Shown piece after piece: positions 1-64,000 of a stretch of DNA of 64,000 nt. The first letter of the stretch is position 1; each line of letters begins with the position of its first letter. Position numbers and translations under genes: made by a program. A model generated the notes under the pieces. That model was not told where the DNA came from, did not search any database, and worked only from the letters and a program-made list of their open reading frames with translations. This DNA comes from Phlyctochytrium arcticum (taxonomy: Eukaryota; Chytridiomycota; Chytridiomycetes; Chytridiales; Chytridiaceae), in assembly GCA_025602905.1 (NCBI GenBank), contig JAHLKI010000033.1, positions 183,306 to 247,305 of the forward strand. The letters are read 5' to 3'.

Positions 1-1
1 T

Positions 2-1057
2 AGTGGTGGTGCACCCGGTCAAATCCTCCTCCCGGCCATCAAACCCCACACAACCGTCATCATCCAATCCCCCTCCTCCCCCCACAACCACACCTCCATC
101 CCCGTAGCCCAACTCGTCGCACCCCACGTCCCACCCATGTGGCGCGACCACGCCCTGGACATTCCCCCCGTCTCGAAATCCGCTTCCCGCTCTGAATCCG
201 TTGACCCGGGGATCATGGCCACGGCTGCGGCGCGAACGGCCAGTCGCTCTTTGGATCATCTGGAACGATCCCATTTACGACAACAGTCCTTTGAGTTACA
301 GCACCGTCAACAACAACAGTTGTATGCGGCCCGACTATCCCAAGCTGACGATTCGTCGAATGACTACATTCCACCCAGTCGACTCAGTACGGCAACCATG
401 CATACCCTCCCCCTTCCCCCATCCTCTCCCCTCCCCAGCAATCTTCCCGACCCCTCTACACTCCCACCCCCACCAGTAGTAGATCCTTTGACGGAGGGCC
501 AACAACCTTTGAACCAGTTTGCCACGGTGGTCTTTAATTTCGCACCCGATTTACCGGATGAATTGGAATTGAGGACGGGAGATATCATTGCTATTTCGTA
601 AGTCCCTCCCCTCCATAAATCATTCCTAACCACCGTTCTAACCCTCTTTCGTTAAAAGACAAACATTTAAAGACGGATGGGCCCACGGTACCAACATCGT
701 ACGTTACATCACCCCTAACTTTCCCACAGCCCCCCCATCTAACCCTCTTTTCTTATGTAGAATACAAGACGATCAGGAACTCTTCCGATGACTGCCGTCA
801 AATTAGTCGATGCGACCTCCTTTTCTCCCACCTCGCATTTAGTTCCCCAAGTCCCTACCTTGCCTGTGCAGGCAGTGACCACGGTGGACGAGGATTTGTC
901 GTGTGAGGGGTTATTAGCTAGAGGTATTATTTCTGAAACGACGTATTTGAGGCTGAAGTTGAAGGAGTTGGAGGTTGAAATGGAAAAGTGTCGGCGGGGG
1001 GTTGGGAGTGGCTCCGGATCGGGGGCAGCAGCCACGTCGTCGTCGCTACAACCATAA
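2..1057 (+). CDS. SH3-domain protein, 3' part (5' end outside window)
   Basis: Three exons join in one open frame: 2-597, 659-698 and 761-1057 (310 codons seen). Introns 598-658 and 699-760 have GTAAGT and GTACGT donors and AAAG/GTAG acceptors. The frame is open from base 2 with no start, so the gene begins upstream. The SH3 fold lies at about residues 172-222 of the visible part: FATVVFNFAPDLPDELELRTGD, then DGWAHGTN, then SGTLPMTAVKLV, which match the ALYDF-like strand, the DGWW-like turn and the P-x-x-Y/V end. Before it is a Gln- and Pro-rich, low-complexity segment; after it a short acidic helix and a GSGSGSG tail. SH3 domains bind proline-rich partners, often in actin, polarity or signalling proteins; no more specific role is visible. 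A poly(A) signal AATAAA is at 1062-1067. The splice model is inferred from frame and SH3 continuity. Confidence 0.75.
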
Positions 1058-1097
1058 TCAGAATAAAGAATTGTTACAACATTTATTTTTTTACATA

Positions 1098-1335
1098 TTA
1101 GAATACAAAGATGATCAGGAACTCTTACCATGACTGCAGTCGATGCGACCTCCTTTTCTCCCACATCGCATTTAGTTCCCCAGGCACCCACATTGCCTGT
1201 GCGGGAAGCCACCATGGTAGACGAGGATTTGGTCGTGTGAGGGGGTAGGAGTTCTGCGTGAAACGACGTATTTGGAGGAGTTGGAGGGTGAGAATGGAGA
1301 AGTGTCGATGGGGAGGTGTGAGGGGTGAATTCATA
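1098..1335 (+). pseudogene. Decayed tandem copy of the SH3 gene's last exon
   Basis: This stretch repeats 759-1010 with many substitutions and indels. It keeps the preceding acceptor (ATTAG), the GAATACAA start, the ATGACTGC segment, the CCTCCTTTTCTCCCAC block and the GTGCGG/GTAGACGAGGATTTG block. The reading frame is broken at the start and again after the GAGGATTTG block. It lies directly downstream of the intact exon, so it reads as a local duplication that then decayed. Confidence 0.7.
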
Positions 1336-3121
1336 ACTATGATGAAACTGTCGAACACTTTTTTTTTAAACATATTCCCACCCCACATTCCATTGTTTTG
1401 GGTTCAAGATAAAGAATACCGAAATGAGTAAAGAACAGAATATTTGTAGAATTTTTTTCCACATACAGCACGTCTATCATATATATATATACTTTTCCTC
1501 TACTTAGTAGTATGGACGTTGTTGGTGAGATATATGTAGAAGAACTTATGGTGTTTGTTTTCGTGTTGCGAGGATGTGAAATCTACTCTTTTCTCCTCTT
1601 GTTTTATGGTCCCGGTTTTTTTTGGGGGGGGGGGGTAGAGGTCGCATGAAAAGATCATCTGCGGGTCCGGGCGAGTTTTTCCATGCCCCATGTTCATTTC
1701 TTTTGTCCAACGGTCGACATATATACATATAGGAAGTTGTTAAATGTACGCCCTTTGGTTGTCCCTGTGAAAAGGACGCCTTTTCCCAACTGCGCAATTT
1801 GAAGCGGTGGAACTGTGGTTCCTGTGTAGAAAACGGAGGCCTTGGTATTACGTGTCTAGACCAGTAGGAAGAGGAAGGGAGGAGTGAATCAAACTCATGC
1901 CCCGGTTTAGCGATATCCGCTCGTCTTTATTGGAATTTTAGCTTCCCACTTTTTTTTTTGGGGTCATCCCAAAAAATTTTACCCACTTTGATTCTAGTCA
2001 CTGGAACCTATCAGGCCTCGTTTTGAAAGTGGTAAAAGCGCTTTTCCCCCCATGAAAAGAAGGGCGGGCGGGCATTTAACCAGAATAATAAATACCGTTT
2101 GGGCAGGCGTAACCCATTCAACAACAAAAGGGCGTACATTTCACCATTTCCTATATACTATACTGTATATGTTCGGTTCAGAGTGTTAGGACACCTATAC
2201 CGAATAGATAGAGAGCCAATATGACGCCTCTCTCTCTCTCTGCCTCCCGGATCCTGACCTGCAGTCTGGTTTTCGATAGTCATATCGGATGGCAGAGATT
2301 TCAAACGCAAAAAGAAATCAAAATGGGTAACCAGTACTGCGCGGTTGCGCAGCAGGTGGGAATTTTGAAAAAAAATAATAGAGAACGCGTGCGGATGGAT
2401 GATGATGATGATTGCGGAGAGGGGTTGTGGTTTTTTTCGGGTGGAGGGAGATGGGGAGGGGGACGGGGGAAGATTGGTGGGTGGTATTCTCCAAATAAAG
2501 CTTTGCATGACGGGTTAATGAAGGGGTGATGGTCTAAGCAGACGACATAGAGTAGAGATGGCGCTGGGAAAAATGTGCGGATGAGAAGGGATGCGATTGC
2601 GATGAGCGGAAGGATATATATATACGAAACCCCTCGCGGGCGAAAATGGGATCTTGTCTGACACATTCCTGGGCAGATGAAAAAGATGCGTTTTCTTTTT
2701 GTTTTCCTTTTTTTGTTGATTCATCGCTCTTCGATACATTAGGTCGAACGAGACTACTAGAGACCCTATAATCGTTCCCGATAAACTGTTTTGGCCTGTA
2801 TGTATAGACCCCATGAGGACTTGAATACATTTTGGTGTGTAAGACACCACAAGGTTTTGAATTTCGTTCCATTCATTGAAGACGATGAAATGGACAAGTC
2901 GATGGCAGGTCAATTGAAAGCAAATCAAGTCGAGAGCAAAAAAGATTCAAGGAAGATATTTTTTGTATTTGTTCTTGAAAATAAAATAACATAAAGATGA
3001 ATTTTTGGATATAAGAAATAAACTACAGAAAAAAAGTTGTGTTCAGGAAGACAAAAAAATTATATATCAGAAAGGAGGGGTATGATTTTGAGAGAGAGAG
3101 AGAAAGAAAATAGATAGTAAA
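1336..3121. other. Intergenic, no gene recognised
   Basis: AT-rich spacer with homopolymers (a G run near 1624-1636), a TA microsatellite near 1478-1491 and CT/GA-rich stretches. Open frames here are short, overlap on both strands and resemble no family. The mannitol-dehydrogenase-like gene ends at its right edge. Confidence 0.5.
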
Positions 3122-4175
3122 TTAGACTTTGAGGATACGGGTTCGACCGTCGACATTGACTTTTTTCCAGAGATCGCGTTTGGGGTCGGTTGATGCAACG
3201 CGTTTGATGGTGGGTGAAGAGGAGGGGAGGGTGGTAGTAGAGGAAGTTGAGAGGAGGGCAGAGGCGGCGCGTTCGAGGCCTAGGCGGTGGATGGCGAGGA
3301 TGGACCAGGCAAAGGTTTTGACAAAGGCGTCGATGGAGGCTAGGCGGGAGAAGCGGTCTTCGCCCAGAGTGGTGGAGAGGGAGTGGAGGAGGGAGCGGGT
3401 ATGGGAGAGGTCGAGGTGGGTTGCTGTGCGGGGGGTAGAAGCCAGAAGTGCTGCAGTGGAAGAGTGGAGGTGAGCGACTTTGTCGTAGAGACCGTCGTCG
3501 GCTTCAAAGGATTCCGAGAGTTCATTTTCGCGGCCGAGGTTGTGGAGCCAGATGGCCAAGGTGAAAATGGGGACGCGGATGAGTTGTTGGGAGGAAGCCA
3601 GGGCGCGGTCGACGGCGGATAAGAGACGATCCGAGAGTTTGGAGGTGGTCCGGCCACCTACACGACGGACCGTGTCGTTGAGGGATGCGTCGCCGAAGCG
3701 CTTGCGGATGGATGCGGCGTAGGTCTCGAGTTCAGAGGGGGACCCGTTGATGAATGTGCTGTATTCTTGTTGAGCGCGGGCCAAGAGTTGGTGGACGACG
3801 GGGCGGTCCATGGCTTCGTGGACTGTAGGGCATCCGAGACGTTGACCACAGGCAGCGACAATCATGTGTCCGGCGTTGAGACAGTAGAATTTCCGTTGCC
3901 AGTATTCGGCGCACGAGTCGACGACTTGGACGCCGACTTTGGCCCAGGCGGCGGCGGGGGTGGTGGTAGAGTGGAACCGGCCGCGCTCGACGACGAGTTG
4001 ACGGAAAGATTCGCAGCCAATGGTGAGGGAAGAGGAAAAGCCGAGGTGGGCGTGGGCCTGGGAGCGAAAGGATTCCGTGGGTTCGGGGGTGATGCGGTCG
4101 ACGAGGGTGGTGGGGAAATCGACGTTGGCGGCGACCCATTCACTGAGCTTACTTGTTGACTCGGAATCAGCCGAG

Positions 4176-4206
<31 letters not shown>

Positions 4207-5053
4207 GAAACTCGAGAAAGGTGCGGCGGAGGGTACTCGAGTTTTGCTCAATGTTGTCGAGGGACATGATGGTGAGGGGGGTGTTGGTGGATGTGCTGCG
4301 CATGGCGAGTCCCGCGGCGAGGTAGCCGTAGATGGATTTGGGCGACGAGGGGTGAGCGAGGTCGTGGGCGATATCGGGGTGGGCGAGGTCGAGGTGGCCG
4401 CCGTCGGCAAGATAATAGCCCTTGTTGGTGACAGTCATGGTCACCATCTTGATGTTTGCGTCGGCCATGCGAGAGTAGAGGGCGCGGGGGTTGGCAGGGC
4501 CAAAGATGGTGTCGGCAATGGGGGCCATAATGTGGGCCTTTTTAGCGTCGTTCTCACGCTCGACCAGGACATAGAGGTTGTCTTGGGGGCGGAGGGCGTT
4601 GAGGTAGGTTTGGCTGCGGATGGAGGTGGCAATGATGGCCCAGGATGGGTCGATGGCGAGGAGATCGTGGACGTAGGCGGCGAGATGGGCGAGAGCGAAA
4701 CCGCCAGTGCCAATGTGGAGGATGCCGGGGGTGATGGTAGCTGGGTTATACTTGGGTACTGTTGCGGCAGCGGGGATCTGGCTCAAAGTTGCCCGTGTGA
4801 GTTTGAAGGGGATCTTGTTGGTGGACTTGTTTGGCGACGAGTGATGACTGACATTGGTGAGGTTGGCCATGAGCTTTCGGGCGCGCATAAAGTCTGAAGT
4901 CTCGCACTGGGCCTGGTCCTGGACCTTGACGGTAGTAGATGAGCGATGGGAGATTTCGGCGAGCATCTTTGCCTTGTTGATCTGGGAGTCTTTGGAGGAT
5001 GCATTGGTCTGACTCTGAGGGGTCTTGATGTTGGCTCGGTGTGCTGGGGGCAT
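3122..5053 (-). CDS. Mannitol 2-dehydrogenase / polyol long-chain dehydrogenase family protein
   Basis: Predicted 643-aa cytosolic oxidoreductase of the mannitol dehydrogenase (MDH/LDR) family, which interconverts mannitol and fructose (or related hexitols and hexuronates) with NAD(P). The nucleotide-binding segment GILHIGTGGFALAHLAAYVHDL is at about residues 110-131. The C-terminal domain has the family catalytic signature K-x4-N-x2-H (KFYCLNAGH, about residues 386-394). Fungal mannitol 2-dehydrogenases are usually near 500 aa. This one is longer because of a ~105-residue Ser/Lys/Gln-rich N-terminal extension and a polyalanine insertion encoded by a GCA/GCT run at about 4175-4204. A downstream Met at about residue 62 (MANLTN) could be an alternative start. 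The frame is unbroken and intronless. A TATA box lies on the same strand at 5143-5151. Substrate specificity cannot be read from sequence. Confidence 0.88.
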
Positions 5054-5142
5054 CTTTTAGGATTGTATGTAGTGGGGGGGGTGAATGGTCTCCTGGAAGT
5101 AGAGATGGTGGTGGGAAGTAGGATGTGAAATGTATCACTCGC

Positions 5143-5151
5143 CTTTTTATA
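5143..5151 (-). promoter_or_regulatory. TATA box of the mannitol-dehydrogenase-like gene
   Basis: On the minus strand this reads TATAAAAAG, about 90 bases upstream of the ATG at 5053. That is consistent with a short 5' UTR for a fungal metabolic gene. Inferred from position and consensus only. Confidence 0.55.
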
Positions 5152-5219
5152 CCCGCACAGAAGTAGCTGGAGCTGGAGCGCCCCGGATCATGAATGAATG
5201 TCATCGTTCAAGGCCCCCC

Positions 5220-6500
5220 GGGTACTGTGTGAATACTCACAGAGATAGCATGCCCTAGCTTTCTTTACGCACCCAGCCACCGGCAGCCAAAGACAAAAAC
5301 ATTCCAGCGCCTACTTTCTCGACGAAATACACGCCCAGCCGCGCGCGACCCGACTCCCGGACGGGATTTCAGCTTACATAACACTGCCGCCGGCCGTGGG
5401 GTTGGAGCCGGATGGAGGGCAGGCACTAATAAAGTCGAGTGCTTTCGAGTGCAACCCAGGCAGATCAAGCCAGAGATAAAAGATTAGAGCCGTACCCCGT
5501 CGCCAGCGCCAGAGCCACTTTGAACGGAAAAGTTCCAAAAGTCTCGAGAGATTATTTCCTGTTTACCTTGTTGCGGCGGCTACAATATGGCTCCCATGGA
5601 CTATGAATACAAAACGCCTATCTTACTATTGCAGATGTGCTCGAGGCAATAAGATTCCTGCTAATGATCTAGATACTCCCGAGTAATTTACTCGAGTGCA
5701 ATGAATGTATGAAAGATCTCAGCCCGGCCTCTCGATCTCTAGCCATGGCTGTTTTTTTTGGTGATTGATCCAGCCGTTCGTTACTCGAGTACATGTTAGC
5801 CACTGACTGGCCTTGGCGGCGTACTATCGTAACTGGAGGCACCTTTGGGTTCTGGCTCGGGAATCTGATACTCTCCGTACCTGGAGTAGCACCGTTACCG
5901 TTGTTTCCTTGCCCTTGCTTCCCTTGCCCTTTTGCCTTCCAGAAAACGCAGATACGAATGGAACCATCCCCGGAATGTATCCACCGCCGTATCTCAACCA
6001 GAAAACCTAAACGCTAAAACCAAAAAAGAAATAGCGCAGTCCTCCGCCAGAATTTCTGCTCCGAGCCCTACCCGATCCACCGTATGGGGCCCCGCTCGGC
6101 AAAACCCACGGTACTTCCTACTTTCAGCCTGTGGCGCAGCGAGTGCATCACAAAAACCCAGGTTGGTGCCCCGAAGGTTGGCCATGGGATTTTTGGCTGC
6201 GGACTCATGTCGACTTTCCATCGGAAAGACTTGGAGATTACTAATAAAGTTGTGCTATTTATATACTCGAGTACTACGAGTAGACTGCGAGTAGACGGAA
6301 AACCATAGATCCCATAGATTTCATATTTAGACAGAGGCATTGTCAAAGAACAATGTATGCGCGTGGAAAGTATGTCCCGGAGTATGTGGGAAAAACAATG
6401 GAATGAGTATTGTGGCTCAATGGAGTATGTTATTGATAAGAGATTATATCGTTATGTTTCAAAACAGGGTCTGCATGCAGGCGTAAGTATGTTGGGGGAT
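5220..6500. other. Intergenic, no gene recognised
   Basis: No frame longer than about 120 codons and none protein-like. The stretch is rich in CTCGAG/ACTCGAGT and similar short palindromes (near 5443, 5544, 5638, 5692, 5784, 6268), which may be binding sites or chance. It separates the polyol-dehydrogenase promoter from the repeat block to the right. Confidence 0.4.
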
Positions 6501-9408
6501 TTGAAGGTAGTGGGATGAGTAAGGACTAACGACAAGTGAGGGAGCAAGAGACTACAAAGTGTTTCTAAGTGAGGGACATGTGCCAATATGCCAATACTGC
6601 AGTGCTTTCACCAGAGTCTTGGAGAGCCTCACATCTTGAAAAACTAATCCTTGTTCTCCTTGAAAAGAAGGGCAAGTGGGGGACTTGACATGCCTCCGAG
6701 CTTGTGAGAGTGAAGCTATAAGAAATAACCCGCGTAGCCAAAGTTCCCACGAAGGATGGGGATACTGTTCCTGTCGCTTGCCACGCGTTCGCCCAATTGA
6801 GGATGCTTGATTTGGGGGTGGTGGAAAGGACGAGCTGAATGGGTAGAGGTGATGAGGAGCACTTTGAAGGCTGGTGGTCGGCAAACGGGTGGCCTGGGAT
6901 TCACACCACTGCGGGAATAGGCGGGGAATGCTGTAAGAATGATGCCGAGCAACGCTTTCGCCAATGTGGCGATGGTGAAACTTGTTGTTTTATGGAATGT
7001 GTAGGTGCCAAACTCGATGTTATGGACGGCATCGCTGCCGCTTGGAGCGGGGGCCCACTGATGTGATTGAAAAATCTTGCAGTGGAGTGTGGGGTCGGTG
7101 GTGAATGCAGGTTCATAGACGGGACTCGGTAAAGGCTGTAGTGACCATGAGCTTTACGCGTCCTGCCAAGATCTGAGTCTTGCAACTTCTTGTCCCCTTG
7201 GAACAACGCGTCTCTAATACTCTCAGGTTGGGCAGAGATGGTGCGAGAGATTGGCAGCGGCTTGGCTCTTGCAGTGATAAGATTCAACGGTGTTGCTGCC
7301 GGCCAGCATCAATAGCAAAAACCAGGAACCGGATTTCTAGAAAAATCCCGGCATGTTGCAATAAGGAACTGGAACACTCTTGGGAGTCGTGGCACGAGGC
7401 GTCAAGTGAAGTCTCTTTCGCTTCTTATTGGTGAAGGGATTGGGAGACGATTTGCCTTGGAGTAGACGGTTGTACGGTTTAAGGTAAAAGCGTCTCCTGT
7501 AGAGGAGTCGGTCTTTTGGGCATGTTTTGCTGGAAGGAGTATAATGGTGGCAAATCCGGATTGGAATAAAATCTCGTTTGCTATTCTGAATGTGGGTTGG
7601 TGCTGCGCCTTGGAATGGGATGGTGGGGAGGGATTTGGCTCTTGGTCGCGCAGTAAAGATCAACGGTTGCTGCCGGCCAGCATAAATAGCTGACCAGCGC
7701 GAGTCAACTACAGCTGCCGCTGCCACCCAATTAGATTGGAAGATGCGCTTGAGATGGGCAAAGGGTGGTGGAACTAAAGATGGGAAACCGTCTTATAGTC
7801 TGAAAGGAATTGTCGCTGTCTCCTTGATTGCTTTGGCCATGGCACCCTGAGGGTAAAATAGGAAGAACCCGCACCGTGCTGGGGATGTGGCATTGAGTTC
7901 CCTTGTCGCGGAATCATCTTCCAGATGAAAGACCTGACATCGAGAGGTAGTGAGTCTGTACTTCTTTCGCCGTTTCTTATGGGGAGGGTGCTGCAGCGCA
8001 CCCTGGACGCGCATCTGATATTGGGGAGATTTTGGGTAACTGAAGGGTGTGATGAAAGTTCGCTGGTGTTCCGTAAACACCATGAGGAGTTGGAATGGTG
8101 GCGACCGATCTTCGGGAAATCAGCAAGGTGTTGAGTCGAAGGTTGGGTGTTGGCAAAAACGTTGCGTTCATTCGCAAAGTGGTTGATCTTGTAAGTTGCA
8201 TCAAAGTCTTCTTTTTGACATTCTTGGCGTAGAAGTACTGCTCTTTGGTTTGGGGATGTGACAATCGGGGAGTATGGTGCTTGACCAATAGCTGCTGATT
8301 AATGTTTGATGATGGTGATGTGAAAAATGGAGATACTAATTGAGGCGAGGTGTACCAACTTAGTATAGACTTGTTTCCGATGGGCGAACTTAAATCGACG
8401 TATTTTGAAGTACCAAGTTTGCCAGGGTCCAGGACAGTGATATGCGGCAATGGTGGAGCTTGTTCTCGTGGTGAAGGGAGGTCTGAGCTGGGTGAGGTCT
8501 GCACCAAGTTTTTCTCGTCGTGCGCAGATTGTTGCTTTGAATCGCGGATATGGATGGTGAAGTGACAAGTACTTGTTTGAAATTTTGAGATGTGCGCACA
8601 ATTGTACAATCTTGGGGTGGTTTCCGCTGATCAAAGGGCGAAAAAGGAGAGTTGGCTGCACATCCCATCCATGTTGTGTATTTGGGAAGAGTTTGATGAG
8701 CTTGAAGATGACGAGAGTAAATTGGATGGCATCACCGCTTGAGATGTGACTGGCGTGCCGGCGAGAGTGAAAGGATGTGTTACTTCGTTTGAGGACTGCC
8801 TGGTGGGTCTTTCTAGAGTAGTAGTGTCCTTGGCTGCTTTTCGTCATCTTGAATATACAAAAATATTGTGCGATTGTCGGGCGTTTGATTGTCAATGTCA
8901 CGGTTCAGTGAACGTGTCTCTGAGTTACATATAACTTCATCCTTCCCGCCATGGTTGCTGCGGGTAATGCATTGGATGATGCTGCTGAGGATACTGGCCG
9001 TGCCCCATACGAGGACCCGCAGTGGGAGGGACTCGTGTGTGGTAGGGGATGCACTTCAAGGCAACCCGGTATGAGTGATTCTTGAATGTCCAACTTCTCA
9101 TGGATGCCACTGATGTGATGAAAACTCTGGAGGGTCTGGAGGGGCGGTATGTGGCGTTCCGGGCAACACCATGAGGAGCTGGGATGCTGACCAAGTCATC
9201 GAAATGGCGACTTGGAAGGAATATGGATTATTTTTGGGGTTCAGGGAATAAGCTGAATTTAGTCGAGGATCCCAGTGATCTGTGCTTCGTAGTGAATGAT
9301 ATGGTTGAGTTGGAATGCCGACTAGATATGTTATCGAACGATCCCTCGCGTGGCACCAGAAGCTAATATTTAAGCCTGCAGCCTTGCTCTGTTGCTTGCG
9401 CTGCGTCT

Positions 9409-9950
9409 GATATGTGGCGATGGTAGAATTGGCCGCTGATGCTGATGTTGTTTGTCTCATGTTGCGACGAGGCGATTTCAGATTGTCGCCTTTATGATTT
9501 TGTGCCGTGTTTCCGAGTTTGTGTTGATGAGACTGAAGGCTTGGTCAAGCGCTCACAGTTTGTATATGGTGGGGTAGTGCATTCATGAGTATGAACTAAT
9601 AGCCCCGGGATGTTGGCGTGAGATGTTCCCCGCTTCCCTGGTGTCCCAGTCTTCCTGCTGTAAACAACCTTTAGGGTTGCCCATACGATATGTGGCGATG
9701 GTAGAATTTGCTGCTGATGCTGATGTTGTTTGTCTCATGTTGCGACGAGGCAATTTCAGATTGTCGCCTTCATGATTTTCTGCCGTGTTTCCGAGTTTGT
9801 GTTGACCTGAGGATGAAGCTGAAGGCTTGGTCAAGCGCTTACAGTTGGTATATTGGGGGGTAGTGCAATGATGAGTATGAACGAATAGCCCAGGCATGTT
9901 GGCATGGGATCTCCCTTGTATCCCAGTCTTCCTGCTTTAAACAACTCTGG
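9409..9950. repeat. Tandem duplication, period ~278 bp
   Basis: The sequence from 9409 to about 9671 recurs at 9687 to about 9949 with scattered substitutions and a ~10-base indel. Both copies begin with the GATATGTGGCGATGGT module and contain GATGTTGTTTGTCTCATG and CCCAGTCTTCCTGCT. It is one of the least diverged duplications in the repeat block. Confidence 0.85.
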
Positions 9951-11167
9951 TCGGATTTGCCCATTCACGCCTTTTTGTGGGCGGTGGTGAATTTATAGCG
10001 TTGAACTGTTGCTGGAATATGGTGGCAAATCTGGATTTACGAGTTGCTGGTGATGAAGAGAGGTGGGACCATACGAGACTGAGAGGTGCAAGTACTTGGG
10101 ATGATTGGGAAGTCGTAGATGTGGTTAGAAAGATGTCATGGTCGGGACCTTTGAAAGATATTGGCTTCGTCTCGATAAAGGGATTTTGGGTGACTCCTTG
10201 CTTGAGACGGTTTTGTGTGGGGTGGGATGAGCAAATATCATTGGAGGCAAGTACTTCTTTTAGTCGGTGATGACTTTGACGAAATAGCTTTGAATTTTTG
10301 CGAGATTTGGCTGAATCACAAGGAGTATGGTGGCATATCGGAAATAGGGTGGCATGGTAAATCCGGACCGTAGTGGGATGTAAACTTGCTTCCCACGGTA
10401 GAATGTCCCGTGGTCGGTGGTTTTGTTGGGAACGGCATGTTTTAGTCAGAGCTGTTCGCATCTTGAAACCATGCGGTGAATCGGTTGGACATCTTGTTCC
10501 CATTTTCCCATAGTCCCCAATACCGAACTTGGAAGCAAGTAGGATCTGCACTTGAAGCCGTTGTGGGAGGGGGTTGGGACTCGATCTAAAAGCAACCAAG
10601 ATTGCCAGGGTTTTTGAAGAGCTGAAGCGCCTCGTCTGAGCTGTGATATGTGGCGATGGTGGAATTTGTCTTTAGTTGATGCGAGTCGGTATCCTGGGAT
10701 GGGGTGAAGGCCGCGTGCTGGACCCATGCTCTCTCAGTGTTCCTTGTAATGTTGATCATCTCCCATCACACAAAGTTTGCCGCGTTGTGTACGGGAATGT
10801 ATCAACAGGTAATGTCGTCCCTGGTAGTGGGGGAAGTATTGCTGGTGTGCAGTCTCAGCTTTGAGATGACTTGAAGGCCTGTCCCGTCTCGGATACGTGC
10901 TAATTGATGACGCGAAGAAGGAGGATGGCTGCCGTCCCGTCAGAGTTTGTATTTGGGGTGAGTTTGATGAGCTTGAAGATGAAGAGAGTGAAATGGACGG
11001 AATCGCCGCTTGGAGCGTGTTTGAGTGTTACCATTGACGAAGGAAGCTCCGGCGAGTAAACGTAGACATTGGTGAGCGATGATGAGTATGGACTAATGGC
11101 CTTGGATATTCAGTTGTGGGTTGATCCAGAACAAGTGGGATGGTACTTCTAGCTAAACCAGGATCGG

Positions 11168-11280
11168 AGTATGGTGGCAAATCTCGATTGATATTAGTAC
11201 TGGTGGGTTGGGCAGGGATGGTGGTGGCAAATCCGGACTGATATAGTACTGTTGGGTTGGGCAGGGATGGTGGGAGGACT
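11168..11280. repeat. Tandem duplication, ~55-58 bp unit
   Basis: Two adjacent copies of a unit that starts at GTATGGTGGCAAATC (or GTGGTGGCAAATC) and ends GTTGGGCAGGGATGGT. They differ by a few substitutions and short indels. Confidence 0.75.
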
Positions 11281-14200
11281 TTAGCAGCGGCTTGGCTCTT
11301 GCCAGCCAAAACGGCAGCAGTAATGGTACCGTGATGACGAGTATGGACTGATGGCCCTGAATATGGAATTGAGGATGGGAGGATGTAACAATCTTGATTT
11401 GGTCACAGATTATGTCGGCAATGGAAAGTCGCGTTGGTTGACATTGTCGTTACTTGTTTCAGCTGCAGACGTTGATGGTCAACTTCAGTGTTTTGACAGG
11501 TCGCATTGGGGACTTACTTCGAATAGTCAAAACTGTGATGCAAGTTGGACGGATGCGACATAGCTCGGACAGGTCGTTTACGGCCTGTAAAGCATGGTGT
11601 AAATGGATTTGATCGTGTGCGTGAATGGCAAATTTCTGAATACATACAAACTTTGTGCTGCTTTTGCCGGGCAGGCCGGGCATTTTGACGTGTGTGGAGT
11701 GACAGGACATGGACCCTCGGGTATGGGAAGTAGTTACTACGTTGAAGACGGTGGGGGGGAAAGAAACTGCAACGCGAGCGCTGAGATGATCTGTAGGCAG
11801 GCCCGTCCTGGGCGAGCGCGACGCGTTGTCGCCCGCTTCGCGAGCATTATGGCAGCAATGAGCATGTAGCCGGCGCGGGTGATTAACAAGATCGCCACAC
11901 CTATAATATGGTGCCATCAGCCTTTGAGGTTCATGTCGTGCTGACCTCGAAGGGAAAATCTTTAATCCATTGGGATGTCAGTAATTGAAACTTGAATTAT
12001 CACTTCTACTTTGCGAAATCAGTGAACAGCACAACAGTGGAAAATTTGGAAAGGGAAGAGACTGTAATTGTATTATAATGGACATATATTTTACAAAAGC
12101 AGCGCGATTTACAGTGGGGATGCGTGGGCATTATGCGATCTTGAAGGTTCAGATGGTTGCCCTCCTTTTGAGTTTGATTTGACCCCAAGGTCTGCAAAAC
12201 GGTGGCAGGTAGGACTCCAGGGGTTGATAACCAGCTCACTTGGCCTGAGAATGTTGAGATACTGCGCGTTCGGGATATACTCTGTCGCTCGGCGCACGCA
12301 CAGTAGCCAGCTTCGGAACTTGACGACCAATTTCCGAGTCATGGGAAAAGGCGTGATAATCATCCGGGAGACCGAGAGAGATGTCGACAATGTTTCAAGT
12401 CCGGGCCAGTGCTGGGTGATTCCAAGTCCCATCCAGGAGAGTAGACCAAAATGTCTCTAGATCTCTTCCGCGTTTGTTCCTTCCAGTGAGTCCGTGGATC
12501 TTCCTTCAGAAGAGTGCGGATCATAGCGGATCTCTTCTGCCTCCTTTGACAAAACTTGTGTAGTGGCCTGGAGCCGGCCGCGTTCCTCCCTGGTGAAAAA
12601 GTACAGCGTGGGGTTCGAGCTTGTGATGCAGAGGTATATGCAATACTTCAGAGACGGCGAGTATGGCGGACTGGCATCCATGAGATCCATCAAAAGGCTG
12701 CATCTGTGCGTGAATCGCTGGCAGGGGATGTAGTGGCAAAGGGGTAGGTTCTTGACGACAAAATTTGTTCGGATGGGTGACGGTTTTTGAAGGATCGTTT
12801 ACAAAATCGCTCCTTAGATGAGCCCTTTTGTTGTGATACCTTCTCGGGCCTGAACTTGACGCTTTGTCTTGATACGATGGACTGGATTTCTATATCCAAG
12901 GTGGTGGGGGGATGAAGAGACCCTTGGCACACAATGGCGTATAAGTTGTGGTTTCCTTGAAATAGAGTTTCGGTTTCCTCCGAGACGGCTATAAGGTGTT
13001 CCCAGATCGGCGGCCAATCCCTCACCAAGCAGCACGATTCAATGTTAGGGGAAAATGATGTGTTGCCGAGTATGGACTAGTGGCGGTGCAAGGCATCCTG
13101 CCTCCGCCATGAAGTTGGGCTTTGGTGGAGGAAATATGGTGGCAAATCCGGAATGTCACGAGGTTGCCCGCATGATGTGATGGACAACTCTGGCAAGGGC
13201 GAATCCTCAATCTTGTTGTGTTGCACTATTTTGTGACTAAGGCATAATGAACTCCCGTAGTCGTATCCGAAGTGGAGGATGTCGGGCCGAATATGAGATG
13301 TCGGGCCAGGCGTTGTTCTTGAACGGTGAATAGGGGGTTGTTGTGCCAGGTATGATATGCTTGACCGGACATGTTCTTGAACTGTGAACAATTTGGAAAC
13401 GGTAGGCCAAATGCCGCGTGTCGATCGACGAAATTCATGATACTGGCGGGGACATTGGGTGGTGAAGACAAAGAGGGTGTTTTCGTCCCTCAGATGCACG
13501 CGTATGTGTGGCGAATGTCGCCAATGCTGCAGTGGAGTTCACAATTCCGAATACACTGCTTCCGAGCAGCGCTAGCATCAGCCTTGAGTTTCTGATGTTA
13601 GGCTCCAGTGGCTAGCTGGAATTCGTGGTCGGGCTTGACTCTCCGTTCCGGCTTGAGATCGCCATAATAGGCAATCTTGCGTTGCCGGATCTTTTCTTGC
13701 TCCCGAATGGCAAACAGTTTGTAGGCGTTTGGTGTACCCTTCATCGTGATATCGCCTTTACGATGGTTGAGGAAGGAGAAATGTTTGGCTCTGCCGACTT
13801 GAATTGATGAGTGCTCCTCTCTTGCTAGGGCGCTGGGTATGAACCGGGACCCTGTCTTGATATTCGCATGCAATTCGCGAAATCTTCACGCAATGTGATT
13901 CCACAGTAAAGTGGTATGGACACGATCGATACTCCCATCACTGGTCGTAAACATGGCAGCGAAAAACTCCATGATTCTGTGATATGTGGCGATGATGGAA
14001 CTTGTGGAAGTTTGCCTCGTGCTGGCTTCTGTTCACGACCGATGGTGTTGTCATGATCGGGCGTTGTGATGGGTTGATTGAGTTTGAACTGATTGCGGGG
14101 CCAGGCATCCTGCCTCCGTCACTCCAATAGCAAGGCGCTGCTGGAAGGAATATGGTGGCAAATCCAGATTGGGACGACGGGAGTCGCGGCGGAAATACGC

Positions 14201-15195
14201 TGGGTGATGAGGATTTCTTTGGCTCGCCTCGCATCGCGTCTTGATCTCGTCTCGATTTTCTCCCCAACAGGAATCTCACGGAGGAAGCACGACCGGGCAC
14301 CTCCGACGAGCTCCATCCGTTATCTCTGAGGGTAAAGTTGAATGTACGAGTGATTGGGCTGGTTTCGACAATGGCTTTGTTGCGAGGATGATATAGGTGC
14401 GAAAGGTGCCAATAAAAGAGACGCGTAGAGCTGCTCTCCCGATATTGGAGAGAATTGGGTGAGTGGCCCAGATGTAGGCTGATCGGCCGTCCTGAAGTAG
14501 GTCGAACGCAGTTGAGTTGAGACGGGGGAACCGCGGACGTATCCGCAATTGGTGATGACTGCCGGGATGGAATAGGGTGGCAAATCCGGACCGTAGCGAT
14601 GTATCAGGATTGCCGTTGGATGCGATAGAATACTCCTGCTTTACACGATCCCGGCCCGCCAATTCCGTGACTTCTGAGACTAGTCTGTTGACGACGTCAC
14701 GTAGGTGATTTAGGGGTAGTGCTTGAACGGCGTCGGCGAGACGAATAGTGGGTTTGGGGCAAATTGCTCCGTCATCTTGTCAACGGCAAGCTTCAGATGA
14801 GATGTTGCTTGGGGTAAAGCCTTGTTCGGTTCTGACATTTGCTGACGCGTTCCCCGCGCCTGTTAGACGCTTCCAGCCAGCTCCCAGTTGCACCACCCTG
14901 GCAGATGCTCCCTTGATTGGGTCGCCATGCGAGCCAGCGTAAAGGATGCGATTCTGGTTGGCGGTGACTTTTGGTGGGGCTTGTCGGTTGATTTCATTGC
15001 ATTGTTGAGTCCTGCCCGCGAAGGTAATCGCAATGGATGGTAGGCAGAGAAGATGGGAGGATGTGTCTCGCGGGAGACCGAGTGGGATGGTGATGCGACT
15101 TGGTTGTTGAATCCAGGACGCGCTGTAGGACGTTGTAGGGATCATCCTCCGGTAATTGCTTGGTGCTGTACAGTCTTGCGCGATGGAGATGACGC

Positions 15196-15265
15196 CTATT
15201 GCGGGTGAATCAAGGTGAGTTTCAAATATAACACAGTGCCATACTAAAAGACTAGAGAGACTTAC
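15196..15265 (-). other. Putative intron of repeated minus-strand module (copy 1)
   Basis: On the minus strand a TTTGAT exon end is followed by GTAAGT and, 70 bases on, an AATAG acceptor and a GCGTCATCTCCAT exon. The same architecture recurs at 17760-17824, 18040-18107 and 20319-20383, so these are copies of one spliced unit. The flanking exon 1 contains the conserved GCGTCCAGGGTGCGC-like segment. Confidence 0.45.
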
Positions 15266-16504
15266 ATCAAATGAACAGGTCGTCGGGGATGGGATCTTGC
15301 GCACCCTGGACGGGCTAATAACCACGCTTGGGGCATCCATCCTTGTGTATTTCAAAGGATGGTCGGCGAAAAATGGCGATGGTTGGACTTGAATTGGATT
15401 TAGGGGATGAATTGGCCATCTTGCGGGATTCAGTGTGCGCCCGATACCAGACGTTGGCTTCATTCTGGATAGTACTCACAACTGATCGTGCCGCCACGAT
15501 GGACTTTGTCCATTTCGCTTGATGAGTATGGACAGATGACGGTGCGAGGCGTTCTGCCTCCGTCACATGCTCTGCCGGAAGGAATATGGTGGCAAATCCC
15601 GACTGTGATGTTGGCCTGGTTTGACTTTGATGTAGTAGGAGGAACCATTCCGGTCGCACTCAGGCATTCCCAAGAGCCTCGGTTTGTTGTCCGTATCAAT
15701 GGTGCTGCCCGGGCTTGACTTCCCCCTGGGATCCATCTCGAACAGCTCTTGGAATGTGCGGGCTTCCGGGTGCTGATAACTCGTGCAGTACGGATCAACT
15801 CATGTCTTGGGGGAGATGAGTCGACAGGGATATATGGGATGAATCGATCCGAGTAAGACAACGGTCGAGAAGAACCGGGTCGTTCGCTCTCTTTCTCAAT
15901 GGCCAAAAGTACGCGCAAAGTACGCGCATGCGCGCCGTACTGTCCCCGCTCGTAGTAGTACTCTTGGCCCCACCACCACCACCACACGTTTTGGGGTACG
16001 CACTTTTTGTGCACCGCATCTCGCAGGTGGCCCAAGGGCAAAGTTTACCACCTATGCCCGATGATGCTTCCCCTTTCGCATTGCATAGTTGATACCAGAT
16101 GTCGTTGGTGGGGCTGGCCCCGGTCATGAGTGATAGCCCCGCATCACAAAACTTTTTCCAGGGAGCCAGAGCGAGTGGAATGTGACTACTTGAGCCTTCA
16201 TTCCTCGCCTCCAACGTTCTTATGGTTGCTGCTCACTCTAGACGGAGTGCTCGGGTGCGGTTGTTTGGTATTCAAGGCGTGAGGTGATGTGATGAACATT
16301 CGCCGCTGAAAGCATGCTGGGCACCTCCGACGAGCCAATTGCTCCTCCTGCTGCAGTCGTATTGTGTTCTCATAGACGGTGGGGGGAATCGGTAGGACAG
16401 GTGGATCTTAAAGATACATGTCTTGGGCTTGAGAGGACGAGTGTTATGTGGCGATGGTGAAACATGGTATTTGGGCGAGGATGAGGTGAGGAGACGGAGC
16501 GGGC

Positions 16505-17100
16505 TTGTCCTCGTCATTGTTCTCCCGATGTTGAAGAGAAGTGGATGACCCTTCGGTAGATTTACAGAGCCAGGTAGCCCCACTGCGATAGTGGGCTCCT
16601 TGACACTCCCAGAAGAACTTCAAATGGTTCGTGGGGTCTGTACCAGATGATGGAAGTGGGTGGCAAATCCGGACCGTAGCGATGTATCAGGATTGCCGTT
16701 GATGTGAGGGGGGAAACGGTTCTTCCGATGTTGAAGAGAATTGGGTGACCCTTCGGTAGATTTACAGAGCCAGGTAGCCCCAATGCGATTACAGAGCCAG
16801 GTAGCCCCAATGCGATGGTGGGCTCCTTGACACTCCGTAACGATGTATCAGAAAGAAAACGACTCTCGCTTGTCATCCCGGACCGTAGCGATGTGAGGAT
16901 TGCCGTTGATGTGAGGGGAGAAACAGTTCTTCCGATGTTGAAGAGAATTGGGTGACCCGATCCAATATCTTTACAAAACAACGTAACCCCAACTTTCGGC
17001 GGACGGGCTTTTAACACTCCCAAGTGAACTTCAAACGGCTCGTGGCGCCTGGAACAGATGATGGAAGTGGGTGTCATCCCGGACCGGAGCGATGTATCAG
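16505..17100. repeat. Degenerate tandem repeat, ~205 bp unit, three copies
   Basis: Copies start near 16518, 16722 and 16927 with a TTC(C)TCCGATGTTGAAGAGAA-like sequence, followed by TTTACAGAGCCAGGTAGCCCC (diverged in the third) and GGACCGTAGCGATGTATCAGG. A short internal duplication of the GCCAGGTAGCCCCAATGCGA segment lies at 16770-16815. The minus-strand 313-codon open frame here is an effect of the repeat and shows no known domain. Confidence 0.7.
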
Positions 17101-17759
17101 GTAAAACGACTCTCGCTTGATGGCGATCCCAGCCCGCTATCCAATGTTTACGAGAATAGCTTGTATGGCGACCGCCTTTGTGTGGGAGTTTGCGGGGGTT
17201 AGCGGTTGAACAGTGTCGGGTGGGCTTGTCCAGTGCGTGCCCCTGCTGAAATTGCAGAACTACGGGGTTCAGTGGTGGGCTCGTTGACCCTGTTGGATCA
17301 TGGAGACGACTGTCCAAGATGATAGTAGTGGGTGATAATGTGGATCTTGCCCGTGTCATCGAGGTGCTCATCGCGGGGCTCCGTGACTCTGATCTTCTCT
17401 CTGACGCGTGTACGACTCTGATCTTCTCTCTGACGCGTGTACAGCACCTGTTGGACGCGCTTCCAGTTGCATTACTCTGTCTGTCAACTGCACATGCTCC
17501 CACGACTGGGTCGCCAATGCAAGTCGGTCGTGAGTGTTGCGATTCTGAGGGGCGGTGACTATGCGTTGAGGCTTGCCTGTGGATTTGGTGACAGTGGTGG
17601 GGTCTCCCCCTTCATGTGATGGCAGTGGATGGAGTAAAGGTACTTTTTTGGTGTGTTGACGTTGTGCCGTAGAAGGTGGTCGGTGATCGTCCTCGGTAAC
17701 TGCTTGGCTCTGTACGGCCTTGGGGTCTTGTCCTTCGAAGCGCAAGATGGAGATGAAGC

Positions 17760-17824
17760 CTATCAAACGTCAAGATAAATAAGTATCCGTCACAAAACCA
17801 CACAAAAGTACTAGAAAGACTTAC
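17760..17824 (-). other. Putative intron of repeated minus-strand module (copy 2)
   Basis: 65 bp, minus-strand GTAAGT donor directly after TTTTGAT and ATAG acceptor before GCTTCATCTCCAT. It is homologous in layout and flanks to the introns at 15196, 18040 and 20319. Confidence 0.45.
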
Positions 17825-18039
17825 ATCAAAATGGAGAGTTCGTAGGGGATAAGGTCTTGCGCACCCCGGATGCGCCTTGGTTTTGACATGTTCAGTCCAG
17901 AAGTAGGATGACAAAAGCTGCCAAAGACTTGAGTTCTTGATATGTGGCGATGGCTGGACTTGGTCTTCTTGTTGATCTTGGTATCGCACGTTGGCCTTTG
18001 CCGTCTTGAGATCCGTGACTCGAGAAATGGAGATGAAGC

Positions 18040-18107
18040 CTGTAAAATGTAAAGATGAATAAGTATCCGTCACAATACCACTCAACATAAAGAATAGACA
18101 GACTTAC
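18040..18107 (-). other. Putative intron of repeated minus-strand module (copy 3)
   Basis: 68 bp, GTAAGT donor after GTTTGAT and ACAG acceptor before GCTTCATCTCCAT, on the minus strand. The exon 1 side again carries a GCGTCCAGGGTGCGC segment. The exon frame differs by one base from copy 1, so at least one copy is not coding in the same way. Confidence 0.45.
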
Positions 18108-20318
18108 ATCAAACCGAGCAATTCGTCTGGCATTGGGTCTTGCGCACCCTGGACGCGCTAATCACCATGCTTGATCTTGGCTTGTTGAGGTCGGCACGGC
18201 TGCCAAAGACTAGATTGAGTTCGTGATATGTGGCGATGGTCGGACTTGATATTCTTCTCTTTGATCTTGGTACCGCACGTTGGAAGACTTTTGTTGGTGG
18301 CAATATCAGAGTCAATTGCTGCTTTGTCCGCGTAGAAGAGGAGTTTTCCGGCTGCCACATTCTTCAAAAGCAGGTTGCTCTTTCACTTTTTGTGCACCAT
18401 CTGGGTTGTCATGATTGCTTCTTGTGAGGTGTTGATGAGTATGGACTGATGACGATGCAAGTTGTGCTGCCGCCGCTAGAAGGGATATGGTGGCGAATCC
18501 AGACTGCAATGAGATACCCGATGGTTGCCCAAGTGATGTGATGGAAGCTCTGGGTGATCGCGGAGGGGCACCATCAAGATCTGGTCGTGCCCTTGTTGAT
18601 GAATTTGTCGTCAGGACCAAAACATCTCCCATGGCTTGCCACGTCATTTGAGGTAGACATGGGAGGACGACTGATATGTGGCGATGGTTGGACTTTTGAA
18701 TTATTCTGGTCTTGGTATCGCACATTGGAAGTGCATCTTTATCGCGAGTGAAAAGGATTCACGACTTGCTGCCACCCAACGTTTCGAGATGTCATGGGCG
18801 GCTCAACAGCCTATTCCCCGGTTCCAGAAGAGAAGTGGTGTGCCAGACAATGACCCAACTATGTCGGCTAGTGGGAAGTGCAGGATGGTGAATGGGGCCA
18901 AATGCCACCAAACACAAGGCGAAGACAATGGGAGAAGGAGGGGGGAAAGAGGGTATTGGGTGAAGTAAGTGGGTTGTGATGATGTGGAGCAAGTGAGTAA
19001 GACAGCGGTCGAGAAGATGGTGATGTGTATGTATAAATGTCATAGTACGACTCTCGCTTGTTGGTAGTAAGACGAGAGTGTGAAAGGGCCACCGGATCCC
19101 AAGTGCTGCGGTTTTCGGCCCCCTTATATGTGAGATTCTTTTCTCGAGTTCTGGCCCGACCCGACGCGGGGCACACCATCTGGACCTGGTCGTGGTCTCA
19201 GGTGTCGTCTTTCCTTGCGCCCTGCTGACGGTAGAGACGGTAGGGGATATCAATGGGAGGAGGTCGTTTGCCCGCCATGAAGACTTGTTGATAAAGTTTG
19301 TGGTATCGACACACATCTCACCAGGGTCGTCATCTGGGGTAGACTTGAAAGGACGACTGATATGTGGCGATGGTGACCACAGTGTTTGCCGACGATGTTA
19401 TCTAGTTTCGTCTTGTCCTTTAGGAATGTGCTGGTCGAATTCAAGCGACTCTTGGGCGCCGTGATAGGAAAAGCCGGTGGAAGGGATATGGTGAAGCGCC
19501 AACTCCGTTATTTCTGAGAATGGTTGGCTGGAGTTGTTGGCTTTCTCGGTAGGGGTGGGTGTGAAAGTGCCATCATAGTCTTGTCTATGATATGTGGCGA
19601 TGGTGAAGCTTGGTATGGGCGCGAGGAAGAGGTGATCGAAGCTGATGAATCCTGCTTGATGCTGTTTGGGTCCGCAGTCTTTGTGGAGGCCATACGCCAA
19701 AGAGTAGATGAAGAGGATCGTCGGGCGATTCTTGGGCGCCTGAATATGGTCCGCGCTGCCGTTATTTCTGAGAATGGTTTGGAGCTGGCGACATCCTCTT
19801 GCTTAGGTTTCGGTGCCATCTTGCGTGGCCGCTTGAAGTGAGATATGTGGCGATGGTGAAAGGGATATTGGCGATAAGGATGAGATGACGGTTTGACTGG
19901 AGTGGATGTGCTGACCCTTGCGTTCCCGATGTCGACGGATGGGGCCAGGATGGTGTTCAAGCCGGACTGTGGTGGAATGTGGTGGTGACTGGATGATCGA
20001 TAATGTGGTGTAGGTGCCGTGACCTCACAGAAGTTGGCCTCGTCTGCCGTCCCAACTTTCTTGCCGCTACTGGGATAGGTGGGTCTGTTGTAAGCACCGT
20101 GTTGAATGGCGATGCGTCGTTGGCCCACGATATGTGTATATGTATAAAAGCCCGGTGACTGAAGGGTGGAGCTTGCAGTTGTCCGTGCGGTAGTTGATGT
20201 AGGCGTGGTGGTCGGCAAGTGGCAGTTGACGCTGTCAATCATATTGGTGGTGGGGGTACCAGTGTGTGGAGGAGGGCGTGTAGCTACGTGGATAGGCAGT
20301 TTGCAATGGAGATGAAGC

Positions 20319-20383
20319 CTATGAAAAGTTGATATGAATGAGTGTTTGTCCTATGAGAAATAGCGAGGATGAACAAGACTTAC
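20319..20383 (-). other. Putative first intron of minus-strand module (copy 4, promoter-proximal)
   Basis: 65 bp, GTAAGT donor after CTTTGAT and CATAG acceptor before GCTTCATCTCCAT, minus strand. It lies about 65 bases downstream of a TATA box at 20448-20455, so this copy could be the head of a transcript reading leftward. The spliced frame after the junction (DASSPLQTAYPRSYT) stops soon after. Confidence 0.45.
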
Positions 20384-20447
20384 ATCAAAGCGAGAAAGTA
20401 GTTCGGTGAGCCTGGTGGGGGGGGGAAATGGACGGGGATGAGGGGGG

Positions 20448-20455
20448 TTTATATA
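20448..20455 (-). promoter_or_regulatory. Candidate TATA box for a leftward transcript
   Basis: The minus strand reads TATATAAA here, just upstream of a C-rich leader and the copy-4 splice module. The other three module copies lack an equally clear TATA box, which suggests this is the best-preserved promoter of the family. Confidence 0.4.
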
Positions 20456-20459
20456 GGGG

Positions 20460-21105
20460 AGCGCGCGCGAGGCAAGACAGGAGGCCTAACCCTAAGAACG
20501 TTTGCCATAGACGCGTATTGCTAATAACGCGTGTGGTTGAACGCGTCAAAAGGAGAAAGGTCTCGTGGCTGGGGATGTCCGTTGCGCGCAGCCAAACTGC
20601 ACAGGTCAGAGTGATTATGAGTCAGCGCAAGAAACGTTTGATCCCTCGTCTCACTCCACATCATACCGTGCGTGCCGTCCCGTAGTAGCTAGCGGTGCGG
20701 TGGTGCGCTGGGAGTGTCTTTTCTGAACAGTCGTCCCCCTGCGTGCGTGATTTCCTGGCGTGCGTGTGATTACGAGAGTGGCGAGTGGCTTGTAATATGT
20801 GGGCCAGTAGTCTTTTCCTGAGTTCCTGAGGAGGATCCTCGGGGGGGGGGGGGGCGGATGGCGTGCCTGGCATTTCGTGAATTGTGGACAGGGGCCGTGG
20901 GAACGCGCGGCGTGTTTGTTCATTTGTTGCCTTGGTGCTGTAAACTGAATGAGCTCATGTCTCCCAGTGCCCAAAGTTCCCGAACCCGGCCGCGCCCGCC
21001 CCATCCAGATTGCCGTGGCTGTGCACTTGATTCTTATTCAGTTGTGCCACGCTGTTCCAAGTGCTCCGCTTCAAACTCAGCCAGAGCGGCGGCCTTCATG
21101 GCAGG
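20460..21105. other. Intergenic between repeat block and HAD gene
   Basis: Contains several ACGCGT (MluI-like MCB-type) hexamers at about 20510-20550, a G run at 20841-20853 and no protein-like frame. It separates the leftward repeat promoter from the rightward HAD gene promoter. Confidence 0.4.
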
Positions 21106-21106
21106 C

Positions 21107-21114
21107 TATAAAAG
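21107..21114 (+). promoter_or_regulatory. TATA box of the HAD phosphatase gene
   Basis: TATAAAAG, about 130 bases upstream of the ATG at 21247. A possible 5' UTR intron (GTAACG at 21181 to AATAG ending 21241) lies between, which would shorten the mature leader. Confidence 0.5.
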
Positions 21115-21246
21115 CTCAGAGCATCTCCGACATTCCCCCCGCATCCCACCAACGACCAACCACAAGCCACAAACCACAAGGTAACGCTTGCCAACTCCAA
21201 CGGCCAGTGACAGTCAGATTAATTAACCCGTAAATTAATAGCAACG

Positions 21247-21969
21247 ATGCCCGGAATCAACCACATTCTGTTTGACTGCGACAATACCCTCGTCCTCTCA
21301 GAGCACCATGCCTTCACCGCCTGCACTGCGTTAATCAACGAGATTCTCGCTGCCCGCAACATTCCCAAACAATTCACCCCCGACTCGCTCATCCAGGAAT
21401 TCGTCGGCATGAATTTCAGAGGCATGCTCGTCAAACTCTCTCAGACTTATTCCTTCTCCATCCCCGACCCCGAACTCGACATGCTCGTCAAAGAAGAGGA
21501 AAACCGCGTCATTGCCATCCTCGAACGCGAATGCACGCCATGCGACGGCGTCGACCCCGTCCTGGAAAAGTTGTTTTCAGAAAAAAAGTACGGCCTCGCC
21601 GTCGTCTCTTCTTCCGCTGAACGCCGTGTCCGTGCTTCTTTGATCAAAGTCAACCAACTCTGCTTTTTCCCCGATACCCACATCTTTAGTGCCGCCACTT
21701 CTTTACCCGTCCCCACCTCAAAACCTGACCCCGCCATCTACACTTTTGCTTGCCAAACCGTAGGCAAATCTCCCGCCCAGTGCGTCGCCGTCGAAGACTC
21801 TAAAAGTGGGACCCTCTCGGCCGTCCGTGCTGGTATCCTCGTCATTGGCTACGTCGGTAGTTATCCCCCTTCCCGTCAACCTGAAATGACCACCGTACTT
21901 AAAGAGGCCGGCTGTAAAGTCATCATGAACCACTGGTCTGAGTTTGAATCCATCTTGGCTTCTCTTTAG
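21247..21969 (+). CDS. HAD-superfamily phosphatase (beta-phosphoglucomutase-like subfamily)
   Basis: 240-aa soluble hydrolase of the haloacid dehalogenase superfamily. Motif I is D10-C-D12-N-T14 (nucleophile Asp10, acid/base Asp12). An alpha-helical type C1 cap follows (about residues 18-90). Motif II is VVSSS near residues 119-123, motif III the Lys in SKPDPAIY near residue 159, and motif IV the acidic pair VED near 182-184. The motif spacing and the G-x-x-P-x-x-E-x-L cap exit (CDGVDPVLEKL) resemble beta-phosphoglucomutase and 2-deoxyglucose-6-phosphate phosphatase-like enzymes that act on small sugar phosphates. The exact substrate is not readable. The frame is complete and intronless and the length is typical. 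The ATG is the first in the leader after a probable 5' UTR intron. Confidence 0.87.
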   Translation: MPGINHILFDCDNTLVLSEHHAFTACTALINEILAARNIPKQFTPDSLIQEFVGMNFRGMLVKLSQTYSFSIPDPELDMLVKEEENRVIAILERECTPCDGVDPVLEKLFSEKKYGLAVVSSSAERRVRASLIKVNQLCFFPDTHIFSAATSLPVPTSKPDPAIYTFACQTVGKSPAQCVAVEDSKSGTLSAVRAGILVIGYVGSYPPSRQPEMTTVLKEAGCKVIMNHWSEFESILASL

Positions 21970-22192
21970 TGTGCGAGGCGGACTGGCCCAGACATTTTTC
22001 CGGAGGAAAAATGGATGGGCGGGGAATGGACATCGCAAACTTGTGATTGAGTCACGCCTTTTTTAAATAACTTATCTGTGTCTTTTCCACACTTTGTACT
22101 TTAAATTTTTATTATGATTGATACTTCTGGACGCTTATACTCTATTGAATACCCCTGCGTGACATATATATAATAAACTCTTGAGCAGCAGA

Positions 22193-23526
22193 TTACCCAA
22201 CCACATCCCCAATCAGCGTTTCAAGGCCCCATCTCGGAATCGGCTGGATCAGATTCTATATCAATCGAAATAATCAGACAAAATCGTCTCGTGTGTGTGT
22301 ATGGGCAAGCTGTTCTTACCTTGGCCGTGGTCTTTTTAGAGGATACATCCTTGGTACACGTCATCTCATGTAAGGTTGTGCGGGTCACGGTCGCTTGGCG
22401 GACTAACCGCTCCAATGCCGTCGTAGATTGTAATCCATAATGCGCTATATTCGCATGCATTTTAGCACACATGTGGGAAAACGTCAGAGGAAGGGGGAAA
22501 CTTACCTAAAATGTAACAATTGAGGGCACTGGCGACATTGTCGCGGCGGGACGGGGAGAGGTAATGGGCGACGGGGGATTGGGCTGGATTGGCATAGGCC
22601 ATGAGGGCTATGACCCGATTGAGAGGAGCGAGGAACCGGGGATGACGGGATATGAATTTTCCGAGTTCTAAGCTAGAATTTAGTTGGTGGGTTGTATGTA
22701 GGGGGGGAGAATGTAACTTACCATCCTGGGCAAAGTGTAACGCTTCACCTACACCCCCGTTCCGTACACACTCGATAAAGACTTGCGACTGGAGTTCAAA
22801 AAGGACGTCCAAGCACGCGTCAGATTGGGTATTCAGGACGCCAGGAAAGTAGACGTGGCAGGCCCGCATGGCGTCCTGGATGTGTCCGGCCATGACGAGG
22901 GTTTGGAGGTGTTTGCGGTGGGGGAGCGATTGAGCGGGTGTTGGGTTCTGCTGTTGCTGATTGAGGGGTATGGTTTGTTGTTGCGGGTTGAGGGGGGAGA
23001 GAGGTGAGGATGGGCTGGGGAGACTACTACTACTATTGAAGGTGGATGGTGCGGGTGCCGTGGGCAAAGGCGCTAAATGAATAGCCTCCAATGATGCCGT
23101 CTCCCCTACTTCCATATCCATCTCATCTCCCCCATCTTCTTCTTCTTGCTCCATCAACTCATCACTCCCCTTCACATCCTCCTCCATATCCTCCCATCGT
23201 GGTTGCTGCTGCTGCTGCTGCCCGGCCGAAACCCGTCCACAGGGCACACTGGCATCCAATTTACAGCTCAGATTGAGCGCCCGGGCCGTCTCGTTATAGC
23301 AGTGGTGGACTAGGTGGTTGTAAATCAGGGTTTGGAGGGCGGCGGGGGGGAGAGAGAGACTAGTGGAATGGTAGGATTCTTGGACGGTGTCGGGGCCGGG
23401 TGGGGGTGGGAGGGGGGTGGATGGTGGGGGAGTGGAAGGCGAGGTGGGGGTGTGAGGTGTCGAGGCATTGTTGTTGTTATTGTTGGTTGAGTTGTTTGAA
23501 GAGTTGGGTTGCATCCGGTCTACCAT
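22193..23526 (-). CDS. LisH-CTLH-CRA protein, RanBP9/10 (GID/CTLH complex) type
   Basis: The spliced gene starts at 23526. The N-terminus is Asn/Thr/Pro low complexity. A LisH motif follows (LQTLIYNHLVHHCYNETARALNL), then a Gln and Glu/Asp-rich insert. The CTLH region (HRKHLQTLVMAGHIQDAMRACHVYFPGVL, then LDVLFELQSQVFIECV) precedes the CRA segment (PVAHYLSPSRRDNVASALNCYIL, then STTALERLVRQATV). Three introns are seen: 22668-22721 (GTAAGT to CTTAG), one from about 22506 down to about 22444, and one from about 22316 to about 22246, with the stop at 22193-22195. CTLH-CRA proteins are scaffold subunits of the GID/CTLH ubiquitin ligase, known in yeast for degrading gluconeogenic enzymes. The protein resembles the C-terminal half of RanBP9/10 (Gid1) but lacks a SPRY domain, so it could instead serve a Gid8-like role. 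Exact 3' splice sites are inferred. Confidence 0.8.
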
Positions 23527-23742
23527 TTCTGCGGTTTTTTACGAGGGGTGATCTTGTGAAATTGCTCAAGTTTTGAAACGCGCGACAGATGACGGATATT
23601 TCACAACGCGCTGGCTGCTTGCCGGGCCCTAGCTTTCTTTGAAAGTTTTTGGAGCTCGCTTCGGCATTTGACATTTTGCCAAAAAAAAAATAATAATAGA
23701 TCTCTCACCCACATACTTCAAAAATACCCAAGAATATCAAGA

Positions 23743-25440
23743 ATGCCTCCACCCAACAAGCACTCCCGCGGCGGTGGCAGCAGCAATAACACCCGTTCAA
23801 AACCATCCAAAAAACAACAACCAGCCCAACCCTCCCTCCCCGAAACCTACTCCGACTGCATAGACGAAGCGTTAGCTCTCGAAGACCAAGGCGACCGCTA
23901 CGCATCCGGCCCCAAATCCTGGCGCTTCTATACCCGGGCATCCGAACTCTACGCCCGGGCCGAAACTCTCGCTGCTGGATCGAATAGCAACGATGAATTT
24001 GATATTAGGGGAATGCATTATAATCGGGGACGGATCCTGTTGTTGCTGGCTGAATTTTCGGATCCGATGCCTACACCCAAAGAACGGAGACGGTTGTTGG
24101 AGGAAGCGGTGATGCAGTTTCGGACTTCCATGAGTGTTCCGGTCAAGAGTGGTCAAGACGCCGAAGAGTTGAATGTCGATGCCGTGTTTAATCTGGCTCA
24201 GGCTTTACGAAGTGTGGCAGAGGTGGCTGCTGAGGACGGCGAGGGGGATCGGGTGACGAGTGTCAGGGGGCTCATGGAGGCCGATGAGTTGCTGGAGGGT
24301 GTCTACCGCGTGCAGGAACGGATGTGGGTCAAACGGGTTGAGGCTGCGGGGGGGATGGATTGGTTGAGGGGGACTTTGGGGGAAAAGGGAAAAGGCAAAA
24401 CGTCTACTACCACCACTACTTCACCCATGACACTCTGTTCTCCTCCACCACCCTCATCATCTACCACCACACCAAAATCTGACAACAATGAAGAGGAAGA
24501 TGCATGTACACTGGTCGTGTTGCTGGATACACTCACAACACATGCCCAACTCCTCACCACCCTCTCCCAAGACCTGCCTTCCACGTCAACCCCACCTACA
24601 CCCCACGACCGCTCCCTCCTTAAACTCGCCCAAGCCTCGTCCCTCCTTGACCACATTGACTCGGCCCGTCAGGACCCGGCGCTCACCCCCTCACTCCTAT
24701 CAACACTGATTGGAATGAATGAACAAGAACAAACCAAGTATGCGCAGGATATACAGATCCGACATGCCGAAGCTGTTGCCTCCCGTGCCGAATCCGTACT
24801 GATGGAAGAAGCCCGGGTAGATGACGCCTTGTTCAGCGATGCGGTTGGACGGTTGGAACAACTCGGTGAAGCACATCTGGAAGCTTTATGTGGTCGAGGG
24901 GATATTCTCGTCTCGTGGGCATCAGCTCTGAAAAAAGTTTCGGGGTCACCACAAGAATTACCGCTTACGACGAGCAGCGGATCTAGCATGCAAATCGACA
25001 ACACGGATTCAGTCACGCCACGGTTAACCCAACTCTACGAACGCGCCGAGTACGCTTTTGCGACTGCATTACGACTTGCACCTCCTACGAGTGAAACCGC
25101 CGCCACCATTGCTCATTCTCTAGCAGATACATTCCTGCTCCGGATCCCACTCTCCGTCTCTCCACACACATTAGCCGCATCATCCGAACCCCACTACCGG
25201 TCCTCCATCCACTTGATCCAGTCTCGCATCAAGGCCGCGCGGGATGAAGGCGATATGACCCTCCTCGGCACGCTATTGGGCAAATTGGCCAAGGCGTTGT
25301 CGTGGCAGGCCAAAGAAGAGGAGTGTAGGAAGGTTGTGGAGGCGTGGAAGAAACGGGGGTTGGTGGGGTGTGAGGGGGATGAGACGGGTGTTGGGTTTGC
25401 GCCTTGTACGAAGGGGTGGGGGTGGTTTGATCTTTGGTAG
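23743..25440 (+). CDS. Helical-repeat (TPR-like) protein of unknown function
   Basis: 565-aa protein in one exon. The frame extends upstream to 23668 but the first ATG is 23743 (MPPPNKHSRGGG). The basic Gly/Ser/Lys N-terminus is followed by alpha-helical pairs resembling TPR units. These include YSDCIDEALALEDQGDRY with FYTRASELYARAETL, NVDAVFNLAQALRSVAEVA, LYERAEYAFATALRLAP, and a C-terminal LGKLAKALSWQAKEEECRKVVEAWKKRG. A Thr/Ser/Pro low-complexity insert lies at about residues 230-260. TPR folds mediate protein-protein contacts; no enzyme motif is seen. It is transcribed divergently from the CTLH gene, with 216 bp between start codons, so the two may share a promoter. I do not recognise an orthologue. 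Confidence 0.65.
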   Translation: MPPPNKHSRGGGSSNNTRSKPSKKQQPAQPSLPETYSDCIDEALALEDQGDRYASGPKSWRFYTRASELYARAETLAAGSNSNDEFDIRGMHYNRGRILLLLAEFSDPMPTPKERRRLLEEAVMQFRTSMSVPVKSGQDAEELNVDAVFNLAQALRSVAEVAAEDGEGDRVTSVRGLMEADELLEGVYRVQERMWVKRVEAAGGMDWLRGTLGEKGKGKTSTTTTTSPMTLCSPPPPSSSTTTPKSDNNEEEDACTLVVLLDTLTTHAQLLTTLSQDLPSTSTPPTPHDRSLLKLAQASSLLDHIDSARQDPALTPSLLSTLIGMNEQEQTKYAQDIQIRHAEAVASRAESVLMEEARVDDALFSDAVGRLEQLGEAHLEALCGRGDILVSWASALKKVSGSPQELPLTTSSGSSMQIDNTDSVTPRLTQLYERAEYAFATALRLAPPTSETAATIAHSLADTFLLRIPLSVSPHTLAASSEPHYRSSIHLIQSRIKAARDEGDMTLLGTLLGKLAKALSWQAKEEECRKVVEAWKKRGLVGCEGDETGVGFAPCTKGWGWFDLW

Positions 25441-25608
25441 TTGTATGTAGAGTACAGTTAATCAAGTAGACTTGAACTTGCATGTTAAATTAAAAACACA
25501 CATTCACACGACATATATACGTTGTTCAATGAGCCGCGTCTTCGATATATACTCCATTGGATTACATTGGAGTACGGTGCATCAAGGGGTTCATGCTCTT
25601 CGTTGTAC

Positions 25609-26500
25609 GCAAAAATTGTGGGGGTATTAGATTTACATGGAATTGACTTTGGGATGTGATGTTCTTGGGAAGAGTATGGGAGGTATAGTTTGACGGCAAA
25701 GGTCATCCATGCTCTTACAATTGATGCGCAAAAATTGCGGGGTAGTAGAATCTACATGTAATTGACTTTGGGATGTGATGTTCTTGGGAAGAGTATGGGA
25801 GGTATAGTTTGACGGCAAAGGTCATCCATGCTCTTACAATTGATGCGCAAAAATTGTGGGGGTAGTAGAATCTACATGTAATTGACTTTGGGATGTGATG
25901 TTCTTGGGAAGAGTATGGGAGGTATAGTTTGACGGCAAAGGTCATCCATGCTCTTACAATTGATGTGCAAAAATTGTGGGGGTAGTAGAATCTACATGTA
26001 ATTGACTTTTGAATGTGATGTTCTGGGAAAGAGTATAATAGCACTTACATTGTCGTCAAAATCCATCCATGCTCTCAACCCTTGTACGCAAAAATTGTGG
26101 GGTTATTGAAATCTACATGGAATTGATTTGGGATGTCGGTTTGGAAGAGTATGGTAGCGTATACTTTATCGTCAAAATTCACTCATGCTCTTCGTTATAG
26201 GCAAAAATTGTGGGGGTAGTAGAATCCACATGGAATTGACTTTGGGATGTCGGTTTGGAAGGGTATGGTAGCGTATACCTTATCCCCAAAATACGTTCGT
26301 GTACTTCATCTGATACGCCAAAATTGTGGGGTGATTAGAATCTACATGGAATTGATTTGGGATGTGATGTTCTTGGGAAGAATATGTGAGAGGGTTGCAT
26401 GTATGATACTTGATGGCAAAATTCACTCATGCTCTTCGTTATGCACAAAAATTGTGGGGTTATTGAAAAAATCCACATGATACTGACAATTTGGGATGTA
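25609..26500. repeat. Tandem satellite, ~119-bp unit, about eight copies
   Basis: The GCAAAAATTGTGGGG landmark recurs at about 25609, 25728, 25847, 25967, 26088, 26201, 26317 and 26444, giving spacings of 113-127 bases. Units also share TCTACATG(T/G)AATTGA, GGGATGTGATGTTCTTGGGA and GGTCATCCATGCTCTT. The second to fourth units are nearly identical; the outer ones are diverged, as expected from unequal exchange in the centre of an array. It starts about 170 bases after the helical-repeat gene ends. Short open frames repeated here are an artefact of the period. Confidence 0.9.
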
Positions 26501-27730
26501 TGTTGATCGTTCTTTGGAGAGGATATCGCAGTGAAATGTAGATCCCTCGAGAGAACAGTAAGGATGCATTGTCTTAGCCAAATTTATCCAGCTAAATTCC
26601 TTGCTCGCACTTTGCAACTTTGCATAATTGCATTGCGATAATTGCCTGTATACAAACTCACCTTACCAGATACTATTCGAAATAACCAGTACTTGTTTCG
26701 TCCAAGTACTATTTCTGTAGAAAGCGGGACTACTTGTCCGTTTAAAAACGACCCCAAGTTAATTAAAAATGCGTTGTGTGTTTGGGTCCATGGTCGCAAA
26801 GTCTACAAAGGTTTTGGATGTCAAGATGATGTGTCTCTACTGATACTGATGCCTACATATGACTTGCGGTTTTGAATGGATACCAAGTCTATCCAGCCAA
26901 GTTACGTCTCCGTTAAAGTTTCAAGTTTTAATGGCCGCATTCGAGCGTTGGGGGCGATGTTCTTTATAGTGATGGAAATTGAGTTTGGGTGCTCATGAGA
27001 ATATATTATTTGGACTTTGATGACTTGGGACGGGGTTTGGAAGGGAATTGCAGGCTTGCAACGTGACCGGACCCCAAATTCATCTAGGTTGATACACAAC
27101 ATTGGACTTGAGGGTATGCCCGTTTACACCTTTGCCTCATTTCTAACTTCATTGCGGAGCCTACCGCTTCTGTACTGAAATCCGGGATATAGTAGTTGTC
27201 CGTTTGACACGAGTCCAAGTTTGATTAAATATGCGTTGTGTATTACAATTATATATTTAGGTTGTCGTTGAACGGATACCAAGTTTGTCGGTAACTTATA
27301 ATTTCTGTTCAGGGTTTGGGAATAACATTGCTCGTTCAATGCACTTTTGCCAAAATTCATGTCTGACAATATCGCAATCTGAGTTCTTGTGCAGAACTTT
27401 TTCGTATCAGTCTTCACCAAAGCACCGATGCAAATCTACCAAAAGAGTAGTACGTGAAATATCCGTCAAGTTCATCAAGTTCATCCGACTGGGGTTTACA
27501 TGCCATCAAAGTATTTGGTTTTGAGGAAGATCTATACACATAGCACGATTCATGTCACTGTTCCTGCCAAACTCTCCCACGGTTTGCGTCTCAAACTCCG
27601 ACGCGCGGCCCGGTCGCGGTGACCCGAATCGTGGCGTTGGATAAAATGGTGGACATGCTAGGTCCAGTAGTAAGGATAAGATTCAGAAGAACGTCTCCGC
27701 CTATGCGGAAATCCAAAGCAACGAAAAATT
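26501..27730. other. Intergenic, no gene recognised
   Basis: AT-rich and without a protein-like frame. Parts resemble each other loosely (the CTTACCAGATACTATTC, GTCCGTTTAAAAACG and GTCCGTTTGACACGAG areas), suggesting old decayed repeats. Confidence 0.35.
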
Positions 27731-27734
27731 TGGA

Positions 27735-27952
27735 GTCCTGGGATGTGGCCTTTCATGACATGTTTCAGGTTTGATGGGGATTGCATTTTCGAGTTCAAAA
27801 AGTAGACGCAAAAGATGCGACGTTGTGCATCGCTCTTATGGAGTCCCAGGATGTTGCCTTTCATAGTATGTTTCAGATTTGTTGGGGATTGCATTTTCAA
27901 GTTCAAATAGTAGACGCAAAGATGCGACATTGTGCGTCTCTCTCTGATATGA
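27735..27952. repeat. Tandem duplication, ~109-bp unit
   Basis: Two adjacent copies that begin GTCCTGGGATGTGGCC or GTCCCAGGATGTTGCC and share GGGGATTGCATTTTC and AGTAGACGCAAA(A)GATGCGAC. They differ by several substitutions. It lies upstream of the metalloprotease promoter. Confidence 0.8.
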
Positions 27953-28601
27953 ATGCACCCCTGGGTACAAACGGACAGATTCATTTTGCCAGGTTGTCTA
28001 TATATCGGATTGGAAGCACATTTGCGCCCTTGGGCCCGACTATAGACCCATGAACACCATCGAGTACATGCTCGGGATGTGCAGATGCGCATAAAGGAGG
28101 AAAGAAAGAGTATTCCTTGCTGGCTGCGCTGGATCTGGGACTGAATAAGCACGGGATGAGCGCCCTCCAGCTTTGTATACTCGAGTATGGCCAAGCGTCC
28201 ATAGGGTGAAATCCGTCAGGTGAAATGCGCGGCGTTGCGCGGCCAGGTGTGACAAGCCAAAATTCTCGCTACGCCACTGCCTAGCGCCACGCGGTCGACC
28301 TACGTCTGCGCCACGACCCCGGACTCCGACAAACGGCCAAGGAGGGCTGATCCGCGGTAAAAACCTGAAACTAGAGAAACTTTGATTGGCGCGACAACTT
28401 TTTGCACCGTCGGCCCGATCTAACACTTCTGTGTGTTTTCGATTTCCCAAGATCTGGAAATGTCTTTAAAACCGTACGATGCGACTCTCCTGCCCTCTGA
28501 CATCCATCACACCTCATCTGAACTTTGCTGGCCAAAGTTCTACCGACTCTCCCCGCACCACTACCGCATCCAAATCTTGAGCAACTCCCATCTCCCAAAC
28601 A

Positions 28602-29844
28602 ATGGCCGGATCATTGTTCCTTAAGCTTGCAACGGTTGCAACATGCATCGCTTCATCAGCATGGGCTCTCCCCCAATCCTTTCTCGACTCGGCTCTTCGC
28701 AAGTACGAAGTTCACCCGTTCGATGTGTCTGCCGTCCACCAGCGCCAACTCGACATTTCTGCTTATGGTCGAAACTTCCGTCTCAACTTGGCCCCCAATC
28801 ACGCGATGCACGCTTACAATGGTCAATCGCCAAACGTCACCAATCCCATCTTTTTTGAAGGCAACATCCAAGGATACGAAAACGACCCTGTTCACTTCCT
28901 TCGTTTGAATCTGGTCAACGGTGGTCAGGGTATTCAAGGCTGGTTCGAAGTGCAGGCCGCAGAGGGAGACGATCTTTACGAAATGTATTACCTCGACACC
29001 CTTGATGCGCACCCTTCGGGCAAACCTCATGTAAGTTTAAAATATCGCCATTCACCATTAGTTCAAATGCTCATGAATTTTCCCCCCTTTGCAGTACGTT
29101 ATCTACCGCGAGCAAGATCATCACGACAAGCCCAATCAAGCGGCACACCAAGGTCACTTGAAACGCGCCCTCAAGCGAAGGAGTCTCAGCCGACGTCAGT
29201 CAAAGAAAGGTGCATCTTGCAAGGTCGCATTGGTTGCCGACAGTTCATTCTCCCAAGCTCTTGGTGGTCCGGACGGGAAAGGCGCTCACGACATCATGGT
29301 TGGCGTAATGAACGCCGTCGATGGGATCTATCAACGAACTTTTGGCGTGCGACTGCCGCCCGCCATCTCTGTGGTCGACTCCTCCGACAACTTGGGTCTG
29401 CAAGGTCAGGGATTAGGCGGACCTTCTCAATCTGGCCCCCAACTCGACATTTTCAACCGCAAACAAGCCGTCGTCAAGGTTAACCCTGCCGAGGTCTGCG
29501 AATCCATTCTGTTTACTTTCCGAGACATGGGCTCAGTACTGGGCCTCGCGTTCCTGGGCGGAAATGGCGCGGGTGGCATCTGCTCTCAACGAAACCAAGT
29601 CGGCCTATTCACCTTTCGCGATCCCTCTACCCGACAACCCCTTGCCCCATCCAAGATTCTGACTGTCGTTGCTCACGAACTTGGCCACGCTTTTGGTTCC
29701 GGCCATGACGAGCAATTTCCCGAGTGCGCCGCAAACGCTCGACAATTCATTATGGCCGCGGCCGTTTCTGGCTCTACCACTTTCAGCCCTTGCAGCATCA
29801 GGGCCATCGAACAAAACCTAGCCCGGGCCCGATGTGTCCAATAG
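28602..29844 (+). CDS. Secreted reprolysin-like (M12B/ADAM-type) zinc metalloprotease
   Basis: Two exons, 28602-29030 and 29095-29844, with a 64-bp intron (GTAAGT ... TTTGCAG), giving 392 aa. A signal peptide is clear at residues 1-22 (hydrophobic core, cleavage after AWA). A propeptide runs to about residue 170 and ends in a dibasic stretch (KRALKRRSLSRRQSKK) fit for kexin/furin processing. The catalytic zinc site is HELGHAFGSGHDE at about residues 337-349, the HExxHxxGxxHD signature of adamalysins. A possible Met-turn (RQFIMAAAV) follows. No disintegrin, Cys-rich or transmembrane segment follows; the protein ends soon after the catalytic domain (ARARCVQ). It is therefore a minimal secreted protease, likely acting on extracellular protein. 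In the family such enzymes serve nutrition or interaction with hosts and prey; which applies here is unknown. Confidence 0.9.
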
Positions 29845-30021
29845 AATCCCCCCAAGACATATCCCAATCCTTCTCTTCTCCCTTCACACTCTCTTGCGGT
29901 TCAACGGCAGTAGGCGAGACCTCCTTTCCGATACCGCATGGTACATATTTGATTAGGAAATAGTGCTAGTCACTTTCTTTTAGAAACTTTACATACACAT
30001 ACACTGGCCGGACCAGAAATT

Positions 30022-30097
30022 GGCAGGACCAGAATACAATACATAGGCAGGCAGGACCAAAATACAATACGGTACATAGGCAGGACCAATTTACATA
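30022..30097. repeat. Short tandem repeat, three ~20-29 bp units
   Basis: Three units starting GGCAGGACCA and ending in (G)TACATAG-like sequence, downstream of the metalloprotease and upstream of the Crypton recombinase gene. No gene is seen between 29845 and 30296. Confidence 0.6.
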
Positions 30098-30296
30098 GAC
30101 ATAGCAAAACACTATCGGCATCTTTGAATATACTTCTAGATAGTCGCATTCTCTTTTCGGGTAGAACTTTTTGTTAAATAATTCTTAAAATCCAAGGGGG
30201 ATGAAGACACGCTCTGAGAGACTGCGAGATAACGCACTTGGAAGTATGCTATATGGATGAAGCAGCATACAACTGCATTATATACAGCACAACGAG

Positions 30297-32661
30297 ATGA
30301 ATTGTATCACAGGCAGAAGGCCAGATGCATACTGCATGTCCTCAGATGCAGTAAACCACCGACCAATTGGCACCAACACCGACTCAGGTCGGACCAAAGG
30401 AATTGTCTTTGGCCCGCATACGGCACTGACTGCACGCACAAACCGAGAACCACATCAAAGCAAAGACATGGAGAATGGAAGAAGAACTCATTTTGATCCA
30501 GGTCGCAAAAAAATAGCAGTATATCTCGCCGCGAAAAGCGACAACGTGTCGGCGGTTGCTGAGCTCCTGGGCATCAGCGAAAAGAACCTTTACCGTTGGA
30601 GAAAAGACTTCGATATCGAAGGATCTGAGACTGACGTTCTCCAAAATTCCTCTGAAGTTCGTCCTCTGCAAGAGTTGATCAGACTTTCTTGTCCTGAACG
30701 CACTGACGAAGAAAACATTGCCGTGTTCCTTGCCGGCAATCAGCCACCGTTGGTGGAAAAGGGTACTGTTGCACCCACCACAAATAATCAGCAAGAACAG
30801 CTCTGGTCCAATGAAGACTTGGAGTTTTGGCTCATCGAGATGGTTGACAAGCAACTGACGGCGACCTTGAACCAAGTTGATCAGGTTGATGCAGACGCAA
30901 ACCCTGGTAAAAAAAAGAAAATGTTTTTTGAGGACGCAATGACACCAACGCAATTGGCAGACGATATTTTATCCTTTTTTACTGAGATTGTGACCAGTGG
31001 TCAACTGGAACTGCCGCCCGCTGCCAAAACAATGATTGCCAACACTCTGAGGTTGGCCCGTTTAAACCGACAAGGGAGTCGGAGCGATAGCACAACCCAG
31101 AACTGGGATCCTCGAAAGGAAGGTTACTTGGTAAGGCCCATTTCCCGGCTAAAGAAGTTTTAACGGGCTATTGTCCTTGACCGAGGCTTATTCTTGATTT
31201 CAGGAATTTTGGCTTCACTGGGCGTATGAATGGTATACTCGAGACAACATGGAAGAAAGTGATGGGGCGGACTTCAATAATCCGTACCGAAAGGCAGCAG
31301 TAGTAACTGAGCGAAAATTACTAACTTGGATACGGTAGGAGTGGCATTCGCGGTTATACATGTTTTGCAACGGGCCTAAATTTTTGTTTGGCAGGTTTGA
31401 TCGCCTGAGAAGTAATCCCAATCTTAGCTATGAAAGCGTGCGGTCCGACATAAAGGCAATTATAGATCTGTATCGGGATCAAAATGTCGCGCATGCGTCT
31501 TCCTATCCAGATCCTAGGGACGGCACCCTTCTGAATACATTCAAAAAGTTATACAGCAAAAAGTCACCAGCACCAAACGCTCCACTTTTGGACAAGGCGC
31601 TGGGAACGATAAAAGACGGCTATGACAAACATGAATTTCTCACGATTTGCAATAGTCTTTTGCATACGGACTTTGGCGGTCCTTCCGCCGACATGTATCA
31701 TTTAAGAGCAGTGGCACTATCCCTGCATATGCTCATGAGCCGCTCAGAAAATGTCGTGGGAGCGAAGTTATCCGATCTGATTCTGCATAGCGTAGGTTAC
31801 ATATGTTCAGTGTTTATTTCGTAAAAAAATTCACTTCCTTTCTCCTGCAGTACGAAGACAAAAAGCCGCTTGAAATGAAAGCGGTGATCTTGCATATGTG
31901 GGAGTCCAAGACCAACCCGGCAGGCCGCCTTGAGGGCACTTACTCCCGATACGTGCTTGTTGAATGCGCTCGCATGTCACCTGTTCGTCAGGTACACAGT
32001 GGATGGACAGGCTTGGCCTGATGTATCATTGCCCGAGGGTTGGTATCACATACCGCTATTTGGGTGTAATTACTACCGCTTCGTGAACAAAGTACTCGAG
32101 TCAAACAATATCCTTACGAGTCAGGCCACTCAAATAATGAGGGAATCAGCCGCCCGAATCTGTCAGACCGCCGGCTGCTCGGATGGCGCAATTAGTATAC
32201 ATGGTCGCTGGAGCGGCGACCAATTGCAAAATTGTTATCTTGCTCCCGAGTCTCTGACCACCATTCGCACATTTTCGGGCTACAGCAAGGACGGTGGAAG
32301 TTGTTGGAACAATCGACAGATCTTAGAACCGCCCGCTGACTTATGCAACTTGGTTTTTCCTAAGGTAAGCAGTTTAATGGAATGCGCGGTCCCCGCGGAA
32401 CAATGTCATTACACTCCTTTTACTCACAGAGCATAGCTTGCAGAAAGCAGGACTATTGCAACCGAAACCAGCCGAGACAGACAGGCAATGTGCTTCGTCG
32501 AGTTTATGGAGTACTTGGCAATAGTGTTTTTGCAAGACGCGCCTGAATTGAAGCGAAAATATCCACACTTGACAATATGGTATTTGAACCTGACTCCTGG
32601 AGAGAATGGGATGCCCAGTCGACCTCCGCCACGCAAAACAGCAAAACAGCGTATGCCCGTC
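30297..32661 (+). pseudogene. Crypton tyrosine recombinase, 5' part, interrupted at 32661
   Basis: Exons are 30297-31130, 31204-31334, 31395-31791, 31851-32364 and 32437-32661; introns are 59-73 bp with GT-AG ends. The first exon (starts at 30297 or 30468) has a helix-turn-helix-like segment (SAVAELLGISEKNLYRWRKDF) and a basic tract. Later exons form a tyrosine recombinase of the Crypton type: core-binding region (SYESVRSDIKAIIDLYRDQ), box I Arg in MLMSRSENVVGAKL, then LTPDTCLLNALACHLFVRY, and the end GRWSGDQLQNCYLAP with the likely nucleophile Tyr. Exon 4 needs a one-base shift near 31925-31930, where frame RLEGTYSR must give way to RALTPDTC. A further shift near 32580 is possible. The last exon is cut by the insertion at 32661; its continuation lies at 59932. 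Such recombinases move circular Crypton DNA; this copy is broken. Confidence 0.85.
32656..32661. repeat. 6-bp target-site duplication, left copy (CCCGTC)
   Basis: CCCGTC directly abuts the left terminus (AGTGAGTCTG) of the palindromic element. The same hexamer directly follows the right terminus at 59926. A 6-bp duplication is the hallmark of Polinton/Maverick integration. Confidence 0.85.
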
Positions 32662-33029
32662 AGTGAGTCTGAGGATGCCCTCACTTCGAGACAAATAGTT
32701 ACTAATTAAATATCCGTGATTCGAACCTCCTCGGCTGGATCCAGCGAGTTATCCCGTGACAAACCACTGATTTGTAGGCCAGATTCTGTCCTGGATGTGG
32801 CTTGGCTCTTGGCCCTGCGCCATACCTACGCCACGTCCCTACCTCTTGTAGCCTCACCCCAGCACTCTCTTGTACTGGAGACAATATATACTACTCATCC
32901 TGACTATAGCTCCATCTCAATTCAGCGACCAAATCCTAGCTGGAGTCCGCCGCGATTCGAACCTCCTCGGCTGGATTCAGCGACTGACTCATTATGAGTA
33001 TGAAACTACAAGCCGCCGAGCAAGGCTCA

Positions 33030-33350
33030 GTCAGACGTATTCGACGATTCGACCGAGCTCTGCTCGGAAACCGCAAAGCGGACGAGTAAGTGGTATATAC
33101 ACGTCAACACGTCTCTTACGCATGAAACTACACGCCTTCAGTCAGCTGTATTCGACGATTCGACGAGTAAGTGATATATACGTATCAACCTTCTTCTAAT
33201 ACATCGACTGTATTCATCATTCAATCAGTCGTATTCGACGATTCGACCGAGCTCTGCTCGGAAACCGCAAAGCGGACGAGCAAGTGATATATACGCATCA
33301 ACAAGTCTCTAAAACATGAAACTACACGCCGCCGAGCAAGTTGTATATAG
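33030..33350. repeat. Subterminal hairpin repeats, left arm
   Basis: Three imperfect copies start with TATTCGACGATTCGAC (near 33037, 33149 and 33229) and end with AAGTG(G/A)TATATAC. Copies 1 and 3 contain two small hairpins: CCGAGC-TCT-GCTCGG and CCGC-AAA-GCGG. Each is followed by a CATGAAACTACACGCC-like sequence. Repeated hairpins just inside the terminus may bind a transposition or packaging protein (inference). The mirror copy is at about 59330-59650. Confidence 0.75.
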
Positions 33351-33480
33351 ATAACAAAATACATCAAAATCAAAATGCGCCTAATAGAAACTACGCTTGT
33401 CCTTCTTGCTCCTGCAACGGAGGCATTTTCAGGCAAAATGGTTGGAAACCGATGGATCAGTCTTCGCGTGAAGTCGCACC

Positions 33481-33849
33481 TTAGGGTAGCTTTTTCTTGG
33501 GAACTCGCTTGCCAGTAGGTAACATAACGGATATATCTCGTAGCCGTTCGTTCTCTCGCTCCCCTTGCTGTTCATAAAACGCCACTTTCCATTGTGCAAA
33601 CTCTGTGTCGAGCTTCTGACGCTCAATGGCCATTCGTTCGTTAACAAGATGATCGACTTCGTGCTTGTAGTCATCTGAAATGTTTTTCAGCATACCTTCT
33701 CGCTTCTCGACGCGGGCGCGTTTCCCCACTTCTGGCTTCTTTGCTCTGGCTTTTGCCAAAGCTTCGAGTTTTTTGTCGGAAACCTTCCTAGGAGCTGAAA
33801 TTTCGGAAGGACTTGCTTAAGTGACTTGATTTGATTCTTCAGAGTCCGA
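33481..33849 (-). pseudogene. Small basic coiled-coil protein with early in-frame stop (left copy)
   Basis: The natural start appears to be the ATG of MSDSEESNQVT, upstream at about 33849. A TAA follows codon 11, and the same frame continues (ASPSEISAPRKVSDKKLEALAKARAKK...) to 33481. The part after the stop has a Lys/Ala/Arg-rich segment and then a long charged helix (VEKREGMLKNISDDYKHEVDHLV...), probably a coiled coil, ending in GKRVPKKKLP. The stop is identical in the other arm, so it predates arm homogenisation. Either the gene is dead, the Met at codon MAKARAKK is used (92 aa), or an unseen splice removes the stop. Function unknown; acidic-then-basic small proteins are common in virus-like elements. 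Confidence 0.5.
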
Positions 33850-33918
33850 CATATTTAACGTACTCTGAAGAAAAAAAAATTGTATCAATATACAAAATAG
33901 ATAAGAACAGATAAGAAC

Positions 33919-34425
33919 ATGGAATACATTGTTTGTCAGTTTGCGTATCATACGGCGGTTTATGAGCCAAATGAGGTGCGAGCAGGATCGTATCTGGTCC
34001 AGTGGCATTTCGTCAAGGCTATAAGCAAGGACGTAGCAGCTACGCTTTCTGGCATGAAAAGCTTGATGGAAGGTGATCAACGCAGTGATCGCCATAAGCT
34101 ATCGGCAACTTGTTTGCATCACGATCACGGTTATGATACCCTCGTCGCTTACCTTGCAACAAAAGGAATCACCATAGACTCGTCGTGGCGAAGCTCGATC
34201 CCGGATGCAATAAGTCAACCAGCAGCGGATTTAGGGTCGGGGTCGTCAACGTCTGTCAGTATTCCCATTGTCATAGTGAAAGGTTGTGTCAATTGTATCG
34301 GAAATAACGTCTTGCTATCTAAAGGGGATATATCTAACGTGGAGATCATATCGCCATTACTTTGCAACCAACTACCGTTATTTTCCCAATCAAGGACAGA
34401 GCCGGGGGTCGAACAATCAATATGA
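33919..34425 (+). CDS. Hypothetical protein, 168 aa (left copy)
   Basis: MEYIVCQFAYHTAVYEPNEV... The first ~100 residues look protein-like, with aromatic, His and Cys residues (CLHHDHGYDTLVAYL). The C-terminal part overlaps an opposite-strand open frame and may be read differently after splicing. It starts 70 bp from, and divergent to, the coiled-coil ORF, with an AT-rich spacer that could be a shared promoter. No known domain is recognised. An identical copy is at 58255-58761. Confidence 0.45.
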   Translation: MEYIVCQFAYHTAVYEPNEVRAGSYLVQWHFVKAISKDVAATLSGMKSLMEGDQRSDRHKLSATCLHHDHGYDTLVAYLATKGITIDSSWRSSIPDAISQPAADLGSGSSTSVSIPIVIVKGCVNCIGNNVLLSKGDISNVEIISPLLCNQLPLFSQSRTEPGVEQSI

Positions 34426-34865
34426 CCAATGACCTTGATTGCTTGATTTCCCAACCAGGTTGTGTTTTTGGCGGGCAAAGAACGAGTAACCAGCAGAATG
34501 CTCGTCCCAATGGAAAAATCTGCTAGATTTGGGAAAGTAACAGACGTGGCCAAACCAGGCATTGAGTTTCGTTCGAACGGAAGAGAAATCCCGGCGCCTT
34601 CATTCAAGACTGTGCCGATGAGAATTCGGACGATGTTTTTTTTTCATCCGACCGATGATGACGAGGCTGAGGACGACTCATACGAGCCAGAAGAGCACAT
34701 ATCTTTGGAACTAAATACCTTGCTGCCTACTGTGGTTCCGTTGCTCGCCCCGAAGAAACCAAGTGCCGAGAATTTCGATGGGATTGAAAGGGATAGATAG
34801 CCCGCAGCATTTTTGATGCCCTTCATAAATCCCTTTTGAACCAGCGGAAGTCGCGATTCGTCCAA
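34215..34865 (-). CDS. Hypothetical frame with in-frame TGA, strand uncertain (left copy)
   Basis: One minus-strand frame runs MDESRLPLVQKGFMKG... to a Ser-rich stretch, has a TGA at about 34644, then continues KKNIVRILIGTVLNEG...GISLPFERNSMPGL... to 34215. The second half is rich in Trp, Gly and Asp in a beta-like pattern. The opposite strand (34462-34800) is also open and carries an acidic run, so the coding strand is not settled. No family is recognised. The same structure is in the right arm at 57815-58465. Confidence 0.35.
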
Positions 34866-34900
34866 CTGATGGAATTAATGTCGTTGCTGACTGATGATGT

Positions 34901-35235
34901 CAGACACCGAGTTCCTCAGGAAGTAAATAAGCGATGGGAAGCTCTGAAAAAACAGGTCGTCAATACACCAGGTATTGCAATAGAAACTTTCATGCTTTGT
35001 GACAGGGAAACTTACCTTGGGTGAAGATGCCACTTCCACCGAGTTCGACCAATCCAATCACTGCCGATCCGCCAACCGCCGAAGTCAGCTTTGACTGGAT
35101 GGTACGGCTATCACTCGACGAGCCTCCGAACGAGAGAAATTGGACGTGGAAGGACCTCTTCGAGAAGAAGAATGGTTTCCCGAAATGTACAAAACTGGAA
35201 AGGTGGATAACCTCAAGCGGCGGATTCTGCGGCAT
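34901..35235 (-). CDS. Hypothetical short spliced gene (left copy)
   Basis: On the minus strand a frame from 35235 leads to a very good intron at 34945-35015: CAAG then GTAAGT ... CTGTTTTTTCAG. Splicing would give about 88 aa ending PIAYLLPEELGV with the stop at 34901-34903. The intron is the main evidence for transcription on this strand. The plus strand is open here as well (35021-35260). No known domain. The right-arm copy is at 57445-57779. Confidence 0.3.
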
Positions 35236-35374
35236 GCGGCGAAAGATCCTGCTTCGTTAAAGGTAACATCAGCATCGTCATTGGTCGCCACTGCCAAAAG
35301 TATGTCCACCAGTACAATTACCCGACCGAAACCCTCGTCCTCCCAGGTGCTGTCCTCGCAGCCCACATCCTCGG

Positions 35375-36004
35375 TGCGACTATTAACTCTTTCCCCAAGG
35401 AACGGCTCCTGGTCCTGCGAGAGCGTGCGGCTGGTACCTACAACGTCGCTGCCTACTTTCTCAGTAAAAACATCAGTGAAGGCATTCTTCAAGTCGCCTG
35501 TCCCATCGCCTTTTCCATTATCGCCTACTTTATGATTGGTTTCCAGCTCACCGCCGCCAATTTGTCGTTTTTATCATGTTTATGGTCCTCGTCACTCTGG
35601 CTGCCACCTCCCTCGCCATGATGGTTTCTGCACTTTGCCGCACCACCTCCCTCTCCGTAACCGTTCTCCCCATGGTCCTGGAAATGGCCCGATTATTTCC
35701 TTCTTCCTCTCACCCGCCAACCCCCCCCCCCCCCCCCCCCAAACACTTTATCTGGCTCGACTACACCAGTTACGTCAAGTTTGGCTACATTGGTATCTCC
35801 CTCAACGAACTCTCCGGTTTGGCTCTCCGGTGTACCCCATCCCAACTCGTCGATGGCAAGTGTCCCACAACCAGCGGCGGCCAGACCATCAAAGGCCTGG
35901 GTACCGACAAGATGACCATTGAGGGATGTGCGCTAGCTCTCATCTTCTACATTATCCTCTGCCGCTTCATCGCCTACCTTGGCATCCGATATCTCAAGAA
36001 GTAG
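35375..36004 (+). pseudogene. Captured ABCG (WBC) transporter membrane-domain fragment (left copy)
   Basis: Translation of 35375-36004 matches the C-terminal ABC2-type membrane domain of fungal ABCG half-transporters: INSFPKERLLVLRERAAGTYNVAAYFLSKN, then MVLVTLAATSLAMMVSALCRTTSLSVTVLPMVLEMARLF, YVKFGYIGISLNELSGL, and the end CRFIAYLGIRYLKK with stop at 36004. The frame shifts at about 35555 and again around the poly-C run at 35719-35740. The ATP-binding domain is absent. This looks like a host gene piece picked up by the element, since it lies in both arms. In the right arm it is split by the outer retrotransposon. Confidence 0.8.
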
Positions 36005-36740
36005 TCATCTTTCACTTTTTGTCTGTTTCTATGTTTCTTCTGTATATAGTCCTCGGCCTCTCTACTGTATAAAAAGTATTTATGTCATTTCATCAGTCAA
36101 TCCAAAACACATCATTGAACCAAACACTACGAACCTCTCTTTGTCTGAAGTTTTCCTTGCATATACTGTCGATAGTTTTCTTACGGTATCCCTCACCATG
36201 TTCAGTAGCTATCCCATCCCCTTACGCAAACAACCTTTATATTTGCATTCTAGTTCGAAGTCTCTTTGTCCTATCTTACTCAGTAAACCTTATTGTTCCA
36301 GAGCTAATCCCCGCAGCGTAGCCAACCTTCAATTGGACTTGGCTTCCTTCCTGAGTTGGTAGGTAGGTGGGCGGTGTATGCCAGATTATCCCAGGTCAAA
36401 CTGTCACTATGACAGACTACAAACGCTTGCCGTAAACCATCAGAAAGAAGCGTTTGCGATCTATGTCCAGAATGAGAAGCAAGAGCTCTAATATGGCTCC
36501 GGAGCAGACCGGTTGGTACGCTTAGTCCACTATGCACCTCCGGATTCCGATCGTATGTGCTGCATCCGGCACGTGGCTTAGCCCGTATATACGCGGACGG
36601 GACGTGTCCAGGCCCCAGGGACGTGTTGCTCTTCGCCCATCTTGAACATCTTCAACTTCCTGAATACTTCCGGTAAGTAACCAAAAGTAACTTCTGTCCG
36701 GTATCTTCGGTGTTTGGAGCTCGGTGTTTGCGGCATGATG

Positions 36741-37188
36741 TTCTGGCCTTTGCCAGTGTGGTCTGCAAGTGTAAATCGCACATAGTTTGTGTTGTTGCAG
36801 GAGAATCCATGGAGTGGACGCTTGTTCCCGAGTGCAAAAAGGGCATGCTGAGCTGCTGTTACCTCGGACGTATGGCTAGGTCTTCTCACCCCAGATGATC
36901 CCCTGCTTCTGCGTACAGCGGCCGAAACATTGCCTTCCATATCCTGACATTTGCCCGCTTCCCGATGTCTCTCAGCTGGTTCTGGCCTTTGCCAGTGTGG
37001 TCTGCAAGTGTAAATCGCACATAGTTTGTGTTGTTGCAGGAGAATCCATGGAGTGGACGCTTGTTCCCGAGTGCAAAAAGGGCATGCTGAGCTGCTGTTA
37101 CCTCGGACGTATGGCTAGGTCTTCTCACCCCAGATGATCCCCTGCTTCTGCGTACAGCGGCCGAAACATTGCCTTCCATATCCTGACC
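36741..37188. repeat. Direct duplication, ~208-bp unit, period 239 bp (left copy)
   Basis: 36741-36948 recurs at 36980-37187, including TCTGGCCTTTGCCAGTGTGG and CCATGGAGTGGACGC, ending CATATCCTGAC. A 31-base spacer separates the copies. Together with the right arm (42077-42284 and 42316-42523) the unit is present four times. Matching minus-strand frames (MEGNVSAAVRRSRG...) come from the duplication and show no family. Confidence 0.9.
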
Positions 37189-37257
37189 AGCTGCCACAAC
37201 GAAGCGCGTACCGCATATATACAGCCATAACTAATTCACACCCCATTTGCTCGCAGG

Positions 37258-38853
37258 ATGACGAATCGGACCGAAGACGATGCCCGCAAATACGTTGTGA
37301 AGCGGATCAAAGATGGCACTCTTCGAGCAGTCAACTTCTTCAAATGGCTCGAATCCTCGAGCGCAGAAAAGAAGGTTGCGCAGACCCGATTAAGCAACAT
37401 TTTGCTGAAGATAGTGAACGAGGAGATTCGCATCAAGTGTCCTAATTTGGAGGAGGCGTTGACACTGGCAAAGGCCATCCGACAACAATTGGAAGACGAT
37501 AGCTTCAAATATTATTGGCTCCAGAAACGGCAGGATGAAGAAGGACAAGTGCGCGCCGGGAATTGGTGGGTTCCCGCCCGTAAAAGGTTTGAGGAGTATG
37601 CAGCTGCAGCGCAGCCGCCTCGAACTACCCAAAAGCCTCCGAGTTCGCCAGAGCCGGTTCCGGATTCTCAGGATCTTCAGCTCCAAAAGAGGAAGCGATC
37701 CCCATCGACTCCAGACTTGGAGGACGATGGAAATGCCGCTGATGTTCAAAATCACTTAGTCGACTTGAGGGAAGCCGTTGAGTTTTCTGAAGAGACTCTT
37801 TTGGGACAATGCGGAAGCAATACGTGGATGATAGAGCATGTCAGTGGCTTAATAAACTTCACGAAGGCCATGGATCCATTCCTTCAGCAAAAAGGACGCC
37901 ACCTGTTGAAACTCTGGCGAGATGCCGCAATGGTTGGGGCAGACCAGATGAGAGGAAGTTCCACCGATGAGCTGACGGAGTACCCAATTACGAAGATTAA
38001 AAATTGGTCAGGGGAAGAGTACGGGGCAATCGTCATGGGCCTTGTCGCTCTTCAAGAGACGGGAAAACTGGGTGACGCCGAACCATCATTTCGTCACATC
38101 GTGGGCAAAGTAATGGGGACGGTAAAGACCAGTAGAGCTTACGAACCTTCCGGCATTGAGTTTCAAAGTCTCTGTGGTTGTCTGAAGCGACTATCTAAAT
38201 TGGACGTCAGTCGCCCTGTTCAAGATGAACAAGATGTTCGTTTCGTCTGGGCGGCACTTATTGGTGAATGTCTCCCGGCAAGGTGCCAAACGGAGATTTC
38301 TCTGGAATATCGTCACAATTTTAGCGATGCAGCTGTGACAAAATCCGACATAACAATGTTTGTGCTCCACCGCGCATTCTCAATTGGATATGCAGTCATC
38401 GAAGTCCAACCTGGTGAGGACGAGCCGCACAAAGATCACCATAAGGCACCTGTGGAGCTGTACGAGCAAATCACCAAGTTTCTCCACGCGACGGCGGTCG
38501 ATATGGCTGAAATAGAGCAATTTCGGTTTCATTATGGATTAATATACCGATGGCGAATTGAATGGTTTTGTGTCTATCCCATTGTGATTGGCGACCTGAT
38601 CGTATTGAAAAGGTGCATCGGCCCATCCTTCGCAATCGGACAGTACACGACGAGACTGCTGGCCGCCCTGAACCTTTTTGAGTACATTGTAAAAGAGGTT
38701 TTACCAACTGGCGAGCTCATCCAACGCTCGCTCGCCAGATCACAGACACCGAATGCGGACATTATTGCCAAATTGGCGTGGCGACAACCGAATGCTCAGC
38801 CGGTCTCCCGACGAACAAAATGTTTGTTTACACCGGCAAAATCACGACAATGA
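37258..38853 (+). CDS. 531-aa element protein of unknown function, possible PD-(D/E)xK-like C-terminus
   Basis: Complete intact frame (MTNRTEDDARKYVVKRIKDG...). Residues 1-90 are helical and charged. A Pro/Ser/Gln-rich linker carries a nuclear-localisation-like KRKR near residue 145. From 165 on there is a helical domain with conserved-looking Trp and Cys. Near residues 362-405 the order KSD364-I ... AVIE382-V-Q384 ... HKDHHK resembles a PD-(D/E)xK nuclease core with ExQ, as seen in some effector- and transposon-linked nucleases, but this is inference by eye. The first 413 codons lie in the inverted arm; the last 118 are in the unique centre. The sequence ACTCGCAG lies just before the ATG, so an upstream non-coding exon is possible. 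It is the only long intact gene of the element, so it may matter for its mobility or upkeep. Confidence 0.7.
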   Translation: MTNRTEDDARKYVVKRIKDGTLRAVNFFKWLESSSAEKKVAQTRLSNILLKIVNEEIRIKCPNLEEALTLAKAIRQQLEDDSFKYYWLQKRQDEEGQVRAGNWWVPARKRFEEYAAAAQPPRTTQKPPSSPEPVPDSQDLQLQKRKRSPSTPDLEDDGNAADVQNHLVDLREAVEFSEETLLGQCGSNTWMIEHVSGLINFTKAMDPFLQQKGRHLLKLWRDAAMVGADQMRGSSTDELTEYPITKIKNWSGEEYGAIVMGLVALQETGKLGDAEPSFRHIVGKVMGTVKTSRAYEPSGIEFQSLCGCLKRLSKLDVSRPVQDEQDVRFVWAALIGECLPARCQTEISLEYRHNFSDAAVTKSDITMFVLHRAFSIGYAVIEVQPGEDEPHKDHHKAPVELYEQITKFLHATAVDMAEIEQFRFHYGLIYRWRIEWFCVYPIVIGDLIVLKRCIGPSFAIGQYTTRLLAALNLFEYIVKEVLPTGELIQRSLARSQTPNADIIAKLAWRQPNAQPVSRRTKCLFTPAKSRQ

Positions 38854-39356
38854 GTTGTATATATGTACGTAGATATTTCAATAAAGTTGGTTATATAACC
38901 CTTCTCAGTAAACCATCCTAGCCCGGAAGTGCGCGGCAATTTTCCCGCTGGATTACAGGAGGTCTTGAGGAGAACAAGATTGAATTCATATGTATCACCT
39001 CTGTGAATGACACCAACAGCAAACGAAGAGATGGGCGCCGGAAGTATAGATTGAGCGTGCAGATGGCATAGTTCACTTCGCTCGCAGCTGTATTCACCGA
39101 GTACAGCGTATAGGCAGCCAGATGCGTCAGCAGTGGGTTGGATCTGCGTTACGGTGCGCAGTTGAGGCTGCGGGATGGAAGTGCACGGATGTAGCACTAG
39201 AGTACTCCATTTTGCTCCAAATGTCTGTTCAAAACTCTCCTCGGGCATCACGGACAAGGGAGCATACCATGAGTGGGGGCTGTTTAGGCTGACGCCAGCT
39301 GCTTTGAAAGCTCCACTTCCGCAATCGGGCTGAAAGAGGCATAAATTACGGAGCAA
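38796..39356 (-). other. 186-codon open frame, uncertain
   Basis: Minus-strand frame in the unique centre, overlapping the 3' end of the 531-aa gene by 58 bases. Composition is Cys- and Ser-rich with segments such as HSWYAPLSVMPEESFEQTFGAKW. No family is recognised. It could be a relic gene of the element or chance. Confidence 0.25.
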
Positions 39357-39689
39357 AAGTCATACTACGGAAACCAGACTCAAAAGATAGTGCTTGATTC
39401 CCACGCTCAGCCTTTCGCCCTTCCCCAGCTCATCTTCCGTATTATTCTTACGAGTGCGCCACGTCCTTCCGCCACTCATTCACCTAGGCGCCCTTCCCAT
39501 CTCTTCCTCTCCAACCCCATCAGCTTCTACCTCTGTTGGAATATCATCTCTATTCCTTGCATCCAATCTCACGCTCATTCTCCATCAGCACTTACCCAGG
39601 CAAACTATAATACCACTGTGCATTGGATCAACCGGGGACGCGCACTTAATCCCGATATTAGCCGCGACATACATGTGCAACAGACTAGA

Positions 39690-39880
39690 ATGACTCGCAC
39701 TGCGACAGGGAGTCATTCCTGGCTAATTAATACCTTGATTCTTGGGTTAGGAATCGAGGGGTCCAATTAGTGAGGAATGACTCGCGGCACTCATTCTTGG
39801 CTAAGAATCGAGGCATCAATTAGTAAGAGTCATTCCTGTCTATATACGGCCCCATTCCTGGCTAAGCAAGAATTTTGCTG
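39690..39880. repeat. Cluster of GTCATTCCTGGCTAA / GGAATGACTCGC motifs
   Basis: The words TCATTCCTGGCTAA (39712, and 39851 in part), CATTCTTGGCTAAGAATCGAGG (39792), GTCATTCCTGTC (39829) and GGAATGACTCGC (39773) recur in direct and inverted order within 190 bases. They lie just upstream of the ATPase remnant. Confidence 0.5.
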
Positions 39881-39924
39881 GTCCTGGCTAGCAGCACGGT
39901 CTCATCGCTGGACTTGTCCACAGT

Positions 39925-40452
39925 GTGTACCATAAAGTAATGAATCAGATTATATGGATTAGCCCGACTGTGTTTTACGATGAAGCACCCAAGTCACTAG
40001 CCAAGTACGACAATGTTAGTTTCCGCGACAACATTGATAATGATTCGCTTCAAAACATTTTGGACATTCAAATGATGAGAGCCGAACAAGATCCTAAGAA
40101 GAGTTTGTTATTAGTGCTCGACGACTGCGGCAATATAGCTAAGAGTAAGGAGCTCCGTAAGATCCTTAACAAAATCTATACCACTGGCCGTCACTACTCG
40201 TTGAACCTGCTGTGTGTTTTTCAGGACCGTCGACAATTGGATGGGATCCAGTTTACCAATAGCACCCAGTGGTGTATCTTCAACTGGGACCCTGAGACAT
40301 TTGAAATTCTCGCAAGTAAGCTTGCCACTGTGACCTTTAGAAAGAAAGCATTGACCGAGTTCTTCATCAACAACACCAAAGAGAGATATTCGTTTGTTTA
40401 TATTCACAAAAAGCGATTCCACAAAAAATTTGAAGACGACTATGTTACATAG
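39925..40452 (+). pseudogene. A32 / FtsK-HerA-type packaging ATPase remnant, P-loop missing
   Basis: 175 codons. The order of features is that of A32-like packaging ATPases of Polintons, virophages and large DNA viruses: IIWISPTVFYDE (strand after the P-loop, residues 9-20), Walker B LLLVLDDCGN (Asp66-Asp67) and YTTGRHYSLNLLCVFQD (Gly88-Arg89-His90, then the sensor strand ending in Gln). A C-terminal region with KKRFHKKF follows. No Walker A (GxxGxGK[ST]) exists upstream. The frame is open to a TAG at 39889-39891 and reads LIAG then LVHSVYHKV just where the P-loop should be, as if it were deleted. These ATPases pump DNA into capsids; this one should not hydrolyse ATP. It is the only recognisable viral-type gene in the element. 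Confidence 0.7.
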
Positions 40453-40554
40453 TAGTATAATAGAGAACTAATCCATAAAATGTTCCTTCACGAACTCTTC
40501 CACTTCTGCGTCATATCTTGAAGTGGGTAGTGCCTTTGCCTCCAGTAAGACTGC

Positions 40555-40769
40555 CGCTCTTCTGCAGACATATCCCTGTATATGTTCCCACCAGCTCTGA
40601 TGATGTGTTTTTTTCAATTATTGCGTGCGTGTAATTTTGTCATAGAATTTAACGAATAAAATCTCTGTATAAAAGCAGGCCCCATCTGCCCCTCTCCAAT
40701 GTTAGTATCACAAAAACACATCATCAGAGCTGGTGGGAACATATACAGGGATATGTCTGCAGAAGAGCG
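40555..40769. repeat. 58-bp perfect inverted repeat with 99-base loop (fold-back junction)
   Basis: 40555-40612 is repeated in reverse complement at 40712-40769. The second stem ends exactly where the right inverted arm begins (40768), sharing two bases (CG) with it. This is the footprint expected from a fold-back or template switch: synthesis turned around at about 40613-40711, copied 58 bases back, then jumped to the left arm's inner edge. Confidence 0.88.
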
Positions 40770-42006
40770 CCGTCGCGTGGAGAAACTTGGTGATTTGCTC
40801 GTACAGCTCCACAGGTGCCTTATGGTGATCTTTGTGCGGCTCGTCCTCACCAGGTTGGACTTCGATGACTGCATATCCAATTGAGAATGCGCGGTGGAGC
40901 ACAAACATTGTTATGTCGGATTTTGTCACAGCTGCATCGCTAAAATTGTGACGATATTCCAGAGAAATCTCCGTTTGGCACCTTGCCGGGAGACATTCAC
41001 CAATAAGTGCCGCCCAGACGAAACGAACATCTTGTTCATCTTGAACAGGGCGACTGACGTCCAATTTAGATAGTCGCTTCAGACAACCACAGAGACTTTG
41101 AAACTCAATGCCGGAAGGTTCGTAAGCTCTACTGGTCTTTACCGTCCCCATTACTTTGCCCACGATGTGACGAAATGATGGTTCGGCGTCACCCAGTTTT
41201 CCCGTCTCTTGAAGAGCGACAAGGCCCATGACGATTGCCCCGTACTCTTCCCCTGACCAATTTTTAATCTTCGTAATTGGGTACTCCGTCAGCTCATCGG
41301 TGGAACTTCCTCTCATCTGGTCTGCCCCAACCATTGCGGCATCTCGCCAGAGTTTCAACAGGTGGCGTCCTTTTTGCTGAAGGAATGGATCCATGGCCTT
41401 CGTGAAGTTTATTAAGCCACTGACATGCTCTATCATCCACGTATTGCTTCCGCATTGTCCCAAAAGAGTCTCTTCAGAAAACTCAACGGCTTCCCTCAAG
41501 TCGACTAAGTGATTTTGAACATCAGCGGCATTTCCATCGTCCTCCAAGTCTGGAGTCGATGGGGATCGCTTCCTCTTTTGGAGCTGAAGATCCTGAGAAT
41601 CCGGAACCGGCTCTGGCGAACTCGGAGGCTTTTGGGTAGTTCGAGGCGGCTGCGCTGCAGCTGCATACTCCTCAAACCTTTTACGGGCGGGAACCCACCA
41701 ATTCCCGGCGCGCACTTGTCCTTCTTCATCCTGCCGTTTCTGGAGCCAATAATATTTGAAGCTATCGTCTTCCAATTGTTGTCGGATGGCCTTTGCCAGT
41801 GTCAACGCCTCCTCCAAATTAGGACACTTGATGCGAATCTCCTCGTTCACTATCTTCAGCAAAATGTTGCTTAATCGGGTCTGCGCAACCTTCTTTTCTG
41901 CGCTCGAGGATTCGAGCCATTTGAAGAAGTTGACTGCTCGAAGAGTGCCATCTTTGATCCGCTTCACAACGTATTTGCGGGCATCGTCTTCGGTCCGATT
42001 CGTCAT
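40708..42006 (-). pseudogene. Truncated second copy of the 531-aa element protein
   Basis: The first 413 codons (42006-40768) match 37258-38496. The frame then runs into the fold-back sequence and ends after 19 unrelated residues (...LFCRHIPVYVPTSSDDVFL). The domain with D364 and E382-V-Q384 is kept, but the C-terminal ~118 residues are lost. The 209-bp direct duplication lies upstream of it at 42077-42523, as in the left arm. Confidence 0.9.
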
Positions 42007-42076
42007 CCTGCGAGCAAATGGGGTGTGAATTAGTTATGGCTGTATATATGCGGTACGCGCTTCGTTGTGGCAGCTG

Positions 42077-42523
42077 GTCAGGATATGGAAGGCAATGTTT
42101 CGGCCGCTGTACGCAGAAGCAGGGGATCATCTGGGGTGAGAAGACCTAGCCATACGTCCGAGGTAACAGCAGCTCAGCATGCCCTTTTTGCACTCGGGAA
42201 CAAGCGTCCACTCCATGGATTCTCCTGCAACAACACAAACTATGTGCGATTTACACTTGCAGACCACACTGGCAAAGGCCAGAACCAGCTGAGAGACATC
42301 GGGAAGCGGGCAAATGTCAGGATATGGAAGGCAATGTTTCGGCCGCTGTACGCAGAAGCAGGGGATCATCTGGGGTGAGAAGACCTAGCCATACGTCCGA
42401 GGTAACAGCAGCTCAGCATGCCCTTTTTGCACTCGGGAACAAGCGTCCACTCCATGGATTCTCCTGCAACAACACAAACTATGTGCGATTTACACTTGCA
42501 GACCACACTGGCAAAGGCCAGAA
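42077..42523. repeat. Direct duplication, ~208-bp unit (right copy)
   Basis: Mirror image of 36741-37187: units 42077-42284 and 42316-42523. Confidence 0.9.
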
Positions 42524-43259
42524 CATCATGCCGCAAACACCGAGCTCCAAACACCGAAGATACCGGACAGAAGTTACTTTTGGTTACTTACCGGAAGTAT
42601 TCAGGAAGTTGAAGATGTTCAAGATGGGCGAAGAGCAACACGTCCCTGGGGCCTGGACACGTCCCGTCCGCGTATATACGGGCTAAGCCACGTGCCGGAT
42701 GCAGCACATACGATCGGAATCCGGAGGTGCATAGTGGACTAAGCGTACCAACCGGTCTGCTCCGGAGCCATATTAGAGCTCTTGCTTCTCATTCTGGACA
42801 TAGATCGCAAACGCTTCTTTCTGATGGTTTACGGCAAGCGTTTGTAGTCTGTCATAGTGACAGTTTGACCTGGGATAATCTGGCATACACCGCCCACCTA
42901 CCTACCAACTCAGGAAGGAAGCCAAGTCCAATTGAAGGTTGGCTACGCTGCGGGGATTAGCTCTGGAACAATAAGGTTTACTGAGTAAGATAGGACAAAG
43001 AGACTTCGAACTAGAATGCAAATATAAAGGTTGTTTGCGTAAGGGGATGGGATAGCTACTGAACATGGTGAGGGATACCGTAAGAAAACTATCGACAGTA
43101 TATGCAAGGAAAACTTCAGACAAAGAGAGGTTCGTAGTGTTTGGTTCAATGATGTGTTTTGGATTGACTGATGAAATGACATAAATACTTTTTATACAGT
43201 AGAGAGGCCGAGGACTATATACAGAAGAAACATAGAAACAGACAAAAAGTGAAAGATGA

Positions 43260-43861
43260 CTACTTCTTGAGATATCGGATGCCAAGGTAGGCGATGAAGC
43301 GGCAGAGGATAATGTAGAAGATGAGAGCTAGCGCACATCCCTCAATGGTCATCTTGTCGGTACCCAGGCCTTTGATGGTCTGGCCGCCGCTGGTTGTGGG
43401 ACACTTGCCATCGACGAGTTGGGATGGGGTACACCGGAGAGCCAAACCGGAGAGTTCGTTGAGGGAGATACCAATGTAGCCAAACTTGACGTAACTGGTG
43501 TAGTCGAGCCAGATAAAGTGTTTGGGGGGGGGGGGGGGGGTTGGCGGGTGAGAGGAAGAAGGAAATAATCGGGCCATTTCCAGGACCATGGGGAGAACGG
43601 TTACGGAGAGGGAGGTGGTGCGGCAAAGTGCAGAAACCATCATGGCGAGGGAGGTGGCAGCCAGAGTGACGAGGACCATAAACATGATAAAAACGACAAA
43701 TTGGCGGCGGTGAGCTGGAAACCAATCATAAAGTAGGCGATAATGGAAAAGGCGATGGGACAGGCGACTTGAAGAATGCCTTCACTGATGTTTTTACTGA
43801 GAAAGTAGGCAGCGACGTTGTAGGTACCAGCCGCACGCTCTCGCAGGACCAGGAGCCGTTC
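43260..43861 (-). pseudogene. ABCG transporter fragment, right copy (3' part)
   Basis: Reverse-oriented copy of the left-arm ABCG piece, ending in the same GIRYLKK stop at 43260. It is cut at 43861 by the outer retrotransposon, within the codons for PKER; the rest continues at 57276. Its poly-C/G tract is three bases shorter than in the left arm. Confidence 0.8.
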
Positions 43862-44089
43862 TGTAGTGGCCGAAACTACGGTCTTGAAGGATACGACTGA
43901 CTGTGTAAAGTAGTCTTATTCAAGAATATATGTATAGAGGGTTCTATACAAGCGACCTGCCCTTCCACCCTCTGAATCTCCGACGGTTCTTGATCCCGCC
44001 AAAAAACTAAGGTAACACAACCTTCCCTAATCTATCTAAATTATGAAATCGAACAAATGCTAGAACAAACGCCCAACGCGTCTCCTACA
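43862..44089 (-). repeat. Outer element, 3' LTR (228 bp)
   Basis: Left-hand LTR, 3' in element sense. The pol stop codon (TAG at 44085-44087) lies inside its first bases. A short purine tract (CTCTGGGGAGAA on the minus strand) abuts it as polypurine tract. Confidence 0.95.
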
Positions 44090-47000
44090 TTCTCCCCAGA
44101 GGTATCCGTCTGTTGCGCAGCACACGCAAGGGTGCCTCATTCTCCGTAGTCGCGTTAGGGGCACCTGAGCTCGTAGGGGCAGAGACAGGAGCAGTGGTGG
44201 TGACGGGAACAGTGGCGGTGGGAAGGACGGTAGTGGTCGGTACGTGTCGAGTTCGCTCCAGGTACGCGGCGAACTCATCGAGAACAGCTTGGTTAAGGTG
44301 GTCGACTGGCTCCCAAGTGTCATCGGTAGAAGAATAGCCTGTCCAACGGATCCGGTATTCGTCCCGTTTCTGCTTGGTGTTCCATCGGTGGTCCACGATA
44401 TGATCCACGGACCATAGAGTCTGACCATCTTCGTCTAACTCCGGAAATGAACCCGGAAAGCGGTCCGCCGGTCCCTCGTACAGCTTCACCAAGGAGACAT
44501 CAAATTTTGGAAAAATGCGCCAGTGCGTGGGTAACTCCAGATATACTGTACGTCCTCTCTGTTCGGTAACGATGAACGGGCCAGTCCACTTGTCCTTCAA
44601 TTTGGCGACATTTTGATACTTCAGTTTCAAGTTGGTTGTGCTCAGCAGTACCCTGTCACCGGGGCTGTATTCCACTTGTTTCCGCTTGCCGGCATTGGCG
44701 TTCAGTACTTGGTCGACCTTCGTGACACGCGTGGAATCTTCAGCATCCATTCGTAAAGAGTCAAGTCTTGAGAGCCAGGCGCCCGCATCTTTCACACCCG
44801 AGGTTGACAATCGCGGAAGTATGGTTGGAATAAACCCAATGCTTAACTCAAATGGGCTGTGTCCAGTTGTTCGGGAAACTGTAGCGTTGCAACGAAATTC
44901 CAGTAGCGGTAGCGTATCTAACCACTTCTCGTGGCTGCCATCAACCAATGCCCGCATACCCTCATTCAAATCGCGATGTCGCCTTTCTACTTGTCCATCT
45001 ACATTGGGACGAAAGGCTGTCGTGCGCCGTAATTTCACCGGTAACGCGGCCATGACGGATTCCCAGAATTGCGAAGTAAACTTGGAGTCTCGATCGCTGA
45101 TAATATCCATTGGTAGTCCCCACCGCGGATACACCCTTTCAATGAAAAGACTCGCTAAATCCTGCGCAGTACCTGTTGTCCTCCAGGGTATGAACATTGA
45201 CTTCCCTGACGGCCGATCCTGTACATGCCAAATAGAATCGAAACCGCGAATTTCTGGTAAGGGTCCCACAAAGTCCATCCCAATGTGCTCCCCCAGGCGG
45301 CCCACTATTGGCATTGCCATGGCCAATCCGGGCTCCTGCGTGTATCGGGACTTTGCGCGTTGACACCTATCACATTCACGTACGTAAGTCGTAACGTCGG
45401 CTAACATGCCCTTCCAGAAGTAGTGTTCCCGCAAGTGCGCACAGGTCCGCTCGGCACCCACATGCACCAGTTCCAGGTGTGCCGCCTCAATCAATAACGT
45501 CTGAAGATTGCTTCCTGACCAGGTCATAGTGTCGGGAATAACTAAACGCGTTTCGTTGAGGAGCAATAATTCATCACTGACGGAGTAGTTTGGATGTAAG
45601 GCGGGCTCAGCCCACACTGCTCCCCATCGAGGATCTTCTTGAACGCTCTTGATCAATGCGACATCAAATCCGGCACCAAAGACCATAACCAGGCGCTCGC
45701 GAAACGACGGGGTAGTCGGCTCATCATAATCGGAAACAGCAGAACAGGCCATAACCCGGGCGCCATCAAACACCGCAGGCATTTCCTTCTCCCCGGCCCC
45801 AGAGAACGCGTTCCATCGCCAAATGGCTCCATCATCGTCCTCTGCAGAAGGCTTCAACTCATCTTCCGCCGCTCGATAAGTATCCCACAACCGAGATAGG
45901 GTATCTGCCAGGACGTTGTCTTCCCCTGTGATGTGTTGCCACGTTGGGGCGAAGGAAGAAAGATATAAACTCCACCTAGCATCTTGTCGGTCGGAAAGAG
46001 GTGCCGACGTGCCGAGTCCTTGGGGAACTAACGCTTCATGATCGGTACAAATCGTAAAGTCGACTCCGCGCAAGAAGTGCTCATAATGTGAAAGCGACTC
46101 AACAACAGCTAATTTTTCTTGCTTAGTGGTAGTGTAGTTGCGCTCCCCAGCTACATAAGAGCGAGACCAACAACGAATCGGCCATGCATCCTTCCATGTT
46201 CCGTCGATCGGACCCTGCGCTAAGTAGCCGGCGATTCCAACGATGCTCGCATCCGTAATAAGGTAGGTACGAAGCGATGGATCAGCGACATCAAAACTGC
46301 GCAGTGACATACAACGGGCCATCTCATCCTTCATGCGGTCCCAGGCTAGTTGATGTGTTGGTGTCCACAGAAACCGACCGGTGATGTTGAAAGGCGGGGG
46401 ACGCGGGGTAGACTTGCGGCCCTTGACCTTGCGATGCTTCACAACATCAGCCAGTAACGAACGTTCCGCGACGGTGTCCAAAGAGTGCTCGGCGACAAAC
46501 TGAAACGCTCCCAACATGCGATCGACTTGCTCAATGGAAGTGGGGGTTGGTATGTCCAAAATCGTTTGCATAACCTTGGATCCCGGCAATCGAATCCCCT
46601 GGCCTATCAAACTCCCCAGAACTTCCATCTTCGATGGACAGAACTCATATGTTCCGATGTACCACTCACACTCTTTGAACCGCGCCAACAACCACAGACA
46701 TTCCGAAGCGTGCTCCAGAAGACTTCCCTTGGTGGTAACAACAAAGTTGTCCAAATAGGCTCGAATGCTTCTGCCTAACTTCGGTCCAGCTGTCACTTCT
46801 GACGCTCTTTGGAAATTGGCTACTCCATTAGTATCGCCCATCGAAAGTACCCGTGAACGAAATTGACCACTGGGCGTCAGGAACGCTGTATGCTTCTCGC
46901 AATCAGGATCCACGCGAAACTGCTCGTAGGCGTTGATCAGGTCAAACTGGCTTGCAAAATCCGCCTCTTGCACTGCATCGCGTATCCCATCCGTATGCGG

Positions 47001-48688
47001 CAAAGTGTAACGGACCAGCTCCTTTTGCTGGTTCCTCGCACGCTCATCAAACACCATTCGGGCCTTAGCAATATCTCTTTTGGGAACAACGAAGGTAGGA
47101 ACCGCCTCAGGGTCTGACGAGCGGTACCAGCGGCCATCGCTGATGTATTTTGCCTCTTTGTCCCGCATTTGCTGTTCGTATTTGACGGGATAACGGATCG
47201 CTCGCTTAGGTAGAGGAGGAGCATCCTGTTTCATCACGAACGTATGGTTCATCCCGATGCGTAGTGGAGGCAACCCAGGGGGTAACATGCCATCCGGCCG
47301 AATAACGCCCATCTCTTCCCCAAAAGTTCGGACGATCCTGCCTGCTTCTTCCACGGTCAGGGAGTCACCAGAAGTCTTCAATTCCTCCAATGCCGCGGCC
47401 CAAGCTGGAAACATAGCTGGTCCAGACTCTGAGATCGTGATGGTGCGAGTCGGGTCAATAGGAGGGGAGGCCGCGGTGTCGGCAGCAACAGTAGCGGATA
47501 TCGCGCGAACTTTCTTGTCTTTCTGCGCGCGAGGAATTTCCTCTCCGCCTACAATTTCTCCACCAAGCACCAACTTGTCTGAGATCCAGCACTGTTGCGC
47601 ACCAACAGCCTCTAACCACTCCGTACCCAGAATACCGTCAAAGCCATCGACGGCGCCCACTTCGAAGTAGACGCGATCCGCCCGCTCATGAATCTCAACC
47701 GTTTGCACGGTTCCTGCGGAGGAAGTCCCATAGGACCCCCTGAAGCCCGTGGCAATCTTACGACGTTGGTCATGATCAATCCGACGGAAGCGATGTAGCT
47801 TAACAAATCGAGTATCCAACATTTGCACATTAGCGCCCGGATCCACAAGTAGTACGGCATCATGACCGCCCACTTTCGCTACCACGGAATATACCTTTCC
47901 AATCGAGGTCGGGCAACCCACTACCTCCTTCCAATCCGAAACAAATTGTTGCGAGCCGCTCGGGAGAGAGTCCTTTAATTTCTTGTCGTCAGCCTGCGGT
48001 TGCCTATCCCGCAGCGCTCTTTTCGACTTCTTCTTTGTAATCGCGACGGAGGCAGTCGTCGGGATTACTAAACTACTAACCGAGTTGTGGGTGGAACTCG
48101 TTAGCAATGGAGTAGGGGGTAAACCTGGATCTGTGTTTTCCTCCTTCGCCAGTTTCGTAGGTGGGCCCGCTTTCTCAGGCTTGACCCGTCGCCGCCCGTC
48201 ATTCCAAGCTGAAACTACATCCGCGTAGCTCCGACCTCCTTGAACAAATCGGGAGGCAGACTTCGGCTGCCCACTGGCAGCAGAATCTTGTTTGGTTTTG
48301 CCGACAGGCGTGGACTTATCCTCGTCGGGTTCGGGCACTTGAGCAATGGTTGCGGCTACTCGAGCTCCGTTGGGGCACTTTGCAGCGATATGTCCCTTCT
48401 TGTGACAACTGTAACAAGATAACATAGAAACCCGCTGGGCATATTCCTCGGGGGTTTCAATCTTCCGAGTGGAACTCTTGCTTGGCGTAGAGGTAGAGGG
48501 AGCAACACTCGTTTTCGGTTCCACATTTGTCTGCGAACCCTTCGTTGACCCCATCTCCTTCTTAAGTTCGGCCCGGACGCGATCCCGTAACTTGTTGTAC
48601 TGTTCCCGAGGTAACATACGCTCGCCGTTTGCGTCAAGAGACTTCTCCTTCTTGTGCGATATGCGATACTGGTCTTCAAGTGCCATCT
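44085..48688 (-). CDS. Outer element pol part: zinc knuckle, protease, RT, RNase H, integrase, chromodomain
   Basis: About 1,534 codons after the insertion point. The order is: CCHC knuckle (CYSCHKKGHIAAKC), pepsin-like protease with LLVDPGANVQML (Asp-Pro-Gly instead of the usual D-T/S-G), reverse transcriptase with DLINAYEQFRV and AYLDNFVV (YLDN where YxDD is expected), RNase H (YLITDASIVGIAGYL), integrase HHCC (HLELVHVGAERT ... CDRCQRAK) and DDE residues (MDFVGP, ISDRDSKF, VDGQVERRHRDL), and a C-terminal chromodomain (WSVDHIVDHRW ... YRIRWTGYSSTDDTWEPVDHL). The frame is intact. The two atypical catalytic motifs may reflect a variant lineage or inactivation. The chromodomain should steer integration to marked chromatin. 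Confidence 0.93.
48684..48688. repeat. Target duplication of inner element, left copy (CATCT)
   Basis: CATCT at 48684-48688 and again at 55608-55612, directly flanking the inner LTRs. Confidence 0.95.
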
Positions 48689-48915
48689 TGCGGCGGGCTC
48701 GTGGTTTGATGAGCATTGACCGCACGACTGCGCTAATGCGCATCGTCACGTGTATATTTCTTGTTTTCTTCTGTATATCATTCCCTTACACTGTACATTT
48801 TTACTCTTTACGCTTTTTCTCTTCCTCTGCGCTAAAGCTAATAACACTACCCCGACTCTCGCACCCTGGGAAGGTGCATTACCGTCCATACCAACTCTTA
48901 ACCGAAAACGCTACA
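48689..48915 (+). repeat. Inner element, 5' LTR (227 bp)
   Basis: TGCGGCGGG...CGCTACA, identical to 55381-55607. It contains pyrimidine-rich tracts and CATTCCCTTACACTG. Confidence 0.95.
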
Positions 48916-48928
48916 TGGTAGCACCACC
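48916..48928 (+). promoter_or_regulatory. Primer-binding site, inner element
   Basis: TGGTAGCACCACC immediately downstream of the 5' LTR. The TGGTAGC start is what an initiator tRNA-Met 3' end would pair with, as in yeast Ty elements. Confidence 0.65.
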
Positions 48929-48988
48929 CTCTTCGACCTACTAGCCTCAACTCTATTTTCAACTTAACCTTATTCTTACTTCTTCACC

Positions 48989-50398
48989 ATGGGTTCTGGA
49001 TCCAAGAAGAGCAGCCGCAAGCCCACCAAGGTTTCCGAGGACAGCCCCGTCAGGAGCGAATTGTCCTCCAAACCTATGGATGGAGCGAACTCGGACGTTG
49101 AGGAGGGACAGCATTCCGCTGCCTCCGAATCCGAGCAAGAAAACCCTCTCGCTAGAGATAGCGGCGAGCAGGGCCGTCCCAGCGCTAGAGATAGCGGCGC
49201 TGAGGGCAACAACAAGGGAGAGGACGGCGGTGTCGTACCTATGGAGGTCGACAAGCCTACCCCCCAAGAACCTTCCGGCGGTGCAACGTTCACCCTGCTG
49301 GCCAGGTTCTCGGAGGAACTCCCTTTGTTGCGACCAACACCGGCCCGGACGTCGAAAGACTCGAAACCCTCACGCAAGAGGTTGAACAACTGAAGCGGTT
49401 GATTTCGAAGGCGGGCGTCCCCCTAGATGGTAGTTTCTTTCAAAACTCCATGCTGAAGTCTATGCAGCGCAGGGCGGATGAGGCCACTTTCAATGGGGAC
49501 GGCACGGACGAGGATGCCCACAAGAGAATTCGGGACTTTTTGGACCGACACTTTCTCTTTCTGGACAACTCAACCGATAATGCCGACCAGCGATACGGCC
49601 GCAAGTGTGTTGAGTACCTCAAAGGCTTTCTTGAAGGCACGGCCAAGGCTTGGTTCAAGTCCTTGACCTTCGCCGACGAGCCCAAGACCCGCGACGAGTT
49701 TGAGTCGATGTTGCGCGAGCGATTTGAGGCTCATAACTCCCGCGACGGCATTGTGGCGAAGTTGAATCAGCTTGCCTGTGACAACTATGCCACCTTTCTG
49801 TCTGGCTTCAACCGGTTGACCGGAGAACTACGGGCCACTGCCACCCGCCGCCGTCCCGTCGATGAGGATGAGATCCGTCGATTTTTCCGGGACGGGCTCC
49901 AGCGTGGGGGGAGCTTCTGGACGCAAGTGATGCGGGTTGCGTTTGCCAATTTGACCAACCAATCCGTTCAATCGCTCCAGACGGCAGTGCAGACCATTCT
50001 CGGGAACTGGGGATGCGACAACTTAGGGAACTATGTCCCTGTTTCCGTCCAATCAGGGGTCCAAGCCCGGAGGTGGTAAAGCCCCCAAAGCCAGTGTCGC
50101 GGCCAGCAGCAGCAACAACAACAAGAAAGCCACCCCTTACAGTAAGGGAGGACGGCAGCCTGATAGCAATCAGGGGCGTGGTTCTCGGAACCACGACCGC
50201 CGTGACGATCGCCGCGACGACCGCCGCGATGACCGGTACGATGACCGGCGCGACGACCGCCGCGATTCCCGCCGTGACGACGACCGGCGCGATGACCGTC
50301 GAGATGAGCGGCCTCCCTGGTGCCTCGTCTGCGGCAAAGAAGGGCACCCTGCCAGCCGTTGTGCCGGTGCCAAGCACCGACCGTCGTCAAAAAACTAG
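48989..50398 (+). CDS. Inner element gag, frame broken twice
   Basis: Starts MGSGSKKSSRKPTK at 48989. At about 49300-49315 the frame must shift by one base (FTLLARFS then GGTPFVATNTGPDVERL) to continue into a helical capsid-like region (VEQLKRLIS ... FLDRHFLFLDNS ... FLEGTAKAWFKSLTF). At about 50030 it shifts again into a tail with Arg-Asp repeats (DRRDDRRDD) and a CCHC zinc knuckle WCLVCGKEGHPASRC, with the stop at 50398. Gag packages the element RNA. The shifts may be programmed (the second lies at a plausible gag site), true mutations, or single-base assembly errors. Confidence 0.8.
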
Positions 50399-50465
50399 TC
50401 TCGGCATGCAATAACGACGCAGGTCGTATGCCGAAGGATGGCCCGCAAAATTAGATAGCCCAACT

Positions 50466-53400
50466 TTGTTGATACATAACTCTAATTCAAATAAAACGGT
50501 CTCCATCAATACTGTGTCCATTGTCTCCGATGAAGTTCAGCAATCCCAAGCTATTGGACAAGAAGACGTACGATCAAAACCCGAGGAACTATCAACTCCG
50601 ATGCAGCCGTCTGGCGCTGTTCGGGCTGCACCGATTGGGAGTTCCCCTGGCGAAGATCGTTACGCTCCGCGTCGTACAGCTTGTGGACCTGAACCGGCCA
50701 TTGCGCCAAATGCCTTTGTCGTTCATGCGAAACTGAATGGCAAAATGGCCCGCATTCTCATTGATACCGGGTGCGATACCCTCATGATCAACGACAAATG
50801 GGTCCGGCATCACAAATTTTCTACCTATCGACCAACCTCTACTATCGAGGTAGAATGGGGTGACGACGGAGAATCCTTCAAGGCGGACCGAATGATGCTA
50901 GGAGCCTTGGATATCTACTGCGACCGCACCAAATGTTCATTCGGCGAACTGCCGTTCATTGTTGCGCCCCTACGCGTAGATGCCATTGTAGGCCTCCCTT
51001 TCATCCTCTCCCTCAAAGGACTCCAGATCGACGAGGTTGACCAACGCCCCCGCATGTCTTTCATGCTTGACGGCGTTCGACACCTTTGCGAAGCAAGACC
51101 GGTTTCACGGAAACGGGAACAAAATCCCTCTTGCAACGCAGCCCACCTACGTACGTTCGACTGCAGACTCGAATCTCCACGACTTCAATCGCCTCTGGCT
51201 TCGGTACAAGGTCTCAAGATTCACCTCAAAGCCGAGAAGTTCTTACGCATGATGCGGAAAAAGGAGTTTACCTCAGTCTATGCAGTTCAAGTTAACGTAC
51301 TCGAGTGGATCGACGGTGATGGGCGTGTGCGAGCTGCTCCAGCCTCCGCGCGAGTTACCGCGGCTGCAAGTTCCAGCACCGCGACTTCGGGACCGAAAGT
51401 GCCGGACGAAGATCCGCTGGCATCAATCCCGCAAGACAACCCGTTACTGTCGATTTTACGAAAATTCAAGAAGACGGTGTTCACGGAGCTACGCAACCTC
51501 CCGCCATCGCGTGGCGAGGACGACTTCAAGATTGAAATCGACGGCGTAGAACGACCTCATTCGGTACCTTTGCGTCCAATGGGTCCGAGTGAACTGGAAG
51601 AACTTAAGCAGCAAATCACGGCATTGCTCGCCAAAGGCTGGATCCGACATTCGACCAGTCCTTGGGGTGCAGCAGTTCTCTTTGCTCCAAAGAAGGACGG
51701 CACTCTTCGTTGTTGTATCGACTATCGGGGGTTGAATAAACAAACGAAAAAAGACCGGACTCCTTTGCCGCATCTCGGAGAATTGCGACATCGCACTGTC
51801 GGCAAAAAGTACTTCTCTCTTCTTGACATCAAGGATGCCTATCACTGCGTTCGGATTCGCGAAGGTGATATCCAAAAGACTGCCTTCAAGACGCGTTTCG
51901 GACATTTCGAGTACGTTGTCATGCCCTTCGGTTTGACCAATGCACCCGCAACGTTCCAACGTATCATGAACAAGGTTTTTGGAAGCATGTACGATGACTT
52001 TGTTATCTCGTACCTTGATGACATTCTCGTCTTTTCAGATACGCTTGAGGAACATCAACGGCACGTCGAAACTGTTTTGACCAGCCTTGAAGCAAGCGCT
52101 CTATACGTCAAACCATCCAAGTGCTCATGGGCCGTACAGGAAGTTGAATTTTGTGGTCATATGCTGGGATCATCCGGTGTGCGAATTGCTGAAAGCAAAG
52201 TTACTGCCGTGAACAATTTCGCCACTCCCAAGAACTTCAAAGACATTCAATCTTTCCTGGGTTTGACCAACTACCTATCATCATACATCGATGATTACGC
52301 ACGGATCGCTCACCCTCTCTCGGAACTCCAGTCTGGCAACATCCGTGGAAGTGGGGTGATGAAGAAATTTCAGCATTCAACACCTTGAAGGAGAAAATTT
52401 CAACGGCTCCAGTTTTGACGCCGTTCGATCCTGCGAAAGAAGTCTATGTGTTTTCGGACGCATCCGGCTTCGCCATCGGCGGATGGCTTGCTCAGCCAGT
52501 TGACGCAGACGATCCCATGCCATCCCCGTTACCAACGACGATACATGGCTTCAAGAACCTGCCGAAATTGCGACCCGTCTTGTACTTTTCTCGGAAAATG
52601 CAAGATGCGGAGACACGATACCCAGTTCACGAACAGGAACTACTCGCGCTCGTCAAAATGTTGAAGGCCAACCGACCGTTCCTTCTCGGACGTCACTTTC
52701 GTGCGTTCGTTGACCACAAATCGCTGATTTATTTACAAGATCAGCAGCATTTGAGTCGGCGACAGGCGAATTGGGTTGAGCTCCTTCAACAGTTTGACTT
52801 CGACATTGAGTACCTCCCTGGTGAATGGAATACGGTAGCCGATGTCCTGAGCAGAAACCCCTACTACGCACCGCGATGTGCTGATTGCGCCCAGCGTGTT
52901 GCGATCAACGCCATCGCCGTGAACTCCGCCAGCATGCCTCTCGACAAGCCTAACCTTGTGGTTTCGGTAAACGCTGCGCGTGCCAAGAAACGTGCCAAGA
53001 AACAACTGGCACAGGCAACACAACAACTCGAGCTCCCACTTGACCTGAAGGTTTGGGCCGAATTGTTGCTTACAGACGACTTCGCTCTTCAAATGCAGAA
53101 GACACTTGAAGACAAGGCATCGGCGCCGCATACCTTGACGGTCCCTGAACGGCGTTATTCCGTGGAAGTCCTTCCGGAGAAAGGCAACAACGGGGAAACC
53201 CTCACCTTGCTCCGTTACGAAGATCGCCTGTACGTACCCGATGCCCTCCGTAGTGCATTGCTCGCGCGATATCACGATACGTTGGTTACGGGTGGCCACA
53301 CTGGTACACATTCGACTTACGGTCGTCTACTGCAAGAATACCATTGGCCCACTATGGAACGCGACGTTGCAGCTTATGTTCGTACATGTGCAACTTGTCA

Positions 53401-54685
53401 ACGCTTCCGAAGTCCCGCACGAGGTGTCGGACTATTACGCTCGCTCCCAGTGCCTGATAAGCGCTGGCACACCATCGGCATGGATCTAGTCTCACTACCT
53501 AGGACGGAATCGTGGGGGGGGGAACCTAGCCATAACGGCGACTACTACGATGCCGCCCTGGTCATAGTCGACTACCTGTCAGGACGTGTGTACCTCATCC
53601 CATGCAACATGGAGATTTCGAGTCAAGAGCTTGCGTACCTCTTCATCCAGCACTTCTTTAAAAACGAAGGTGCTCCCAAGGTCATTGTCAGCGATCGCGA
53701 TAGCCGGATCTTAGCCGAATTTTGGCAATCCTTTACCGCTGCTCTCGGTATCAAGCTAGAGGTGGCGACCGCTCGACATCAGCAGACAGACGGCAAGTGC
53801 GAACGCAAAATCAAGTCTGTCAAGAACGTGCTGAAGGCCTACATAGACGGCGATGGCAAGAACTGGGTTGACATTCTACCCTTGATTGAGTTTCACCACA
53901 ACTCAACACCATCGAATACCGGCTATGCCCCGTTCATGATCGACAAGGGCCGCCTCCCACAGGTCAATGGTGGACACCATACCAGGGAAGGCCTGCAGGA
54001 GATTTCACAGCCAACAAACCAGCAAGTTGTCAAGTTCGTGGACACTCTCCATGAGATCGAACGGGTGGTACAACAACGGTTACGCAATGCACAAGATGTG
54101 CAAGCGCGGAACCATGACAAGGGTCGGCGGACGCTCATCTTCAAGAAGGGCGATTCAGTCTTACTCAAACGCAAGGGAATCCACATTCCAGCTTTGGGCA
54201 AGCTTCCGGAGAAACTTCGCCAAGATTGGCTCGGTCCATTCAAGGTCAAAGAAACCGGTCCGCACCCTGATACCTACACGCTGGAATTACCTCACCCAAT
54301 GCGTATGGTACATCCGACATTTTATGTCGACATTCTGAAGCCGTGGCACAAACCTGGCTCTATTGTCCATCGTGCCACGAAGGACGCGCCGGAACCTGTG
54401 CTGGTCAACAGCGAGGAACTTTGGCTCGTCGACCGTATTCTGGACGAGCAGATCCGTCACAAGAAGCGGAAATACCTAGTTCAATGGGAAGGCTTCGGGC
54501 CGGAGGACTCAACTTGGGAACCGCGGGAACACCTTGAGCAAACCGACGCGCTGAAAGCATGGGAACTAGCACGTCCCTCAGCACCCAAGAGTTCCAAACG
54601 AAAGAAAGCCCAGAAAGAAGCCCCGGCAACCGACACGACGTCTACCGCCGATACCCCATCGAAACGTTCACGACGCAAACGCTAG
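50466..54685 (+). CDS. Inner element pol: protease, RT, RNase H, integrase, chromodomain (one frameshift)
   Basis: The first segment (50466-52388) has the aspartic protease (ILIDTGCDTLMIND) and reverse transcriptase with the intact YLDD box (SYLDDILVFSD). At about 52335-52345 one base is missing relative to a continuous frame. The second segment (to 54685) carries RNase H (VYVFSDASGFAIGGWL), integrase zinc finger (HDTLVTGGHTGTHST ... CATCQRF), the DDE residues (GMDLVSLP, VSDRDSRI, TDGKCERKIK) and a chromodomain (LWLVDRILDEQIRHKKRKYLVQWEGF...STWEPREHL). It is typical of fungal chromoviruses. No ATG is needed if pol is made as a Gag-Pol fusion. Confidence 0.93.
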
Positions 54686-55370
54686 TGACGTCAAGGAAGA
54701 TGTGTTTCATATTTTCAAGTATCACTATTTCTCAACACGAGACAACCTCATTGACTGCTATCAAAGCAAGGAGTGTCCTCTTGCAAACACTCTCTACGTC
54801 ATTTATTACTTTTCGGGACCTCCCATCCCATATCTTGATACTACCTACGCGCGCGCACCATCTCAACACTTTGAGACCCTCATCCAAGGTTGCCCCTTGC
54901 TGACGACGCGTCTCGCACGTCAGAACTCCGGTAGGCCTGATCAGCCTGAGCTGAGTTGATGCATCATCTATGCATAGGTGATGAGAGACCGGGGAAACAT
55001 TTATCTCCGTTATTACGCGTAACTACCCTCCACGCAAGGAAACACACTCTTACCTCTATGCCCGTGATTAACTTGGACACGGAAGGTTGCACACTTTGCA
55101 ACGAGAGTCGCGGGAACTGCATCCAGCAGCATTCATGCCTGTGGACATCAGAAGGCTGGTTTCGAGGGGATCCAACACAATTCAAGTGCTCAAACGTCAG
55201 GCGTTGTTCGGTTTGTTCCCTTGCACCGTTGACACCTATACATGTCTGGCGACGTTCGGTGTATAGTGATGGCCGGTGAGGTTGTGCTGGTGATCTGACA
55301 TTCCACTCTTCCTGCTGACACACGAACCCTGATCTGAGACTCGCTTCTTCCACCTTTTTCAGCACCGAGT

Positions 55371-55380
55371 CTGAGGGGGG
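55371..55380 (+). promoter_or_regulatory. Polypurine tract, inner element
   Basis: CTGAGGGGGG directly upstream of the 3' LTR start; primes plus-strand synthesis. Confidence 0.75.
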
Positions 55381-55607
55381 TGCGGCGGGCTCGTGGTTTG
55401 ATGAGCATTGACCGCACGACTGCGCTAATGCGCATCGTCACGTGTATATTTCTTGTTTTCTTCTGTATATCATTCCCTTACACTGTACATTTTTACTCTT
55501 TACGCTTTTTCTCTTCCTCTGCGCTAAAGCTAATAACACTACCCCGACTCTCGCACCCTGGGAAGGTGCATTACCGTCCATACCAACTCTTAACCGAAAA
55601 CGCTACA
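55381..55607 (+). repeat. Inner element, 3' LTR (227 bp)
   Basis: Identical to 48689-48915; followed by the CATCT target copy and then the outer gag frame. Confidence 0.96.
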
Positions 55608-55612
55608 CATCT

Positions 55613-56834
55613 CATCAACTAAGTCGGCTTCCGGTAAACGATGTAAGCGAGAACCCATCTTGCTAATAACTTCCGGATGTGCCTTCTCCTTGATTTTGGT
55701 GATATAGAGATGCCTACCCATATGCATCCCAACAGTTTCCCATAATCTATCGAGCTCAGACTTCCATTCCAAGAAGGTCTTTGAGCCCTGAGCTGACGCT
55801 TCCCATTCCGCGATGAGCGCAGCATCTGAGTTGGGGTTCAGGAAACGTAGATAAAGCTCCTTGATAAAACAGTCATAGTGTCGCCAGCGGCTGATGCATT
55901 GCTTATACATCTCAAACGCTTTCCCCTCCGGATGCAAAAAGTTTCTCATCAACAGCAGTACTCCTTGTTGAAATTCAGGATCATTGTTCTGAAGATCAAG
56001 CCCTTGTTCTTCGAATGCTCTCGCAATCTCGGCCTCGAAGTCCTTCAGAGTACGCATGTCGGTGTTGCCAATCTTCCCCTTGAAACGAGTTTCAGGCATG
56101 ATGCTCTCGCGGATAAGACGAAAGCGTTTCCTCATCTTTTCAAGCCGTAACTCCTCCAGCCTATCGGTGAGGACGGCGGTGTCCATAGCCGCCCGTTGAG
56201 AAACCAGGGGTGTCGTGGGAGGAGTACCCGTCATAAGTGATCCGCGGGTAGCCTGGCGTTCATCGGGTGCAAAGAGACGCGTTCTCACCATTGGGGTTTG
56301 GTACGGATTACGCGGATCGTAAGAAACTTGACGCGGCGCAGTCGAGACGGGAGCGTGGGAACTTTGTTGACCGGACTCCTCAATATCCACCGATTCCAGA
56401 GCCGAGCGGGCCGCCTCAACCTTGCGCTGCAAGTCCGCAAGTCGGAGACGCTTCACCCTTTTCACTTCGTGTAAGCGATTCAATCGCTCCAACTCCTGCT
56501 CCATTCTCAGAGTTTCCTGATCCAAAGCCAAGGTTTCCTCATCCACCTCTTCTGGAAACACAGTTTCTTCTCCAAAACCTCTAACGGTGTTCTGGGTTAT
56601 ATCCCCCTCTTCCCATCCGGCCTCTTCCTCCCCAGGATCAAGCAGTCCCCGGCTGAATTCCTCCGTGATGCTTTCTGCCAAGTTCTCAAAAGGTGTATTG
56701 TTGACAGTAACTCTCGTGGGGGTCAGCGTGGGCGTGTTCACAGAAGGGTTGAGTCCGAAGGGTGTCATGGCCCGAGCGTTACTTCCTACAGGGGTGGAAC
56801 GATGTACAGGTGAACGAAAGACCGGTCCCACCAT
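55613..56834 (-). CDS. Outer element gag, interrupted by the inner element
   Basis: Starts MVGPVFRSPVHRSTPVG at 56834. The N-terminal part is Pro/Thr-rich, followed by a long coiled coil (LDQETLRMEQELERLNRLHEVKRVKRL), then a capsid-like helical region (FRLIRESIMPE ... FEMYKQCISRWRHYDCFIKEL). The frame reaches LPEADLVDEM at the insertion site and continues in phase at 48688 (ALEDQYRISHKK), with the zinc knuckle there. It is about 407 codons before the break; joined gag-pol would span about 1,941 codons in one frame. Confidence 0.9.
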
Positions 56835-57047
56835 GTTGAGCGAATATAAACAAACGGGTTTTGAGGTGATCTACTTGAGAATTGCGAAAATTGAAGTGGT
56901 TCTAGCGGTACGATCTGATGCTGAATTCAACTCTACCAAAACCGGGCGTCCCCAGCAGTAACTTCAGGCTACAAGTCTCTTCCAGTAGTTTCCGAAGGGT
57001 AGCTAGTCCTTCTTCCGCTACAAGGTGCTACTCTTTAGTCAAAAAAA

Positions 57048-57275
57048 TGTAGTGGCCGAAACTACGGTCTTGAAGGATACGACTGACTGTGTAAAGTAGT
57101 CTTATTCAAGAATATATGTATAGAGGGTTCTATACAAGCGACCTGCCCTTCCACCCTCTGAATCTCCGACGGTTCTTGATCCCGCCAAAAAACTAAGGTA
57201 ACACAACCTTCCCTAATCTATCTAAATTATGAAATCGAACAAACGCTAGAACAAACGCCCAACGCGTCTCCTACA
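57048..57275 (-). repeat. Outer element, 5' LTR (228 bp)
   Basis: Right-hand LTR, 5' in element sense, one visible difference from 43862-44089. The promoter should lie here, reading leftward. Confidence 0.95.
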
Positions 57276-57408
57276 CGTTCCTTGGGGAAAGAGTTAATAG
57301 TCGCACCGAGGATGTGGGCTGCGAGGACAGCACCTGGGAGGACGAGGGTTTCGGTCGGGTAATTGTACTGGTGGACATACTTTTGGCAGTGGCGACCAAT
57401 GACGATGC
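57276..57408 (-). pseudogene. ABCG transporter fragment, right copy (5' part)
   Basis: The remaining piece of the right-arm ABCG fragment, separated from 43260-43861 by the outer retrotransposon; encodes the segment before PKER. Confidence 0.6.
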
Positions 57409-57444
57409 TGATGTTACCTTTAACGAAGCAGGATCTTTCGCCGC

Positions 57445-57779
57445 ATGCCGCAGAATCCGCCGCTTGAGGTTATCCACCTTTCCAGTTTTGTACATTTCGG
57501 GAAACCATTCTTCTTCTCGAAGAGGTCCTTCCACGTCCAATTTCTCTCGTTCGGAGGCTCGTCGAGTGATAGCCGTACCATCCAGTCAAAGCTGACTTCG
57601 GCGGTTGGCGGATCGGCAGTGATTGGATTGGTCGAACTCGGTGGAAGTGGCATCTTCACCCAAGGTAAGTTTCCCTGTCACAAAGCATGAAAGTTTCTAT
57701 TGCAATACCTGGTGTATTGACGACCTGTTTTTTCAGAGCTTCCCATCGCTTATTTACTTCCTGAGGAACTCGGTGTCTG
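57445..57779 (+). CDS. Hypothetical short spliced gene (right copy)
   Basis: Mirror copy of 34901-35235, with the GTAAGT...TTTTTTCAG intron at 57665-57735 on the plus strand. Confidence 0.3.
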
Positions 57780-57814
57780 ACATCATCAGTCAGCAACGAC
57801 ATTAATTCCATCAG

Positions 57815-58465
57815 TTGGACGAATCGCGACTTCCGCTGGTTCAAAAGGGATTTATGAAGGGCATCAAAAATGCTGCGGGCTATCTATCCCTTTCAATCCC
57901 ATCGAAATTCTCGGCACTTGGTTTCTTCGGGGCGAGCAACGGAACCACAGTAGGCAGCAAGGTATTTAGTTCCAAAGATATGTGCTCTTCTGGCTCGTAT
58001 GAGTCGTCCTCAGCCTCGTCATCATCGGTCGGATGAAAAAAAAACATCGTCCGAATCCTCATCGGCACAGTCTTGAATGAAGGCGCCGGGATTTCTCTTC
58101 CGTTCGAACGAAACTCAATGCCTGGTTTGGCCACGTCTGTTACTTTCCCAAATCTAGCAGATTTTTCCATTGGGACGAGCATTCTGCTGGTTACTCGTTC
58201 TTTGCCCGCCAAAAACACAACCTGGTTGGGAAATCAAGCAATCAAGGTCATTGGTCATATTGATTGTTCGACCCCCGGCTCTGTCCTTGATTGGGAAAAT
58301 AACGGTAGTTGGTTGCAAAGTAATGGCGATATGATCTCCACGTTAGATATATCCCCTTTAGATAGCAAGACGTTATTTCCGATACAATTGACACAACCTT
58401 TCACTATGACAATGGGAATACTGACAGACGTTGACGACCCCGACCCTAAATCCGCTGCTGGTTGA
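57815..58465 (+). CDS. Hypothetical frame with in-frame TGA (right copy)
   Basis: Identical to the left-arm frame at 34215-34865, including the TGA after the Ser-rich stretch (about 58034). Confidence 0.35.
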
Positions 58466-58761
58466 CTTATTGCATCCGGGATCGAGCTTCGCCACGACGA
58501 GTCTATGGTGATTCCTTTTGTTGCAAGGTAAGCGACGAGGGTATCATAACCGTGATCGTGATGCAAACAAGTTGCCGATAGCTTATGGCGATCACTGCGT
58601 TGATCACCTTCCATCAAGCTTTTCATGCCAGAAAGCGTAGCTGCTACGTCCTTGCTTATAGCCTTGACGAAATGCCACTGGACCAGATACGATCCTGCTC
58701 GCACCTCATTTGGCTCATAAACCGCCGTATGATACGCAAACTGACAAACAATGTATTCCAT
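58255..58761 (-). CDS. Hypothetical protein, 168 aa (right copy)
   Basis: Identical to 33919-34425 in the other arm; overlaps the opposite-strand frame above. Confidence 0.45.
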   Translation of the reverse strand: MEYIVCQFAYHTAVYEPNEVRAGSYLVQWHFVKAISKDVAATLSGMKSLMEGDQRSDRHKLSATCLHHDHGYDTLVAYLATKGITIDSSWRSSIPDAISQPAADLGSGSSTSVSIPIVIVKGCVNCIGNNVLLSKGDISNVEIISPLLCNQLPLFSQSRTEPGVEQSI

Positions 58762-58830
58762 GTTCTTATCTGTTCTTATCTATTTTGTATATTGATACAA
58801 TTTTTTTTTCTTCAGAGTACGTTAAATATG

Positions 58831-59199
58831 TCGGACTCTGAAGAATCAAATCAAGTCACTTAAGCAAGTCCTTCCGAAATTTCAGCTCCTAGGAAGGTTT
58901 CCGACAAAAAACTCGAAGCTTTGGCAAAAGCCAGAGCAAAGAAGCCAGAAGTGGGGAAACGCGCCCGCGTCGAGAAGCGAGAAGGTATGCTGAAAAACAT
59001 TTCAGATGACTACAAGCACGAAGTCGATCATCTTGTTAACGAACGAATGGCCATTGAGCGTCAGAAGCTCGACACAGAGTTTGCACAATGGAAAGTGGCG
59101 TTTTATGAACAGCAAGGGGAGCGAGAGAACGAACGGCTACGAGATATATCCGTTATGTTACCTACTGGCAAGCGAGTTCCCAAGAAAAAGCTACCCTAA
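58831..59199 (+). pseudogene. Small basic coiled-coil protein with early in-frame stop (right copy)
   Basis: Same as 33481-33849: MSDSEESNQVT, TAA, then the Lys-rich coiled coil ending PKKKLP. Confidence 0.5.
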
Positions 59200-59329
59200 G
59201 GTGCGACTTCACGCGAAGACTGATCCATCGGTTTCCAACCATTTTGCCTGAAAATGCCTCCGTTGCAGGAGCAAGAAGGACAAGCGTAGTTTCTATTAGG
59301 CGCATTTTGATTTTGATGTATTTTGTTAT

Positions 59330-59650
59330 CTATATACAACTTGCTCGGCGGCGTGTAGTTTCATGTTTTAGAGACTTGTTGATGCGTATATATCACTTGC
59401 TCGTCCGCTTTGCGGTTTCCGAGCAGAGCTCGGTCGAATCGTCGAATACGACTGATTGAATGATGAATACAGTCGATGTATTAGAAGAAGGTTGATACGT
59501 ATATATCACTTACTCGTCGAATCGTCGAATACAGCTGACTGAAGGCGTGTAGTTTCATGCGTAAGAGACGTGTTGACGTGTATATACCACTTACTCGTCC
59601 GCTTTGCGGTTTCCGAGCAGAGCTCGGTCGAATCGTCGAATACGTCTGAC
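59330..59650. repeat. Subterminal hairpin repeats, right arm
   Basis: Mirror of 33030-33350, with the CCGAGC/GCTCGG and CCGC/GCGG hairpins and the TATATA(T/C)AC(T/C)ACTT boxes. Confidence 0.75.
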
Positions 59651-59925
59651 TGAGCCTTGCTCGGCGGCTTGTAGTTTCATACTCATAATGAGTCAGTCGC
59701 TGAATCCAGCCGAGGAGGTTCGAATCGCGGCGGACTGCAGCGGGGATTTGGTCGCTGAATCTGGCTGAGGAGGTCCGCCGAGGAGGATCGATTTGCAGCT
59801 GAGTCGAGCCTACAAATCAGTGGTTTGTCACGGGATAACTCGCTGGATCCAGCCGAGGAGGTTCGAATCACGGATATTTAATTAGTAACTATTTGTCTCG
59901 AAGTGAGGGCATCCTCAGACTCACT

Positions 59926-59931
59926 CCCGTC
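59926..59931. repeat. 6-bp target-site duplication, right copy (CCCGTC)
   Basis: Directly follows the right terminus (CAGACTCACT) of the palindromic element; matches 32656-32661. Confidence 0.85.
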
Positions 59932-60772
59932 GATCATGCAAGTGGACGCGGTTAATCCGGAAATAGGGGGAGCAATCGGCGCATTACAAACTCAAATGAC
60001 TCAAATTACAACCTCCATGCATCAGCTTACTACGAAGATGGATGGTCTCCATCAGATGATACTGCCACGACTTGAACGCCTAGACGCGCAGTCCGGCGAT
60101 CAATCCCTGATTCTCAACGCAGTCACATCGATGTCCCGGCAACTGCATCAACTCACTTCACTGGTCGTGCAGCAGGAATCCCACAGTCCGCCCACTTCAC
60201 AAGCTGGTCAAAGCTCCATATTTCTACGAACCCCCACTCAACTCGTAACGCAATCATCGTCGCATCCTTCGTTTCAGAACCAATTCCAGCACCAACATCA
60301 AGTTCAAGGGCAACCCCAGGAACAGCTTCCGCAACAAAAACAACAACCTAACCAACCTGACCGAGTTTACCACTTGAATAATAGCGTTCAGACCGTGGTC
60401 AATTTATGGAACGAGTACGATGTCGGTTTCGCGGGCGGACCGGCCATTAAAGATCTGGAAATCAGGAAGAAAGGAAAACCTTTTTTCAACTGGCATGGAC
60501 AGGGGCCGGTGCAAGGAATAATCTCGAAACAATGGTGTCGAAGAAAATATATCATTCAAGCAATCTTGCAAATAGCGGCAGAGAAGGGCATACCTGAGAA
60601 TACAGTAGCTGCTATTCTAGAGGAAAAACGTCTCTATGAAAGCCGCAAGGTTAACTTGAAGCATAGAGAAGGTGCAACGCTGGAAGGTCTTAATGACATA
60701 CTGAAAGTAGACAACGATTTTCGCCGCATTTGGTTGGGGCGCATTTCATGGCCTGAAGTTGATGATAATTAA
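59932..60772 (+). pseudogene. Crypton recombinase, 3' part: coiled coil and GCR1_C domain
   Basis: Continuation of the split Crypton gene. Reading QVDAVNPEIGGAIGALQTQ, a coiled coil (MTQITTSMHQLTTKMDGLHQMI ... LHQLTSLVVQQ) leads to a Gln-rich linker (60230-60360) and then the GCR1_C-type DNA-binding domain (VNLWNEYDVGFAGGPAIKDLEIRKKGKPFFNW ... QWCRRKYIIQAIL), ending at 60772. GCR1_C domains are a known C-terminal module of Crypton recombinases. An open frame reaching back into the transposon end (from 59903) is accidental. Across the insertion site the phase of the two halves does not match simply, so another indel or splice is needed. Confidence 0.82.
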
Positions 60773-62085
60773 CCAGGTATGTTTTGTCTGGGGCCACAGC
60801 GCCATCATTCTCTCCTGTCGCAACATATCCATTGATTCGATTACCCTATTCTAATTAGTATTGTCTCCGAGAATACCGGGATATATACAAGCCCTTGACT
60901 AAAAGTGTTTCATCAGGGTCGCTCATCAAAATCATATATGTTCTTGCTTGGTAGATTAGCGTTTGTTTCGTACTTTTGTTACAAAATAGACCTGGGCAAT
61001 TTCTACAGTGCGTTCGAGAAGATGAAAGCAGTATACATCGATATAGCTGGATCAGTTTCCAGTATCGCTGGACTATCATTTCAATCCTACATCAATCGCG
61101 CAAATGACGGTTTCTGGGATAGCTCCCGTTCGTAGGAAAAGCCCTTGCATGAACCGAGCTTGTATACACAATAATGTCCTTGGCACTGTGTAATCAAAAA
61201 TGAATGATAACGAAGGATTTTCATCCCTGCAGAGTCATTTCACCCATGGCTGGACATAATGTGTAGGTGAACTCGAACGCTGAGGGTGGAAAAACTAGAC
61301 GAGAACGCACCGATATGATGTGGATAGCAAAATAGGTCTCTCCAATAGGAAACTGCGCAAATTCTCTCAAAATTTTCTCTTAAAATTTGGTATTTCGGTC
61401 AAGACTCTAGGGCAGGCCCACAATTAGGGTTTTTCTCTTAGATACCTGTGGGTATCTTGACCTGAAATAACAGAAAAATAAGAGAATCTATATATAGACT
61501 GACTAGACATCAGATCTGGCTCTGCAGGGGGGTCATCTTAGATGTAGTACACTTTCACCTCAAATCTCGAACAAAAATTTCACACTTTTTGTTGCACATC
61601 TGCGGACTGTTGATTTACTTATATGACTTCGAAACAAGAGGCAACTTTTGTCGCAACGCGACGTGGCCTGGTTGGGAAGCGCTGAGCGCGACAGTTTTGC
61701 TCGACGGCCAGAGGCCCGCGTTCAATTCATACTTTTTCCTTCCGTAAACTAAACTTTTTTGCATTCCAAATAAGCCCATACAAAGATGCGAAAAATCATT
61801 TTATTGCCTTATCTACGGGATAGGCAGTTTGTAGGAAGAATTTCGAAGGTATGATTGTGATTGGATTTCATTTTCAGCCTGATACAATGCACAGATAATT
61901 AAGAATTGCAACATCACGGTACATAGTGGGGATGAGTGCAAAAATTGATGTTGAAAAATAGGAGTAACTGTTCTCTACATGTGATGATTTAGCTATCGGA
62001 TGTTTTTTATATGTGTTAAACCTCGACGAATACGCTTGTACATGTGGGTTCAGGTATAGCGGTCGTGCGCGGGGGATGGTCCCGA
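60773..62085. other. Intergenic, no gene recognised
   Basis: AT-rich, short frames only. The right Crypton end probably lies in the first hundreds of bases, but Cryptons have no inverted repeats to mark it. Confidence 0.4.
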
Positions 62086-62095
62086 AAACACGTGT

Positions 62096-62120
62096 TTTAG
62101 GGTTAGGAGTTAGGGTTCGT
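62096..62120 (+). repeat. Interstitial telomere-like tract (TTAGGG)
   Basis: TTTTAGGG-TTAGGAG-TTAGGG: two exact TTAGGG units and one variant in direct order. TTAGGG is the telomere repeat of most fungi, so this may be a relic of a chromosome end or chance. Confidence 0.5.
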
Positions 62121-62329
62121 TTAATTCAGAAGAGTGTGTAAAAATACAAGAAGTAGATCTACAAGCTATCTATCGAAAGACTAGACAAAATGTCAAGAAA
62201 TAATGCAAAACTAAAGTAAAAAGTGTCAGGAAAGAGAGTAGATGACTAGAAAAAATAGGAGAGTACGCCGGAAAGTACGCTCTATCATGTCTGTCAGTAT
62301 CCAGCAGTAATCCATAGCAATCTTGGTTG

Positions 62330-62915
62330 GTTTGGGACCAAAAGTGTGGGAAAAATGAGAAATGTTGTTTTTTGTGGCAAAGGTGATGAGGTATGGTGTC
62401 GAAGGCGAGTAGTAGATCTTGTAGAGGACCCAAAGCTGGATTGAAATGATTAGGGGCATATTGGTCCAGCAATGGTGTATGAGGTGGTGGCGAGAAAATG
62501 GCAGCGAGAGTGTGTTTTGTGGCGAAAGTGATGATACCAGGTGACGTGCGGCCTAGGTACATCTTGTAGCGGGCGTCGACTTGAATTGAAGCGATTAGGG
62601 GCAAATCGATTCAGCGGTCTTGTATGAGGTGGTGTCAAAACAAATGGCGGCGAAGGTATGAATTGTGACCAAAGTAATCAGATAAGGTGACGTGCGGGGG
62701 TAGTGAATCTTGTAGAGCGCGTCGAGTTGCATGGAAACGATTACTGTTAGTTTGATCCAGTGGCATTGTATGAGGCAGTGGCGAGGAGATGGCGAAAAAG
62801 ACCGAGAGTGGTATCAAAAACATGAAGCCAGGCGGCTAGGACGTTGATGATCCATAGAAAAGGTGTTGGGGGTGTTGCTTGAGAGTGTGGGTGTCGATAG
62901 AGGTCAATTTCACTA
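62330..62915. repeat. Degenerate tandem repeat, ~147-bp unit, about four copies
   Basis: Units begin with TGTATGAGG(T/C)(A/G)GTG near 62472, 62621 and 62766, with an older one from about 62330. They share GTGACGTGCGG, ATCTTGTAG(A/C)G, and GA(A/T)CGATTA-like words. Scattered related pieces (GGTCCAGTAG(G/C)G, GGGAAAAA) recur at about 63250 and 63893, so the unit family extends towards the right edge. Confidence 0.65.
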
Positions 62916-64000
62916 TGCCAGGACTTGAAGAGCGCGCACAGTGCTGCGCATCGGCCTGCGCAGTACAGAAGCATCTTGGGCGCAATTCCGAAACCAAAGA
63001 CGACCCAGGGTGGAGGGGGTGATGCACCGGCGATGAATGGACGTTAAAGATGACGACGGATGGGCAGTTGGTGTCGAAAAAGGTAAAAGTAGTTGAAATC
63101 CTTGAGGGGGTACAAGACACACCCGCGACGTTGAAGAAGCCGATGAAGAAGGTGAATGAGAGACCTGGCGAGCTGGCGGGTGATGGGGGGAGTGTTGAGG
63201 AAGACGTGGTGCATTTTGCAACCAAAGCCGACGCGATTTGCTTAATCGAAGTGGTCCAGTAGGGCAGTGGGAAAAAACGCGCAGTAACAGTTCCTCCCAG
63301 AATGGCGAAGCCATTCTGAACCCAGGACACCGGGGGACTTCGAGCTGCATCCCGAAGGGATGCAGAAAGGTAAAAGGTGTCTGCTGTTGATTCAATGTCG
63401 AGCGGGGAGCCAAAAGAGGACTATTGCCGTGAGTGGTGTCAACCCAGACCTAGCACTCAGCCGAAGTTGCCCAGAGATGGACCCAGGGACCGGTGCTGTA
63501 GTACGTCAGTACAGGAGTGTTGCGAAAGATGAGGTATAGTTTGCAGGCTGATTGGGCGAGATTTCCTGAAGTCAAGGGCGGGACTCAAAAAATCGCGAAA
63601 AAAAGCCGTGGCAGCATTCCAAAAGTATGTCAGACTTGAAACCGGAGATAGGGCGCACCGCGGCACGGGGAAAGCTTCAGGGGGTACAGGAGAGCACGGG
63701 TGAGAAGCAGGCCGAGACCGGGAAGGGGAAATGGGGAGTTTGGTGGGGGTAACATGACCATGGCCGATGGTGAGGTGATAACATCCATGGAGGCGTGCCA
63801 GAGGCCTGTATGTCGGGGTATTGGTGACGGAGGTGTTGCTGGTGGTGTGGTAAAAACGGCAGGCAAAACGGAGCATTTTTCCTTAATTGGAGGGGTCCAG
63901 TAGCGTGTGGGAAAAATATCGCGGCGAGACTTGAGACCGTATTTCCAGTATCAAACTTGTAGGGGGGCAGACCACAGTGCATAGAAAGTTCCAAAGACTG
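62916..64000. other. Repeat-derived sequence to the right edge, no gene
   Basis: Only short, overlapping frames. GGTCCAGTAGGGCAGTGGGAAAAAA (63253) and its relative at 63893 mark further copies of the repeat family. A small palindrome ATCCCGAAGGGAT (63350) is present. Nothing else is supported. Confidence 0.35.

Follow-up and report, generated by a model that had tools for sequence, protein, structure and literature searches.

The window, the whole 64,000-nucleotide stretch of Phlyctochytrium arcticum DNA analysed here, contains an inserted unit (32662-59925) that is probably an inverted dimer of half a Tlr1-type Polinton-like virus (PLV), non-autonomous and mobilised in trans. Fuller relatives are present in the same genome, so that the unit appears to be a defective form, dependent on helpers, of a virus type that is already known. 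The Polinton-like affiliation, the lack of autonomy and the fungal host (a chytrid) proposed in an earlier note on this DNA are all upheld: relatives with the same ends carry an rve integrase, an A32 ATPase and a polymerase-helicase, and the window copy keeps only remnants of virus genes. The note's suggestion of an undescribed lineage was too strong, given the integrated PLVs in the chytrid Spizellomyces and the PLV genes in Allomyces reported in PMC7805220, and given the seemingly Tlr1-type polymerase-helicase of the relatives. Chytrid PLVs as such have precedents; what is new is the palindromic form.

The unit itself is confirmed as real. Its inverted ends have CCCGTC on either side, and these repeats, the element ends and the 118-bp identical terminus, all described in the earlier note, were recovered at the positions given in Table 1. 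Exact 6-bp duplications were found in all five units for which both ends were identified, which, together with kilobases of perfect inverted sequence, is far beyond chance. The unit interrupts a host gene, and a paralogue of that gene in C41 has both flanks adjacent, 10 bp apart, without an insertion. Alignment shows that the right subterminal form is typical of the family, being common to the relatives C1, C3, C11 and C52, and that the left one has been rewritten.

The inverted arms are near-identical, as had been claimed: identity is 99.84% between 32920-35404 and 57276-59760 and 99.87% between 35400-38499 and 40765-43861 (position 38497 lies just beyond the inner breakpoint). A base-by-base comparison over the 5.55 kb at 32944-38496 showed only a substitution at 34623 and an indel of 3 bp between the arms; three further substitutions, at 32937-32943, adjoin the rewritten left stretch. 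The true turn of the palindrome is a 99-nt loop between 58-bp perfect inverted repeats, and about 84 nt of this loop have no match in C1, C11 or C52. The 2.06 kb at 38497-40554 have no counterpart in the right arm, and for this reason the 2.3-kb centre singled out earlier appears unique; we rejected it as a unique core, since it is mostly the remainder of one arm after a one-sided deletion.

The unit was also called giant, and this is not its intrinsic size: two nested Ty3/gypsy elements (43862-57275) make up half of its length, and without them it measures about 13.8 kb. These insertions postdate the existence of the arms. The 1554-aa and 640/766-aa frames, considered as virus genes, are gypsy pol.

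Could the palindrome be an assembly artefact, a hairpin read or a chimera of haplotypes? One end of C8 (994816-1002661) repeats window positions 54671-62519 with 0 substitutions and yet continues into another copy of gypsy2; therefore a misjoin or a very recent duplication affects one or more of the contig ends here. However, the arms can be told apart by gypsy1 in only one of them, the 3-bp indel, a substitution and the one-sided 2.06-kb deletion, the same 6-bp duplication stands at both flanks, and the flanks belong to one interrupted gene. We consider an artefact very improbable. Slightly less improbable, and likewise disfavoured, are two head-to-head insertions or an ectopic recombination event involving two copies in inverted orientation. 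The genome does hold numerous relatives of the unit, and gene pairs in mirror arrangement also occur in C40 and C18, but the unit has a single pair of target duplications, no terminal repeat in its middle and almost identical arms, and the paralogue has its two flanks adjacent. C40 and C18 were themselves rejected as tight palindromes, since 200-nt pieces from their mirror centres lack self-complementarity; both are therefore inverted repeats whose spacers exceed 200 nt.

Table 1. Features of the inserted unit and its borders (window coordinates; a point marks features given without strand).
Feature	Position	Strand	Remarks
Target duplication CCCGTC, left copy, 6 bp	32656..32661	.	
Left terminal inverted repeat, 118 bp	32662..32779	+	Identical to the right one; 17 matches in genome
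Left arm of palindrome	32662..38496	+	Base-by-base alignment
Rewritten left subterminal stretch	32780..32943	+	Alignment
rve integrase 3' end (last ~35 codons, 33460-33564) and sequence after it	33369..33564	-	95% DNA identity to C1; mirrored at 59116-59311
Conserved 160-aa virus gene, remnant	33490..33897	-	Joined to integrase end; mirrored in right arm
174-aa virus ORF	33901..34422	+	94% aa identity to relative in C11; mirrored at 58258-58779
Conserved 257-aa virus gene, C-terminal part (aa 145-257)	34233..34571	-	
5.3-kb cargo replacing ~0.55 kb between 257-aa gene and ATPase	34577..39862	.	No match in fetched relatives
Captured host fragment: ABC-2 type transporter gene, 3' end and 3' flank	35382..36090	+	77% DNA identity to C33:251-945; mirrored in right arm
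Orphan 531-aa ORF	37258..38850	+	19 further genome matches (16 places) outside the element
A32-type packaging ATPase remnant	39892..40452	+	Pox_A32 1.3e-6; 89% to C1, 91% to C52
479-aa virus gene, C-terminal remnant	40471..40613	-	In-frame stop
58-bp perfect inverted repeat at turning point, left half	40555..40612	+	
Loop, 99 nt	40613..40711	.	14-16 nt virus-like at right side; rest perhaps filler
531-aa gene, mirrored truncated copy (first ~416 aa)	40708..42006	-	
58-bp perfect inverted repeat, right half	40712..40769	-	Joined to arm at 38496-equivalent, 2-bp microhomology
Right arm, inner part	40765..43861	-	Alignment to left arm
gypsy1, chromodomain Ty3/gypsy, in right arm	43862..57275	-	LTRs 99.6%; target duplication CGTTC
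gypsy2, nested in gypsy1	48689..55607	+	LTRs 100%; target duplication CATCT
Right arm, outer part	57276..59760	-	Alignment to left arm
Right terminal inverted repeat	59808..59925	-	Partner of left 118-bp repeat
Target duplication CCCGTC, right copy	59926..59931	.	
Interrupted host GCR1_C-domain gene, right part	59932..60772	+	Joined flanks give a single 302-codon frame

The relatives that the earlier note had hoped for, with the same ends, 6-bp duplications, an integrase and polymerase-type genes, were found in the same genome. The fuller ones are C1 (21.1 kb, 389919-411004) and C3 (16.1 kb, 108065-124162), whose terminal repeats measure 183 bp at 93-94%. Both encode an rve integrase, an Av_adeno_fibre-type protein, a candidate capsid and an apparently Tlr1-type polymerase-helicase; C1 additionally has an A32 ATPase, and C3 lacks the ATPase block. 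The integrase was identified at 9.8e-14 in C3, at 4.8e-14 in C16 and by similarity in C1, where it and the polymerase-helicase are each split over two frames; in C3 there is a stop in the capsid candidate. ATPase frames are open in C1, C11 and C52, the last two being relatives examined in part. Thus none of the relatives examined combines a full set of open helper genes; each gene does occur in an open version, but in different copies. Shorter units occur as well: one of 3.0 kb contains an integrase alone and one of 7.3 kb is filled by a copia element, both with exact 6-bp duplications; therefore, small derivatives move with these ends.

The polymerase-helicase protein contains DINNNYPS, which we read as PolB motif A, and RTD, read as motif C with its first Asp changed (both assigned by eye), and a Walker A motif ahead of an SF1 helicase (assigned by Pfam). 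It gave no PolB family match; it looks like the Tlr1-type protein, with the layout of the Tlr1-like helicases described in PMC11071308. A PF03175-type PolB in the parent was rejected: none of the 14 PF03175 matches in the genome lies within C1, C3 or the window element, the matches lie elsewhere, beside a second group of integrases, and C1 and C3 have the fusion instead. The capsid candidate, a 434-aa protein encoded within 5 kb of an ATPase at 12 of 15 loci, is unproven: its fold model has a pLDDT of 38, and its best matches in PDB (E 0.017) and Pfam (E 0.028) are non-significant and not to capsids. Scans of IMG/VR with this protein and the ATPase returned 0 relatives, and a PHROGs search gave nothing informative. 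No protease family was matched in 30 ORFs (10 each from C1, C3 and other relatives), and a minor capsid is beyond recognition with the profile libraries used.

Against this background, the virus genes left in the window can be named. The integrase, polymerase and capsid had been described as missing: the polymerase-helicase gene, present in relatives only, and the capsid candidate are indeed absent, but the last ~35 codons of the integrase persist in both arms. Between this integrase end and the 160-aa gene, about 9.5 kb are absent relative to C1. The packaging-type ATPase remnant noticed earlier is supported by Pox_A32 and lacks the first ~50-60 aa of the C1 protein; it is not the sole remnant, as four further virus genes have left pieces. 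The nearest relatives of the pieces differ (C1, C11 and C52), and therefore no single parent is present.

The captured host fragment was also borne out, as the end of an ABC-2 type transporter gene. Searches of protein databases with the neighbouring 531-aa gene found only the window's own two records. PD-(D/E)XK enzymes are expected to have a lysine two places after the Glu. In the four sequences of the 531-aa family that we compared, SLE, KSD and EV are conserved, and the residues two places after the Glu of EV are Q, Q, D and A. A firm nuclease label was rejected, the lysine not being conserved and the libraries giving no support.

The following history would produce this anatomy. A C1-like genome of 21 kb would have shed ~9.5 kb, running from the integrase onwards and including the capsid-candidate and fibre genes, and would have acquired the 5.3-kb cargo (the ABC-transporter end and the 531-aa gene) beside the ATPase; a break within the 479-aa gene would have left the integrase-side half alone. 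Two identical halves may then have been fused tail to tail, through fold-back or the joining of sister ends; the product would have had arms of ~7.95 kb, a loop of 99 nt between them and a virus terminus at each end. A simple self-primed fold-back needs no filler, and about 84 nt of the loop are unmatched; thus end joining probably took part. The integrase of a helper element, acting in trans, could have inserted this preformed palindrome with a 6-bp duplication because both ends were intact. The 2.06-kb one-sided deletion, the left subterminal rewriting and the two nested gypsy insertions would have come afterwards. Against this history count the unmatched loop sequence, the single locus with this turning point, the lack of a relative with all helper genes open among those examined, the differing nearest relatives of the pieces and the unproven capsid.

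Formation of the palindrome after integration is a less probable alternative, although one with a real share of the probability. A normal element would have been broken in its right half, and its right terminal repeat, having invaded the left one, would have primed the copying of ~8 kb inward; filler would then have bridged the new end and the break. This TIR-primed gap repair, in the same lower range of probability, would account for the loop filler, the identical arms and the correct target duplication without a replicating palindrome. Only a single locus is involved: the exact terminus of the unit is limited to C33 and the duplicate end of C8 in a genome search, and no further independent copy sharing this turning point is known. 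The points against it are not strong: priming from a short terminal repeat is needed (118 bp here, 183 bp in C1 and C3), and derivatives of 3.0-21.1 kb with the same ends and clean duplications indicate that altered genomes integrate. Filler in the loop would likewise be left by post-integration repair.

With PLVs in general, the family shares terminal inverted repeats, short (5-6 bp) target duplications and an A32/FtsK-type ATPase (C1, C11 and C52, with a remnant in the window); with Tlr1-type PLVs (pPolB-S1H fusion, rve integrase) it also shares the integrase and, in relatives only, a large pPolB-motif protein with a C-terminal SF1 helicase. In contrast, none of these genes is complete in the window copy, which is palindromic and includes part of a host transporter gene together with the orphan 531-aa gene. 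Polintons/Mavericks also have long inverted repeats, 6-bp target duplications, an rve integrase and an A32 ATPase; however, a separate protein-primed PolB gene, expected of them in the strict sense, was not found in C1 or C3. The PLV group of Spizellomyces punctatus is similar in its chytrid host and integrated state but differs in that 52% of that group, according to PMC7805220, carry a chitinase, whereas none was found among the 30 ORFs scanned here (C1, C3 and other relatives). The inverted duplicate of one end, the loop and the outermost virus termini resemble AAV snapback or copy-back subgenomic particles, of which asymmetric defective genomes are described in PMC8235507. Those, whether symmetric or asymmetric, come from a parvovirus with hairpin telomeres, whereas the unit here is an integrated duplex and its loop seems to contain filler DNA.

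According to a 2023 abstract (PMC10640383), no dsDNA virus infecting fungi is known. Here, a single genome contains no fewer than 38 matches to the A32-type ATPase, together with long PLV relatives and with derivatives, minimal or defective, whose ends follow the same rules; helper-satellite relations within one fungal PLV family are therefore directly testable. If it formed before integration, the palindrome is evidence of the PLV replication mode and of the origin of defective forms. Tentatively, the unit might be a defective-interfering genome of a fungal dsDNA virus that became endogenised: half a genome in palindromic form, which replicated and integrated as such, with helper proteins supplied by relatives in the same nucleus. 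It would then preserve, as a genomic fossil, the snapback or sister-fusion dynamics of PLVs, and the same tendency would have produced the mirror-arranged copies in C40 and C18.

The insertion at the centre of this analysis (the window element) is real and well delimited. Its two ends share one sequence in inverted orientation, with 118 identical base pairs, and the same six bases stand on either side, as the earlier note had claimed; the near-identical inverted arms that it described are also present. A base-by-base comparison of the arms over 32944-38496 found one substitution (34623) and one 3-bp indel; three further substitutions at 32937-32943 border the left subterminal stretch, which was rewritten, and another, at 38497, lies just beyond the inner breakpoint. 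Retrotransposon sequence makes up half of the element. Because the left arm has an uninterrupted gypsy1 site, gypsy1 inserted after both arms had formed, and gypsy2 inserted later than gypsy1; minus both, the element measures about 13.8 kb (27,264 minus 13,414 minus 5).

Locations of the features discussed; coordinates without a contig label are window positions
Feature	Location	Detail
Window element	32662-59925	duplication CCCGTC
Outer arm pair	32920-35404 with 57276-59760	inverted, nearly identical
Inner arm pair	35400-38499 with 40765-43861	inverted, nearly identical
gypsy1, Ty3/gypsy	43862-57275	LTRs 99.6% alike, CGTTC duplication
gypsy2, gypsy	48689-55607, inside gypsy1	identical LTRs, CATCT duplication
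C1 unit	C1:389919-411004	duplication TCCAGC
C3 unit	C3:108065-124162	duplication CTCAAT
C16 unit	C16:622993-625978	duplication AAAGGC
C9 unit	C9:226015-233266	duplication AAGGCC
C41 flank homologues	C41:29458-30311 and 29384-29447	both minus
ATPase match examples	C1:1311857, C4:887541, C17:16046, C18:181937, C23:276518	
PolB + integrase group	C25:407225-412094, C54:9068-13937, C26:396302-401019, C6:702586-707257, C7:987073-991759, C3:282466-287246	

Both ends were identified for five units in the genome (window, C1, C3, C16 and C9), and all five have exact 6-bp duplications; for further ends on C52, C4, C11 (three) and others, no second end was identified in the stretches examined. A genome search with the 119-bp end gave 17 matches, and the end pattern gave 20 versus 10 for a reversed control pattern, so some of the pattern hits are due to chance. 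The C1 unit carries, in order, an rve integrase (two frames), a 1193-aa-type protein, a fibre-like protein (Av_adeno_fibre), 260-aa, 434-aa (the capsid candidate) and 160-aa genes, three overlapping frames at 400570-401875, 174-aa-type and 257-aa genes, an A32 ATPase, 479-aa and 263-aa genes, and, split over two frames, a polymerase-helicase protein. The C3 unit is without the ATPase block and has a stop within the 434-aa gene, and the C9 unit is filled by a copia element. The 3.0-kb C16 unit, with virus ends and a 6-bp duplication, has an open 378-aa rve integrase as its single recognised gene and is a minimal transposon derived from a Polinton-like virus (PLV). The polymerase-helicase protein, open over 1307 aa in C11 and 1301 aa in C3, has the motifs DINNNYPS, RTD and GKPGVGKT, the last of which stands where an SF1 helicase match begins. 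Judged by its motifs rather than by a tree or a model, it would fit the Tlr1-like helicases, which an excerpt of PMC11071308 describes as a pPolB palm plus an SF1 helicase with the first Asp of motif C changed. Among the copies examined, every helper gene has an open version somewhere, but none of the copies has all of them open.

The window copy retains two genes (160-aa and 174-aa), a part of the 257-aa gene, the end of the 479-aa gene, and the ATPase minus its first ~50-60 residues. Polymerase, integrase and capsid had been called missing; no complete one is encoded, but the last ~35 codons of the integrase remain. Compared with C1, about 9.5 kb is absent between the integrase end and the 160-aa gene; beside the ATPase, about 0.55 kb has given way to 5.3 kb of cargo. 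A search of the termini had been expected to show the parent through copies with the same ends, 6-bp duplications and polymerase or integrase genes. Such copies were found (C1 and C3), but the exact parent is not in the DNA examined: the nearest relatives differ by piece (C1/C3 for 33369-33890, C11 for 33898-34576, C52 for the ATPase), which makes the window copy a mosaic.

What looks like a unique centre of 2.3 kb is deceptive. A 99-nt loop separates two perfect inverted copies of 58 bp (40555-40612 and 40712-40769), which come from the end of the 479-aa gene, located in C1 at 404128-405564. The right copy passes to the arm base opposite 38496 by a jump with 2-bp microhomology, and the right-hand counterpart of 38497-40554 (2,058 nt) is absent. 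The inverted copies and this one-sided stretch make it probable that the element was once an inverted dimer whose arms measured about 7.95 kb. In the loop, the right 14-16 nt are virus-like, and about 84 nt have no match in C1, C11 or C52. Perhaps the dimer's two broken ends were joined with filler; possibly the loop is instead native sequence of the true parent, which is absent from the assembly.

We lean towards reading the window element as a non-autonomous inverted dimer of the integrase-side half of a Tlr1-type PLV, which the integrase of a helper element would have inserted into a host gene. Both of its ends are intact, and relatives that could provide the proteins reside in the same genome. 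The main rival, in which the palindrome formed after integration via repair primed from the terminal repeat, accounts for the filler equally well, and we regard it as rather unlikely. The nearest mechanistic parallel is offered by the AAV snapback genomes, symmetric or asymmetric with a loop, of an excerpt of PMC8235507. How defective PLV genomes arise can be tested here, given the turning point and the relatives in the same genome.

Within the cargo, the 3' end of an ABC-2 transporter gene occupies 35382-36090 and has homologues at C33:251-945 and on C53, which bears out the proposed captured host fragment. The orphan 531-aa gene has 21 genome matches, two of them inside the window element; the remaining 19 represent 16 places. 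For five of the 19 (5 of the 16 places), one of 65 virus-marker places is no more than 20 kb away; the zones so defined cover 5.6% of the genome, the loci not being independent. The markers comprise 38 ATPase, 12 PolB and 15 capsid-candidate places (14 PolB matches, less two that are each a second piece of a gene already counted). The C-terminal domain, with SLE, KSD, EV and HKD positions conserved in all four sequences, faintly recalls PD-(D/E)XK nucleases; the expected lysine is not conserved in these four, and a nuclease had no support in any library searched. At C6:97633-133599, 531-family genes are mirror-placed with an ATPase near the midpoint; at C15:723743-742860 the contig stops shortly after a left half like that on C6, as if assembly had been halted by an inverted repeat.

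Several PLV families seem to coexist in the genome. The A32-type ATPase has at least 38 matches in its 31.5 Mb, and the family matched in 2 of 14 control genomes. A 434-aa-like gene lies within 5 kb of an ATPase match at 12 of 15 places, the distant ones about 1.9-2.7 kb away. In a second group, probably classic Polintons, a PolB match stands within a few kb of an integrase 40-48% identical to that of C16. Two gene pairs each are exactly mirrored at C40:8384-30903 and C18:112085-132849 (coordinate sums 39287 and 244934); these are further long inverted PLV arrangements, with spacers above 200 nt.

An undescribed lineage had been suggested; according to an excerpt of PMC7805220, however, an integrated PLV had already been published for the chytrid Spizellomyces punctatus, as had PLV genes for Allomyces. 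The kind of element is thus known, and what is new is its palindromic, cargo-bearing, non-autonomous form. Fungi were left out of a large protist survey (PMC10120064, in excerpt). Among the open-access matches listed for chytrid or fungal PLVs and defective or non-autonomous Polintons, none concerned palindromic PLV copies by title or abstract start, and the word stem 'palindrom' is absent from the main texts of PMC10120064, PMC12220804, PMC11071308, PMC12721341 and PMC3671162, a weak indication, for the open-access literature, that such copies are unpublished.

The assembly of this chytrid comprises 31.48 Mb in 91 contigs, in which the left flank of the element matches one place at 100% and three more at 70-85%. 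In the C41 paralogue, 10 bp separate the two flank homologues (70% and 83% alike). The flanks joined across the insertion site give a single 302-codon frame, and the right part of the interrupted gene is a GCR1_C-domain protein; the element is inserted into one member of a gene family. At its end, contig C8 (994816-1002661) carries a repeat of window 54671-62519 that is free of substitutions, has three single-A gaps and adjoins another gypsy2 copy, whose flank is different; of the two contig ends, one is therefore probably misjoined or very recently duplicated. The right flank also has a 146-bp tandem repeat (62440-62782), near which lies a stretch (61800-62000) that matches more than 30 other sites scattered through the genome, and at 25592-26390, within a low-GC stretch, there is a tandem array of 6.8 copies of ~120-bp units.
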